From the NCBI GenBank assembly GCA_025558075.1, contig JAHLKF010000019.1, positions 124,001-188,000 on the forward strand: DNA of 64,000 nucleotides. Direction: 5' to 3'. The notes under the pieces are model-generated. The model had not been told where the DNA came from. It saw only the letters and a list, made by a program, of their open reading frames with translations, and ran no database searches. The first letter of the stretch is position 1. Each line of letters begins with the position of its first letter. The translations under genes and the position numbers were made by a program. This document shows, in pieces, positions 1 to 64,000 of the stretch. Source of the DNA: Gaertneriomyces semiglobifer (lineage: Eukaryota; Chytridiomycota; Chytridiomycetes; Spizellomycetales; Spizellomycetaceae).

Positions 1-444
1 AGCTTAACTACAAAAATCTGCGTCAACGGATAAGAAGTTCCACGCCGCCGTTGATCCCCTTTCCGGGGCTCTATCAGGGCGATTTGGTGTTTCTAGACAC
101 CTGCCATAGGGATTGGTTAAGGGGTCGCAATGGGGACGCGTCCAAAGCAGGGAATACTTCGGATAAAGCGAATGGGAAAGAAGGACCTGCGATCGTGAAT
201 TATCACAAAATGGAAAGCGTGGCTCGATGCATTCTTGAAGTGGAGGTAACTTGCCGTGAAGAAATACCTCCTTTGGCGGGGCTCAACTAATTGTACACTT
301 CGGTCATTTTAGGCTTACCGCAAACTCCCGTATTCCCTTGAGCCAGTCGCCGAAATTCAAGATTACATCAGAAATTTTGAACCTGTGGATGATGATACGG
401 CGTATGATTGGAGTCTGATATGTGAGCCGAAGCCATCCACATAG
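1..444 (+). CDS. Ras guanine-nucleotide exchange factor, C-terminal end (partial)
   Basis: The gene enters from the left edge, so only the last part of a RasGEF (CDC25-homology) catalytic domain is present. Reading starts in frame at base 3 with NYKNLRQ, followed by PPLIPFPGLYQGDLVFLD, which matches the conserved NY..YR......PP.IPFLG.YL.DL.F block of RasGEF domains. The helix IVNYHKMESVARCILEVE corresponds to the family's NF.K....A..I..IQ. An intron at 246-312 (donor gtaact, acceptor ttttag, phase 0) joins this to AYRKLPYSLEPVAEIQDYI, matching the Y.L.PV..I..yl motif that ends the domain; the stop is at 442-444. The protein should load GTP on a Ras-family GTPase. The N-terminal part lies outside the window, so other domains are unknown. 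A glycine/lysine/aspartate-rich loop inside the domain is longer than usual. Confidence 0.8.
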
Positions 445-1141
445 CAGCACGGGTGGGAGCGCCCGCATGGTTTTGGCATTTTTGTCGCATAGAGATATTC
501 ATTTGGTGATCTGATGTGGATTAGAGAAGGGGAATACCAGTGGACATTTGACTTTTTTTGGATGTAATAATTTGTACCATAGACTAAGTGGACATACGAA
601 TTGTTTAACTGCAGTACAACCCCCGCCTGCCGCGAGGTACGCTGACGGCAGGCCGGTTGCCCGAGATGGGATTCGCTCACCAATTGCGGGACGTTTGTTC
701 CCACCGCTTATTACAGCATCTCAAAGGTTTCAATAATGCAGTTGGCGCATTTGCCAGACGAGTATCGAATTGTTCCTACACAGCAGGGGAACACACCAAA
801 TTGCTCCCATATTTCCCATTGCTATCATTAAAGATGCCACTCGTACCCAGCACCAAGCTATATAAAGTACCCGTGGGCGTCGGCGCTCACACCGCATGCA
901 CTCGTAGCGCCCAACAGTGGGAAAACGCAAATTTAGCCGGGGAGTTGCACGCAGCCTAGCTCCTACGTTTACCATACCTAGGACATCGTCATGGAAAGGT
1001 TAGAGGAGAGGACGAGTGATTTTGTGGTATACTGTTTGTTATTAATGAATGCAGTTATAAATGAGCGAGATGTTGTTCACAAGGTATGCTCAGAGAACAA
1101 TGAACGGTATTGAATGATGTATAACCCAAGACGTGTAGCTT
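445..1141. other. Intergenic, no gene recognised
   Basis: Open frames here are short, overlap each other and match no family known to me. A TATA-like string (ctatataaag) lies near 859-868 but no coding region that it could serve was found downstream. The right part should contain the 3' untranslated region of the minus-strand gene that ends at 1142. Confidence 0.5.
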
Positions 1142-1975
1142 TCATGCACCCGGCCACATTCGATCCAGCCCAAACCATCCTTTCTTTGGAATAGTCTGAG
1201 ATTTTGTCGCCGTTCCGAACACCACGCCCCAAGATCTATGACTTTCAACACTCCAGTCCAGCTCAAGACGTTCAACAATCTGTCCCCAGCTTGCCTGTAC
1301 ATTCAGCAACGATCCCCATAGACTTCCAGGCGCTGCATCCGCAAACCGGAGCTCTCCACCAGGTTTCAACAAGCGGTACACATCTTTCACGAACTCATCG
1401 CCATCGAGGTTGCGATCTTGCATCGTAGCAAAACAGAGTAAGGCGACATCATACGTTGAGGAAGATCCCTGACGTATATGCTCCATGTCTGCAACGGTGA
1501 CCCGGGCTTCGTCGGCGACAGTGACCAAGCCCATTCGACTGACATCATCTGGAGCAAGGACCGTCAGGTGGGCACCATCAGAGAGATCCAACTTGCCTAG
1601 TGGCAGGTCGCCGATGTAAAGCATGTTACCGCTGACGTTCTGCCAAGCGCAATGGTCTTTTGGGATAACATAATTGTTGAGTACCGCACGGACGCAGGTT
1701 GCAAAGTTGCCGCTCGCAACTTCGCGAGTCGGCCGGTACAGGCCAAGAACAAGGAAGAGTGACAGGAATGCGAGTGAAATACACTTGCGAAGGATAGGAA
1801 CCGGCACGTCTTTCGATTTGGCATTCTTCACCACGGCTGCTTGTTGGGCTTCGCATTGTGCATGGGTTTCATCGTCCATGTCGGCCGGTGGTGTCGGCAA
1901 TGGCGTGAGAGTGAGCACTTTCCCATTACGGTGTTGCAGTGGTGATTCCAGTGTGTTTCGGTTCACAGCGGTCAT
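1142..1975 (-). CDS. Membrane-anchored methyltransferase-like protein
   Basis: A single-exon gene of 277 residues starting at the Met codon 1973-1975 (sequence MTAVNRNTLE); the frame stays open further upstream, but only short Met extensions exist there. A hydrophobic segment at about residues 60-78 (CISLAFLSLFLVLGLY) would anchor the protein in a membrane. The C-terminal half has class I SAM-methyltransferase features: a degenerate motif I region (LYIGDLPLGKLDLSDGAHLT), a YDVALLC strand and the typical VYRLLKPGGELRFAD post-motif, as in the type-11/METTL7-like families. The glycine-rich SAM loop is poor, so activity is uncertain. The next gene on the same strand also looks methyltransferase-like. 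Function and substrate are unknown. Confidence 0.55.
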   Translation of the reverse strand: MTAVNRNTLESPLQHRNGKVLTLTPLPTPPADMDDETHAQCEAQQAAVVKNAKSKDVPVPILRKCISLAFLSLFLVLGLYRPTREVASGNFATCVRAVLNNYVIPKDHCAWQNVSGNMLYIGDLPLGKLDLSDGAHLTVLAPDDVSRMGLVTVADEARVTVADMEHIRQGSSSTYDVALLCFATMQDRNLDGDEFVKDVYRLLKPGGELRFADAAPGSLWGSLLNVQASWGQIVERLELDWSVESHRSWGVVFGTATKSQTIPKKGWFGLDRMWPGA

Positions 1976-2398
1976 TTTGCAGCCGTTGAATTGTTGCTTG
2001 TCCAGCCTTGATGTATGTGCTTTTCGTATGTGCTTTTGATATATGTGGACACACACGTTGAAGTCTCTTATTCTGAACGTTTGTTACTCCGTGAGTTGCT
2101 GGGTCGTTGTGGATGGTTCCCAATTCCGTTGACATGGCAGGAGAGCTGTCGAAGTGCATCGTTGCGGCCAGGGGGCTTGACGGACGCCAACGAGGAACCA
2201 AAGCCTAACAACATGGAGGGCACGCAAGGCGTAACGCGTAGCTGTCAAATAACAAGTTCGACAGGTCTGAGCATTTGTTTATTATGGAGGGTATGACCAA
2301 ATACAAAATATTACCAACTGTACAAACATAGCATATAAAAGATCCATATCATCTGGCAGTAATGTTAAGAACTATAGATCTAGTCGTGGAACCAGCAT

Positions 2399-3430
2399 TT
2401 ATGTTTTAGGCATTCCAAGCATCCCAACAACTTCCCATGCATGGGATACGATGCTTTTCCTTTCAATGGTCCATTCAAAATGGTCAGCAGAGGAGCCAAG
2501 ATCGGTGGTGTCAAACGCTTTACCAAGGGCGTCAATGGTTAATGTTAATGGAATGATTGGGAGATAGAATGTCCAGAAAAGGCGTTCAAGATATTCGGAT
2601 GATGACTTTGCTGGTGTAACGAGTGCGCTGTAACAAGTGGCAAGTGGAATGATGGCGGCGAGAACAGGGAGCGTCAAGACTGATGTTGGACGTTCGGTGA
2701 GAAGGCTGTAATGGTAGAGTTTCGTTAGGAGTTGAAACGCGTAGAGCAACTACGGCAATAACACGCACCATACAGGAGTGTGCTGCACCCGTGCATCCTT
2801 TAACACACTTGCAATTTCCTTCTGCCCAGTATTTCTGCTGGTCCAAACTATTCTCAGCTCATGCTTATTCACTTTTTCTACCTCTTTGGCGATGGCAGCC
2901 CCAAGTTTCTTTCCCACGGTCATGCTACGAATGGAGCCCTTGTTCCCTTTTCCCTTGCCACCGGTGTTTTTACCCAAACGAGGATTTGCCATTAAGGCGC
3001 GCAGGCCTGGCGTTGCAGCCGCTGCCTCGACCAAGCTGTCTGTACTGGCGGTTGAGGTGCTGAAGCCCATGATCGTCTCGTCCTCAAGCGGGGAACTGGT
3101 CGACGAAGTGGCGACGATGCCCAATGGACGGCCTTTCCGTTCTTCCAAAAACGGAGCTGCATCAGAAACGGGAGAAGGTTTGGCGGCAGTGCGGCAGAGT
3201 TCAACTAATCTAGTCGCTTCGGTTGTTCGAACTGCGTTATTCAGAATGTCGGCTAACTGAACAGTCGTCTTGGTATACACTGGAGCAAGCAAATTCTTGA
3301 GTGGATATGGAAGCTCAACATTTCTGAGCGTTGGGGTGATATCGCCGACGAAATTTTGGATGCGGGTTGGTAAATGATCTATTAGGGACGGCAGCTCGAA
3401 ACCCCAGTCGAAGAGGGGTTGTCCCGCCAT
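2399..3430 (-). CDS. Divergent class I methyltransferase-like protein, two exons
   Basis: The first exon runs from the Met at 3430 (MAGQPLFDWGFE). Its frame hits TAG at 2750-2752, but an intron at 2706-2768 (donor gtgcgt, branch cctaacg, acceptor ttacag) removes the stop and keeps phase, giving about 322 residues. The C-terminal exon has LERLFWTFYLPIIPLTLTID, then HFEWTIERK and a final VVGMLGMPK. This resembles the end of a bacterial and fungal SAM-methyltransferase family (..Y..P..PL...WDG.VS.LRTY.. ..YFEW..G.. ..YL.G.P). The N-terminal exon keeps only traces of a VDLC SAM motif (TRLVELCRTA) and has a Ser/Thr-rich insert and a GKGKGNKG basic patch, so the enzyme may be inactive. A hydrophobic stretch (LTLPVLAAIIPLATCYSAL) suggests membrane contact. 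Recognition is weak. Confidence 0.45.
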
Positions 3431-4206
3431 CGATTGTCTTCAACACGACTTGTTCAATTCACTGTCTGTCCTCGTCTGGCACTTGCCTAATACTAATTCT
3501 TTGAAGCGTCCATCCCCCAACTGCATGCACACTCCTGCACCCACGCAAGCCGTCAGTCAATTTCAATCTCTCAAAAACTTGACAGCTTCATCATCAGCTC
3601 ACCTTTTTGCAACGCAACGCGTTCGGCTGTTCGCAGCGCGCGCAACCCACATGCTGCTTACGTACACGCTATTTACCTCTTTTGGGAATTGCCATCCATG
3701 AACCGATGCCTTGGATCAACGCGCTCGTGCGACGCAACGGTTACACAGGTGACACAGGCTCAAAGTCCGGTTTTTGCCACACGGTGTTCAATTCTTTTCC
3801 CGATTCGCGCAACTGCGTTTTCCCCTTTGCGCTGGCTGCCGAGGGCCGCTGCCGATGATAATAACTGAATTGTGTGTTGAAGAGAGCAACGAGGACAGAG
3901 CAAAGGCAGCTTTGATTGAAGAAGAGGTAATTCTTGGTTTGAGGGTGTTGAGAGTCTGCAGCGGTGTTGATCCTGTCGCCAACACGTCCGCTTCCTCCAA
4001 AGCGGTACCAACCGACCGTTAATTTAAGGTTTGTGGCAGGTCCCCAGCCGCAAGGTGAACAATAACAAGTGGGATATTAGCTCCGGGAAGGAAACAGTGG
4101 AGCACAAGCATCTCTTTGAATGGTGATTTTCGTCACAGACTTCCTGCTGCCCAAGTTGAGTTAGAACCGAACCACCAAGTTGGTAACGCACCGCCGTCCC
4201 ATAAGC
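3431..4206. other. Divergent intergenic region
   Basis: This is the shared 5' region of the minus-strand gene starting at 3430 and the plus-strand START-domain gene starting at 4207. No conserved protein-coding pattern, tRNA or repeat was found in about 775 bases. Confidence 0.5.
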
Positions 4207-7200
4207 ATGTTGGGACATAAACTATCGACAGAGTCGTCCGGCTACATGGATCCTTCGTCCTCCACAGACTACCAGTCGGTTTCCAACGACGAATTCGACG
4301 ACACGGCAAGTAGCATCTTCTACTTTCAATCTCAATATGACGAGGTCTTGGGCAGGAACGATATGCGGAATCCCGCAATGAGTGAAGCGCAATTGGGAAT
4401 GCTGGAAGCAGGCGCAAAGGCCTCAATGGCGCTTCATGAACTTCACGCCAGAGGAGACGAAAAATGGAAGCCAGTGACCCACCACAAGTCTGGTGCTGTG
4501 GTCTACCAGGAAACGAAATACCGGGGCACATCGGTCTTCAAGGTAGGAGGCGATGCTCTCCATCGTGTATATGACTTCTAACCAAGTGATTGCGTTTAGG
4601 GTGTATCGTTCATGCACGGCTTTGCTCCGGATGCAGTTTTTGCTGTTATTACCCGACGTGCCTTGTGGGACGACTGGTTTCAGGAAGGGCATGTCGTAGA
4701 GCAACTTGACGACTTCACCTCTATCAACTACATGGTAATGAAGCCGCAAACCGCTCTTTCACAAGCATTTGCCAGTGAGCGCGACGTCGTCACCATTGAT
4801 CGTAAAGACTTTGACCACAGTACTGGCACCATTGCGTATGCAAGCGCGTCCGTCGATACCCCCAAAGTACCAAAACATCCCGGCCGTGTCCGTGCTCTGC
4901 TGAAGCTTAGTGGATGGGTCTTGGAGTCGGCCGTTGCATCGGATGGTGTAACTGCAAGTACACGGGTAACCTACTACATTCATACGGAAGTGGGCGGGAT
5001 GCTACCAAAGTCCATTGTCAAACGTTACATGGCTCGGCGCGCATTGGCCGGAGTTCAAATCGAAGAATATCTCCGCAAGAATGGCCCACCAAAGATGGCT
5101 GGATCGGACGCGGCCGCTGCCATGGCATTCCGCAGACGTACGCGCACAATGTCTTATGCGACCAACTCTTCTGATGATCAGGATGACCCGTATAGGACAG
5201 CCTTTGTGGCGCCTCCCATGTCTCCTCCTCGGTCGAGGTCATACTCGAATGCTACTGCACCTGGTTTGACCCGTCCACCCTTGCGCCAGAGCATGTCGCA
5301 TGACACACCAAGTCATGTTACCCCGCTCTCGATCGCGTCTATGTTTCAACATCGACCTGTGTCCGCTTTTAGAGGCCCGAATAGCCCATCAAGCCCTGGC
5401 AGCCCTGGCAGCCCTGGTAGCCCGGGTAGCCCTCAAGGAACTGTCATAGATTATGGTGCTGATTTAGAGTTGGAGAGTGGTAGCAGCAGTTACAGCTCAG
5501 ATCTCACGGAGGTGGATGTGTCAAACAAAGAACATTCCTCCCCACTTGTACAAGAACGAGTGGAGGCGCCAGTGCTGAACCATGACCTTGATGAAGATGA
5601 GATCAGCGAGTACGAAGATGTCATTGAAGAGATTGAAGTCACTGATGACGAAGCTGATGTCGCATCAGAGCCAGTTATTGACGACGAGGCTCAGGAATCC
5701 AAGAATCCCCACCACGAGGCGGGCGTCCTTGCTATCAAACTTTTGAAAGCTATTGAACCGCTCTCTGACGAGTGGCAACCTCATTCGACGCAACAGAACG
5801 TGCACATTGCCTTGAGACCCGTCCCTAACGCCACCATGCCCATCGTTCGTGGTGACAGCACATACAATGGCGGTCACACCTTGCAACAGCTTTATGCCGT
5901 CATCCGGTCACCCGCCTGTCGCAAGACTTGGGATGGTCGCTTTGACGATGGACATGCGCTTGTTTACTATGATCAGGATGAATCCCTTGTGTATTCAGCA
6001 CAGAAAGGACAGTTCCCTGTCAGCGGGCGCGATTTTGTTACCTGTATCCGAGAGGAGTGGGACCAGGAGAAACGAACTTTGTACTACGTCGCCACTAGCG
6101 TTGTGGACCGTGCAGGACCAGAAAAGAAGGGACTTGTGCGTGCTCATCTGACTGTTGCTGGGTGGATCCTCAGGGACACCGATGAAGGCATCAAAGCTAC
6201 TTACATTGTACAGGTGGATGTCAAAGGAAGTTTGCCCGGATGTGAGTATCCTCCTTTTAATTGCCTGATCATGAGTTTGAGTCTGATACGATATCTTTTC
6301 TCTTTTTATAGCCATTCTCAAACTAATTCAAACTCAAACTCCTCTCTGTGTGGCGAATGTGTTTCAGTACCTTAACAGCACCTCCTTTCCAGCCTTCCCG
6401 GTCCGGCGCCTTGGTCCATTGCTGACACCTCCCCGCACGACAGTCATGCACTCTGAGAAGTTTGATCCTAAAGATAAATCTTACGCTTTGTCTTGGCGAG
6501 CGCAGGCGAAAACGGCCCTGAGTATCGCCTTGCCCAAGAAGTTCTATGGTGCTGGTGCGAACATTACCGTCAATCCTGGAGTTCAGGTGATGAAGGTTGA
6601 GAAGACTCAGGAAACCAATGATGAAGCCGTTGTCATTCGCGTTTGGTGCGAGAATGCTGGTGACGTCGAGGTGAAGATCAAAACCGCCAAAGATGGGTTC
6701 AAAGCCAATGGTGCTGCCATCGCTGCGTGGACAGAAGAAGCAGTGAAGGTCAAGAAAATGAAGAAGATCACGAAAGTCCATAAGCGCAAAGTCAACAAGA
6801 AGCGCATCACCGTCATTCGAACCACTGATAATGATGTGGATGACGGGAAGACGATGGTTGCATCGGAGGAGACTACTCCTTCAAGTCCTGCACCCGCTGT
6901 CCGTTCAGCTGCTGCAGCTGACAGGCCAGCGTTTCCTCCTCGGATAGACTCGAAAGCCGCAGCTGCAATCGCTGCTGCAACCGAGAAAAAGTCCAAACCC
7001 GCGCCGTCAACATATGTTCCCCATCGCTTTACCGAATCCGGTGTGAAGGCACTTAAGCATTTGCAACAGCTTTCGGCCCCTAAGATGCATTGGATTCCAG
7101 AAAATGAGGAAATCCCTGGTGTGAGCGTTACCAGGAGCGGTAGAGCCATCAAGGCTGAAACCGTCATTGAAGGGTGTGGTGTTGCCACCGTCGTCGCGGC

Positions 7201-8236
7201 GTTGGGATCTACTGTCAGCCGCAAACAATGGGATCGTACTTTCGTAAATGCCCGTATGTTGGAAAATCTCAACGCCAACGAGCACCTGTACCTCGCCACC
7301 CACAGCGAGTACACGGCTCTCCTTCTCCGGGTTACCATTCACGATGCGAGATCCAAGACTACGTACATCTTGTCTACTTCCGTTAATGACCCTGATCATC
7401 CCGTCGACGAGAAACGGCGGGACATTAAAACTGCTGGGTGGATCCTCAAACCGGGCAAGGTTAAAAGTACTGTAGAAGTGACACATATTATCGATGCTGA
7501 GTTTGATATTCCAATTGGGGAGTTGGTTGCGGGCGTGAAGAAGTTATGCTCCAAGGGAGGGGTTTTGTGCTCTGTAAGATGCTTACCCGGAGTTTGCCTC
7601 GTATCGGAAACTGGCAATGCGGAAGAGGTCACTTATGGTTTGGACATCAAACCGCAGCAATCTGACGAAGCGGAACGCGTTGTGCTCGAGCTCACTTGCC
7701 TGAGTGGCTCGTTGGAAGTCGAAGGTCAGGGGGTTATTGTGGAACCCAAAGATCGGGGAGTGAAATGTTTGGTTCCGAAAGGAACTTCTGGAACGGTACT
7801 CATCAAAGCTAGCCGTTCCAAACCGCGTAAGAGAGCGGAAAGCGCCAGTACACCATCTGCAACGCCATTGAAGCACCAGGAAAATCACACAATCCCTGCC
7901 TCTGTCGTCGCCCCGCCCACGCAGCCTCTTGATGCACAACTAACAGCCCTCAGAGACCATCCCGTCCTCCGCACGCCCATCTTCCTTTTCTCCATTATTC
8001 TACGCCTTCTTCGTCCGTTCCTGGCGCCTTCTAACCCGGAACTTCCAGAGAACCTTGAACCGATGGAAATTGCTCCGTTGCTACAGAACGTCGAAATGGG
8101 ACGCCTGTTTGGTGTTCTTGGGTTGTTGACCTTCATCACCGGATTGCTTCTTTACCGGGTGTTGAACATGTTGGGTATGTGGGGAATCATGATTGCTGTA
8201 GGGCTTGTGACATATACAGTTGCTAGACGTCGGTGA
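4207..8236 (+). CDS. Triple START-domain membrane protein
   Basis: Three exons (4207-4542, 4600-6241, 6312-8236) encode about 1,300 residues. Intron 1 (4543-4599) and intron 2 (6242-6311) have gtagga/tttag and gtgagt/tatag ends and preserve frame. Three copies of a START-like lipid-binding fold are visible. The first (about residues 90-290) has ALWDDWFQEGHVVEQLDD and ends GGMLPKSIVKRY. The second (about 490-740) has RKTWDGRFDDGHALVYYD, RDFVTCIREEW and KGSLPG spanning intron 2. The third (about 880-1090) has RKQWDRTFVNARMLENL and DPDHPVDEKRRDIKTAGWIL. Between the first two lies a GSPGSPGSPGSP tract (5396-5434) and a strongly acidic linker; the third is preceded by a Lys-rich stretch. Hydrophobic helices at the C terminus (GLLTFITGLLLY and WGIMIAVGLVTYTVA, then ARRR) suggest a tail anchor. 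A role in lipid transfer or sensing at a membrane is inferred. Confidence 0.75.
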
Positions 8237-9180
8237 TCGGGAGGCGTAGGACTTGGCTGGACCAGTTCGTGGAATAAATAGGTTTCAAAGCTATGCATAG
8301 GACCGTAGTTGTAGAACCTCTATTAGGGTGAGTAATGAACTGTAGCTATGTAGATTTTACTTTTTTCTATTCTCGAATACTATAATGACCTCATCGTAGA
8401 GAGTTTCCCACTGTGTCCTATCAGAAAGTTCTATGTGATAGTGCGTAAGTGCTGGACGTACGACGTCACATTGTTGACTGCTGTATCTGTCAAGCCCCCA
8501 AAATTAAATGGCAAGATTGCAGCCTTCCAAACGGTGCATTCCATGCTCATGGAATCATGAGGTAAAGGTTTCCCTAACGTAGCCTTCTGGAGAACATGAC
8601 CGTCTAAGGCAGCGACATTAATATGATTATTCATGCCATAATGAGATAGCGTCTCGGGAACACCCACGTCTCAGGTATGCTTGGTGATAAGAATGCAATA
8701 ACTTTGGTAGATTCTAACCATCCACATCGGTACATGAGCAAAGTTAAAATATAACTACAACGCGTTGGACCCAAATTTGTCCCCACCTCGAAAATGAAAT
8801 CTCGCCCCGCCAAGTCATTTTTCCGTGACAAACCTATCGCACCCCACTTTTCTCCAAATTTAATCACCAGCACGATATGTCGATGAGAATTTGTGCCGTG
8901 CTCAGAACGAAAACTACAGGCTCCGCAATGAAGTCAGTAACAATGTGAAACAACTGTGGACGAAGTCGTGACCTACGTATTCGTACTAGTGGTTTAATTC
9001 CACATGTCAGATACGCAGCCACGATAACGGCTTCCAGACACTTTATCGGGACCCCGTGGGTGGTAATGAGTTTCCCATGCTTGTGCAACGTGGTGTACGG
9101 GGAATGTTTTGTTGGGGGAAATACGGGCGGAATATGCGCGTACCCAAGCGCGAGCAAGTATTTCTCTGCATAGACAAGGA
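8237..9180. other. Intergenic, no gene recognised
   Basis: Nearly 950 bases between the START gene and a minus-strand unknown gene. The short frames on both strands show no family pattern and no plausible splice chain. The 3' untranslated regions of both neighbours should lie at its ends. Confidence 0.45.
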
Positions 9181-9558
9181 TCAGATAGCTCGCCCATTTG
9201 AAAGTAAACAGCAACTGTCAAGCCGGTTCGCACGTATGTCTGCTAGGTATGCAAGGAGGGACTGTCCTGGGACGTAGTACTTCGGCGGCCTCGGTGGCGA
9301 TGGGACCGGAAATTGCGCTTTAGCTTTCACGGTATCAGAAGAGAGTCTATTGCGAAACTTATCGAGGAGCTCTTCTACGACATCCTGGGCGCTGTGATCG
9401 CTGTCGTCGAAATGCCAGTGGTGAGGGGACGTTAACAGCGAACAAGGAATCAGCCCATCCAGAACTTGGGCAGCTCCACCGGCCGCGGCAATCTTGTCGC
9501 CCACAGTTTGGAGTGTTTGAGACCATAACAGAGGTGTGATCGGCAGTGTAGTTGACAT
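9181..9558 (-). CDS. Hypothetical small protein
   Basis: A 125-residue open frame from the Met at 9558 (MSTTLPITPLLWSQ). The amino-acid make-up looks coding (an amphipathic HSAQDVVEELLDKFRNRL helix followed by a proline-rich FPVPSPPRPPKYYVPG), but no known family is recognised. The end after YVPG may be read-through past a missed splice donor. The gene lies 158 bases downstream of another minus-strand unknown gene. Confidence 0.4.
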   Translation of the reverse strand: MSTTLPITPLLWSQTLQTVGDKIAAAGGAAQVLDGLIPCSLLTSPHHWHFDDSDHSAQDVVEELLDKFRNRLSSDTVKAKAQFPVPSPPRPPKYYVPGQSLLAYLADIRANRLDSCCLLSNGRAI

Positions 9559-9716
9559 CGTAGTAATATGTCGACAATTGTGGAATGTGAAAATGGAACA
9601 TGGCGAGAAGTCTATTTCGGTGAGATCGGAGATTTATCGTACAGTGGATAATATCCTTGGCGTGCAGCTGGTTAAATATTAAGCGTATGCACTTTGATAA
9701 GCCTCGAACGCAATGC

Positions 9717-10680
9717 TCAAGCGATTGTTTCCTCATCCCAAAATTCCCTCACTGCAAGCGCCGTTTCCTTGTCCACCGAACAATTCCTCAATTCGCTGAT
9801 CGAAGCCTGCGCGATGTTTGCGAAGGTGCCCAATCCGTCCTGAATGACGAAACAATCTAGAAGGAGCATTTTGACCTTAAATAAATTCCGATGGGTTGTG
9901 TTTAGTTTACGCGCGGTTGGCTCACCATGAGCGGTCATGCCTCCGATGGCCCCAAGCACGCTAACCCATCTGTCTCTTCTCCAGGCACATTCTTCCAAAG
10001 AGTCCACATTTTCCAGCACTTTACCGTACACAGTTTCGCTCATGGCACCATGCACGTGGCCGGCAACCACTCTGGAGATGACATCGCGGACTTCCTTGTT
10101 TGAATGGACTGGATGAACTGGTACAGGTGGATGAAGCGCGGCCGACAATAGCGTTTGTAGGGTGAATAACGGTGTAAGAGAACTGGAACTTAGGGAGAGG
10201 AGGATACGAGGTTGTTGGTTGTTTGACAAAGAGTTGAAGATCCTACATCACCGTGAGACCTCATGATTAGCTTCTTTTGAGAAACCATATGTGTCAAATA
10301 AGGCACTCAATGGGCAATACCGCTCTTGGATATCATTCCATCGAGGCTGCAAATCATCTTCAGTAACGCAATAGAAACACAGAGGATGTTTGGGAAATGT
10401 GATATCCTGTGGGAAAATTGGTGCCTAGTTAACAACCAACACCAGTAAGTTGTTGAGCAGGTATGGCACCTACGGCAGGATTGGTAGCCGTTATTTGCAC
10501 TCCTGTAAAGGTCATGGATAAGCGCTTCTCGATCTATTTGCAACTTCTTCCAAACGACCGAGTTGCCTCACCTTTTACTGTAAACATAGGCATTTGAGGC
10601 TCTTGCGTAATATCCCATATTGGATTGGACGCTAAACTGCGATTGAAGAGTAGGGGAGTTTGAAGAGCATTGTCATCCAT
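9717..10680 (-). CDS. Hypothetical protein, five exons
   Basis: A spliced model of 226 residues: exons 10680-10572, 10502-10474, 10406-10321, 10242-9926 and 9856-9717. Every intron has GT..AG ends, a length of 66-78 nt and matching phase. The start is MDDNALQTPLLFN. The middle carries a short CFYCVTEDD motif. The longest exon holds an alternating hydrophobic segment (PRILLSLSSSSLTPLFTLQT) followed by an alpha-helical region (AWRRDRWVSVLGAIGG). The last exon ends FWDEETIA. No catalytic motif, signal peptide or membrane anchor is evident and I do not recognise the family. The splice support makes a real gene likely; the donor of intron 3 (gtattg) is the weakest point. Confidence 0.5.
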
Positions 10681-11688
10681 ATCTACGACTACTGGTTACA
10701 GGTTAAATGTATTGAGTAGCATTTCTCGGCGTTCTCACTCGTCTTTTACGTGGTGCTGCAAACCGCTTCTTGCACTTCCATTGGACACCGAGTAAGTTTC
10801 GCATGCACTAATTCACAACCTTACATCCTAAAGTAGCGGAGCATAAAAAACCAATGCTATCGTCGCCACATTGCCTTGCATGAAGCCAGTTGATGCCTTG
10901 CTCATAGTTCATTATAGTTGTGGAATTCGGAAGCCACTCATCAATCATTTTCTTTTTTTAGTGCTTGCCCACTGGTTGAATGTGGTGCCCTACCCCAGGG
11001 AAGCAACTCTGACATTGGCCCTAGCCTCGCACGCGATTGTTTCACTTCTATGCGGACCGCCGTTGTACTAGGAGCGCTTGCAAAATCCTCCTTTACTGTC
11101 CCTCCCAAGGGCTGAACCTCGCTTCCACAACGGATATTCGCAGGCTTACGGGTCGCATTAACTATAACTTTAGCAAAGTAGTGCCGAATGCATATGGAAT
11201 AACGTCGAGCTATGTGGCTTCTTCGCTCCCTGTTGCGGTGTGCGCCGACATGTCAGCTGTACGGGAAGGCGTGTCGCAAATCGGACCGGACGACCGTTCA
11301 TCGCAATGATCGTGCGGCAGAGGTGCTTGCTCATTGTCGTTGCTACTTGTAAGTGCTCCCTTGTTGCCGCCAAACCGCATACTCAATGGATACTTCATCT
11401 TCCCCATTTTCTCACGAGTACACGCCATACAAGGGGGTTTCTCTTCTCGGAAGTACCGAAATTTGGTCATCGAGACTGTTTATTGTGTACTTACGGGAAG
11501 CTGTGGACTCGATCTGTATTTAAGAAGTCAGTCCAGACGACGCCACGAACAGTGACTGGGGTCATGTATCATGTGAAGATTGCCTAGCGGCATCAGAGCG
11601 AAGAATGAATATATTATCAGCTAACGACCAAGATCATATTCGAGTTCGTAACTAGCTTGCTATTGCACCAGTGGGCTTGGAAAAGGAG
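10681..11688. other. Intergenic, no gene recognised
   Basis: About 1 kb between two minus-strand genes: upstream of the unknown gene starting at 10680 and downstream of the ITPK gene ending at 11689. Plus-strand frames up to 115 residues exist but have unconvincing composition and no family pattern. Confidence 0.45.
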
Positions 11689-13047
11689 TTACGCGGAGCG
11701 CCCATGACACTTCGCCTTGGATTTCAAAACTTCCAACAAATGCCGGTGAAAGTCGGGAACGCCGTCATAACCGGGACCTTCACAAACCAACCGGTAAATA
11801 TTCCAAAACAAAATTTGTTTTACAGCACCGGTAACTCACAGTAATTGATATCGATGAGAAACCATCGCCCCGTTTCTTTCTCTACCACAATGTCCAACCC
11901 AAATAAGGTGAGACCCAGTTTGTGTGTCACAGCCTCCACAATCTTCTGAACCTTGCGTTCATCCAATTTCAACGCGCGTGCTTCCTTCCGTGTCTGATCA
12001 TCCAGTGCAAAAGCACCAGCAAAAGGACTATCGGATCCTTCAAACGATTTCGGAATTCGTTGCGAGTCAAACGGAAATATGGGTTCATCGTTGGATACAT
12101 CTCGGAAAGATGGACGGACAACAGTATGGATATGAGACCCCACAACGAAGACCTTGTGGATGATGCCGGAGTGATTTACCCAACGTTGAAGAAGATATGA
12201 CGTCGTTTTCCCAGTCGAGGACAGATGCGAAAGCGCTTCCGCAAGCTGTGCGAATCTTGGAATGACTATCATCTGCCGTACGCTGGTTATCACACCGCGG
12301 CTAGGAAGCTCTCGAGACGGGTGCGTACCTCGTGAGCAGCTTGCGATGATGCCGCCGTAAGATTCTTTAAAACTAGTCGCAGGTCAGTCCTTGCGAAAGG
12401 ATATTCCCCAACATGATAGCACTCACTGGCAGGGAAACCCACTTGTCCTTCTGCTTTTTTCAACATCTCCTCCTGGCTCAGCACCGCAAACGGTGCGGTG
12501 TAGAACAGCGGCTCTACAATAACATCCTTCAGGTTCGTGCTCTTGGTAGCGTAAATCACTTCAAGGTACCGTCAATATCGGTGCCTGCGATCTCTCCTAG
12601 GGCGCGAGCCATCTCATCCCTGCTTCTCAAAGGCTGGATTGCCGAGATAGGATCCACAACAGCGACATCGGATGCTTCCACATATTGCTAGGCGTCGGAA
12701 ATGTAACATTAATGGTATGCCAGCGCATGAATTCCGGCCTGGCAGTCATCGGACCTGGAATCGCTTCATGATCTGTTGTGCATTCGTGTCGCCGTCATCC
12801 GCCTGGTCCACCAGCAACATCAACTTTTGCACCACCACATCTGCCTCGTCGAGACACGAGCAATCATGGTCGAGATCTAAGAGGGTTACAGTTGCGCCGT
12901 GTGAGCTAGGTACCAGCTGCCCGTTAGCGTTTCCGCACGTCTTCTGGAGGGCGCCACCGTGACATACCTCGCATATTCTGCAAAGCCCTTCCAACCCCCC
13001 CTTGCCAGTTTGTTCCCAGTGAATAGAAGGCATATACGGAGTGTCAT
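11689..13047 (-). CDS. ITPK1: Inositol-tetrakisphosphate 1-kinase / inositol trisphosphate 5/6-kinase
   Basis: Seven exons (13047-12968, 12905-12755, 12687-12570, 12513-12427, 12372-12329, 12272-11840, 11777-11689) join in frame to 333 residues, close to other ITPKs. The N terminus LLFTGNKLARGGWKGFAEYA and DEADVVVQKL match the family's first Rossmann-like unit. Then VVDPISAIQPLRSRDEMA, the EPLFYTAPFAVLS block and VGFPAILKNLTAASSQAAHEM follow, the last corresponding to the ATP-grasp lysine strand. The large exon carries LLQRWVNHSGIIHKVFVVG, VVRPSFRD and LFGLDIVVEKETGRWFLIDIN, and the last exon supplies PGYDGVPDFHRHLLEVL, so the Mg-binding DIN..PGY motif is split by the final intron. The enzyme phosphorylates inositol phosphates in the route to InsP6. 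The donor of intron 2 (gtccga) is unusual. It shares a 112-bp divergent promoter with the RAD51AP1-like gene. Confidence 0.85.
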
Positions 13048-13159
13048 GATAGGAGCTCTATTAGGTGGTGCAAGGGATCTGCCTGGCAGTTAGTCTTGGC
13101 ACGCCCGCGAGAAGTGCTGGATCTACTTCATCGACTTTCGTGGTCCCTCAACCAAAAAC
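13048..13159. promoter_or_regulatory. Short divergent promoter, ITPK / RAD51AP1-like
   Basis: Only 112 bases separate the start codons of the minus-strand ITPK gene (13047) and the plus-strand RAD51AP1-like gene (13160), so both promoters and 5' leaders must lie here or overlap. No TATA box is evident. Confidence 0.5.
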
Positions 13160-14236
13160 ATGTCTCGACCTCAACGGAAAAGAAAGGAAGTCATTTATAA
13201 AGAAGTAACGTCCCTAGACGGCGACGAAAATGACTACCAACCATCCTCGCCAAAGAAACAGAAGCCATCGAGAAAGGCTGCAGAGAAGACCCAGAAAGCC
13301 AATGCCGCCAGTCCCGGGGCACGGCAGGAGAACGGTGGACGATTAAGCGTTAGGGTATTTACTTTCCTTCACTATCTCCATTAAAAAACCTGTCATTTAC
13401 GTTGTGCGGTTTAGGAACGGAGGGAGCAAGCAGACCTCGCACTCGCTCTTCGACTGTCAGCATCAGAAAATGGAGGTGATGCAATATCTGAACCTGTACC
13501 GGCAGCAGATGAGGATCCATTATTGGCGTACGATACTGCCAAACCTAGATCAAAAGCAAAGCCGAGGAAAAGTGGAGGAGAAGACCTGGAAACAGGTATG
13601 AGGTTTTCAAATGGTGGCTCACCCCAGCGTAGACTTACGAAGACCTTTGAAGAAACAAAACGATCTACCTCCGATAATAGTAGTCAACATGAAGAAGAAC
13701 TTTCAGACGTTGAGTCAGCAGATGAAGATGATGAAGAAGACTTTGATTTTGTAAGTGGAAGTGCATAACTTGGTAATGGGGCGCCCAATTCTTAGTTTGT
13801 AACGTTTTACTTACCACAGAAGTCAAAGTCGAAGCGAAAACTAAAGTCGACGCCTAAAGAGGCAGCACCTAAACCCACGTCAAAGGTGATGTCCCGTGTT
13901 CAACTTGAACCAGCGAAAACACGGCAATCACGCCCGGCGTCCAAAGCAAAAAGGGATACGGAATCATCGAGTGTGATTGCACCAATCCTAGAACACGCGA
14001 TTACACGGCCAAACCCACTTGCACCCGTCACTCCAGGAAAGATCGCTATGCGGACGCCGGCTACCGCATCAACGCCACAATTAGAGCAAAGCGCTCAACC
14101 GGAAGCCACCAGCACATTCACATCATGCAATTCTTCAATTTTGCCGCCATACATCAACAAGCTGCCTATCCGCATAGGGCTTTCAAGAAAAGTATCAAAG
14201 CCATTATTGAAGACGATTGGGCGAAAGCAGCCCTAA
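13160..14236 (+). CDS. RAD51AP1: RAD51AP1-like homologous-recombination accessory protein
   Basis: Three exons (13160-13354, 13415-13750, 13820-14236) give 315 residues in frame. Most of the protein is disordered, basic and Ser/Pro-rich, with an acidic run ending EDDEEDFDF. Three short motifs line up, in order, with vertebrate RAD51AP1: the N-terminal MSRPQRKRKEVIYKE (family M.RP.R.KK.V.Y), the central EQADLALALRLSA (family RDLEVALALS), and near the C terminus LPIRIGLSRKVSKPLLK (family SLRLGLSR...KPLH), the RAD51-binding motif. The vertebrate protein binds DNA and RAD51 and stimulates strand invasion; that role is inferred here. The motifs are short, so the assignment is good but not certain. 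Confidence 0.65.
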
Positions 14237-14369
14237 CATTGAAGTTCACGCGCCCCAAGCATGGTTCGTAAATTGTCGTATTCATTGAATATTCAAACAA
14301 AAGATATCATACCAGCGCAAAATCGCGCTCACCATATCATACATATACATACATACGTGGTTTGCAAAT

Positions 14370-16014
14370 TTATTCTTGCTTCTCATCGTCTTCTTTCGCT
14401 TCAGTGGGCTCCTCATCCACTTCCATCTTATCTCCGTCATCACTTTTTCCATTCTCTTTAGTGTCCATTTCATCTTCACCAGTGGCCTTTTCATCTTTGG
14501 CTTCTGCACCATTATCAGTGCCCTCGTCCCTATCCTTCGGCTGGTCCTCGTCCGCCGTTTTTGTATCCTTCCCTCCTGACGCGACGACTTCTTCATTTTC
14601 CTCCTGCTCTTCCTTACGGCCCTTGTGTAATCCGGCCTCTTCCCCAATCTTCTTCAATTTGGCATGTAGTGCCAAACTCCTCTCAACAAGTTTGTCTTTG
14701 TCATCCGAGATCTCCAGCCTCGTCATAAATTTGATGACCTTGGCAATTTTGCTCTCTGTAAGCAAAGCTATAGTGTAATCGAAGTTCTCAAGCTCTAGGA
14801 ATTTTTTAGAAACTTCCTCGTATTCCTTTTCCTACGGCAGCGAACATTTAGAGTGACGCTTTGGCATACTCGGAGAACAGTCACGACTTACATCCACAGC
14901 TTCACCAGGCTTGCCATCGTGTGCTTTTATGAACGGCTGGAGCTTGCTTCTGATTCTCATGAGTCGCTCTACAAGGCAGCTGCGGTTATTGATGAACGTG
15001 AACAGCGAGATGTATTGACAAACATACTCAAAGCAACATCATGGTCGGATTCATCGTCGTTCCTCTTTCTTTTATCTTCACCGTCAGACATGCCATTCTC
15101 ATCATCTGCATCCCTCTTCTTCCTGCTGCGCTTGACCGGAGTTTCGGGCTCATCATCAGAATACTCGATAGTTTTCTTCTTAGGAGTCTTCGGAGTTTTG
15201 GACGCAGATTTTGGAGTCTTGGATTTACTCTCCTCCTTCTTGGATTTCTTCTTTGAACTGCCTGCGTCGCCTACGGATGCGCGTCGCTTGGCAGGCGTCG
15301 CACTCTTCTTCTTTTTACGCTCCTCAGCTTCCGCAATCTCTCTCTCAATTATAGACGGGTCCTCAGCTTCCTTTAAGGCTTTAACAAATAATGTGGTCTT
15401 ATTCTTTGTTGATAGATTGTCTTTGTGTTCCTCAAAAGGCTTCAGATCCACCGGTGTAAACCAAGCGTAATCACGTGAGCCGTAGAAAAACACTGGGAAC
15501 TGAACACTGGTTCCACGCTTCTGCGCTTTAACTTCTTCCGGAAGTTCTGCCTCGTCTTGTACCTGTAGGACAGTACCAGAAAAATCATGAGTCGAAAAAA
15601 GACGAGCTTCTCACACTGAGGTTCCAATGTTCATACCTTTGCTGGCCACCAGGGATATCCCTTGAGTTTAGCCCATACAAGGTCTCCCACTGCGTAGTCA
15701 TTCTTTACATTCTCTTCCTCTTCTCCGCGTTTCGCCGACTTGGGAGTCTTGGGTGTCCTTGGCGCAGATTTGGGTGTCTTTGGTGTTTTCGGGGGCTTAT
15801 CATCTGCGCTCTCCTTGTCTTCAGACTCCTCGACATTGTCATCAGCAGTATCAGCAGAGTTCTCGTCGTCCTTTGTCTCGTCCCCGGCACAGGTTCCGTT
15901 GGCCGGGCTAGACTCTGGCTCCTGTGTTGCTGGCTCCTCAGCCGTGGTATCCTCGGTGGTATCATTGGATTCTTGCGTAGCAGACCGCTGCTGCTCTTTC
16001 TCCGCCTTACTCAT
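14370..16014 (-). CDS. PWWP-domain chromatin protein with LEDGF-type integrase-binding domain
   Basis: Four exons (16014-15637, 15562-15028, 14968-14892, 14831-14370) give 483 residues. The start at 16014 (MSKAEKEQQ) is the first Met. An acidic N-terminal tail with TPKTPKS repeats precedes a PWWP domain, split by intron 1: YAVGDLVWAKLKGYPWWPAK, then SVQFPVFFYGSRDYAWFTP. A long Lys/Ser-rich region contains KTPK repeats and likely nuclear localisation signals. Exons 3 and 4 rebuild a helical domain (LKRLMRIRSKLQPFIK, LENFDYTIALL, ESKIAKVIKFMTRL, LVERSLALHAKLKKI) whose pattern follows the integrase-binding domain of LEDGF/HRP2 and TFIIS-N-like folds. The tail is acidic. The PWWP should bind methylated H3K36 nucleosomes in transcribed genes while the helical domain binds partner peptides; this comes from the family. 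Confidence 0.75.
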
Positions 16015-16509
16015 CTTGCTGTTTGGGATGGGCGAAAATAGTCCGTCAGACAACAAGATTCCGATGGTTCAACCCTCACGCGGCGCTTCACCTGTTCTGA
16101 ATATCCAAAAGCCCGACCGAACAGACAGAGCGTTATTCCACACCTAATGTTCCAACAACCGGTCGCGATGGCTCTCAATGGAAATGCCTGCTCAAGGATG
16201 TGCTATAGTGTGCGTTTGCGTTGGGAATGAACAGATCTTGAACCGAGCGTCGCGGACAGACACCCTCGTCCGAGTGGGTCACGTGATGAGCGTATTATGT
16301 AATGATGTTGCTATGGCAATACACTTGAGGGCAAGGTCAAGATCGTCGGTTGGAGAACATTTGGTTGAACGGGAGAGCGTTATTAACGAGTGTTGAGGCG
16401 AGGGCATATCAGTGGGCGCACGAACCAGACCGTCCGCAGGCAGGGATTTAGAAGTCATTCTGCTGTGTTTAAAACAACCCCCATCGGCAATAACTGGAAG
16501 CTGCCCAAC
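16015..16509. other. Divergent intergenic region
   Basis: About 495 bases between the PWWP gene (minus, start 16014) and the Mhr1/mL67-like gene (plus, start 16510). No coding pattern, tRNA or repeat recognised. A gtcacgtgatga string near 16278-16289 contains the E-box CACGTG. Confidence 0.45.
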
Positions 16510-17249
16510 ATGACCAATCTCTACCTCTTTCGAAACCAAGTCACCTCACAGGCACTGGTGTCAACCGTGTTCCGTATCAAAGTAAGTGTCTGCCACACGA
16601 TGGACATTGGAAAAGACCCGTCGACTTATTGCTTTGTTGGTTTCTGTCTTGCCAGCCAGCCCATTTAAGCCAAGTCGGTCAACATCGAGCAGAAGTCAGG
16701 CCGCGACCGGATCACTGGGTCCCTTTTGCCGTGCTGACGAACCTTCAACCATGGACCGTTGAAGCGCTCAACAAAACTCTTACCTCTTCCACCAGTCACA
16801 TCAAACCGTTAGGCAAACACACGCTCCCACTCCCAGCAAACCGTAACCCGTTTTCCATCAACACATCGAAACCACTAGACCCCTTAGCTTTGCGGTTACC
16901 GAATCCGAAAAAGTTCACAGGTCGAGATTGGAAAGCTCAATGGCAAGCACCAGAAGAAGTGCGGAAAAAGGTCATCGCTTTGTGTAGGGCATTGACGCAG
17001 TCGGTAGCTGTACGAGAAGAGGTTGCTTCAGCAGTTGGGAAAACCGTGGCGATTCATTGGGAGCGAGATGAATATATTAATCTTATCGACAGTGCCGATG
17101 ACACGACCCCGCTTGCATGGCCAGAGTATGTGGAACACCGTAAACTGCGATTGATACGGAATAGATTTCCCGAGGTGGATGGCTTTGACATGAAAAGGCT
17201 TGACGACGTACGGACAGCTACGCCAGCGGCCAATGCTGAGAGCCAATAA
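16510..17249 (+). CDS. MHR1: Mhr1/mL67-like mitochondrial ribosomal protein
   Basis: Two exons (16510-16581 and 16656-17249; intron gtaagt..gccag, phase 0) give 221 residues. The first exon begins MTNLYLFRNQVTSQALVST, matching the YLFRN..T.QVL.S opening of fungal Mhr1/MRPL67 proteins. The second continues PAHLSQVGQHRAEVRPRPDHW.PFAVL, matching the family's RPA.LRKD.W.P segment. In yeast this protein is a large-subunit mitoribosomal component also implicated in mtDNA recombination. The rest is basic with helices and no obvious further domain. The gene is spliced so that its conserved start is lost if the long second frame is read alone. Confidence 0.6.
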
Positions 17250-17399
17250 AGAGCAATTCTCGAAACAGGCCACTTGGCTGGCACGTTCCTGTAGCATAGC
17301 TTTGTAAGTAATGGTCATGAGCCAGCACATAGTAGATAGTCATAGGTACTGCAGCAACAAGTCGTAATACTATTATGGTATGGGCGTCGACTGATTCCT

Positions 17400-17945
17400 A
17401 ATGAGAACGGATGCATCGCTGGCGTCACATCTGCCGCTTCTGGGCCACGCAGTCTCAAAAAATAGAAGTGCTTTGTGCCTGCCTGGATCTGGAGAAGAAC
17501 TTCACACCGTTGCCGTTGACGACGCATATGGAAAATGCAAACGTTCATCTTCAACATGGAGATGTCTGCCACGCATGCAGTGCGGCCCTTGCCGCGCCTT
17601 CGTTTCGTGACGTACATCTACTTTCAAGAAGAGGAAGACGTCCCCTATCTGATGCATGTGGTTGAACTTTGGAAACTGTATGGAAATTGAATCGTTGATT
17701 GAGAGCTACTTCAACAAAAGTGATCCTCGGATTCAGCGTGTGGACGGAAAAGGAGGCCAGTGCGTGTTTGTAAATCTCTTCCTACTTTTGGCTTTCTCTG
17801 ATTGCTCTGGGCTGCAGCTTCACCCTACAAGCCCTCCTCCCGCATTCCCAAGACAAAGTCCTTCGAGTGTTCCTGTCGCCTGATAACACGATCAATAGTT
17901 TCCTGAAAGCTAAAAGCAAGAGGTATTGGCGCAAATGTGAGTATC
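17400..17945 (+). other. Possible fragmented BAH-like coding region
   Basis: Several short coding-like blocks occur in different frames. One reads VHLQHGDVCHA, another EEEDVPYLMHVVELWK, resembling the GD.VY and (P)YI..I..LWE strands that open a BAH domain. A further block before a gtgagt donor reads RVFLSPDNTINSFLKAKSK. I could not join them into one convincing spliced model. It could be a short multi-exon gene, a decayed one, or chance. Confidence 0.2.
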
Positions 17946-18009
17946 CCGGTATGACATCCCCGCACTTGAGGCTCCTTTTCTTTTTGGCATGCAGAGAGCA
18001 ACCAACCTG

Positions 18010-18017
18010 TATAAAAG
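18010..18017 (+). promoter_or_regulatory. Candidate TATA box of the 18170 gene
   Basis: The string tataaaag lies about 150 bases upstream of the start codon at 18170 and matches the TATA consensus. There is no other support. Confidence 0.3.
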
Positions 18018-18169
18018 ACATACGCTAGTCGCCACCAACTTATTATTGAGGACGTCAGTAGCGCAGGCAGCACCTTCCATTACCCCTATCCACCGCCACC
18101 GAAAACAGCACCCAAACCCTCCCCATCTGTATCCTGATTTGAACGACATTTCCGACACAAAAACCCAAA

Positions 18170-18977
18170 ATGGACGTCTTCCACCCTGATCGTTATCGCA
18201 GAAGTGGCAAATCACCCGTAAAAGGAAAGCGGTCTCCAAAAATCCGAAGGGTGGGTGCTGGGGTGAACTAAAATTGGAGAGTGCCATATCTTATGCTTAC
18301 CCTCTAGCGCCATCCCACAAGCAGTACGTCACCACAAACTCAACCTAGCGAACGGCATGTTAGAGAGGAGCCTTTTGCGGAGGAGGCATCAAAGGAATGG
18401 TGAGCTATTCAGATGCGGCGTTTCAGATTCATTATCTATTGTTAAGTGAATGAATACCCTCACTAACACTCTCAAGAACAGGAGCGATGTCACCTACACG
18501 ATAGAAGGAAGCAGGGGCCAAATCTTATCCATTCATTTTGTTCCCTATACGCCGGGTTTAGTGGATTGGAATGATCAGGATCGTGATGATGATCCCGAGG
18601 TGGAGATGGCATTCACGAAGGAGGACCGCATTGTCAGAGTTGGTTTTCTCAACGTAACTCGTGTGCTTCCCCACCTCCTGGACCACAATGCAGATCTTAA
18701 CCATAAACCACCCTTTGTCTTAAAAGGCGAGTATGATCGGGGGACGGACGTATTGCAGGTTAGATTTGTAGATGAGGAGATAAGGGGTATGCCAACTGTG
18801 CAGGAGACGTTTGATCCCGATGTGAGGTTGTTGCTCAATGAGCAGGAGTTGATTTACGGATTTGTTGTTCAAAATGCGGAAAGTAGGGTCGCGGAGGAAC
18901 CTGAGGAAACAGAGAAGGTGCAACTGCTGGCAGAGGCGGAGGCGGAGCTGGAAAAAAGGAAGGATTGGTTTGCATAA
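18170..18977 (+). CDS. C20orf27-like (UPF0687-type) protein
   Basis: Three exons (18170-18250, 18308-18399, 18482-18977) give 222 residues. The first two exons encode a basic, Ser/Pro-rich disordered lead (MDVFHPDRYRRSGKSPVKGK). The third begins with W-SDVTYTIEGSRGQILSIHF and has a beta-rich core with IVRVGFLNVTRVLPHLL, PPFVLKGEYDRGTDVLQVRF and LIYGFVV. This recalls the vertebrate C20orf27/ADISSP pattern (LVKVGFLKI..., then VKCEY... V..E), a small beta-sandwich family of poorly known function. The tail is Glu-rich. Homology is suggested by pattern only and needs a profile comparison; the gene itself is well supported by splicing and composition. Confidence 0.5.
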
Positions 18978-19208
18978 TTTTCCCTTTGGTGGTAAATAAA
19001 GGGTATACACATTTGAGCAAGCTGCATAAAAAGCAAGATGCCGTATGGTTTTGTTTGCTCAATCCCATCGAATTTTACGTGGTATCCGCAGACCCAACCG
19101 GTGCAGCATAGACATCAATACTCGCCTTTCGGCCTAACAAACCATCGCTCGCTCACTGACCAAGGAAAATGGTACTCTGTCCCGTTCATGAATGGACGGC
19201 TACATAGC

Positions 19209-20420
19209 TCATGGACACGATTCAGCTATCAAAGTTGTCTCACATACCTGACACAATTCACATGGCAAACTTGACTCACATATCACAAGCAGTGGATGGA
19301 GGCCACAAAAGCGGCCCAGCAATCCCTTGTTGTCAACACGGAACGATGCCATAATGAGCATGGCAAATTCAGTAGATCGAACCTGGTCGCGCAAGAGGTG
19401 TAGAAGGGTTACGCTCCCATTACCCGCAGCAACGATGTTTCTTATCAAAGCTTCTCGCTGATTCTGGAAAACATCGGCGACCTTTTTGTCGTTCTCAACC
19501 GCGGCCCCAGCACGCTCACAGGCCCCATTTTCCGTGCCCCATCTTTGTCCTCATGAACGCTAAGGCGGCAGAACACCCAGTCAATGTGGTATTCTTCTTA
19601 GTTGTTATGGTCACCGCATTCTCTTCGACGAAACCGTGAGGCGCGCGAAACTGGATCCCCGAAGTGACGGTCAAAGATACTGTGATAAATCCTGAAAAGA
19701 CGGCTCATGTACACTACATCGCCTTGGCGCTCGGTGCAGCTCATGCTGCCAAGCTGATTGATGGCTTCGTGCCTGGTTTTCAACAAGTCGACGATGTAAA
19801 GAACTCCACATTTTCTGGATCAGCCTTTGTCAGATCGTAGTTGGTACTGGACATGTTTCTCCCAAAAAGAATCAAGACCGGCTCTGTAGACGACTTCTTG
19901 CAACCAATAATCGTATCCACCTGATGACAAACGCCATACGTTCCCCGGAGTGTAGCTTGACACCCACACTTGAAGAGTTCTTCAGGCGTCAATTTAAACA
20001 ACGTCTGAAGTAGATTGTTGGCGGGTTCAGATATTGATTGTTATGTGCTTTCCGCAAGACAATCCTTGATGAAGGATCGTATGTCCTTCTCGTCTGATTC
20101 CTCTAGTCTCATATCTCCAAACCGAAAAGTTCATTGACACAGAAATTAGAACTGATCGAAAGTTCCCTAGCGGCCAGGTCGAGAGCAGCCGCACGGACAC
20201 TAATATTGCCAACGTGCAGGCTTCCATAAGGCAGCGTCAGAGCATCTGCAGCGGTGGGGGAGGAGGAGCAAAGAGGATCTCGGCGGCCGATACGGGCTGA
20301 ACCCAAGCATCAGGCGGGCGCCCGCCAATCCACAGGTGTCACAAGCGCTAAAAGGAGCGCATCCACTTATCAAGGCTTTCAATCCCCATGCGTCGTGAGT
20401 CCTGCGCTCTTACGCACAGG
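19209..20420 (-). pseudogene. Decayed coding region
   Basis: Coding-like blocks on the minus strand follow one another but are broken by stops and frame changes. One frame reads LEESDEKDIRSFIKDCLAES, meets TAA, then continues in the same frame with EPANNLLQTLFKLTPEELF and GVCHQVDTIIGCKK before another stop. Upstream, in a different frame, is NISVRAAALDLAARELSIS; downstream are a HEAINQLGSM block and, in yet another frame, ENDKKVADVFQNQREALIRN. No normal intron restores the frame at the TAA. The family is not recognised; it could be a lineage-specific expanded gene or an effector-like family member that has died. Confidence 0.4.
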
Positions 20421-21274
20421 CTGAAGCATATCCTTCGGCAATATGGCGTGGATAGGCCCTACTGCTACTTCTGTCCTACTGTACTTCATGTCGCCGCATG
20501 TCGATGTACGGCCAAAAAACCGATGGCTCCATTATGCAGACGATGAGAAGCCACCTCCAGGGGTATGAGGTTCCTGGCGATGCTGAAGAATAGCACAAGA
20601 CCCACGGAAGTTTCATACGTCGACGAGGATCCCATGTGAAGTCTGACCAAGGATGGGATTTGGACATTGCCGCCCGATGGTTTCTCAATACGCCTCCACC
20701 GACGACATCTATCAAAATCGCTTCTTCGCCAGATCATTACAAGTTCTCGTGGCTGGCTGCACCATAGCCCTGTTTTCCCCATACACGCACGGTGAACTGT
20801 TGTATTGTTCCTCCGATGAGGCCACTCAAGAACGATTGTGCACATGGACATCACAGTCAAGAGAGACAGTTGCTTTCCTGGTTTTGTGAGGGTGGGTATT
20901 CCACTGAACCATTGCACAAGAGCAAGACCAAGCTTGTGTCAAATTCAGCTCATGTCCAACATCCTGACTTGTTGCTTTCACTAGAAACATTCACATGTTA
21001 CAATACGTCTCCCTTCACAAGCTGCCACTGTCCCTTCAATGAATGGCTACCGAGTGTCACGGTCACTGTGCTGGGATTTGCACCTGCCCGCCGTTTAGAA
21101 CGAGTAAGCTTGCGATCGCCCCACGTTTCTCGTCGGAAAAGGTCAGTCAAGGTTGCCTAACGTTCACGTTCAAATGCTCACCAACAAATACAAGAATCAC
21201 AAGACTGCTAGAGCAGAGCTCACCACGAAGTACCTCTTCTCGCCGGCGGTGTTGTGTTGGGGGTGTAGCGTTGT

Positions 21275-21490
21275 ATTGAGGAGGTCGATATGTGCTGGGG
21301 AGGGTTGTTGTTTGTTGAGGAGATTGAGATGCTGTGAGGAGGTCGAGTACATTGAAGATCGCTGATGTTTGTTGAAGTGGCACTGTGGCGAGTATAAGAG
21401 ATGTGGTGAGGAAGTCGAGTAGTAGAGTTCGTTGAAGAGGTCGGGTTATATTGAGGATTGTTGTTTGTTGAAGTGGATCTGGAGGTGATG
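21275..21490 (+). repeat. Degenerate GT/GA-rich low-complexity repeat
   Basis: The plus strand alternates two motifs with variation: ttgaggaggtcga / gtgaggaagtcgag / gttgaagaggtcggg, and ttgttgtttgttga / tgatgtttgttgaag. Spacing is irregular. On the minus strand it reads as a Gln/Thr/Ser/Pro-rich frame. The flanking 20.4-22.2 kb holds no recognised intact gene. Confidence 0.5.
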
Positions 21491-22210
21491 GGGACGGAGG
21501 GAGGGAAGGCTTTGCGACACCCCCTTTTTATATTCGAGAAGACGGGAATTTCCTCAACTCTTCATTTAACTGTGCCGCCATCTTAATTGCATTGCATCGG
21601 TTGTGTTTTCCCTGATGCCTTGGTCCGGGCGGGCTGCGCTGAATTCTGGAAACGCCGACGCGTGGACCGAGTTCAACGCGCCCGGCGATACCTCCATAGA
21701 TCCAGTAAACAGAACATCCTGCTTCCATCCTCAGACATCCTTCCAATTTTGTATTAGCCTGTCCAAACCCCAATAGACAAGAGCTCTTCAACGAGCCTAA
21801 ACATGCCTTGTAGGTTGTCTGTTTAAACAAGTTTCAATTCGCGTAGGGACGCCTGGGAAAATCGGACCAAACCCAACATTTCACACTTGTCCGGCCGTTT
21901 CTTGCATGGCTGGATCGAGTTAGCAGCGCTGGGCCCTGAATTTCATGTCCGTCACGGAGGTGGATGCTCGCATGACAGGCAATACTTCGCTGGTTCAGTG
22001 GTATGCGTTCATTGCACTCAGTAAGCGCATGTAAGATCGAGAGGGAGCATCGATAATGAGAGCGGTTGATTGATTACGATGCATGTACTTCATATGACTT
22101 CTATGTGGTCTTGATTACGTCCGGATGGTGTATGTACACATGTGCTTTCATTTCAAGCATCTCAAGATTTACACGCAGTTCGCCCCATGGCCCGATGACT
22201 CGATCTTTGT

Positions 22211-25200
22211 CTACTCGTTCAGTGCCAACAGTCCGGCGACACCACGCCGGACCCAGACTTCTTCAGGGACAGTCGTGGGGATTCTCATGGACATTACGTA
22301 GTTCGTACTATGTCTAGATGCGAGAATAAAGAGGATGAACCAAGTTAGGGAGCATTCTTCCAGACAGTGTCTAGGGGTGATGAACTTACCCTGTAGTCGA
22401 AAGAGTTCCACGGCGAGCGCTCGTCTTGTAGACGGGACAATCATACGTATTGGCCAGCTCGAACTTGCTCCTCTCGCCGGGCTTCAGCCAGATGATCGGA
22501 AGCGAGTCGTACAGTACCCGGGGATGACTTTCAACGATCGAATTGGCTTCAATATCCCAGCGAGCACCTTCCAGAAAAAGTCCATTTATGTAGGCACCTT
22601 CCTCCGGCCGCACGCCAGCGCTTCGTGTCGGCAGCACCTGGTATTCAAACGCCAACAAGTCAATTGGAATGGTATACTTTCGGGCATAGTTCTGCAAACA
22701 GCCCGTCAAGAAACTCTGTGTGAAGAAGAACCCACTGAGCCAGAAAACCATCGGTGGGCCATTATCAATCCAGCTACGGAAAAACGCAAGACGTTGCAGG
22801 AGATCGTTAAAGTACGATGGAAGTGGCTTGATCGACGGGTACGACTTCCCGGCCCACAGCTTCGGGATCGACCCCACCATCATACTTCGCAACAGGTCTT
22901 CAAGGTCGCCCGACATCACAACGAGACCCTTGATGGCCTTTTGGATATTTACCAGGCTTTCACGAACAACTTCCGTCAGTGCGCGGTACCGGATACATTC
23001 TTGCAGCAACACGGTGTTCATAGATTCCATGTAACTGACCGGGTACTTCGTTCCAATCTCTACAGGATTGAATGCGCTAGGCAAACGATTCAGCATATCC
23101 GATGCCATTTCGGACGCGATTTCTTCAGTCGATTTCGAACCACCAGCGTCAGCTCTGCCCTGGGTGAGCATGATCGCTTTGAAGAAATTGTCTGTGTCTA
23201 GTTGACTCTTGGTAATGTCGGCATTGTCGTGGAGGTGGAAAACCTCAGGTCGCGCTTCCAGCGGTAGACTCTTAATATGATCTACGATCCCATTATAGCT
23301 GGTGTCTGATGGAATATGAAAAACGCCACTCGGTGAGAAGGCGTAGTTCTCTTTCTGGATGTTGGAATTGTACACCAGGCTGAGCATGCTCATCAGGCAT
23401 CGCCGATCTTTGTCATCGGTGACACGTCCACCGTAGTTGCATTGCCCTGCGTGGGAAGTGAGTTAAAGCGTCAAGAACGACAAATATCCGTGATGTACCT
23501 GTAAGATATGACAGGGCATCGTACGGAATCTCGTCATACTCGCTTAAAAAGTTGCGCAATTGGCGAGCTGATATCCGTAAGTCTGTGTCGTTGAACTGCG
23601 GTGGGGATTACTAAAGAGCCTCGTTTCAGCATTTGCTGAATACGGCGACACATACCTCGTACGGAATATTCCATCCAATAGGACCAAACTGGCGGCGTTC
23701 CTGGACCACAGCGTGGAAGAAGCATAATCCAAACAGCATTTTCTCAAAGGCTTGCTGCTTCTTCGATCCCTCGTAGAACGTCTTATCGTTGATTGGATCA
23801 CTCACGTATGATTGCATCAGATTGGCTCGTAAACCAGCCGGTGGTTCATTTGTCATCTTTACCCCATTTTGCAACAACGAGACAGGAAATCGGTCGCTAG
23901 GATAACTTGTAAGCCATAAGCGGAAATCCCTATGCGTCGACTCCGGTGTCAATTCCTCGCAGATCTTTTCTAGTGTCGACATCCAACTGATAGCAAGGTG
24001 ACAGTTTTGCAGTACAACCCACGACCCATCAGTCACTCCTGCAGCAATCATCTTTGCGGCGATAGGTCCTTGACCTTGACCAAGGGAGATTGAATTCAGC
24101 CTATTCCCTCCCATTTTCTTATCTTCAGCAAAGCGGAGTAAACTCGTCATCGGATCTGCACCAGGTGAGAGCACGAATATGAGCGGCGCTGTTGGGTGTG
24201 AGTCCGCGTAACTGCTAGCAAGATCAAAGGATGGCGGCTCTACGAATTCGCGGCCCATCTTGTCAATGATAAATAAGGTGATGGCAGCGATCATCTTGTC
24301 GGGCCGTAGACATCTTAGGACGAGCAGTTTTTGGAACTGATTCAAAGTGTCCTTCCACTTGCCAGGCAAAATCAGGTCCTGTGGTGTCGCATGGTCAAAC
24401 ATGTGCTTCCAGTCGTTTACATGGTCCACAAAATTGACGTCGAAGCCGCCAAATGGTCCTATGGTAGAGAGCCGACATATCTCACTCCACGTTTTCTCAC
24501 TAATCCATGACGGGTCGGGGTTGGCCGTCCTTGATGTTCCCAAGCCAATACCACCGGTCAGCAGGAAGCGCCACTCATCGTTATCTACCTCGCCTCGACC
24601 CCGGAGCACCGCAACAGTGAGCAGGAAAGAAAAGACCAGCTTATCCTTTTCGAAGAGCGATCTGCAGACATTGCGGTACAGTGATGCTGTAAAATGAGTT
24701 CTAAGAGTCGCCAACCGTGTTTCCAAATCCGATGACTTCTCGCTTTTCTCAGTTGAACTGACGAAAAGGTTGATGTACCATGATAAACTGTACTGGTACA
24801 TCGGCTCAATGCTCGCAAGATCGGCAATGCAGAAGAATAGAATTGATGAATACACGGCAATCGGCTTGTAGCCTACTCGAATCTCATCAATTTGGCGCTC
24901 CGTGTTCTCAGCGACGATTTGCTTTTCTCCAATCGTAACAGCCAGTGCCTTGGACGATGATAGAATTTGAATAGCTGTTTCGTCTTCAAGAATGTTGCCT
25001 TCCGAAGCTGAAAGGACCTCCAAAATTTTCGTCTCGGCAGCCTGAAGCTGCTTCTTATTTTCTGCACTCTGCAGTACCAGTTGCGCTTTCATCTCTTCCA
25101 ACTCCGGCCTTTCTTTGGCAATGACAATTCCCAGAAGTTGGTCCTCTAGTCCTTCAGGGGTAATCATAAAGTTGAGCAATGTAACCTTCGTGGAAAGTTC

Positions 25201-28200
25201 GGGTAAGTAGTGAGGGTTTCGCAGCTTGGTCGTGATGTATAGCCGAAACTCGGGCGAATACTCCACCACAGAGTCTCCCAGCTTGATGCATATCACCCCT
25301 CCTTGGCGGAAGGTTTGCTTCAGGAGTAACGGCTCCAGGACTGGATCAAGTTGTTCTTGTACGTTCTCCAACAACACGGGGGTACCGAACTGAATTGCGT
25401 TCTCCAAAGTACGCGTGTAATCCGCGTCTGTAAGCTTTATCACCTGCAAATTCTTAGGTTTTTCCATGTTCTTAATCCATCGGTTGGCCTGCCCCTGAGG
25501 GTCGATCATAAGTGGCCATCGGTGCGCGTACTTGATCATTATGCCATTGTCAATTCTGGGTGTAGTAAGACAGTCAATACCTTGTCACATCGGTCACCCG
25601 AAGGAACAACAATAAACTCTTACGAAAAGGAATCATTCGGTAGCCCGGCCATTGTCCATTCTCTAGCTTGGATGGGATCGCCGAGGACTTGGCTCAGCTT
25701 GATGTCGGTTGCGGAACAAGGTATTTGTTTTTCTTTGCACACCCGTGTCCAGTCGGCGATGCTTTCTGTAAAGGGATGTAAGCTCGAGAAAAATATATTA
25801 TTTCTTTCATCATCGGCAACGCACCGTCTCTGTACGCTTTGGTGAAAGCTCCCAAGTATGCAACAATAGCGCTGGACACGAGCACATCACCAGTTAACGC
25901 GATATACTGCTTTTGGAGTTGTTCGGCATTGTTGGTCCAACGATCACGTTCATCCCCGAGTGACCCAATCAGCTTCTCTGCACGCACGAGCTGCTTGGAA
26001 ACGGAGTCGACCTGCTGTTCTAAGCGCTCTTTCTTTTCAGTCATAGCTCGGAAATTCGCTTCCAAACCAGCCATGCGGTCTTCAACAGCTTTCAATGCAG
26101 CGCGCTTCTCGTTGAGGGCGGACATAACTTCGGCCAACTCGCCTTCAGCCTTCGCTAACGCCTCTCTTTTCGGGGCGACTACCTTGGCAACTCGGTCGTA
26201 TGATTCCATGGCGCGTACCCAACGGCATAGACCTTCAGCCGCAGACGATGCTTTCGCGACTTTCTCCGGATCGAACTCAGGGTTCTGCAAATGCTGCTTA
26301 GGACTGTACTTTCAAAACTATACATCGTGAAGCTTACATCGATGAATTTGCCCCGGATGACCTTCATTATTTTGGGGTCGATGTTATCTTTGTCGTACGA
26401 TTTCAAACTAGGTAAGAATCCGGAATCTCCCAGCATTTTTTGGGCCGGGACCTACGATTGCCAACGGGTCAGGTAACTTGTAAGAGCATGTCACTTCTCA
26501 TGTCTTGACCTACCCAATACGTTTCTTCCTTCTTTCCGCTGGAATCCGCAACCTTCACTGGTTTCACATCCTTCATAACGCAAACGGCTTCCATGACAAA
26601 CTTGACACCAGCAGGAGGACTCTATGGCCATTGGTGAGTAATAGTTCCAATGATGCAGCGTGTAGCAGTTATCTAACCTTCATAGTCTTAAGCAAATCAA
26701 TATCACTCTGTGTTGTCGGACGTCAACTGTTAGGCGAACCCCACAAAAAATTGGTATAGACCGCGCTTTACCTTCTTGAGAGTATCCAATGCAGCAATGG
26801 CTGCTTCCAGAGCCGGAATGGCTTCGGCTAACTGCGCTTCGCAATCTTCCTTAATCGCTGTCGCTTCGGCAGCCTTAGCACTGGCGATCTCTTCATCTCC
26901 CTTCACCACTGTCTTTACTTGCGCAACCTCGGCAGACTCCTTTTCTATCTGCACCATAATCTTATCTGTTTCTTCCTTCGTTTTGATAAGCTGTGGTTGC
27001 AACTCTCCCAGATCAACCTGCATTTTCGAAACTGCCCCCTGCGCGAAATTCAATTTCTCTAACCCGGTAACGTATCTATCCCGCAATTTTGATACTTCAT
27101 GCCGTTGGCGTTTGAGTAAATCTTTGAAGGTTCTGATCAACATGATGAATGATGTCGCGGTTACATAGTTGTGTCTTTTATTTATCGTCAGGAACTTTGC
27201 CGATTGGGCACGTGTACTCTCGTGTAAGTACTTGCACATATCCACCACATGTTTCCGCACAATATCGTCCATCTCCACCTCAGAGAGAAACTTTGTCGCA
27301 ACAGCCCCAAGAGCATCATCTGGCCAGTCGGTAAACCAATCAATTGTGCAGCAGTTGATGAGTGACGGGAATTTTCGCAGTCTGTTGCGGAATGCATCGC
27401 CTACGGGACTCATGCACAAACATATGTGCAAATTTTCTCTGCATCTTTCCACAAATAGCTGATAAAGAGCAGCCGGGGACGTGTCAGACGATCGAACCGG
27501 CGAACGAGTATCAGATCGCATCAGTTCGAACAATTCTTGTTTCTCATCGTTCGCAAATAGATTGGGGACCTCTCCAGCATTTAGCATGTTGTTGATATCT
27601 TCCAAGAATGATTCATGTTGACACTGGGTATCGCTGAAAAGAAATACGGTGGGTTTTCCCATTCCTCCGGCAGACCGGAATACTTTTTTCAGATCATCAT
27701 GCCATGCCTGCACATTGTAATTTCGCGAGATTTCAACTTGGAAGACATCGTACTCGGCAAGGTATGCAGCCATACGCGACAAGCTTTGGCGCCCACTCCC
27801 TCCTACGCCAACCAATAAAATATTACCACGTGGTTGCTGGAGAATGCGGCTGATGCGTGCAAGGTGTTCGATGGCAAAACGGAACATGACTACTCGGACG
27901 TAGATCAGTTTCGCAGGCATTCTGCATGAGATGAGGGCAGTACGTACCTAGATCCATCGGCTTTTTGCTCATTTGGTTGTATTCCGCTAAACTTTTTTCC
28001 ATGAAGTCAGTTAAAGCGTTCAAGTCCGTAATCTCGTCGTACGCCTTTCCAGCGGCGTCGCGCGGTGATAGGTAAGTTCCGAAAATCAATTTTCGCATAT
28101 CCGCTTCATCCAGGATTCCGTCGTGGTTGGCATCATACGCATTAAACACTGCATCAAAGTCAGTCTTAAATGCAGTTTTTACTACTTGAGTCCGATTGAA

Positions 28201-31200
28201 ATCAAAGAACCACTTCCGGTCAGCGTCATCAACAAGACGATCATTAATGACGCGATACGCTTCATGCATCCACAAACGGATCATTTTCTCGGGCACAGGA
28301 ATTGTCTCCGGTCGAGACAATAGCACGCCCTGAATGATTCTCGCGAAGTCCCGCAAATTGAATGTGTAGTGGGACTTCATAGGTGTAGGTAGAAGATTGG
28401 CCATTGAGCCACGGTACACTTGCAATGTTGCTTCCACTATGGATTTGGTCATATCTCTCACTTCAGCCGTAAAGTTACTCGCGTTGAAATGCCAGTTCAA
28501 AATGGTCTCAAAAATCAGTTGCAATGTGGTATCATCAAAAGGCGTAATCGTTATGGTGTTGAAATGGCGTAAAAACTGTTTGACCAGGTGAGTTCACTGC
28601 AGAACACACGACCCAACGAACGGTACATACTCTAGACGTGATAGGGTTACGACCACCTCCAGGGGGTCCCATGGCACCCACAAATTGTATGCCCTCGAAT
28701 TTCTATCCGACACCAGGTTCAATACTTCCACTCTTTCGTTCTCAGACTACTCCTCACTTACCGTCGTTGAATTCTCCTTGTACCAGCCTACAGGTTCCGG
28801 CACGCCGAAGATTAATACTCAGGAATAGATTCAATGGGTTACAGTAAATTACCTTCGTGATCCATCCATTGTCTCAAAAGCTCAATAGGTGGTTGTGCAC
28901 CATACTGTTCTCGAGCCGGCATGTTCAAGTCATCGACAAATATGACACTCTTCTTGCCCATTGGAGGTCCATAGACACCTTTCCTTCTTCGGTCAAGTTT
29001 TGACTCGATGATGTCTTGCGTTTGATTCGCAGTCGTTTGTGCGGAGAAGTTGATAAACACGGGAATGTACGTGTCTGCCGACAAACGGTGGACCAGTCCA
29101 TCTCGCACATACATGGATTTTCCAGTACCAGTTGGGCCGACGAACAGCACATGTTTTTGATGCCGGACGAGTAGTTCAAGTAAGTATTCATATCGCGCAG
29201 TATCGACCGTGGGCACCATGATGTTATCGACTTTCGTTTTCGCAGGTATGGACCAATCGTGCGGTATGGTATCAAGCCATGTGCGCCATTGTCCTCCATT
29301 AACGTTTTCGAAGATGTAATCGTATACTCTACCGTCGGGGAAGTTGGCTTGGAAAGATAAGTTGTGAGGCAATGGAGCCTTGGGGTTCGTTCCCACGCAT
29401 AACGATTTCAGATAATCCGAGAATTTCATTCTTCCCGATTCATCAACACTGGCTCCCACAGACCATACTAGGGCAAACAAGAACATCCCTTGGATGCACT
29501 TATCTTCCAGCGGGGAACTCTTGTCGTCTGACGCACTTGTAAAGTCGTCAAAAAGACTTTCGAAGATATTGAAAAGGGATATAACCATATTGCTGTCGCT
29601 GGTTTCGGATATTTCTATGCATTCTTTGCGAATGAAGGCTAAGCACGGGCCGACTAGCCAGTCAGTCATCGCTATAACCGTGCCCTTTTGGTCTTCACTC
29701 AATGCGCTCTTGTTTAACCAAGAGATAAACATCGTGTTGCGCCAGCCAAGGCGGCTGGGCTCCATGTAAATCATACCGCAACGACTGACGGTGGCTGTAC
29801 AGTATCGGTCAGAAAGGTTCCAATGCATTAACGGGCGAGATACTTGCCAGGTGAAGCAACAGCAAGGTCGCGGACTTCGAAAATCAAACTCATAGTGGAC
29901 GACAGTTGGATAATTTCACCACTGTTGAGACAAAGTTTCTTGTTATCATCCAGGACGGTGTTCATATTTTCAATCCAGATGGCATCAACCGGACCATCAA
30001 AAATAATCCATTTTCGCTCTGGGGTCTGCGCGGATGCAAAACCTCGGAAGCCGACAGCAAGAATACCGTCACTCCATTCGTGGGTTACCGGGTCGAACTG
30101 CCCGTATAGCTGACCCATGGTGATGGATTTCGGGTTCAAGATATACGTCAAAACCTTAGCTTCTGCTTCAGGGTCTACTTTGTTGATGTCAGACAATGCA
30201 CCTTGTAGGACTTTGTATGCCGCAGTCTTTCCAGAGAAGGATTCGCCAACGACCATAAAACCTGAGTGGGCCGTCAACCGCTGATACGCGAATGCAACTC
30301 AACATCATACGTCTACGTACCGTGACGGACAAGCATCATCTCATAAATTTGCAATATCTTTTCAGTGAACGCCGGTACAGCTTGCAAGTTTGATGCAAGG
30401 CAATTGGCTTCGATAGCCTTCATCAATTTCTCATAATCGGGAGTTGGCAAGGTCACCTGCAATCAAAGCCTTAGTGCTCTGGGCTTGGTTTTTTAACATT
30501 TTCTCATGATATTTACCCCCGGGAACAAGTCGGCAGTGATACCCTTGAATAAGGGTATATCTTGAGCCAAGAACTTAGCAAGATTGACGTCAATAATAGA
30601 CCGTAGAACAATGATATTCTATGAAAAAGCCTTTCTCAGCAAAATGGCCAGCAAAGCAAAAAGCACCGAAATGTCCCACCTCATTTTCGTTGGGGTATTT
30701 CAACTTCAATGCTCCTGCAGCGTTGAGAACTGATTTGACAGCACGCATACCGTAATCGTAGTGATCCTGTGAACTGAGCTGCTCTGAACATAACCGATAG
30801 GTAGCTGTAATTTTGACAGCCAGACTACGGGCGTTGACAAATCCAAAACTGTACAGACTGATTTCTGCAATTAGTGTGTAATCAGGAACCTAAGGATAAT
30901 GGTTAAACCAGCGGGATGAAGGCAAGTACGAGTGCAAGTGCGATCGTACCATCATGGCCACAGGTCGGAACAATGCCTTCAAGTTATCAGGCAGTTCGGA
31001 ACGTCCAGCATAGCCTGGATTCATAGTGATAAAGCAGTTGGCAACTGGGTTTAAGGTGAGTTCTGTGCCCTCAAATGTGAACACTTCCAGCTTGGCTGCC
31101 TTCGCCCGTTGGATTGTGAGAATCTGTTGCGCAACGACAGAAAGCACCTCCAGGTCGATACGGTTGAACTCATCAAAACAAGCCCACGCTCCAGCAGATG

Positions 31201-34200
31201 CCAATCCTTTGAAGAATTTTCCCATGGCAATGTAGTCGAGACCATCAGAACAGTTGTATACAACGCAAAACATTGCCAGAGCCTTTGCAAGGTCCTTGAC
31301 AGTCTCTGTTTTTCCAGTACCGGCCGGACCTTCTGGGGCACCACCCAAGTTGAGTTGTAGCGCTCCAAATAGTGTTCGATAACACCTATCCGTAAGCGGT
31401 GTGATGACAAGCCTTCCGGTGTTGCCTAAGTACTCGTAACCATACCTGTCCAACAGTTAGGCGCATTCAGATGATGTTACTGCGAGGGCACTTACTTTTG
31501 AACTGAATTGATCATTTTAACAAGAACTCCAGTAGATTTTTCCGGGTAATAATATCGTAACTGGCTAAGCCATTCGAAATCGTTCACATTAGTGACCTTG
31601 ACTTCGTCAAGCCTGCTCACAACATCCCGTGCGTGTACTTCGATCTAGAAAAGTAAGTCAGCTTCCGGTCATGAGACATCCAACCAAGGACAGAGTCACC
31701 TACCACAACGAGGGCTTCCAGTGTAGTTCTTGCAAGCCGCGACAGGTTGCCACGCACAAGTTCTACAATCTTGCCTAGCTTTTCCGTGCTTTGATCCACG
31801 TATTTGGACAATCCATTGCTCCGGCCTTCAAGAATAACAAACTCCACTTCCTTCGTCCAGTAAATCTGACTTACAGCCAAAACGACTTGGCCAGGCCATT
31901 TCAACACCCACTGCTCGCGCGGTATTTCTTTGTAGTTCTCCAGCGCTGTATGGGTGACCCGGCGCAAACTTGCCAACATCGCCTGCTCCACTTGTACCAA
32001 CCAGCGCTCCACCGCTCCAGCTGCAGCAGCGGTTGAAATCGGGTCATTGAACTTTATGTACTCTTTCTGGCTACTGTACATTCCAAGAATCTCATTCTCC
32101 TCATCGAACTCCAAACTGTCAACACCTTCAAAGCACTTTTTGAGATGAGGCTGTACACGCTTCGGATCGCGAGTCTCCGAAAGGATTTCCAGAATTTCAT
32201 CATTGGACAGGAAGAAGAATCGTGGGAAGAACAAACGCTTGACCTCCAGGTATTGGTTCAGACCCTTCTGAATTAGCTCGAGCTCGCCATTGCTTTCTTT
32301 GAGCTTCTCTAAGAGCTCCGGCATGGCACATACTCTCAGAACATGTCGATCGGTGACACAGTATGCCATTGTATCCTTCCATGTCTTATTCACGGAAATG
32401 AACCGCTTTCCTTCCGTAGGCATTTGCCGCATAATGTCTTCGGAGCTAAAGATGGGCTCAAGGTACAACCATGTTACCTGGACCTTGAGCCATTCATCCA
32501 CAATTTCCTGCATGTTTAAGAGGCGATCTTCCCAAGCCTTACTTTCCTCCTCAAAAGCTTTGATAAACGGTGAACTCCTCATGGTCTGCGTCTTCACAAT
32601 ATGATCGTCGAATAACGTCTGGATCTCGTCAACAGATGATAAGATATGCGTCCCAGTGTCTCGGTATTCCACCGTTCCAAACTCCATATCTTGCCATTCT
32701 GCGTACATTTTTTGCAAGGCTTTCTCGAATGAGTATTCCTTGGTTGCAACAGATGAAATCTGCTCGAGTTTATCCATGTGGTCGGTCAGGTTACGCTCGA
32801 GCACTGTGATAGCTTTGCTTAATGCATGCATAGCAATGAATAGGACAAACATACGTACCCCCAGCCAAATTAGTGGTCTCATCCGGTTGGAACCTAAACC
32901 CGACGACTTGACTAATATCTTTCCAATGTCGCTCACGTAGACCTGGGTTGCACAGAGTGCTTATCAACGGTAGTGATACTTGGAACCGCTCAATTTGTTC
33001 CTTAGTGATCTCGGCAATTTCAAGCGGTGAAGGATTATTCTCGAAAGTCAAGCATAGCTTGAAAATATTACGGCGCATGTTCGTGACTTCCTGCTCGACG
33101 ACTTCAGCATCTAGCTTCAAGAATGGGCCGGTCATCCAGCTGTGGTAGCAGCGCTGGAAGTCCGTAGACGTCTGGTATAATGTCAGGAACGGGGCCAGCG
33201 CGTCCATTGTAGTGGTAAGAGTGTTGAACTTCGTCGGTTCCCATCCAAATAACTCTTCCTCTCGGTTGAATGTTGTGATTTTCTCGGCGATGCTGTCCAA
33301 CCTGCTCTGCAACTTCTGTGCGGCCTTGAGGTACTTAGATAAATCGTCATAGTTGCCAAAGGAGTGGTATTCCTCAATTTGCTTTGTGTATCCGTCCAGT
33401 TCGGCGAAGAGCTTCTCTCGTCGAGACTTGAGATCTTCTTGATTCTCTTGCCTCGCATTGGTAAGAATATTCTCAGCCTCCATGAAATTCGGGGCCATTT
33501 TTTGTGGCCAGGTGAACAGATTTGTGTTCAGGTCGTAATCATCCGTGCTCAACGAGGAGAACGTCAAAATAAAATTCAATCGTTTCTTTCCATCTTCTAC
33601 TTTTTCCTCCAATTGCCGCATGGCCACTCGTCTACTGTCATCTACAAATTTCTGCAGCTTGACCATCTCTTCAACGCCATCTGGTGGGGTGAGCATTCTC
33701 TCAGCCAGCCCCTCAAAGCTCTTCATGAGTTCTTCGCAATCTCGCTTATATACCACCATGAAGTGCCCAAGGATGCGGTTGCTTAAACCCATAGCCCGAT
33801 CTGATAAGCTAGTAATGAAGTCTTCACAATGAAGCTCGACCAAGGGAAAATGCACGATGAATGGGTAAGCACTGTTGATCCTCGCAGTTGCCATCGTTCG
33901 ATACTGCCGGACCTGTTCCATTAAGTGCTCATTTGTGGGCTCATTCTCAAGGAACGCTGTCACTTCACTTTCCGCCTCGCCAACAATAAGTGGTCGATGC
34001 TTGTCAAATTCAGCAATGTAAGCAAACGGCGCTTTCAAAAATCTCTCCAACTTGCTTCGCACTTTGTTTCTCGCATCCTCCACTAATTTTGGAAATGTTT
34101 CCGCAAAAGCAACCCGTATGCACTGCTCCGGTTTGAGGTTCATAATTCCAGCGCGAGTGCTGGTGACAGCTTGCCCCGTTGCAAAAAGTTGCGTCTCAAT

Positions 34201-35846
34201 TTTAGGTATCCTATCTGCTGCTACTATCAACGCGTCCAGTAATCCATCTACTGTGGTTAACAACTCCTTCGCAGTCGGTTCAAACGTAATCTCGTTATCA
34301 TTGAGGACCAGGTGCATGATCAGCGTGAGCGGTTGCAGAGATTCTCCTTGTGCATTCGGAGAAAGGCGTGCGCTGAAAAGCGCAACAAAGTCTTCCAAGG
34401 ACTTCTCAACAATCCAACGTAACTGGGTTGCGAGCACAAAAGCGACCGTTTTGAAGAAGGACTCCAGCCGTTCCGCTTGTATAGACGACCAAGACGACGA
34501 ATTGGTCTTTCGACCCTGATAAAACACATTTAACATGGCAGGGTACCAACTACGTAACACAACGGATATTAGGTCACTACCAGTGCTCATCAGAACGGCG
34601 TTAGATACCTGGTCATCAGTTTGTCATGGGACTTTTCAAACCTAGTCATCATCGTAGTCTTGAAGGATTTCAGTTCCCAAGCGGCTCCTTTGCCCAGGAT
34701 AGTATCCAATTCAAATAATCGTATGTTTTGAAACATATGCCATAGGTCTTGCATTTCGGCAATTGTAGGGTTGATGGAAAATAAGCTGTTTTGTATGATT
34801 TGGCGTGCAATTATGTACGACTGCTGCCATGTCGCAGTAGATTTTCGGATTCTGACCAAAAAAGGTCAACTCCAACATTCCGTTAAGCATAAATCGACAC
34901 TGAGCTGGTTACCCTACAAAGACGCTTTCGCCTTCTTTTTCTTCCCGACCTCGAGGGTCTTTAAGTACAAAGTCCACAATGGCCTTTTTGACACTCATGT
35001 GGTATTCTTCCCGCATCTCCTCGCTCAGAGTTTCCACGGTGTGGCCATGCTCATGCTTCAGTTCGTCTGGTAACAAGCTCAACACGTTGCGAAGCCATTG
35101 TGATTCCATATCGGACACGCGGGAGGTGTCTATCCCATTAGAAATGTAGTAGTAGTACCGTTGCTACATACGTAACTGTTGAATACACTCACTACCCGAC
35201 ATGTCTGGCATTGTTGTACGCACCATAACATCTTTTTCTGCGGGTCGGTCGTCGTGATTGCTCTCAGATTCCTCACCAGCCTGCCTGCGAATGATGGTCG
35301 GCGGGAAATCGACTATAAATCTCAAACAGACTGAAGTCTTACATGACAATGTTCACCAAAGTCGATCTAAAACCTTCTTTTTCCTTTTTGGCTTCATCGC
35401 GTTCCACTTTCTCTTCTTTTCGGGTTATACGCTCTTCCTTTCGAGGCAGTTGCGGTGACACATTCCCATTGAAAGCATCTTGAATACAGAGTTAGTTGAG
35501 TGGTTACTCTTCCATAACCAGCAGAGGCACGTACCATCTGCAAAATTGCCTCGCAAGCCTTCCTCTATCTTTTCGAAAACGCCAAGCATACCCTCATCAG
35601 CGAGGGCATGTGATGTTCCTGTCTGCCATGACCGACCACGCGTTCCAGTTGGAAGCAGATCACGCTACATTCTCCTTGATCAGATGTTGTGACCGTATAA
35701 ATTTCTTCCTAAACTTTCTCACCTTTGCAGGTTTCCCTGTGCTTCCCAATTGCGGAAGGAACCCTTGCTGTGCCTAATCCCAAATAGTTAGAGGTAAGGC
35801 GTAACTCGCGCTGATGCAGGATACTTACCCCCTGCTTGTTCCTCAT
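22211..35846 (-). CDS. Axonemal dynein heavy chain, inner-arm DNAH3/7/12 type
   Basis: A multi-exon gene encodes the force-generating ATPase of a single-headed inner dynein arm; about 4,000 residues are expected. The start is placed at 35846 ([14 protein letters not shown]); short exons then lead into the tail. The AAA1 P-loop GPAGTGKT is at 31307-31330, followed by [18 protein letters not shown] and [11 protein letters not shown]2 has GESFSGKT (30224-30247), AAA3 GPTGTGKS (near 29117-29140) and AAA4 GVGGSGRQS (near 27784-27810). An EF-hand-like loop, [12 protein letters not shown] (28099-28134), precedes AAA4, and [12 protein letters not shown] matches the DNAH3/7/12 branch. The coiled-coil stalk and microtubule-binding tip lie at about 27.2-25.7 kb; AAA5/6 and the C-terminal domain follow, including [17 protein letters not shown]. 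The last exon (about 22323-22211) ends GLLALNE, after an intron not crossed by the long frame. It shows the organism builds a motile flagellum. Confidence 0.9.
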
Positions 35847-35971
35847 CGTTTGTCCACCCTTCCAACCGATACAGCCTGTTCACTATCCTGCCTCAAAAAC
35901 CGCATTTGCCAAGATCAAATCCGCGTTTCTATCGGAGTAACGTCAGCCAGTTACCTAATCCGCTTGTGAAC

Positions 35972-35987
35972 GATAACGGTGATAACG
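35972..35987. promoter_or_regulatory. Paired GATA motifs upstream of uraD
   Basis: Two copies of gataacg, separated by gt, sit about 90-105 bases upstream of the uraD start codon. Closely spaced GATA pairs are the preferred targets of fungal nitrogen regulators of the AreA/NIT2 type. The same region is upstream of the dynein start, so assignment to uraD is an inference. Confidence 0.4.
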
Positions 35988-36077
35988 CGTCTTGATACCT
36001 TCAAACCGCGATCAGCTAAACGCTTCTTGAATTGCTGGACGAAATTGAAAGGCCATCACCATTCTACGTTTACACAA

Positions 36078-36605
36078 ATGGCACATCAGGACGCACCCAC
36101 GCTTGCATCAATCGCCACTCTCAACAACCTATCCGAGTCCGATTTCTCGTCGCAGCTTTCTCTTCTTTTTGAGCCCGCCCCACCTCTCACTCAAGCTCTG
36201 ATCGCACAGCGCCCTTTCGAATCATACCTCAGCCTTCTTGACAAAGCCAGTTCCATCATTGAATCTCTACCCGAGGATGAGAAGATTTTCGTCATTAATG
36301 CTCATCCGCGTATAGGTGAGGCAAAGAAGAATCTATCCGCGCTTTCATATAAAGAGCAAGGATATGCGATCCAGACAGCAGAGGATCCGGAGGTTATGGA
36401 ACGTTTGCGAATTCTAAATGAAGCCTATGAAAAGAAGTATGGATTCAAGTTTGTCGTATTTGTGAATGGGAGACCGAAGAAGGAGATAATCCCGGTGTTT
36501 GAAGAGCGATTAAACAATGGAACGAGAGACGGCGAACTGCATACAGGCTTGTCAGACATGATTCTCATTGCGAGAGATAGACTCAAAAAATTATCTAGTC
36601 AGTAG
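36078..36605 (+). CDS. uraD: 2-oxo-4-hydroxy-4-carboxy-5-ureidoimidazoline (OHCU) decarboxylase
   Basis: A single-exon gene of 175 residues starting at MAHQDAPTLASIATLN. It converts OHCU to S-allantoin, the step after urate hydroxylation and HIU hydrolysis. The family signature is clear: VINAHPRIGEAKKNLSALSY followed by KEQ (catalytic His in HPRIG and the S..EQ pair), then LRILNEAYEKKYGFKFVVF, PVFEERLNNGTRDGEL (Arg/Asn/Glu of the active site) and the terminal ARDRLKKL. The C terminus SSQ is not a peroxisomal PTS1 signal. It lies tail to tail with xanthine dehydrogenase (stop codons about 130 bases apart) and is the first gene of the purine cluster. Paired GATA motifs lie upstream, and the last codons take part in a tandem duplication. 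Confidence 0.9.
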   Translation: MAHQDAPTLASIATLNNLSESDFSSQLSLLFEPAPPLTQALIAQRPFESYLSLLDKASSIIESLPEDEKIFVINAHPRIGEAKKNLSALSYKEQGYAIQTAEDPEVMERLRILNEAYEKKYGFKFVVFVNGRPKKEIIPVFEERLNNGTRDGELHTGLSDMILIARDRLKKLSSQ

Positions 36606-36709
36606 CTATTCCATATGTCAAACTATCAAAGTGGGACTATATAGACTCAAAAAATCAGCTAGCCAGTAGCTATTAGCCATATGTCAAACTAACAAATTGG
36701 GACTATATA
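36580..36709 (+). repeat. Imperfect 64/66-bp tandem duplication at the 3' end of uraD
   Basis: The segment 36580-36643 (gactcaaaaaattatctagt ... gggactatata) is repeated at 36644-36709 with a few substitutions and a 2-base difference. The first copy contains the last codons and stop of uraD; the second copy lies in the 3' region between uraD and xanthine dehydrogenase. Confidence 0.85.
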
Positions 36710-36736
36710 CAAATGTGAGGCACCGAAATACGTGAA

Positions 36737-39700
36737 TTAGGCAGGCACCGCCCACGGCTTGCCATCGATTGCAAAGTCCTTTGCAAGCGCGGTATCCTTT
36801 CCACCACAGGCCAGCAAGATGCGCTCACTTGTGGCTGGTGAATCCATTCTAAAGTATCCTGCCTCGCCATACTCAGCTCGGGCACTCTTGATTGCTTCTC
36901 GCAAAGCAAAGAACACGGATGCTCCAAGGAAGAGCGGTGGCTCACCAACGGCTTTGGAGGAGTGGATGGCACGTTTGTTGGCGACACCTGAAAGGAAACT
37001 CACTCGGAAGTCGACAGGAATATCACGGAACCCCGGGATTTTATAGTTGCCCGGCCCACGAGTAATAAGGAAGCCCGTGTTGGGGTTCAGCAGAGGCTCC
37101 TCCAAAGTGGCCCATCCCATCCCCTGTACAAATGCTCCTTCGATCTGTATAAACTGTAAGCAGTCATCACTTGACAAACATAATCAGTGGCGTAGCTCAC
37201 CTGTCCGATATCCAGAGCTGGGTTGATACTCTTTCCAATGTCCATGACAATATCTGCCCGCAGACAAGTGTGGTCTCCGGTCAGAGTATCCACCTCCACT
37301 TCTGCACAAGCAGCTCCATATGTGAAGTAATTGAACATACGGCCATCGTTGGTTGCCCAATCGTATGACAAGTCCGGCGTTTTATAGAACCCAGTAGCAC
37401 TCAGACTCACACGATCAAAATAGGCCTTCTGAATCATCTGTTCCCACGTCAACGGTGGTTCTATTTTTTCGTATGGTTGAAGGCGCTCTCGGATCTTGGT
37501 GCATGCATCAAGTACAGCCATGCCGTTGAGGTCGGAAGAAACAGAGGCAGCGGTTGCTGAAGTGTTCGGGACCGTTGCTGTTTGGGTCTCAGACAGATGC
37601 ACTTTGGATATCGGAATGCCAAGTGCTTGTGCAGCCACTTGGACCATCTTGGTATGCAAACCCTGGCCCATCTCAGTACCGCCATGAGTTATGAGGACCG
37701 ATCCGTCTGTGTATACGTGCACTAAAGCACCCGCTTGGTTTAGCCAGCGGGCGGTAAATGCAAGACCGAACTTTGTAGGCATCAACGCGATCCCACGCTT
37801 GCGGTACTTGTGCTTGGCGTTGAACTCTTTAACCTCTTGTTGCCGGCGTTTGAACTCACTGGATACAACTAGCTCATCCCACAGCCTCTCCATAAACACG
37901 TCCTCCAACGGCTGTCGGAAGTGGGTCAGCTCGCCCATTTTATAGAGATTGATCCTCCGGATTTCTTCCACACTCTTGCCCAAGTATTCTGCAATGTGAG
38001 TGATGTACTGCTCTGCAATCATCAACCCTTGTGGTCCACCGAATCCTCTGAATGCAGTGTTGGACGCAATGTTCGTTTTCGCCAATCTGCCAGTGACCTT
38101 CATGTTCGGTATTCTATAACAGTTGTCCACGTGCGATACAGCGCGTTCCATGACAGAGCTCGAAAGATCTGCGGAAAACCCGGCGTTGTTGATGAGATCC
38201 ACTTCAAGGTAAACAATTTTGCCCTCATCAGTGAACCCGATTTTGTAGTCACCACGGAAAGGATGACGTTGTCCAGAGACAGCCATATCTTCCTCGCGTG
38301 TGTACATGCAGCGCACGGGGACATGTAACTTGTGGGCTGCTACAGCTAGTGCGCAGGCCAGCGGCACACTTCGCGACTCTTTACCGCCAAAGCCACCACC
38401 CATGCGTTTCACACGACAATTGACCCGGTTCGAAGGTATACCCAGGACTCTTGCCACATACTGCTGCGTTTCCGATGGGTGCTGGGTCGAGGCAAAAATC
38501 TCAATCTCATTGTCTTCTCTCTTCGGAACGACTAGACTAGCCTGCGTCTCTAGGTAAAAGTGCTCTTGAGCACTCATCCTCGCAACACCCGTAACACTAT
38601 GCGTTGCCGCCTCCAAGGGCACATCCGCCTCCCTCTTCAATGGATCATAGCAGCCTGAAGAAATCGTCTTGGTAATATTGAAAAAAGAGTTTGCTTCGAT
38701 GGCATCTTCGATCGTAACGATCACGGGCCTCTTATCCGTGTAGACAACCTTGACCATCCTAGCAGCCTTGCGAGCAACGGTCTCGCTGGTAGCAACCACA
38801 AGACCAATCATCTGCCCAACGTAATGTACACGCTTGGTCGCAAACAGCTCTTCGTCGTGAAAGATGGGTCCGATCATGTTAGGCCCATGCTCAGCATCCT
38901 CGTGAGTAAAGTTCGGAATATCCTCCGCGCCAACGTATCCAAGCACGCCCTCCATAGCGAGCGCCTCGGAGGGATCCACACTTTCGATAGCAGCATTCGC
39001 CTCAGCAGACTGCACAAGGCCGGCGTAGCACTCGTTGGCATACTTTGGTATATCGTCAATGTAAACAGCTTCGCCAGTGACCTGCTTCAATGCGGCCAAG
39101 TGAGGAATGGACGTCCCCACAGCCCCTTCAAGCACCTTCTCCGAGCCTTCCAGAGGCCGCACGTCCTGCTCGTAAAATTGTGTGCCCCGAGCTAAGCCAC
39201 GTTCAATCTCTGTCAACGCCGACTGCTCCTCAGGCTTCACTTCGGCCGCATTTATTTTTCCAGCGACATACAGATAAAACTTGCGAAGAAACGACAAAGC
39301 CAATTGGCGCCGGTACGCAACCTGCCCACCTGGCGTGGAGCTGGACATGACAAAGTCTTTGGAGATGATCGTCTCGCCTAGGCCATCCACAATATCCCGT
39401 TCCCACTTGAGGCCGACGAGACGCTTTGATGCTTCAGTAGCAATTCTGGTGAAAGCGCTGAGACCACCAAAACCGAGAGCAGCGTCCTGGACAACATTGT
39501 TTTCATCCAGGCGAACTCGCATGCAAGAATTAACAATGGCGATATCATCGTGCTTCCTCTTGGACTGCTTGAACGCCAGAGTGTATTCTCCTTTTTGCGT
39601 AAACGGAATAAAGACGCTCTCAACGACTTCGGATGGCTTTAAAGCGGTCCGACGATATCCGACGAAGAATTCCTTCATTGGGATGGTGCGCGAGCCCCCT

Positions 39701-41112
39701 TTAACGCTCGAAACCTTTAACACCGCATCGATTGCCACAAAGACAGGGTTCAGGTCACTGATAGCGCTAGCGGTAACGATATTACCAGCAATGGAGGCAA
39801 CATTCCTAATTTGTGGACCAGCAAAGTACTTGAGGTTGTCCAGACATGCTTTCATGTTTTCAGTCTTGTGGCTTTCGTAGCTGGCAATGAAGCTCTCTAA
39901 ATAATCCTGGAACTTCTTCAATGTGACGCCTGCCCCCATCCAAATGCCGTCATCTGACTCCTCGTACGATGTGATTTCTCTGACATCGCTAGCATTGACC
40001 ATAGTAGGGAAATCAGCCCCTTTCATCCGAACCTCAATGCCTATCTCAGTATTGCCGGTCACAATTTTGGCTTTAGGGTTCGCATCCATTATTGTTTTCA
40101 GCTCCTCCAATGTTGTCGGATGGTACCACGCGCCGTTATCATGTCTAAACATGTAACTGGCCGCTACTTGCTTCAGTGCTGGCGGGAAGGGTAGGTCCCT
40201 AGAAGGATCAAGCGCACGACGGGGTTTCATATCCTCAATATCAGCGGTACCATTCATCACTGAGCACGTTCCATTAGCCTTTTTGGTTGTACATTCAGAC
40301 TTGCTGCAGCCAACTGCGCAGTGGTCATCTTCATCCTCGTGTGATCCATTGATGTTTCCATTACATGCATGTGCATGGCCGTTCGCGTCGCCGTTTGGCT
40401 GACTCTGACATGCATGAGACGTGCCATGGCCGTTCGCGTCGCCGTTCGGTTGACTTTGACATGCATGAGATGTGGCATGACCATTGCACGCTGGAGGGTG
40501 GGGAACAGAAAACTGCTGTGCGCCCTCAATGATTGGACGGTACCCAGTGCAGCGACACAGATTGCCGTCGAACGCTTCCTCAATGTCATGAGGGCTTGGT
40601 TTCTGGTTATTCTGCGTTAACGTGTATAGAGACATGACAATGCCTGGAGTACAGAATCCGCATTGGCTAGCAAAAAGGGTTAATGAACTGTGTAGCTAAG
40701 AGGAGAGCTCCAACGAACCGCCAACCGACCTTCCATGGCTGTAAGCGATAGCTTCCTGGGTCGGATGCGGGTTGGTACTCGTGCCCAATCCTTCAATGGT
40801 GACGACATGTTTGCCCTCAATGGAGCAGGCAAGCGCCAAACATGCGTTGACGCTATTGTGATCGACTCGGCCTTCGCGGTCGTTGTAGCTCGACAGCATC
40901 ACCGTACAAGACCCACATCCTCCCTCACCACATCCCAACTTTGTTCCTGTTAACCCATGGCGACGCAGAAAAGCGATGAGTGTTTCCTGAGGATCTGGAG
41001 GAAAGTCAGAGAAGGGCTTCCCATTGATATAACACTGGAGTTTCCGTCTTTCCGGGAGAATGTCCTCTGGAGGAACCTTTGCTGAAAGCATCCCACCGCA
41101 AAACAACAGCAT
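36737..41112 (-). CDS. XDH: Xanthine dehydrogenase
   Basis: Three exons (41112-40730, 40666-37201, 37144-36737) give about 1,418 residues. It oxidises hypoxanthine to xanthine and xanthine to urate using 2Fe-2S, FAD and molybdopterin. The first iron-sulfur cluster motif is GCGEGGCGSCTV; intron 1 splits SHGSQCGFCTPG, and GNLCRCTGYRPIIEGAQQF forms the second. The FAD domain follows (IVTGNTEIGIEV, RNVASIAGNIVTASAISDL). The Mo domain has MGGGFGGKESR and FRGFGGPQG, carrying the Glu and Arg that mark xanthine dehydrogenases rather than aldehyde oxidases, and VGEPPLFLG with the catalytic Glu. A later in-frame Met at 41091 is an alternative start. Between the Fe-S and FAD domains lies an unusual Cys/His/Asn-rich insert of about 80 residues with a 17-residue direct repeat. 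Its activity needs the sulfurated cofactor made by the MOCOS gene in this cluster. Confidence 0.95.
40374..40475 (-). repeat. Two 51-nt direct repeats inside the xanthine dehydrogenase gene
   Basis: Units 40374-40424 and 40425-40475 are nearly identical and in frame. Each encodes 17 residues of the type GH(A/G)TSHACQSQPNGDAN, followed by a partial copy GHAHACNGN. Confidence 0.85.
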
Positions 41113-41207
41113 CCAACCACTGAAAAGGTGCTGTTTACAAAGAGTAGAAGACCGAGGCGGGTCAGCGCTTTACTCTCTTCCAGCTGCCTGGCACCTGTTA
41201 AACCTGC

Positions 41208-41339
41208 GATAATATATGCTTACCTGTGCTGGGCGGCTCCAATTTTGTTCGAAGTGTGATATATTTACACTCTTGGTGTGTTCCAAACGCGTGGGGTCAA
41301 CTGGTCACTCCACACACAAATATCGCGGAAGAGATAAGG
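41208..41339. promoter_or_regulatory. GATA motifs upstream of xanthine dehydrogenase
   Basis: GATAA lies at 41208-41212 and agataagg at 41332-41339, about 100 and 220 bases upstream of the minus-strand XDH start. They fit the HGATAR consensus of fungal nitrogen-regulatory GATA factors. Short motifs occur by chance; support comes from repetition across the cluster. Confidence 0.35.
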
Positions 41340-41863
41340 GCGGAGAATCATCGTGGGGGAACGCAGAAATACGATATCCAAGACTCCGGGCAGCGGCTGA
41401 ACATTCTTTGAATTGAAGACCGCCTGCCAGCTCGTGCCAAGATCAAGGATCAGCATGCAGCAATCCAAGCATCTGCAGCTGGAACCAGAAACAACAACAT
41501 GAAGTGAACCTAAACTGCGTCTTGTTTTTTCGAGCGGCCGTCCCGGAGCCACTCGACCCTCCACAACCTTTTCCGCCTTCTACATGATGCATGCGCCCCC
41601 GACAACAAGGGGTCGCCCATTAATTAATCTAATTCAAACTGCAGCGAAGCCCTTTGTCGTCGAATGCCTCCGCCAAAGTCCTACGCTCACGTGGCACAGT
41701 CATGAATAGTCAGCGTAGACGGATGAAGGCCTTTGAAGTGGGACATTGACGTTCACATTTTTGAATGAGAAGCCAGCGTTGACGTTCCAAGCCCAATGAA
41801 TGACATATCGTAAACTGGGCAGCGGAGGTTCTCAGCGTATCCTCTCACCAGACTGCGACGCAT

Positions 41864-41871
41864 TTTATAAG
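41864..41871 (+). promoter_or_regulatory. Candidate TATA box of the secreted Cys-rich gene
   Basis: The string tttataag lies 62 bases upstream of the start codon at 41933, a plausible distance for a TATA box. Confidence 0.35.
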
Positions 41872-41932
41872 TGCAGCGCTCACAGCCATGCCTTTACGTA
41901 CGAGTCTATGACTGTCACTCAGGAAACTCAGG

Positions 41933-42333
41933 ATGCACGGTAACTGTTTGATCATGCTAGCCAGCATGGCAGTGTTGCTCTCGATACTGCCAGCGTCGTT
42001 TGCTCGACCCGCGAGTCTCTTGGCTCCCATTGTGCCAAGTCCATCATCAGATATCTACACAGAAACGTGCTCGTATGCGCCAGCTGAGGCAACGTCTACT
42101 GAAGCCACCGCTAGGTGAAAGTCTCATCAGAAGCTGTGTACTTGGATTGTCATGAATTCATGCGAGCTTCTAGATGCGGACCGCCAACTCCATCGGAAAC
42201 CGTCGTGAGTGGCGTAGACGACATATGCTGCCACTGCTGCCTTCACAATTGGGAACCCGAGGAATGTGCTGCCATTCAATGTCTTTGGTGTCCTGCCGAA
42301 TGTTTACCTGGAAACCCGCTTGCACATGAATAA
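41933..42333 (+). CDS. Small secreted cysteine-rich protein
   Basis: Two exons (41933-42114 and 42174-42333; intron gtgaaa..ttctag, phase 2) encode 113 residues. The N terminus has a signal peptide: MHGNCLIMLASMAVLLSILP with probable cleavage after SFA. The mature part begins with Pro/Ser/Thr-rich sequence and has a cluster of cysteines (ICCHCCLHNW, ECAAIQCLWCPAEC) that could form disulfides. No known domain is recognised. It is embedded in the purine cluster between xanthine dehydrogenase and urate hydroxylase, but no functional link can be read from the sequence; it could be a cell-wall or secreted effector-like protein. Confidence 0.55.
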
Positions 42334-42494
42334 ATCCCGCTCGTCCCTTCGCTCGCAAGGCCCCGCCATCTTATATACAATTCTGCTTCATCATACCTTT
42401 GAATTCACAGCCGTCTCACATGCCTATCCATAAGATCTTGGTTAGTATCAGCAAAACACAGCAACACCTTTCCTGCAGCAAAGTTCTCGCGGAG

Positions 42495-42530
42495 GTGAGA
42501 TAAGTTTTGAAAGTGTTCCTTATCTCACCG
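42495..42530. promoter_or_regulatory. Perfect inverted repeat of GATA motifs upstream of hpxO
   Basis: The 11-bp arm ggtgagataag (42495-42505) is exactly matched in inverse by cttatctcacc (42520-42530) across a 14-bp spacer; outer arms cgcgg (42489-42493) and ccgcg (42536-42540) extend the symmetry. Each arm contains AGATAAG. It lies about 150-180 bases upstream of the hpxO start, which also has a TATA-like tatatat at 42599-42605. A site for a GATA-factor dimer or pair, controlling hpxO by nitrogen source, is inferred. Confidence 0.6.
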
Positions 42531-42677
42531 GACACCGCGTTTGCTCCACAAACATGCCACCAGCAAAGTGTGAATTCCTGTGAGCCGAGTAAAGGCGATA
42601 TATATCCAGGTGCTAGAAAGAACAGGTTCATGTCCTAGAACAGCAATCCCGACCTCAATATACAATCGTAACTTGTC

Positions 42678-43856
42678 ATGGTCAAGATCATTGTCATTGG
42701 CGCTGGTATTGGAGGCCTCACCGCTTCCATTGCCCTCCATCAAGCCCTACCAGGAGCTGATATCCAAGTTTACGAGCGAGTGCCCGAACTGCTACCCATT
42801 GGCGCCGCCATTTCCGTGTGGAGTAATGGCGTCAAAGTGTTGAAGAAATTGGGACTGGGCGACCAGATCGAGGGATATGCCGGTGACATGAGGAGGATGG
42901 CGTACCATACAAAGGATGGAAAGCAGCTGTGCGATTTTGATCTGTCACCTCTTTACGAACAAGTTAAACAGCGTGCATGTCCAATTGCCCGTACCAATCT
43001 GCAGAAACTGCTGCTCGACGGCGCCAAGGCAAACGGAATCACAGTACATCTTGATAAACGGGGAATGGACTACACTGAATCAGACCAGAACATTACGGTC
43101 GAGTTTGAAGACGGTACATCTGAAACTGGTGATCTTCTTGTCATCGCCGAAGGCACGCATTCCAGGCTCCGCGATAAAATTGTTGGGCGACCGATCAAGC
43201 GTCAGTACGTCGGATACACTAACTACAACGGCGCCGTTCCTATTACACCCGACCTACACAACGATGCTACCACTTGGAATCAATTTGTCGGCGATGGGAA
43301 ACGCGTGAGCATGATGCCCATGGGTGACAACAAGTTCTACTTCTTCTTTGACGTCCCTGGAGAAATTGTTTCCAGCACACCGGACCAGTATCGTCAGGAA
43401 CTAGCTGAGCAATTTAAGGGATGGGCAGAGCCTGTGCAGAACCTAATTAAAAACCTGGATCCGACCACCGTCGCGCGTGTTCCGATTCATGACGTTGAGG
43501 AGATCGAAACCTTTCACAAGGGCCGTGCTGTCATGATGGGTGATGCGGCGCATGGTACGGCGCCTGATCTTGGGCAAGGCGGTTGTCAAGCAATGGAGGA
43601 TGCTTGGGTACTCGCACAAGCACTGAAAACCCACGGTGCGGATTTTACCGCTGCGTTCAAACAGTACGACGAGCGTAGAGTGCGGCGAACGGTAGACCTT
43701 GTATCTCGTGCCCGAAAGAGAGCTGATATGATACACGGTAAGCACATGCCGGACACGTTGGCGTGGTATGATGAGTTAGCAAAGGAAACAGGCGTAGGCA
43801 TTATGGAAGGGATGGCGAAAACCATTATGGGTGCACCAGCAGAACTAGATGCGTAG
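42678..43856 (+). CDS. hpxO: FAD-dependent urate hydroxylase (HpxO type)
   Basis: A single-exon gene of 392 residues. It should hydroxylate urate to 5-hydroxyisourate with NADH and O2, a step performed by a cofactor-free uricase in most eukaryotes. Group A flavin-monooxygenase motifs are present: GAGIGG at residues 8-13, the DG-type segment LLVIAEGTHSRLRD, and GDAAHGTAPDLGQGG from residue 288. The closest match I recognise is bacterial HpxO of Klebsiella: PIGAAISVWSNGVK, RMAYHTKDG, FVGDGKRVSMMPM and FYFFFDVPG are shared in order, as is the C-terminal HGKHMPDTLAWYDELAKETG. Arg209 and Tyr221 here correspond to Arg204 and Tyr216 of the Klebsiella enzyme, residues tied to urate binding and catalysis. 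No intron, no peroxisomal targeting tail. Absence of introns and the bacterial resemblance fit horizontal transfer. Confidence 0.85.
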   Translation: MVKIIVIGAGIGGLTASIALHQALPGADIQVYERVPELLPIGAAISVWSNGVKVLKKLGLGDQIEGYAGDMRRMAYHTKDGKQLCDFDLSPLYEQVKQRACPIARTNLQKLLLDGAKANGITVHLDKRGMDYTESDQNITVEFEDGTSETGDLLVIAEGTHSRLRDKIVGRPIKRQYVGYTNYNGAVPITPDLHNDATTWNQFVGDGKRVSMMPMGDNKFYFFFDVPGEIVSSTPDQYRQELAEQFKGWAEPVQNLIKNLDPTTVARVPIHDVEEIETFHKGRAVMMGDAAHGTAPDLGQGGCQAMEDAWVLAQALKTHGADFTAAFKQYDERRVRRTVDLVSRARKRADMIHGKHMPDTLAWYDELAKETGVGIMEGMAKTIMGAPAELDA

Positions 43857-43911
43857 ATAGGATTAGATTGTATACTTTTGACCTGACGCATATATCTAGC
43901 AAATGCTACTA

Positions 43912-44964
43912 CTACTTCTTCACAGGAAACTCTTTTCTCCAGAACTGTGCGATTTCTTCTCTGGTGGCTACCCAGACGTCCTTGCTTTTGACGTACTCCA
44001 TGAACCTTTGCAGCGCTGCCGCACGGCCAGGCTTTCCAACCAGGCGACAGTGTAAGCCGATGGACATCATTTTCGGAGTTCCTGCTTCGCCCTCTTCGTA
44101 GAGCACGTCAAACGCGTCCTTGAGGTACGTGAAGAAACCGTCTGGAGAGCTGAAACCCGGCGGGACGCAGTACTTCATGTCGTTCTACGTCAAATTGAAA
44201 GGTTGCCATCAATCACTATGCAATGCTTACAAATTCGTTCCGCTGGGCCATACCTGATCAAGTGTATAAGGTATCACCAAGTGTTCATGTCCATCGACTG
44301 TAACCCAGTATGGGAGGTCATCATTGTACGCATCTGAGTCGTACAAGAGGTCCAAGCCCAGCTTCTTGAACATTCGGATAACCACTTCTCTGCTCTGCGG
44401 ACCTATTCTGCCAGTATACCACCCTCGAGGCGGGACGCCTGTAGCTTTGGTGATGGCTTCAATTGCCTTGACGCAGTGCTCTGCTTCCGGTACGCCTTCT
44501 GCATCGTAATCAATCCACCGGTAGTTATGACTACACACTTCATGTCCTTCCTCATGCATCTGGGTCACTGGGTCTGGACAGAGCTCAACAGCGCGCCCCA
44601 CAGCGAAGCAGGTGAACTTGAATCCATATCGACGGAAGAGGCGCAAGAGGCGGTGAACACCGGCACGAGTACCGTACTCGTACTGCGTCTCCATGTTCAT
44701 ATCTCGCCCGGGACGCGGCCGTCCGCCCGGTGTTTCGTTGAGAAAGACTTCTGAAGCCGGGTCACCGTTCAGCACGGTGTTTTCGCCGCCCTCTTCATAA
44801 TTTACAACGAAGGACAGCGCTATTTTGGCACCGTTCGGCCAAGAGAAGCGAGGGTACTGCCCACCATACCCAACAAGGTCACGGGTATTGATGTCCTTGA
44901 GTTTTGTCACCTCGTATTTGATTTCATCCTTCTCTTGTTCCGGCGTCGGAAGGTTAGTTAACAT
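43912..44964 (-). CDS. puuE: PuuE-type allantoinase (polysaccharide-deacetylase fold)
   Basis: Two exons (44964-44254 and 44184-43912; intron gtatgg..acgtag, phase 0) give 327 residues. It hydrolyses allantoin to allantoate. The sequence follows the bacterial PuuE family, not the metal-dependent amidohydrolase allantoinase (yeast DAL1): NTRDLVGYGGQYP, NYEEGGENTVLNGDPASE, MNMETQYEYGTRAGVHRLLR, HEEGHEVCSHNYRWIDY, and YTLDQ|NDMKYCVPPGF spanning the intron. The NodB-like core keeps its His and Glu residues. No signal peptide or PTS1 (end PVKK) is present, so it is probably cytosolic. It is convergent with hpxO (stop codons about 55 bases apart) and divergent from the MOCOS gene. Confidence 0.9.
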
Positions 44965-45456
44965 CTTGAAAACTGGGTTCCTTCCTAAGCACCGTTCCGT
45001 TGCCTAAGGGCCACTTTTCACGAGCGCAGATGGATTGTAGAAGAGGATATCGGGTAGAAGCTCTGTTCGCAACCACTGATTAATTATCGTCGTTGGGCGT
45101 CTGTCAATCAAAAAACCGTCGACTGCTGAGCAGTGTCACTTTTTTTGGCTCGGTTATAGCATCGTCAGCGGGCAGACGAGAGGTTGGATTGGAAGGTTGC
45201 AACAAGCTCGTGAAGAAGCCTTTGAGACGGACGATACAAATAGATCAGATATCGGTGGCCCCGTCGTCCAAATTTCCTTATCTCTCGTCAACAACTTCAG
45301 CGCCTCACAAACAAAGGCGCGAGTTTACCCCCACGCGCAGTCGCATGAATTGAACAGCGTTGCGAGAAGCGACGACGTTTAAGAGAAGGGGTTTCCCTGA
45401 AAGTGAATCAGCTGGTTACCGAGCAACATCGTGTAGATGCTGGTGGTAGACCCTAT
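44965..45456. promoter_or_regulatory. Shared divergent promoter, puuE / MOCOS
   Basis: This 492-base region separates the two start codons. It contains cttatct (inverse AGATAAG) at 45277-45283 and two GATATC strings. No gene is recognised; the GTG-initiated extension of the MOCOS frame reaches into it but lacks an ATG before 45457. Confidence 0.4.
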
Positions 45457-47913
45457 ATGTCTCCGGTGCAATGGTTAAAAGGTTATCTTACGAGACCCCC
45501 AGATGACTCATGTACCGTTCAACATCCAACGGACAAAGAAGAACCACCGACGAGCTTTCAGACGCTAAAAGCAGCCTTTCTTGAAGAGTATGGCAGTTCC
45601 TATAACGCCAATGTAGAACAATTACGTGACGCGGAGTATCCGCAATTGCGTTCCCAGGTGTATCTGGACCATGCCGGAGCGACTCCGTATCCTGCGTCCA
45701 TCGTCCAGAAGCATACCGCAAACCTGCTATCCGGGACTTTGTTTGGCAACCCGCACTCATCGGGAAGTCTATCTTCGACCGCCACGTCGGAACGCATCAG
45801 TGCAGTGAGAGGCAAGGTACTGCGATACTTCAATGCAGACCCCGAACGATATGCCGTAGTTTTTACCAGTGGCGCTACGGCCGCTGCTCGGATTGTTGGA
45901 GACGGGATTAACTGGGGTACTGAGAATTGCATAGGCGAGTTCTGGTACCTGCGAGAAAGCCACACGAGTGTGGTCGGTATTCGCGGCATCGTGGAGGAGC
46001 ATGGAGGACGTTCAAAGGCAGTGACGGCACAAGGCATTGAGAGTTACCTGACTCTTAACACTCCACCTTCTGATATTGATCACTCTGGTTCATTCGCTGG
46101 CGATGCAACCACTCTGTTCGCCTATCCGGCACAATGTAACGCTACCGGCGTCCGTTATCCCCTCAATTGGATTAACAGATTTCGTCAACTGCATGAGCGG
46201 ACCGCTACAACTCACGACTCTGAGTGCATGCCTTCGGGTCGGCGAACATTTTTGACGCTCCTCGATGCCGCTTCATATCTCTCAACATCATCTCTGGACC
46301 TTTCGGAGCATCCAGCGGATTTCACGATTTTGTCGTTTTATAAGGTGTTTGGGTTCCCCACTGGCGTGGGTGCGCTTATAGTTCGTCGCGACATTGCTCA
46401 CCTGCTGAAGAAAAAGTACTTTGGTGGAGGCACGGTAGCGGCCTTGACGGTTGCTGAGAAACAGCCAGGATGGGTGATTCCGCGGGAAGATATCAGTTCG
46501 CGGCTAGAGGATGGGACCCTACCTTTTCTGGAAATCCTTGCCCTTGAGCATGGATTTGAATTTATTGAGGGGATGGGCGGGATGGCGACCATAGGACGCC
46601 ATGTCTTGAGTCTGCGGGATTATACATTTGGAATGACGGGCAAGTTGAAGCATGCCACTGGTCACGCACTGTGTACTGTTTACACGACAACGTGCACCTC
46701 ACGGGATATCGGACAGGGACCTATCATCAACTTCAATTTACAAGCAGCCGATGGATGTCCAATAAGCACGACCTCCGTACTACGGCTGGCAGGCATACAT
46801 AACATTCACCTACGGGCTGGCTGTTTCTGCAATCCTGGTGCTTGTCAGGCGAACTTGTCATTATCTTCAGAAGACGTACAGCGAAATTACGCGACCCACG
46901 GTGTCGTTTGTGGTGGCGAGCACGATGTGGTTGAGGGCAAAGCTACGGGCAGCCTTCGCATATCCTTTGGAGCTTGTTCGACGTTTGAGGACTGCTACAA
47001 ATGGCTTACATTCTTGACGAACTACTACTTGGGACCCGCCACAATGTCTGATACAGACCCGGGACAGCAGGGGGTTGGTGATGTGACTTGCAAGAATGAT
47101 TTGCAGATCGCAAAAATCATTCTATATCCCATCAAAGGGTGCGCTGGATATGCCGTCAATTGGTGGCCGTTAAGTGGGAGCGGCCTGTTTTTGGATAGGG
47201 AATGGATGCTGGTGGATTCCACTGGAAGGGCACTCACTCTAAAGCGATGTCCCAAATTGGCACTCATCAGCATTCTCGAGGTGGATCTTGCGCTTGAATA
47301 CATCACTGTGCGCGCAGGGAAAGAGCGGCCCCTCAAGATCGGTTTTACCCTATCCTCACCGTTGACGCCTCACGGTTCAACAACCATCTGCAGCACGCGG
47401 AAGGACAGCGTTCCGTATTTGAATACGCTGCCAAATGAGATACATGCGTACTTTTCTGCATTTTTGGACACCGATTGTCGACTGGTGCGACGTTCGGAAA
47501 CTGATTCTCCTTCTAAATCCTTTGCGAACAACTCGCACTTCCTGATTACATCTACGTCGTCATTTAGGGATCTCCTCTCACGCATGACGCCAACGGATGC
47601 TAGCGATGTTTCCCATGAGCGTCTTCGCGCCAATATCATAATTGCTTCTCAAATCCCTTACGTGGAGGACACGTTTGTGTCGAAATCGGTTCTTGTCAAC
47701 GAGGACATTGAGCTTCGGGGATCTGAGTTGTGTACTCGTTGTCAAGTCATCAATGTGCATCCGGAGAACGCAAATGTCAGCAGAGAACCGTACAGCACGA
47801 TGGCCAAGTATCGGAATATTAAAGGCAGAGGAGTTTGTTTCGGCGTGCTGGCCACGCTCGTGCGTGGGAAGGGACGTATACTGACAGTGGGTGATCGAAT
47901 CCGCGTAGGGTAG
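45457..47913 (+). CDS. MOCOS: Molybdenum cofactor sulfurase
   Basis: An intronless gene of 818 residues from the first ATG (MSPVQWLKGY); the frame is open upstream but without Met. It transfers sulfur from L-cysteine onto the molybdenum cofactor, the modification that xanthine dehydrogenase requires. The N-terminal NifS-like, PLP-dependent domain has VYLDHAGATPYP, NPHS, FTSGATAA and SFYKVFGFPTGVGAL with the PLP lysine at residue 296. A persulfide-type cysteine lies in RAGCFCNPGAC. The C-terminal half has the MOSC N-terminal beta-barrel (KIILYPIKGCAGYAV, FLDREWMLVD) and the MOSC domain (ELCTRCQVINVHPEN). It is the only gene in the cluster that supplies a cofactor step and makes the grouping with XDH functionally coherent. 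Confidence 0.93.
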   Translation: MSPVQWLKGYLTRPPDDSCTVQHPTDKEEPPTSFQTLKAAFLEEYGSSYNANVEQLRDAEYPQLRSQVYLDHAGATPYPASIVQKHTANLLSGTLFGNPHSSGSLSSTATSERISAVRGKVLRYFNADPERYAVVFTSGATAAARIVGDGINWGTENCIGEFWYLRESHTSVVGIRGIVEEHGGRSKAVTAQGIESYLTLNTPPSDIDHSGSFAGDATTLFAYPAQCNATGVRYPLNWINRFRQLHERTATTHDSECMPSGRRTFLTLLDAASYLSTSSLDLSEHPADFTILSFYKVFGFPTGVGALIVRRDIAHLLKKKYFGGGTVAALTVAEKQPGWVIPREDISSRLEDGTLPFLEILALEHGFEFIEGMGGMATIGRHVLSLRDYTFGMTGKLKHATGHALCTVYTTTCTSRDIGQGPIINFNLQAADGCPISTTSVLRLAGIHNIHLRAGCFCNPGACQANLSLSSEDVQRNYATHGVVCGGEHDVVEGKATGSLRISFGACSTFEDCYKWLTFLTNYYLGPATMSDTDPGQQGVGDVTCKNDLQIAKIILYPIKGCAGYAVNWWPLSGSGLFLDREWMLVDSTGRALTLKRCPKLALISILEVDLALEYITVRAGKERPLKIGFTLSSPLTPHGSTTICSTRKDSVPYLNTLPNEIHAYFSAFLDTDCRLVRRSETDSPSKSFANNSHFLITSTSSFRDLLSRMTPTDASDVSHERLRANIIIASQIPYVEDTFVSKSVLVNEDIELRGSELCTRCQVINVHPENANVSREPYSTMAKYRNIKGRGVCFGVLATLVRGKGRILTVGDRIRVG

Positions 47914-48170
47914 CGAACGGCACTCATCAATTCTGCTACTAATAAATGGTGAATGAATGTTCCACACACAGCGTATGTATGCACTTTGGCAGGCCAATTT
48001 GTCATGTGTACAGTGTTCTGACCTGCAGCTCTGGGCATAATATATTTTGCATCAACAAGAAAACCCATCGGGACAAAGAATGACAGTATAGTTATTTCTC
48101 CCAAAAAAAAATTCAAGATAAAAGTAATAATCGTGGCAAGATTCAACCTCGTAAACCGACAAAAAAATAT

Positions 48171-49289
48171 TCACTTCCTCCCGTGCATCATCATCAACAA
48201 TTTAGCTCCATCCTCCACATCCCTGTCTCCGCTTTTAACGCCAGTCGGGCTTGGAGCACGTGACGCCAGCGGGCTAGGCGCTGGACTCGGAAATACGGCA
48301 AATTGACCTCCGTAAGCAACTCCGTCATTCCCTTTGAAATAGGACGGCCACCCGCACGCCCCTTGCTCGTTCATGTTTCCACCAGGAAGGGGAACCCCAG
48401 TATTGCCACCGTGACCCACATCCCGATACCTCACTGTCGGATAGCCCCCTTCTACTGGATAGTAGCCATAGGGACTGTGTACAAATGCCGGCGGGCCGGG
48501 TATGAATGGTTGGGACACGGAGAAGGAATCTGCCGCATGTGTAGCATGTGGTACCGGCAGCAGGATGGGATAATTGTTAGGATGTGGCTCACACAGACCT
48601 GTACTCGTTATGGCAGGTAGGATGGTTGCTGGGTGTTGACTGACAGGCTCTGCGGCAACAGCACCACTTGGCTGGTCTGACCCTTCTGCTGGCACGATTG
48701 ACTGTACCGCCTTTGGTGTTTTGGGAGCCGTAATGCTGTAAAGCTTCTTTACTTCCTCAAATTTGTGCATTGACCATCCATGTTCCATCTTGAACTTGGC
48801 AAACTCCAACCGTTTCTTTAGGCGGTTTGCGATTTTTGACACTTGTGCCCGTTCGAGAATTCTGTTAACACGACGAAGACGTTCTTGTGCGGCCGTTAAT
48901 CGTTTTTGGCGAACTCGTGCCATGAAGGCCTCCATCACATCCATCTCTTCATCACTGTTCATGGTAGGATCTGACTGACTGGCTGGCACTACTGCTGCTG
49001 CCGACGCAGCAAAACTGTTTGGTGAGCACATTTGTGGCACATTACTTCCCGTAGATTTGGATCGCCCACGTATTTTGAAGTTCCCGTTCACTCTCGAACA
49101 CTGTCAAACAAGCCACATCCGGGATGAGAAATTTTATGTAGGCAAAAGGAACAATATGTGTCTCCTTACCTCAGGCAGAGACCGTACCCGTACATGTGCT
49201 TTTCGCATTTCTACCAGAGACGGCTTTTTAACGCACGCCTGAGGCTCCGTCGATGATACCTGGCAGACAACCCAATCCTGGTTAACCAT
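48171..49289 (-). CDS. Hypothetical protein with a basic helical segment
   Basis: Two exons (49289-49170 and 49100-48171; intron gtaagg..tgacag, phase 0) give 349 residues starting MVNQDWVVCQVSSTEP. The first exon and the start of the second are basic (VRVRSLPECSRVNGNFKIRG). Residues about 95-170 form a strongly charged helix (FMARVRQKRLTAAQERLRRV, then RLKKRLEFAKFKMEHGWSMH). The rest is low-complexity, rich in Pro, Gly, His and Tyr, and ends LLMMMHGRK. It looks like a nuclear or RNA-binding regulatory protein but no family is recognised. A further short upstream exon reading MSPQMAEEH would need a 34-nt intron and was not used. Confidence 0.5.
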
Positions 49290-49687
49290 CTGAAACACAA
49301 TACATAACCACAACAAGTCTCACATGTTCTTCCGCCATCTGCGGCGACATCCTCTCCGCCTACTTCTTACTTCCTTTTAGTCTCACAACGCCCTCCCCAC
49401 ATGTAACGTCCAGAACCCGACTGTGAGTAGTGTCGAGCGGTGATAGCGACCGAAGCGAACGAAGGTCAAACGCGTTGCGCGCTGAATTCACACTTGCGTT
49501 AAATTAAATTAGGGTTTCAGCGAGCATCGCACCACGGCTTTTCCAAGAATTATTATTGCGAATCTGTTAATGTTCTATTATTTGGAGAATTCATTTGGAG
49601 CGGAGGAGTACCTATACCGCTAGGAAACTGGGATTGAACGTTACTGGACGTATATCACGCTCTGTCAGCCCACTCGACGAACTCGAA

Positions 49688-50301
49688 ATGGATAACTTTC
49701 TACCGGGATCAGCAAGTCTGGTGGACTGCGTCGACAGTATGTATTCCATCAGCCACTTCTATCCCAGCCATTCGCGGGTGTAGGAGTAGTAGGGCGATCA
49801 TACAAACCATTGCGTTTTGTTCCACCCATCTCACACACGGTTATGATCATGTAGAAAAGCTCCTGGTGATATTACGTGACAACAGAAAGTTAATAGGATG
49901 GCTCCGTTCATATGATCAATTTGGTTGGTAACCTTTCCTTCTTGGCTTCCCGATCACAATGGTGACGCATTCAGCGCATTATTCATGTCTAACGTCTAAT
50001 TGCTTCAGCAAATCTGGTACTGCAAGATACGATAGAGCGAACATATGTTGGTGACACCTTTGCCGATGTTTATCGTGGTATTTTCCTCGTCCGTGGTGAG
50101 AATGTCGTGCTCCTGGGTGAGATCGACAAACAAAAAGAACAGGAGCAACTATCAAAACATCTCAAACCAGCGCCGATAGAAGAAGTGAAAGCATTGTATG
50201 ACGCAGAAATGAAAGTCAGAAAATCAAGAGAACAGACGAAAGCGCGGTTGCTCAGAGATAGAGGCTTTAGTATTGATGTGCAGGAAAATGATCAATATTA
50301 A
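49688..50301 (+). CDS. LSM1: Sm-like protein LSm1
   Basis: Three exons (49688-49736, 49855-49923, 50009-50301) give 136 residues, close to human LSM1 (133). The protein reads MDNFLPGSASLVDCVD, then KKLLVILRDNRKLIGWLRSY (Sm1 motif), FANLVLQDTIER, RGIFLVRGENVVLLGEID (Sm2 motif) and a helical tail with RLLRDRGFSIDVQE, all matching LSM1 in order. LSm1 forms the cytoplasmic LSm1-7 ring that binds the 3' end of deadenylated mRNA and promotes decapping. The first two exons are short and are missed if only the long third frame is read. Confidence 0.93.
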
Positions 50302-50592
50302 TACAAGAGCATTGTTTGCATGACAGCAGCATCCCGTGGTAAACTATATGTGTACAAGCGCTTCTCTGGGTCATGCACTTTCCAAAGTAACATCTTCACT
50401 TTGACCAACCTAACAAATCCTTATACCCGCTACCAATCTTCACAGCGTAGACACGCGGCTGACACCACACCGTCCTTCTCACCCAGACCGTGGTAAACAG
50501 CGCTGTTTCCATCCCCTGCCTGCAGAAAGTTCTCCATTGTCATATTGGCCTCAAATACATCCACACAAAAGGTGTCCGGAATCCCAGAAGGG

Positions 50593-51701
50593 TTACTGGA
50601 ACAGATCACGCGTAAACAGCAAATTCCCATATATGCCTTGCCATGACTGCGGCATTTTCCATTGGATGGTTTCTTTCCGGCCACCCAGAAGAAACGCCAC
50701 TCTCCCGGCCAACTGAACGGCATCATTCATATTATCTGCAGAGCGCGCTATTAGGCAGGGTTTACGTGCAGCGAGTGGCTACCTGAACGGCTTTACCTCC
50801 TTCCGTCGTAAACCAGATTGCGGCCACCATCGGGGTATCGGACTTTTGCATTTCCGCATATAGAAACCTGGTACCTCCTGCGCCAGGCGGTACTGGGCTC
50901 TGTTGGCTTTCTGGCAGCCATGTTTTTGGCGCGGGTTCCTCGAGAGTTGCATATCCGAGAACAGCGGCGGCATCCGAATAAATGCGATTGGTGGATGACC
51001 ATAGAAGTCTCAGACGGTCGCTACAATAATAATGATGAGATAAAATGCGCATGCAGCGTCCAACGGCCCCAGGCAACCTAATGCTACCTCATGATTTGAC
51101 GATCCTCACGACGCCCGGCGTCTGCTGCAGTGACCACAATCACCTCCTTTACTTTTGATCTGCCAATCCACTCGAACAGCTTTTGAGCAAACTGAACTCC
51201 TCGTTTCTGTGACAACTATTGAGCGCATGAAATGATTGCACGGAATTCTGTAGGAATAACAATACCGGAATTACGGGCGTCCTGAGTTGAATCACCGTGA
51301 ATGAAAGATCCGCACCAGATGGTGATTGGTACACTGGCAAAGCCAAAAGGTTAGAGGTGTACGTGTCCGATTGACGTGCAAAAAGCCCAACCTTCAAAGT
51401 TTGTATGCAGCTCAGGCGCTCCCTGCGATACGTAAGAATCGTTTCCAACCACAGGCAAGATCAATGATGATGATAGGAAGCCAATCCGTTCCAGGCCTAG
51501 TGATGAAATGAGAAGATCCACAGCGAGCTGGCCGACATTGCCAAGACCGTTCGGCGACGGCTGCATAAAGTTCAAACATTCAGCACCTTATACGACCCCA
51601 TCAACTTTGGCCTATGAACTCACCAAAACCAGGGTTGCCCCTTCGAGTTGCTCTGCTTTACAACCTGGTGCCGGATGAAAGTTGATTTCGCTTTGTGACA
51701 T
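50593..51701 (-). CDS. PSMG2: Proteasome assembly chaperone 2
   Basis: A multi-exon gene starting MSQSEINFHPAPGCKAEQLE (exon 51701-51624). The next exon (51560-51392) has the family core GNVGQLAVDLLISSLGLERI and LPVVGNDSY, equivalent to GNVGQLAMDLIISTLNM and MVGN.PY of PAC2. An exon from 51332 adds VYQSPSGADLSFTVIQLR; a further one LFEWIGRSKVKEVIVVTA; then a 3' part ending WKMPQSWQGIYGNLLF, matching the conserved W.(I/M)P.SW...FG terminus. PAC2 pairs with PAC1 to assemble the 20S alpha ring. Boundaries of the two exons between about 51250 and 50750 are not certain. Confidence 0.8.
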
Positions 51702-51977
51702 TGTTGTGTGCTTCCGAGTGTATTTATCAGTGCACTACGTTATGTGTTGTCTATGGTCTAGATCTAGACGCGCTGATGACAACTGCGAACACACGAAAGA
51801 AATGCATATACTGCATATTACAAGGTAAATCTACTCCAAACAATCACTGGGCACACATAATGCCTTAAGGAGTAAATTACTCGTCATTTCTCGTGCCGTA
51901 ACATCCAATGCGAATACCACTCTCCCAATACCAGGAACGAACGTATTTCGGCAAGGAGTTGTGCTCCAGTATCCTTC

Positions 51978-53195
51978 TTACGTCCGACGCTTCTTAGCAG
52001 CGGGCGGCGGCGTTGCTTCATCGTCAGTGATAGCTTCATCGCTTATCATTTCCACGCACTCCTTCATGAATACATAGCATCTCGAATTCGCTCTAATATC
52101 AACAAACTGCGCTCTCGTCCTCTGGCGTAACAGCTCCAACTTCTTCCTCAGTACCGCCAACCGATCTTGTGGATTGTTCTTGATCAAATAACACGACATC
52201 ATGAACTCTATCGGACTCAGTTTCGTGGGATACGTAAAGACGATTGGGTATTGGTCGCGAAGTGAAGCGAGGATTTTGAGAATCGCATCAATAAGGTTGC
52301 GGTCGGACCTTGACAACGGAACAGCTTGCTCAAGCGCCCGGGACATATGGGTTGCCGAAGGCATAGTTGGCGGTGCTTGAGTGACAATGATGAAGGCTTG
52401 TAGAATATTGGTAAAGTCACGTTTCCGTCGATAATCTACGGATTTCATCAAGCTTTCATACTTCTAAAGGAACAAACATGATTGCTTCAGCAAGGTGACC
52501 AGGATCCAGCAATAGACCACTACGTCGTATCAACTTACCACTTGCATCTCCCTTACAAATGCGGCAACTGGTCCGTTATTGGCATACAGCTTTTCCGCGG
52601 TGGTCAGTGCTACTCCTAGCTGTACTCTCCTGAAGATTTCAATCTCTTGGTCGATAGTCAAGTCTCGGTATTCAATACATGTTATTTGCTTATTATTAAA
52701 TTCTTGTCTCTGTCGTTCGGTGAGCACAGCTCTCTTTCGCCCGTTCGTGGCAGAGTACCAAACCCGTTTTCCAGTCGTCGAGTCAATCAAAGGTATCTCA
52801 CCGGCCATAAACCGGGTAACGCTTGTCAAACGCTGCTTTCCATCAATGGCTACACGCAAATCCGCCCCATCTTCCGCTTGACGAATTGAAAAAATAACAG
52901 GCGGTACATAAAAGTTCTTCATGATGCTATCAATCAGGTGCCCTTGCTTAGTAGACGCCCACACGACGTCTCTCTGATAATCCGCATTAAGGTCAATCAT
53001 TCCATTTCCGACGTATTCGGCGACCGCGGAATATGTCAACATGTACGGCTCAGGCTTTCTCAGTCCTGATTCCTCGGTAGATTCTGCGTAGCTTTGATCA
53101 GCGGCATAGTCAGTATCTTCATCATCTACATACGCTTCTTCGTCTGTATCATAGAGTTCTACTTTGGCATCGTTGGTCCTCCTTGAACGAGGCAT
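51978..53195 (-). CDS. DUF262-domain protein
   Basis: Two exons (53195-52539 and 52463-51978; intron gtaagt..tttag, phase 0) give 380 residues from MPRSRRTNDAKVEL. After an acidic N terminus the DUF262 (ParB/sulfiredoxin-like fold) domain is clear: YSAVAEYVGNGMIDLNADYQ, RDVVWASTKQGHLIDSIMKN, PPVIFSI and the signature AIDGKQRLTSVTRFM (family (I/V)DGQQRLTT). RRVQLGVALTTAEK completes it. The second exon is helical and ends in the basic tail PPPAAKKRRT, a probable nuclear localisation signal. In bacteria the domain forms the nucleotide-handling half of GmrSD-type systems; the role in fungi is unknown. Confidence 0.75.
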
Positions 53196-53402
53196 GGTTC
53201 GCGAACTTTCAAATGACGTGCCGGTCAGATGGTGTGATACAAGCTTTCTCAAGATATGCCGTCGGCAACGCACACACACTGCGAAGTAAACTGGTAAATA
53301 AATGAGACGTGCAACTGGACAGTGCTGCAGAATTTGAGCAGGTTATCAATAGATGCAACCATATCAATAAGCCTCATAACTACAATAATCAGAACAGGAT
53401 GG

Positions 53403-53654
53403 ATGAGCATGTCCAAGCATCAGTTGGAAAGACTGGTAGATGTCGTCGAGATGGATTTTCAACGCAACATCAGTTCGGTTCTTAGTCTTGTCCTCGACGA
53501 AGGGGATCGTTACCTTAACATGGGTCTAGCATACGGACAGGAAGACTATGCTCAGTTTGAAAGAATAACGAGAGAACCACTTCAACAGAGGAAGATTCAT
53601 CCTAAACAGTTCAGCATTAGATCCCTGTGGGATTTAGCGCAAAGTGTCCCATAA
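53403..53654 (+). CDS. Hypothetical small helical protein
   Basis: An 83-residue frame from the first in-frame ATG (MSMSKHQLERLVDVVEMDFQ). The N-terminal half is a predicted amphipathic helix, followed by a Gln/Arg-rich region. Composition looks coding, but there is no family match and no intron to support it. It lies divergently from the DUF262 gene, 207 bases away. Confidence 0.4.
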   Translation: MSMSKHQLERLVDVVEMDFQRNISSVLSLVLDEGDRYLNMGLAYGQEDYAQFERITREPLQQRKIHPKQFSIRSLWDLAQSVP

Positions 53655-54210
53655 TGTATGAAATGCACTGTAACAGGAACACTGCATTTCACTTGACAAA
53701 GAATATGATATGAAGGTAAGCCGGCCCAATACATTACATCAATTCCCTGTGTACAAGTGTATGATGGGCACAGTTCCTTCTCCATGATACTTGGCTAATA
53801 GCATGAGGAGGACTATTTCTCGGGGACTAATACCCGTTAATAGTCCCCTAGTAACGTTAACAGCCCCGATCGTGTCCTCGGCGACAGACGTGGGAAAAAC
53901 GAATGCACACATGAGTATGATCTCTGATTTAACGTTAACAGCAATCAGCAGTTTTGGTGAAGCTTAGATCATTGCGGGAATGTGGAGTGTTGCAACTTGC
54001 TGGCTCAAGATCCAGTGAGGTCACAATTATTGGAATGCAGACAGAATCATTGGGGCTGCAATAAGAACTCAACAGGTAGCAGCTCTTCTCCTAGTGCTAG
54101 TGCTAGCAGTGATGTTCAGATTGCTTCGGGTTGTAGCGTTGCCTTCCATGTGCATAATTATGATACGTCTGTTCATCCCCTCGAAGTCCTCCAAACGTGG
54201 CATTAATAAG
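53655..54210. other. Intergenic, no gene recognised
   Basis: About 555 bases with only short frames. A tagtgctagtgctagcagtga string near 54092-54112 is locally repetitive (gctagt twice). Confidence 0.4.
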
Positions 54211-54771
54211 TTATAGCACGCTTGTTACGGGGTATTTACGACAATCAGTGCCCTCCAACTGCTGCTTGGTGGTCTCGTGCAGTGTAGAATAGCCCTCAAC
54301 AAGTCTCGGGCGATTAGTGTTCTGCACTCGACCTACCTCGCAAACGCACTGATATTGATTGTCGTAAATAACCCTGCGCGCGGTGCTATTCGAAATCGCC
54401 GGTGCGGATCTTCTCGCATCTATCTTGAAATTGTCATCATCCCACTCTACATCATCCGGCCCCTCCGTTCCGAGGCTATCAGTCACCCCTGGGATGCGTA
54501 CGTGATAGGATGGACGAATAATGGGGCGAGGACGCGTGTGATCAAAGTCAGGGTCATCCCACTCAAGGTCATCGCAGCATTCAGTGCCCAAGGGATAGTG
54601 GACTCCTTTCACTACCTCTCCAGTGACGCTGTTTCCACGCCCGTTATGCTCACTTCCACTGTCGGGACCAGATGTCCGCGTCTCCGCATCCTCCCCTCCA
54701 CCTGATCCCTTCCCTTCCTCGCCCATCCCACTATCTCCCAACGTCATTTTCTGTGTTCCGGCCAGGATCAT
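54211..54771 (-). CDS. Hypothetical acidic protein with duplicated segment
   Basis: A 186-residue frame from the Met at 54771 (MILAGTQKMTLGDSG). It is Gly/Glu/Asp-rich and hydrophilic. Two related segments occur: GTECCDDLEWDDPDFD and GTEGPDDVEWDDDNFK, about 35 residues apart, suggesting an internal duplication. No domain is recognised. A possible gtaggt splice donor follows CVCEV, so the C-terminal 45 residues are uncertain. Confidence 0.4.
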   Translation of the reverse strand: MILAGTQKMTLGDSGMGEEGKGSGGGEDAETRTSGPDSGSEHNGRGNSVTGEVVKGVHYPLGTECCDDLEWDDPDFDHTRPRPIIRPSYHVRIPGVTDSLGTEGPDDVEWDDDNFKIDARRSAPAISNSTARRVIYDNQYQCVCEVGRVQNTNRPRLVEGYSTLHETTKQQLEGTDCRKYPVTSVL

Positions 54772-54864
54772 CCTGATCCTCTCTATCGTTCAAAGATCCA
54801 CGGCGTTCCAAATGATATTGGCGATGAGCTGAAATGAATAGAACTAGCGGCAAATTACCGGAGC

Positions 54865-54888
54865 ATGACAATGACAATGACAATGACA
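54865..54888 (+). repeat. (atgaca)n hexanucleotide microsatellite
   Basis: Four uninterrupted-looking hexamer units of atgaca, at the beginning of a small open frame. Confidence 0.8.
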
Positions 54889-55161
54889 TATACACCAGCA
54901 GCAAGAAAACGTAGTAGAAGGATATTGTTGATATTCTTATGTATTCTGTTACTGGTGGTGAGCGTGATATTGATAGGGAGGAGAAGGATGAATTACCAAT
55001 TTCTGTATGTTTTAGCGCCTTCGGGTATTCGATGGATCCACTGTTCTCGCTCCGCTTGCCATCTGAGCTTGAAATTGAGATGCCCTTGGTCGCCGAGAAA
55101 AGGGGATAGTTTGAGACACATTTTGGGTATCAATAACGAAAATAGGGTGTCGAGGGCATGA
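54865..55161 (+). CDS. Possible small membrane protein with repeated start codons
   Basis: A 98-residue frame begins with four tandem atgaca units (54865-54888), encoding Met-Thr four times and so offering several in-frame starts. A basic patch RKRSRR precedes a single strong membrane helix, ILLIFLCILLLVVSVILIG, then GRRR. The remainder has no pattern. It may be a genuine single-pass peptide or a chance frame on a microsatellite. Confidence 0.25.
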   Translation: MTMTMTMTYTPAARKRSRRILLIFLCILLLVVSVILIGRRRMNYQFLYVLAPSGIRWIHCSRSACHLSLKLRCPWSPRKGDSLRHILGINNENRVSRA

Positions 55162-55350
55162 GAGTTCACCGCCCCTTTTTCCCACCAAATTTGCCACCCC
55201 CGCCCGACGTTGCCCTAGCTGACACTTGCATGTACCTGTACAATATATATTATGATACTCCAGTGACACTAGTAACACAATTCATTCGCCTCGGTAACCG
55301 CTAACCAAACCACCGGGTGACCGGACCCCGATTAACATACAAAAGTTCCT

Positions 55351-56758
55351 TCAGTACATAATTGTGTTGCGCTCGACCATCCTAGGAATTTTCCGCAATA
55401 ACGGATCATCCTTGGCGACGCTCCACAGGTACCCATCTGTAATATGCACCTATGAGCTTTGGTTAAACGATGGAAACATGCGTTAGCCACATACCCAGAT
55501 CTGCTTCAGTCATGGTCGCTAGCCATTCCAAGCCAGTTTCCTTGCTGAGTTCTTTGGCCCGTTTGACAACAACCTGCCCTGCATCCACCGCGGCTGCCCT
55601 CACAACGTATGCCTCTTCTCTGGTCAAGCGCGATCCCTCCACCACTTTGGGTAGATTCGCTCCTTCCCCTTGCGCAATCCTGTTCCTCAGCGCAATAGAC
55701 TCCTTGCCCCATTGTTGCAATTTGGCGAGCTTGCACTCTGATAGGTCAACAATGCCTAGGTCAACCAGCATTGTTGGAATCACGTTATCCACAAACATTG
55801 GGAGCACAGAAGGGTCCGGAACCGCCGGGGAAGAGGTCTCCAGCTTGGACAAGCGATTGTGCAGGGCGAATAGGAGAAAGAATGCTTTCTTAAAGATATA
55901 CACAGGCTGATTGCCAAGTACAGGTGACATATCCGCAAAACCTGGTATGACAGTGACAAGCTACATGTGGAGACCATCAGCCAAATGATACAGAATATAT
56001 TAAATGTAATCAGTACCTACCCGTTCCACAAAGTAGTCTGCAGCTGCAGTGTCGCTCTTCGTCTTCTTTATATCATCGGCCTCCTTTAAAGCCTCCAAAA
56101 CGAAAACGCCCAAGTTGGCATAGCCCCTCTGAAGAAGACGTTCACCAGTTTCATTGCATGCTCTGACAACCAACTCAATCGCCTCATTGATGTCGCCCCC
56201 TCTGATCCCAACCACTAACCCTGGAATCGATTCATGCGGCTTCTCTTCATGCAGTGTCACTCCCAGTAGTTCCGCAACAGTAGCGGCATCCAGGCTCTTC
56301 AATCCTTTTGCTGACAAGGCGTTAGAACCCGAGGTAGCATCCCCGCCTTGCCCACCACCGATGTACAATCCAAATAGCAACTTGAGGACATTTTGATAGG
56401 CTCCTTGTCCTGTGGCTTTATGGAATGGTGCACGGTAGCCAGAGAGTGTGTTGAGGAGGGCGAGCACCGACAAAAAGTTCACCTCGGTCACAAGATTGGG
56501 AAATATGAGAGGAAAAGCTACGCCATGCTGACCCTTCAACCTGTCAAAGTTCTCTTTGGATAGATTTTTGAGCAACCGATCGACCGCTTCAATGGAGATC
56601 TGCAATGTCGGTGATTGTCAACATTAACCACCCAGAGAAACTCAACACGAGATACCACTAACCTTGATGTTGGCCTCTTCTCGAACTTTGCTCGCGGCGG
56701 CTCGCGCGGTAGAGATGAAGGTGCCAGTAGCAGGAAACGGACATGAGTTAGGTGCCAT
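55351..56758 (-). CDS. QNG1: Queuosine-salvage (QNG1/DUF2419) family protein
   Basis: Four exons (56758-56663, 56599-56021, 55960-55495, 55436-55351) give 408 residues with frame kept at all joins. The start reads MAPNSCPFPATGTFISTARA. Matches to the DUF2419 family include IKISIEAVDRLLKNLS, EVNFLSVLALLNTLSGYR (family L.F.L.LDALNF.FW), LPMFVDNVIPTMLVDLGIV (family ..FADYRVPQ.L..LGVL), REEAYVVRAAAVDAGQVVV (family E.EIRA..V.A.E.I) and the terminal DGYLW and ERNTIMY, the last two supplied by the final exon. The family releases queuine from queuosine nucleotide for reuse in tRNA. The sequence lacks the usual FW after LN, so it is a divergent member and substrate is less certain. Confidence 0.6.
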
Positions 56759-56878
56759 TGTGATGTAGGTTCAGCGTATCGGCAGGGTAAGTTTCCTCAA
56801 GGTGTGCCCGAGTTTTGTACCATCGCAGTTAGGAGCACGTAATTTTGCGAGAGTCATCACATTATTCAATCGTAAGAG

Positions 56879-57532
56879 ATGACTGGAGCACCTCCCAAGG
56901 CAATTAAAGCGGATCCTCTAACTCGAGAAGGGTTCGCACCATACGGAGATGTGATCTGTGCTTTGGCACCGTCAAGTTCAGCTAGCGCGAACCAAGGCAC
57001 CGCCCAGCGATTCAATCATGTTGGTATAGTACTCACTACTCTTTCTCCTTCCCGATGAACGAATCCACAATGTGAACGTTGAACTATAGCGAGGATAACC
57101 AATCTCCGTAGCGACACCAATCCGGCTCAACCAAATCTATGCGTTTTCCGTTGTGTACCGACCCCAAGTCTGCCCTTCAAAATGAAGCTCTTGGAGAGGC
57201 ACAAGTACTCATCTCAGTTCTTTGTTCCTATGACCCTTCCGCAGCCAGGGTCTGAATGGAATGGGGAAAAAGCCTATCTAGTCATCGTCTGCGGGAATGA
57301 TCCGGTGACGGACCAACCGGATTATTCCACCCTGAAAGCGTTTACTGCAACCTCAACCCAGGGAGTAAACTACAGAGAAGGATGCTGGCATCACCCTATG
57401 ATTGCCTTGGATAGAGTGACAGACTTTTGCGTCTTGGTTCATGAGCGCCGGGAGCAGTGCGAAGTTGCAGACGAGGATTGCGAAGAAGTCTTCTTGAGTG
57501 CGGAAAACTACGTAGATATCATAGTGGACTAA
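56879..57532 (+). CDS. DAL3: Ureidoglycolate lyase
   Basis: Two exons (56879-57023 and 57090-57532; intron gtatag..ctatag, phase 1) give 195 residues. It splits ureidoglycolate into glyoxylate and urea, the last ring-derived step. The N-terminal exon has IKADPLTREGFAPYGDVI and GTAQRFNHV. The second has NLCVFRCVPTPSLPFKMK, LLERHKYSSQFFVPM, YLVIVCGN, GVNYREGCWHHPMIALD (the conserved His-His pair) and DFCVLVHERRE, the full pattern of the family in order. It is tail to tail with allantoicase (23 bases between stops), whose product is its substrate. No peroxisomal targeting tail (ends IIVD). Confidence 0.93.
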
Positions 57533-57555
57533 CTGTAGTCTATACGGTCTATCTA

Positions 57556-58826
57556 TCATACAGAGAGAGTACCTAATATCCTCAAGCGAGCGATACCCCC
57601 ATCTGGAAACATCGTCACTCTAACATGTGAGACTTTGTTGTTCTTGCTCTTCTCGTCAACGGCAAACCGCACTTGGGCGTGAGGCCCGAGCTTTGTTCGT
57701 TGCACCAGCGGGAACCATTGAATCTCAGAACTGTTAGATTCGGCTTGCACGGAATCGGCAGGCGCGATATATGCACCCTCAACGATTGCCGACTCTGGAA
57801 AGTTACCCTTGAAGAGATGCGTGTCGATTTCAACTTCTGATACTTTACCAGTGTGGCCAAGTGATATGATCGCCCAATCTTTGCCTATTAGGTTGAATAA
57901 TGCGTTTAGTTTAGTTGACGCTACGGAACGGCATGCCGAGAGTGAAACGAACCAGGCATGACAAGCTGCTTAGTCTGCGGATCCGGTACGTATACTCTCG
58001 GTCTCTCAGGATTGCGAGCGGTTTCCCATCCTCCGGCCATAGTCTTTGAGCGACCAAAGGCAATAAGGTTGCGTGGATGTCCGTAATGCGCGTTGCTGAA
58101 GCTGACAGCCCGACCACTATTGAGAGTAAGACGCCATCCGGAGTGAGCAGATTTTTTGAGCATAGTGAGCATGTATGCCTTGACTCACCCGTTCTCTACA
58201 TGAGCCAAATCCACAATCTGGTCATTAGGCACCACTGACCAGTCCTTGCTCACCAATCCAAAGGTTCTGAACCGAGCAATACCTCCATCCGGATACAGAT
58301 TGACGCGCAGATGGGTGTACCGCTGTTTCGAGTCAGGTAACCTGATGTAGTGATATCTGGACTCCTCATATCCGGGCGCCAAAGGCGTGTAGGGCACGAG
58401 TTCTTCCCACTTATCCGAACCAACAGCCTCAGCCGCTTTCAGCTCTGCCTCAGTACACGAACTGCCCATCTCACATCTTCTCTTCAATGGTAACTGTTTA
58501 GCGAGCGTAGCAGCCTGGATGGACACCCCGGGGACCTGATTCCCAGTGAAATATCCGGTATCCACTTCAAATCCTTCAATGGTTCCAGGAAGCCCAAGTT
58601 TGATGATGCACCAATCATGACCCGCAGTGCGCTTACGGCGGGTTTCCCAACCGTCCATTTCTTTGCCGAATTCGGTGAAGGCATTGATATCGAAGATAGG
58701 AGGATCGGGCTTGAGAAAGTTCTCGGCAACTGCAAAAAAGTCGTCCGTAGCGAAGAGGATCTCACTGCCTACGGACGCGCACGACAGGTTTGTCAACGTG
58801 CTGAAAGGGTTTTCTTGGACGGTCAT
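57556..58826 (-). CDS. DAL2: Allantoicase
   Basis: Three exons (58826-58189, 58116-57953, 57884-57556) give 376 residues; the start is the Met of MTVQENPFSTLTNLSCA. It hydrolyses allantoate to ureidoglycolate and urea. The duplicated allantoicase repeat is visible twice. The first copy has LSCASVGSEILFATDDFFA, MDGWETRRKRTAGHDWCIIK, LGLPGTIEGFEVDT and HLRVNLYPDGGIARFRTFG. The second has GGRAVSFSNAHYGHPRNLI, MAGGWETAR, GKDWAIISLGHTGKVSEVEI and HVRVTMFPDGGIARLRILG. The introns fall inside the second repeat. The start codon has a gataag motif 80 bases upstream. Together with its convergent neighbour it forms a two-gene allantoate block about 9 kb from the main purine cluster. Confidence 0.95.
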
Positions 58827-58905
58827 TGCTACGATTTGGATGTAAGAGAGTAACCTGTTCCTTCTGTAGGATTGAAGGCTGCTGGCGTTTGGATGTGTCA
58901 CTTGC

Positions 58906-58911
58906 GATAAG
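58906..58911 (-). promoter_or_regulatory. GATA motif upstream of allantoicase
   Basis: The string gataag, within cgataagg, lies 80 bases upstream of the allantoicase start and fits a nitrogen-regulatory GATA site. Confidence 0.35.
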
Positions 58912-59334
58912 GTTATGCCCGCGTGCGCTCTTTACAACAGCTTGCTATGAATAGACTTCCCGGATGTGTTTTCATAGTTTCCATAAAATCAGATTGAATT
59001 GGCGACGGTGCGCCGGCACTGCTCATTAATTCTATAACTCCTTTGGATACATCTGGAGCTGCTTGTCGGGAAACTCGTTCGTCTCCGTCACGGAATCAAC
59101 CGCATAGAAGCCATCGCTTAGATGTGGATGACAGTGTGCTCCACCCAGCGAACATCATACGGTCTTATCAACCTTTTGTAGGCTTTGAATTCTCTTTTGC
59201 TACCATAACACTAATCAATTAAAAAAATACAATATATACATCTTCTCCCCAACGGTATCCAATCTTGCCATCTAACATCTCGTCTACATCCCTGATAGAC
59301 GCATCAACCTCCCAAAACTTGATTATCGTCCACG
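58912..59334. other. Intergenic, no gene recognised
   Basis: About 420 bases between the allantoicase 5' end and the 3' end of the bHLH gene. Nothing coding or repetitive was recognised. Confidence 0.45.
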
Positions 59335-60417
59335 TCACATCTGTCTCGGGGTGACTGACGACGTTGAGTCTCTTCTCATTTCCTCTTGTCGCATCTGCTC
59401 ATGCTCCTGGTGTTGATGCATGCTTTGATGTTGCAAATGAGGATGCGGGATAGCAGTACTAACATGTTGATGGTGTTGTGGATGCCGTAAGGCCATTGGC
59501 GCTATAGGCCCATTTGCCAGCGACATCGGTCCGCCAATGTGGTGGGCATGGGCGCTCTGCTGAGCGTATATCATATTTAGCTGCTCCTCCATTGCTCGGT
59601 TACTCTCTTCCAGCTCACGGATGAAAGCCACCGTTTTGAACAAAATCACGCTCTTCGAGGTACCTATATTCCCACCTTTTAGTCCTGGAACGAGGTCGGA
59701 CAGTGCCTTGAAACCCTCTCGTATTAGCCCTCGCCGCTTCTGTTCGCTCTGAATATGATTCGCACGCTTCTGCTCTTCGGTCAAAAGTTCGCGACCATTT
59801 CGCTTCTTTCCTTTGCCTTTTGAATTTCCAGTGGATGACTTTTCCTCCAACGTCGGTGAATGTGTATGTGCGAGATCTCGATGTTCATTCAACGATGACG
59901 AAGATGATGGCGGGGTCCCCGATGGTGGCTGCTCAACCTTTACTCTACCCTTAGGGATTGCGATTGAAGATGACGGTATAGACTGATGTTGTAGGGACTG
60001 TTCGGGCGTTTGCTGACTTTGGAGCTGGTGCGTGAGGATGGGTTGTGGCTGCTGGGGATACCGGTGGAGTTGCTGAGGAAGCGGTGGGTGGTGAGCCTGC
60101 ATAATCGGCAGACTTTGCGAATATAGTGGTACGGATTGTTTGGGCGCATGGTGAGGGTGCGGCGGTGAACACAGATGCGGGTGTGGTGGTATATCAATGT
60201 GGTGATGTGAGTAGTGGTGATGTGACGGGGTATCTGCCGCCGTCGACGACAAAGAGCCAGGTGATATTAGCTCGTCGGGGTCATCAAATGTTCCCAAGAA
60301 GTCCGAAAAGTACTGTTGCTCCAGCTCACTCAAGAGGGGCGTATCAAGGGAGGATGGTGGAGGCGGCGGGGGTTGCTGCGGACCCCCCGCTGTAAAAGGC
60401 TGTGGTGCCGTTTGCAT
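59335..60417 (-). CDS. bHLH transcription factor
   Basis: A single-exon gene of 360 residues starting MQTAPQPFTAGG; a longer upstream frame begins with an unlikely extension. The N-terminal two thirds is Pro/His/Gln/Ser-rich, typical of activation regions. The bHLH domain lies at about residues 215-280. The basic region RANHIQSEQKRRGLIREGFK has the His/Glu/Arg triad expected to read a CANNTG E-box. The loop DLVPGLKGGNIGTSKS and helix 2 with VILFKTVAFIRELEESN follow, then a short leucine-type extension (MEEQLNMIY). The pattern is closest to the Max-like/MLX and fungal INO4 groups, whose members regulate lipid or carbon metabolism; the target set here is unknown. The C terminus is again His/Gln-rich. 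Confidence 0.8.
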   Translation of the reverse strand: MQTAPQPFTAGGPQQPPPPPPSSLDTPLLSELEQQYFSDFLGTFDDPDELISPGSLSSTAADTPSHHHYSHHHIDIPPHPHLCSPPHPHHAPKQSVPLYSQSLPIMQAHHPPLPQQLHRYPQQPQPILTHQLQSQQTPEQSLQHQSIPSSSIAIPKGRVKVEQPPSGTPPSSSSSLNEHRDLAHTHSPTLEEKSSTGNSKGKGKKRNGRELLTEEQKRANHIQSEQKRRGLIREGFKALSDLVPGLKGGNIGTSKSVILFKTVAFIRELEESNRAMEEQLNMIYAQQSAHAHHIGGPMSLANGPIAPMALRHPQHHQHVSTAIPHPHLQHQSMHQHQEHEQMRQEEMRRDSTSSVTPRQM

Positions 60418-61131
60418 TGTCAATGGTAGCTGGCTTATGAGGTTTGTTGAGGTCCGAATAGAAGGTTTTTCAAAGGAACACACAGGCCAAGCGTCACTCG
60501 GCGAGACCAAGGAGGAAGCCAAGAGATACAAGCAATACACGGGGAAGGTAAATGCCTCTACTTTCCAACTCGGAACTTACTTTCCTCCCAACCAGATTCT
60601 CCACCTCATGTAGCTTCCTAACAGGCGTAATCCCCCTATCTTGCCTGTCTGTTCCTCGTTAAAACCAAATCACTTATCCGTCGAACCTACGCAAGCGCCC
60701 AAAACAGGCGGAAAAATGCCGCGTGGGGGGGTCTCTTCGACGCTTTCATCACGCGATGTTTGCCCTTGGAATTCAAGACCACCGCCATTAACAAAGTGTA
60801 TAAGCGAGCAAGGAGTAGGAGAGCTAACAGGAAAGGGAAGTGGAATCGTACTCTGCTACAGGAAGGGACACTGTACGGCTATTGGCTCGAGAAAGAATAG
60901 GAAGTGTTCATCCAAGGCGCTCCAGGTTAGAAAGTGGATTTTATGCGACAAGTTACCAACGTCAATAGTACGAAATAGACGAGAAACAAATCCTCGTGGT
61001 GCTCGTTGCGAAACCGCCAAGTTTAGACTCGTACCGAATATCAGCTACTCATTTTCCAAGTTTTCTGTACGCTGAAGAGAAGCTCGGTGAGCTTGAGAAA
61101 GGCGGCCTTCTGAGGTCATCCCGTCTGCGGA
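60418..61131. other. Divergent intergenic region
   Basis: About 715 bases between the bHLH gene (minus) and the SLC44-like gene (plus). A 144-residue plus-strand frame at 60641-61075 has unconvincing composition and is not called. No promoter element stands out. Confidence 0.45.
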
Positions 61132-63018
61132 ATGCAACCCCCGTCATACATCCCTTTAACCCCATCATTTACATCGCCGCGGTCATCGCTCGATTCCGAG
61201 TCTGAACCAGATTTTGCTGCCTTCCTCTCTCCGGAAAGGCCCGCTGAGGGACCGTCGACCGTCGACCCAAGCCGGCCCAAGAGTCAACTGTTATGGCAGC
61301 AGCACGATTGGGACCCGTATGCCGAACCGGCTGATGCAGAGCTGGCTTATGCTCAAGACGAGGAGCCGGAGCGATGGGAGCCCAACCCAAGTGGAAACCG
61401 GGTGACGGAGATGCTGAGAAGTTTGTTGCCAGTGGAAGATGAGCCACCCACGTATATACATCCGGTATACAGGGTATACCACGATACACCATTTGCAGTT
61501 CTTTTTGTCGGGGCGTTTGTGACGTGGTTTTTGACCGGATTTATATACACGGTGACAACGACTGCCGATTCCACATGGCCGAAGCCGGTTTATACTGCTG
61601 TGAAGAATAGCTGGGGAGTTCTGGTTGTTACTGGAGTCATTGCCTTTGGGATTGGTGTGGGTTGGCTGGGGTTATTGCGGAAATATGTTCGAGTAAGTTG
61701 ATATACTCGCTTATGAAGGTGGCATCATTTGACTCTGTTGCATTTAGCCGGTTGTTTTTTCGACGATTCTCTTGTTGCCATTGGCGAGTTTCGTGGTCTT
61801 CCTCACACTCACAATAAAAGGAGTGAACGGAAAAGCGCAACACCCGTTGTTATCAGCCCAATACGACTCTATGATCGTTGCGGGAGTACTAGGATTGTTT
61901 AGTGGGTTGGCGTCAACTGCTTTCCTCGTAATGAGAAGGCGAGAAGTCGAGCAAACAGTTCATATTTTGGAGGTAAGACTGTCGTTCAAAAATTGATTCG
62001 CTCCTTATAATGACGCTGTTTCTGAAAGCTCTCTTGCGATATCCTGCGAACGAACCCGCACCTCTTGGTGTTTTCCCTAATGTCAACCCTCGTTTACATT
62101 GGCTTTGCTGCTATTTGGGTCACGTTCTTCACGCATCTATTTCTACGAGGATGGGCGGATGGGCCTACGTGGCACATCTCAGGAGGAACGCCGTGGTTGG
62201 CGTTTTTCTTTCTCGGAATGTACTTCTGGACTGACTCTGTAATCCGCAACATTGAAAAAACCGTGGTCGCAGGCGTGGTCGGGGAATGGTATTTCCGAAC
62301 ACATGAGATTCCGCAGGATATCAAGGAAGACAGAACAACAAAAAACTTGAAGGCCGCGCTGACAACCAATTTTGGAAGTGTTTGTTTTGCAAGTCTGATT
62401 CTCGGGACTGTGAAGGCCATGCAACACGTAACTTCGCTTATAAAGCGCGCGACACGACGCGATTCATCAAACCCATCCCAACTACATCGCTTTCTTACCT
62501 CCTGCACAGATTGTTGGGGCCATTTGGCTGAGAATGTCACCACATACGCGCTAGTACATGTGGGCCTGACCGGATCCTCCTTCTGGAAATCCAGCTACAT
62601 CACCACCAGGATTTTCCGCAGGAACCTGGTGCTGGGTTTGATTACCAACACGGTGACGAGAATCATCGTTGCTGGGATTGCCGCGATTGTTGCAGGCTGT
62701 GCAGGGGCCGTGGGCTGGTGGATTAGTACAAATTCCATGGCTACGGGCGATCAAAGCGGCCAAACAGGTATTTTTGGTGGGGGATTAGTAGTGGGAGTCT
62801 TTGCCGGAGGTGTAGGATGGGGTGTAGTGAGAGTCTTGGGAGGCATCGTCCAGAACACGTAAGTAACCAGCGCAAAAGATTCGTATTATCTGCGTTGTAT
62901 CAACTAATCGGATGGTGCCAGTGTGGACGCGACATATATTTGCTACCTTTTGGACATCGACACCAATACCGTTCATTGCCAAAACGCGCATCGCATCTTC
63001 GGTGCTAGCGGCTTATGA
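61132..63018 (+). CDS. Choline-transporter-like protein (SLC44/Pns1 family)
   Basis: Four exons (61132-61692, 61748-61972, 62029-62858, 62922-63018) give 570 residues with all phases matching. After a 120-residue cytosolic, acidic N terminus, about nine or ten membrane segments follow (for example PFAVLFVGAFVTWFLTGFIY, VVVTGVIAFGIGVGWLGLL, PWLAFFFLGMYFWT). The signature of the CTL family is clear: FFLGMYFWTDSVIRNIEKTV, VAGVVGEWYF, NFGSVCFASLILGTVKAM, YALVHVGLTGSSFWKSS, and a late conserved pair of helices. Introns cluster in the first half. Family members transport choline or related lipid precursors across membranes; substrate cannot be set from sequence. Confidence 0.88.
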
Positions 63019-63390
63019 AATCATTCATGCCCTTAACCATTTTATTCGTGTACACATATTTCGTTGTGAGGGTAGCCGATACGTTTTTTGGCAGGCGCAA
63101 GTGAGGTACGGCCTGATTTTGTTCGAACGGTTAGTAGCCCAAATATTACTTTAAGTTGATGTGACAATGAAGCTAGTGTCCTATTTTCATTGAAATCAAA
63201 GGAACCCAATTGATGCATGGTATTACTGCTTCCGCACCACTGATGAGTACGCCATGAGTGAAGAAGGCTCCGTCTGCACTACTGCTACTCATCATCATTT
63301 AAGTGGCTCCTGTCGTCCAGACGTTTAAATTGACGACCAGAAGCTGCGCGCTCTCAGCAGCATTGGGCGGAATGCTCCGCCAAAGGAAGG

Positions 63391-64000
63391 TTATGAACTA
63401 TCCACAGTTACTGACGATTGTTCTTTCAGTTTCTCTCTCCCAGCCTTGCGTACAATTTCGGTGTAATCTCTTCTCATCTTTTCCGTATACGGAACACCTT
63501 CATATGTTACGACTTCGTCCAGCTGCTTCCGTATCCTATCACAAAGCTGCATAATCTGCTGAGAAAGTTCATGGGACTTCCGAAGAAGTTGTTCGCGTGC
63601 CCGCGCTTCCTCCATTCGAGCTTCCGATGAACCGGGTTGGCCGGCGAGGAAGAAGCGCGTCGGATCGGAGGCTGTTTGCTCAAATGCGGAAATCTCCTCG
63701 AGAAGAGATTCTCTAGCAAGGATAAGCGTCGTAACTTCACGCCATAGTCGGAGACTCTAAAGAGGGAAGTACTTCAGCAGCTGTTCCAGATTCAACGACG
63801 ACACTTGTGCAACGCCTACCGTTTCCACCTTTGGAGTGTACTGATGGCGGCCATATTTAATGGCCATGTCGAGTTTTTGATCCACTGGCATTTTCAATTG
63901 CACCCATAGCTCCTCCAGTGCAGTTTGAAGTTCTGTCAAGGAGATGGTGGTTTCCGCTTCTTGTTCTCCTGTGTCGTGGTCTGCTTTGGATTTCTTTTCG
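63391..64000 (-). CDS. Coiled-coil protein, C-terminal part (runs off the right edge)
   Basis: Two exon parts are visible: from beyond 64000 to 63820, and 63756-63391. The 63-nt intron (gtaggc..ctttag, phase 0) removes an in-frame TAG after KYFPL. The spliced frame reads TELQTALEELWVQLKMPVDQ, KLDMAIKYGRHQYTPKVET, then SLRLWREVTTLILARESLLE, SAFEQTASDPTRFFLAGQ and REQLLRKSHELSQQIMQLCD, ending VTVDSS. It is mostly helical and charged. The W...L..P.D.KLDMAIKYS-like pattern and the SDP.RFF motif resemble coiled-coil (CCDC) proteins of animals and flagellates, possibly cilium-associated, but I cannot name the family with confidence. Confidence 0.6.

Follow-up and report, generated by a model that had tools for sequence, protein, structure and literature searches.

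A clustered arrangement of fungal genes for purine breakdown has been described in Saccharomyces, the DAL allantoin cluster (Wong and Wolfe 2005, as related in PMC5611559 and PMC3646786), and the reason why genes of primary metabolism cluster is treated as an open question in the pertinent part of PMC5611559. An earlier note on the DNA analyzed here held that fungal purine genes are often dispersed, which is true of Aspergillus nidulans and Cryptococcus as they are presented in the relevant portions of PMC5611559 and PMC3646786. According to the corresponding sections of PMC4562309, urate oxidase (uricase, Uox), the form found in eukaryotes, makes hydrogen peroxide, while the FAD-dependent urate hydroxylase HpxO, known from a limited number of bacteria, makes water. 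In the open-licence PMC literature, judged mostly by titles and the openings of abstracts, neither a fungal HpxO nor the gene cluster described below is reported; the enzyme called “urate hydroxylase” in PMC3508617 has the number EC 1.7.3.3 and, in the relevant passages, is not shown to be HpxO.

Layout of the locus

The 64-kb stretch of Gaertneriomyces semiglobifer (Spizellomycetales) DNA analyzed here, referred to as the window, carries seven genes of purine catabolism, each with an uninterrupted spliced model and four of them with introns (Table 1). The placement of all seven within 23 kb, their membership in a single pathway, and the zoosporic fungal source of the DNA, all proposed in the earlier note, are borne out, and the gene names agree with the Pfam families. 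For hpxO and puuE, whose Pfam families are broad, the naming relies on matches in NCBIfam and the PDB. Five genes (uraD, XDH, hpxO, puuE, and MOCOS) are mutually adjacent and span 11.8 kb; those for ureidoglycolate lyase and allantoicase lie 9.0 kb further. As had been described, uraD/XDH, hpxO/puuE, and lyase/allantoicase are convergent pairs (spaced by 131, 55, and 23 bp, respectively), and the divergent pairs XDH/hpxO and puuE/MOCOS complete the strand alternation. The reported gap of about 9 kb between the two halves measures 8965 bp and contains one gene with an LSM domain and another with a GmrSD_N domain, a weak sub-cut-off match to queuosine salvage, and frames without a family match.

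Table 1. Genes and intergenic regions of the cluster (positions in the window)
Feature	Position	Strand	Structure or role
uraD, OHCU decarboxylase, 175 aa	36078-36605	+	1 exon
XDH, xanthine dehydrogenase, 1418 aa	36737..41112	-	3 exons: 41112-40730, 40666-37201, 37144-36737
XDH/hpxO divergent intergenic region, 1565 bp	41113..42677	.	candidate shared promoter (inferred role)
hpxO, FAD-dependent urate hydroxylase, 392 aa	42678-43856	+	intronless
puuE, cofactor-independent allantoinase	43912..44964	-	2 exons: 44964-44254, 44184-43912
puuE/MOCOS divergent intergenic region, 492 bp	44965..45456	.	candidate shared promoter (inferred role)
MOCOS, molybdenum cofactor sulfurase, 818 aa	45457-47913	+	1 exon
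Ureidoglycolate lyase (DAL3 type)	56879-57532	+	2 exons: 56879-57023, 57090-57532
Allantoicase (DAL2 type), 376 aa	57556..58826	-	3 exons: 58826-58189, 58116-57953, 57884-57556

Under a simple model of uniform and independent gene placement over the 20.86-Mb assembly, the chance that seven points fall within 22,748 bp is p ∼1e-17, or p ∼1e-15 if any 7 of 10 pathway genes are allowed. The clustering is thus far beyond chance, and in having adjacent non-homologous genes of one pathway the locus fits a eukaryotic metabolic gene cluster.

A candidate enzyme for urate oxidation

The product of hpxO, the only such match in the whole G. semiglobifer assembly, scores 527.5 bits (residues 5-389) against the NCBIfam equivalog NF033623 (HpxO; cut-off, 500), and its best PDB match is Klebsiella HpxO (3rp6/3rp8). 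Residues R204, Y216, and D293 of the K. pneumoniae protein, which we take to be the substrate-site and catalytic residues, align with R209, Y221, and D297 (PDB entry 3rp8 has Q at position 204). Judging from this similarity, the enzyme for the urate step is a close homologue of bacterial HpxO that appears to stand in for the eukaryotic uricase. The earlier note named hpxO and puuE; more notable, and not remarked on there, is their apparent role as substitutes for uricase and the DAL1 allantoinase.

An exon-by-exon search of the 20.9-Mb assembly, which may be incomplete, found no uricase candidate (PF01014; TIGR03383, none at E ≤ 10); the same tool recovered both the exon-split hydroxyisourate (HIU) hydrolase and urease. 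It is improbable that the protein is instead a paralogous flavin monooxygenase acting on some other aromatic or heterocyclic substrate, with an unrecognised enzyme oxidizing urate. The flavoprotein family is indeed large and its substrates many, with 60 NCBIfam families matching this product, but the next family after HpxO reaches only 216.9 bits, the key residues are retained, the gene is located between XDH and puuE, and uraD and HIU hydrolase are present with uricase undetected.

Among the matches listed, four other chytrid rows have HpxO homologues with 68-71% identity, of which the two that were scanned against NF033623 (P0002 and P0003; 549.8 and 527.1 bits) both exceed the cut-off. Outside chytrids, the named nearest matches listed are bacterial except for one basidiomycete, and the gene is intronless, as would be expected of bacterial contamination or an assembly artefact. 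However, hpxO lies inside a 383,683-bp contig, flanked by intron-bearing genes, and has those chytrid homologues, which group together with it; we therefore reject this explanation as having next to no probability. The trees were built from the query and subsets of the best 120 listed matches (69 rows and 50 rows), with unlabelled rows taken as bacterial. In the tree with 44 other rows and Amylostereum, the five chytrid HpxO sequences form one clade (bootstrap/SH-aLRT, 100/97). The first tree pairs G. semiglobifer with Fimicolochytrium (SH-aLRT, 90), not with Spizellomyces; Gaertneriomyces and Fimicolochytrium belong to different families. The Amylostereum row adjoins the chytrids (100/99), yet its branch is long (1.08) and its NF033623 score, 486.9, is under the HpxO cut-off, so a single fungal origin of HpxO is uncertain. 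On the reading favored here, HpxO would have entered the Spizellomycetales lineage from a bacterial source and displaced uricase, the replacement being deduced from the general eukaryotic pattern, since the uricase search covered G. semiglobifer only.

The other enzymes and their relatives

The XDH gene has the XDH domain set in Pfam. The nearest PDB match of its main exon is mammalian XDH (1046 bits, versus 833 for aldehyde oxidase), whereas in NCBIfam it scores highest (928 bits, far under the cut-off of 1912) with a full-length model of an aldehyde oxidase subfamily, the split XDH subunit models reaching 734.5 and 345.5 bits, also below cut-off. On the PDB scores, the protein is nearer to XDH than to aldehyde oxidase. 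It is the only MoCoBD_1 match and the sole molybdenum hydroxylase found in the assembly, so the adjacent sulfurase (Aminotran_5, MOSC_N, and MOSC domains) has one evident client, and its inclusion in the cluster, to which the earlier note pointed, makes sense. The sole other MOSC gene found, on contig C5, has MOSC_N and MOSC in the portions examined.

The puuE product aligns with TIGR03212 over its full length (2-296/297) at 384.9 bits, below the cut-off of 424.6, and with PuuE itself (PDB 3cl6) at 339.9 bits. Beyond its two exons, the assembly contains no further match; the deposited model, P0121, has a different first exon. PuuE occurs in many chytrid genera, and in a tree that combines the query and 35 named chytrid rows with 36 other rows, drawn from the best 120 listed matches, a branch with a support of 98 separates the chytrids from the rest. 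Many of the others are nameless and were labelled bacterial by assumption; 14 unnamed rows ranked between named chytrids (P0129 to P0165) and alternate later rows were left out, so the clean two-group split holds for the chosen set. The PuuE gene appears to be of older standing in chytrids. The uraD product matches PF09349 (143.7 bits; cut-off, 24) and, below their cut-offs, the NCBIfam decarboxylase models; the ureidoglycolate lyase matches PF04115 (162.3 bits; cut-off, 23) and is likewise under the NCBIfam cut-offs. Allantoicase scores 388.2 bits against TIGR02961 (cut-off, 277.9) and is 100% identical to G. semiglobifer P0241; its closest named relatives among the matches listed are eukaryotic.

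PuuE has been demonstrated in Pseudomonas, and purine operons exist in bacteria, as would suit the acquisition of the whole cluster from a bacterium. The demonstration of hpxO in Klebsiella, as given in the part of PMC4562309 that concerns it, points the same way. Such an operon transfer is nevertheless very improbable and is rejected, given the eukaryotic relatives of allantoicase, the single-chain animal form of XDH as the best match among solved structures, the chytrid distribution and grouping of PuuE, the introns, and the alternating strands.

Several pathway genes lie elsewhere: HIU hydrolase on contig C14, urease on contig C23, and the sole purine permease found (PF00860), which has no NCBIfam match and which we take to be AzgA-like, on contig C4. 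The descriptions “near-complete” and, with reference to the sulfurase, “self-contained” were thus too strong. As to “urate-to-urea,” the set starts upstream of urate, at XDH, and ends at glyoxylate and urea, with HIU hydrolase and urease outside. Searches of the assembly with TIGR00801 (E ≤ 1) and PF02133 (presumably the FUR/DAL4 family) gave no match; the families tried therefore offer no candidate for taking up urate or allantoin. No DAL1-type allantoinase was found in the 20.9-Mb assembly (TIGR03178), the sole weak match falling within the urease locus. Inspection by eye revealed no SKL-like C-terminal tripeptide on the seven cluster proteins, and HIU hydrolase ends in YRGT. Some HIU hydrolases use an N-terminal peroxisomal signal or none, making the C-terminal check weak evidence.

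Linkage, proposed pathway, and known systems

Linkage in relatives was compared for three of the seven genes, hpxO, puuE, and allantoicase, and was found to be kept in part. In Spizellomyces “palustris,” all three (P0002, P0125, and P0242) are on one 67,598-bp contig, whereas Fimicolochytrium jonesii has them spread over three (276,136, 786,645, and 516,216 bp); the order as a whole has thus not retained the clustering. With linkage in Gaertneriomyces and Spizellomyces, it probably arose or persisted within Spizellomycetaceae. The 9-kb gap may, as suggested earlier, mark an incomplete or broken cluster. The pattern TCGG-N6-CCGA, which we take to be the UaY-type regulator palindrome, has 0 sites in the 64-kb window; the looser CGG-N6-CCG has 12. 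Co-expression could be achieved through the two divergent candidate promoters. Alternatively, the genes may be physically close without forming a regulated unit, their linkage being a leftover of neutral rearrangement and the pathway running the same whether dispersed or not. This we regard as rather unlikely: the dispersal in F. jonesii, the separate location of the three pathway genes sought (HIU hydrolase, urease, and permease), and the lack of UaY-type sites in the window speak for it, but the p value of ∼1e-17 and the three-gene linkage kept in S. “palustris,” whose HpxO is just 70% identical, speak against it.

The locus is likely a gene cluster for conversion of hypoxanthine and xanthine to urea with peroxide-free, NAD(P)H-dependent oxidation of urate. 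With activities predicted from homology, MOCOS (NifS-like and MOSC domains) would add the terminal sulfur to the XDH molybdenum cofactor; XDH would convert hypoxanthine and xanthine to urate, reducing NAD+; and HpxO would hydroxylate urate to 5-hydroxyisourate with FAD, NAD(P)H, and O2, releasing water and not peroxide. The unlinked HIU hydrolase would then yield OHCU, UraD (S)-allantoin, and PuuE, by ring opening, allantoate, from which allantoicase and ureidoglycolate lyase would produce glyoxylate and two urea molecules, to be split by the unlinked urease. The pathway may be cytosolic.

A broader scenario is possible, if tentative: a eukaryote would have swapped its peroxisomal peroxide-forming uricase for a bacterial-type HpxO, with uricolysis leaving the peroxisome, and the cluster would have formed around this swap, placing XDH (NADH maker) and HpxO (NADH user) on a shared divergent promoter with the sulfurase alongside, in parallel to the yeast DAL cluster, whose origin likewise went along with the loss of urate oxidase, yet with urate use retained. 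Such an enzyme would allow urate breakdown without hydrogen peroxide, and the presence of HpxO in several chytrids, of which at least one has no detectable uricase, would offer a natural experiment on the reason for keeping urate oxidation peroxisomal in eukaryotes. A fungal purine cluster of non-DAL content with linked and dispersed relatives within one order would also make the question of primary-metabolism clustering directly testable.

The overall xanthine-to-urea chemistry is the same in A. nidulans and C. neoformans, which use uricase, not HpxO. They differ in having dispersed purine genes (as described in PMC5611559 and PMC3646786) and, in C. neoformans, a DAL1-type allantoinase (as described in PMC3646786). 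The Klebsiella pathway (PDB 3rp6, 3rp7, and 3rp8) shares the urate-hydroxylase family and its key residues and, as far as PMC4562309 describes it, has urah and urad with no uox; the chytrid system differs in its eukaryotic host, separate genes on alternating strands, PuuE and allantoicase downstream, and single-chain XDH with MOCOS. The Saccharomyces DAL cluster, in the accounts cited above, is likewise a fungal purine cluster with DAL2 allantoicase and DAL3 lyase in a genome without urate oxidase, but it begins at allantoin, includes the DAL4 permease and DAL1 allantoinase, and belongs to a lineage that lost urate use. In G. semiglobifer, no DAL1 or DAL4 gene is linked to DAL2/DAL3 and no permease is seen in the cluster, which instead adds XDH, MOCOS, HpxO, UraD, and PuuE and keeps the route via urate.

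Gene content and arrangement of the cluster

All seven purine-catabolism genes claimed in the earlier note (uraD, XDH, hpxO, puuE, MOCOS, and those for ureidoglycolate lyase and allantoicase) were found in the window, C19:124001-188000 of Gaertneriomyces semiglobifer, a spizellomycetalean chytrid of the family Spizellomycetaceae; they are intact in spliced models with GT-AG introns and without internal stops, and their names agree with Pfam or NCBIfam families. HpxO and allantoicase exceed NCBIfam cut-offs; PuuE, UraD, and ureidoglycolate lyase score under those of their best-matching NCBIfam models, and the latter two pass Pfam cut-offs. The main XDH exon has its top NCBIfam score with an aldehyde oxidase subfamily model, far under the model cut-off, and scores higher against solved structures of XDH (1046 bits) than of aldehyde oxidase (833 bits). 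At the start of its second exon, XDH has a linker of ~60 residues, repetitive and rich in His, Cys, Asn, and Gly, that joins the 2Fe-2S domain to the FAD domain; at this place the aligned mammalian XDH has a shorter Cys-containing stretch.

Strands alternate from uraD through MOCOS, and the ureidoglycolate lyase and allantoicase genes form a further convergent pair, as had been claimed. Convergent spacings are 131, 55, and 23 bp, and the divergent ones 1565 bp (XDH/hpxO) and 492 bp (puuE/MOCOS). Between the two blocks lie 8965 bp with a gene for an LSM-domain protein, one for a GmrSD_N-domain protein, and frames to which no family was confidently assigned. If genes are placed uniformly at random, the clustering of the seven has p ~1e-17, or ~1e-15 when any 7 of 10 genes may be chosen. 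Beyond allantoicase, an INO4-like bHLH gene is a possible regulatory link to the cluster; a dynein heavy chain exon is in keeping with a flagellated fungus.

Features of the window with coordinates
Feature	Position	Strand	Remarks
Dynein heavy chain exon	31617-32960	-	DHC_N2
XDH	36737-41112	-	
hpxO	42678-43856		
puuE, deposited protein P0121	43912-45701	-	
GmrSD_N domain protein	52530-53342	-	between cluster halves; family named after bacterial restriction endonuclease
Queuosine salvage protein, weak match	55463-55960	-	PF10343, 19.1 bits, missing the cut-off of 25; between blocks
bHLH (INO4-like) transcription factor	59335-60576	-	glutamine/histidine/proline-rich tracts; adjoins allantoicase
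Plasma-membrane choline transporter family frame	62026-62862	+	PF04515; past bHLH gene

Deposited G. semiglobifer proteins are 100% identical to the window PuuE over the aligned part (93% of the query) and to the window allantoicase (100% of the query aligned). Because no such identical protein is among the matches listed for HpxO, the public gene set may lack an hpxO annotation or carry a faulty model of it. The deposited PuuE begins with MDAGYG, encoded by an 18-base stretch (45701-45684) antisense within MOCOS, and resumes at 44895, whereas the model of this analysis starts at 44964; both starts, and an antisense puuE/MOCOS overlap, are candidates.

Predicted pathway and its unusual enzymes

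In the proposed route, all of whose steps were assigned by homology alone, MOCOS would activate XDH, which would convert hypoxanthine and xanthine to urate and NADH; HpxO would then oxidise urate at the cost of NAD(P)H and O2, hydroxyisourate (HIU) hydrolase and UraD would yield (S)-allantoin, PuuE would produce allantoate, and allantoicase with ureidoglycolate lyase would release glyoxylate and two urea. XDH is the only gene with a MoCoBD_1 molybdopterin domain found in the assembly (66 contigs, 20,861,921 bases), and so the single evident client of the sulfurase, three genes away, which gives a functional reason for the place of MOCOS in the cluster. The only other MOSC gene found, on contig C5, shows MOSC_N and MOSC pieces.

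Fungi are known to use uricase for the urate step. HpxO of the window, a 392-aa flavoprotein and the single match in the assembly, scores 527.5 bits against an equivalog cut-off of 500 (next family, 216.9) and aligns nearly end to end with Klebsiella HpxO structures, whose R204, Y216, and D293, residues with catalytic roles, correspond to R209, Y221, and D297. Uricase gave no match in the assembly with PF01014, nor with TIGR03383 at E<=10, in a search for which HIU hydrolase and urease, recovered as exon pieces by the same method, provide a fair control. Likewise, TIGR03178 revealed no DAL1-type allantoinase, its sole weak match lying inside the urease locus, and TIGR03212 matched only the two exons of puuE. 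Both steps are therefore assigned, from these matches, to putative enzymes non-homologous to uricase and Dal1. The allantoin step in Cryptococcus is ascribed to Dal1 in PMC3646786.

PMC4562309 explains why eukaryotes degrade urate in organelles by the H2O2 that uricase produces, and gives water as the product of HpxO. The C-termini of the cluster proteins have no SKL-like ending, in line with, though no proof of, a cytosolic route.

The cluster had been called near-complete, which is too strong: it is part of the pathway, not the whole, with HIU hydrolase on C14 (three exon matches) and urease on C23, while C4 carries the single PF00860 permease found. No urate or allantoin uptake system was recognised among the transporter families tried, so hypoxanthine or internal purines are the more likely substrate.

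Linkage and origins in relatives

Linkage was compared in other chytrids for hpxO, puuE, and allantoicase (3 of the 7 genes), with a divided outcome. In Spizellomyces 'palustris', HpxO (g07640), PuuE (g07642), and allantoicase are single-member rows, each on a 67,598-bp contig, an exact shared size that points to one contig; in Fimicolochytrium jonesii they are dispersed (contigs of 276,136, 786,645, and 516,216 bp). In the fragmented Thoreauomyces assembly they lie on contigs of 48,153, 76,915, and 10,978 bp, with hpxO and puuE on different contigs and the last too short to decide linkage. Geranomyces rows, which pool several members, were left out. Linkage is thus seen in 2 of 4 readable genomes; one of the four is represented by the G. 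semiglobifer window, and another, Thoreauomyces, is readable in part only.

Among the best 120 of 2137 HpxO matches (further fungal HpxO may exist), the fungal names are four chytrids at 68-71% identity (Thoreauomyces, S. 'palustris', Fimicolochytrium, and Geranomyces) and a sole basidiomycete, Amylostereum (52%); the other names given are bacterial (<=55%). The five chytrid sequences, G. semiglobifer included, form a clade in both trees (98 and 100/97), and Amylostereum groups with them at 100/99 on a long branch. The first tree pairs G. semiglobifer with Fimicolochytrium (90), of the Powellomycetaceae, not with Spizellomyces, of the Spizellomycetaceae. PuuE, by contrast, occurs across many genera of chytrids, Batrachochytrium, Chytriomyces, Synchytrium, and Gonapodya among them, and the 36 chytrid rows occupy one side of a branch (98) in a tree of chosen rows. 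It is likely that PuuE is old in chytrids, that HpxO was gained later near the base of Spizellomycetales, and that uricase was lost, at least in G. semiglobifer.

Powellomyces hirtus (P0124) is among the PuuE matches and absent from the 120 listed HpxO or allantoicase matches, which may reflect loss of the pathway, gaps in the gene models, or the length of the lists. Siphonaria sp. JEL0065 P0281 (marked UNVERIFIED_CONTAM) combines allantoicase and OHCU decarboxylase domains (PF03561 and PF09349), possibly a chytrid fusion of two pathway steps.

Comparison with known purine gene clusters

The earlier statement that fungal purine genes are often dispersed agrees with Aspergillus nidulans, where none of 17 is clustered according to a section of PMC5611559, which also links the origin of the yeast DAL cluster to the loss of urate use. 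No report of HpxO in a fungus, or of clustered purine genes in a chytrid, was found in the open-licence literature; the subscription literature may differ. A fungus is an unexpected host for HpxO, an enzyme family known from bacteria. The gene content of the G. semiglobifer cluster appears to be new among fungal purine clusters. Only DAL2 and DAL3 are shared with the yeast DAL cluster in the gene list of PMC3646786.
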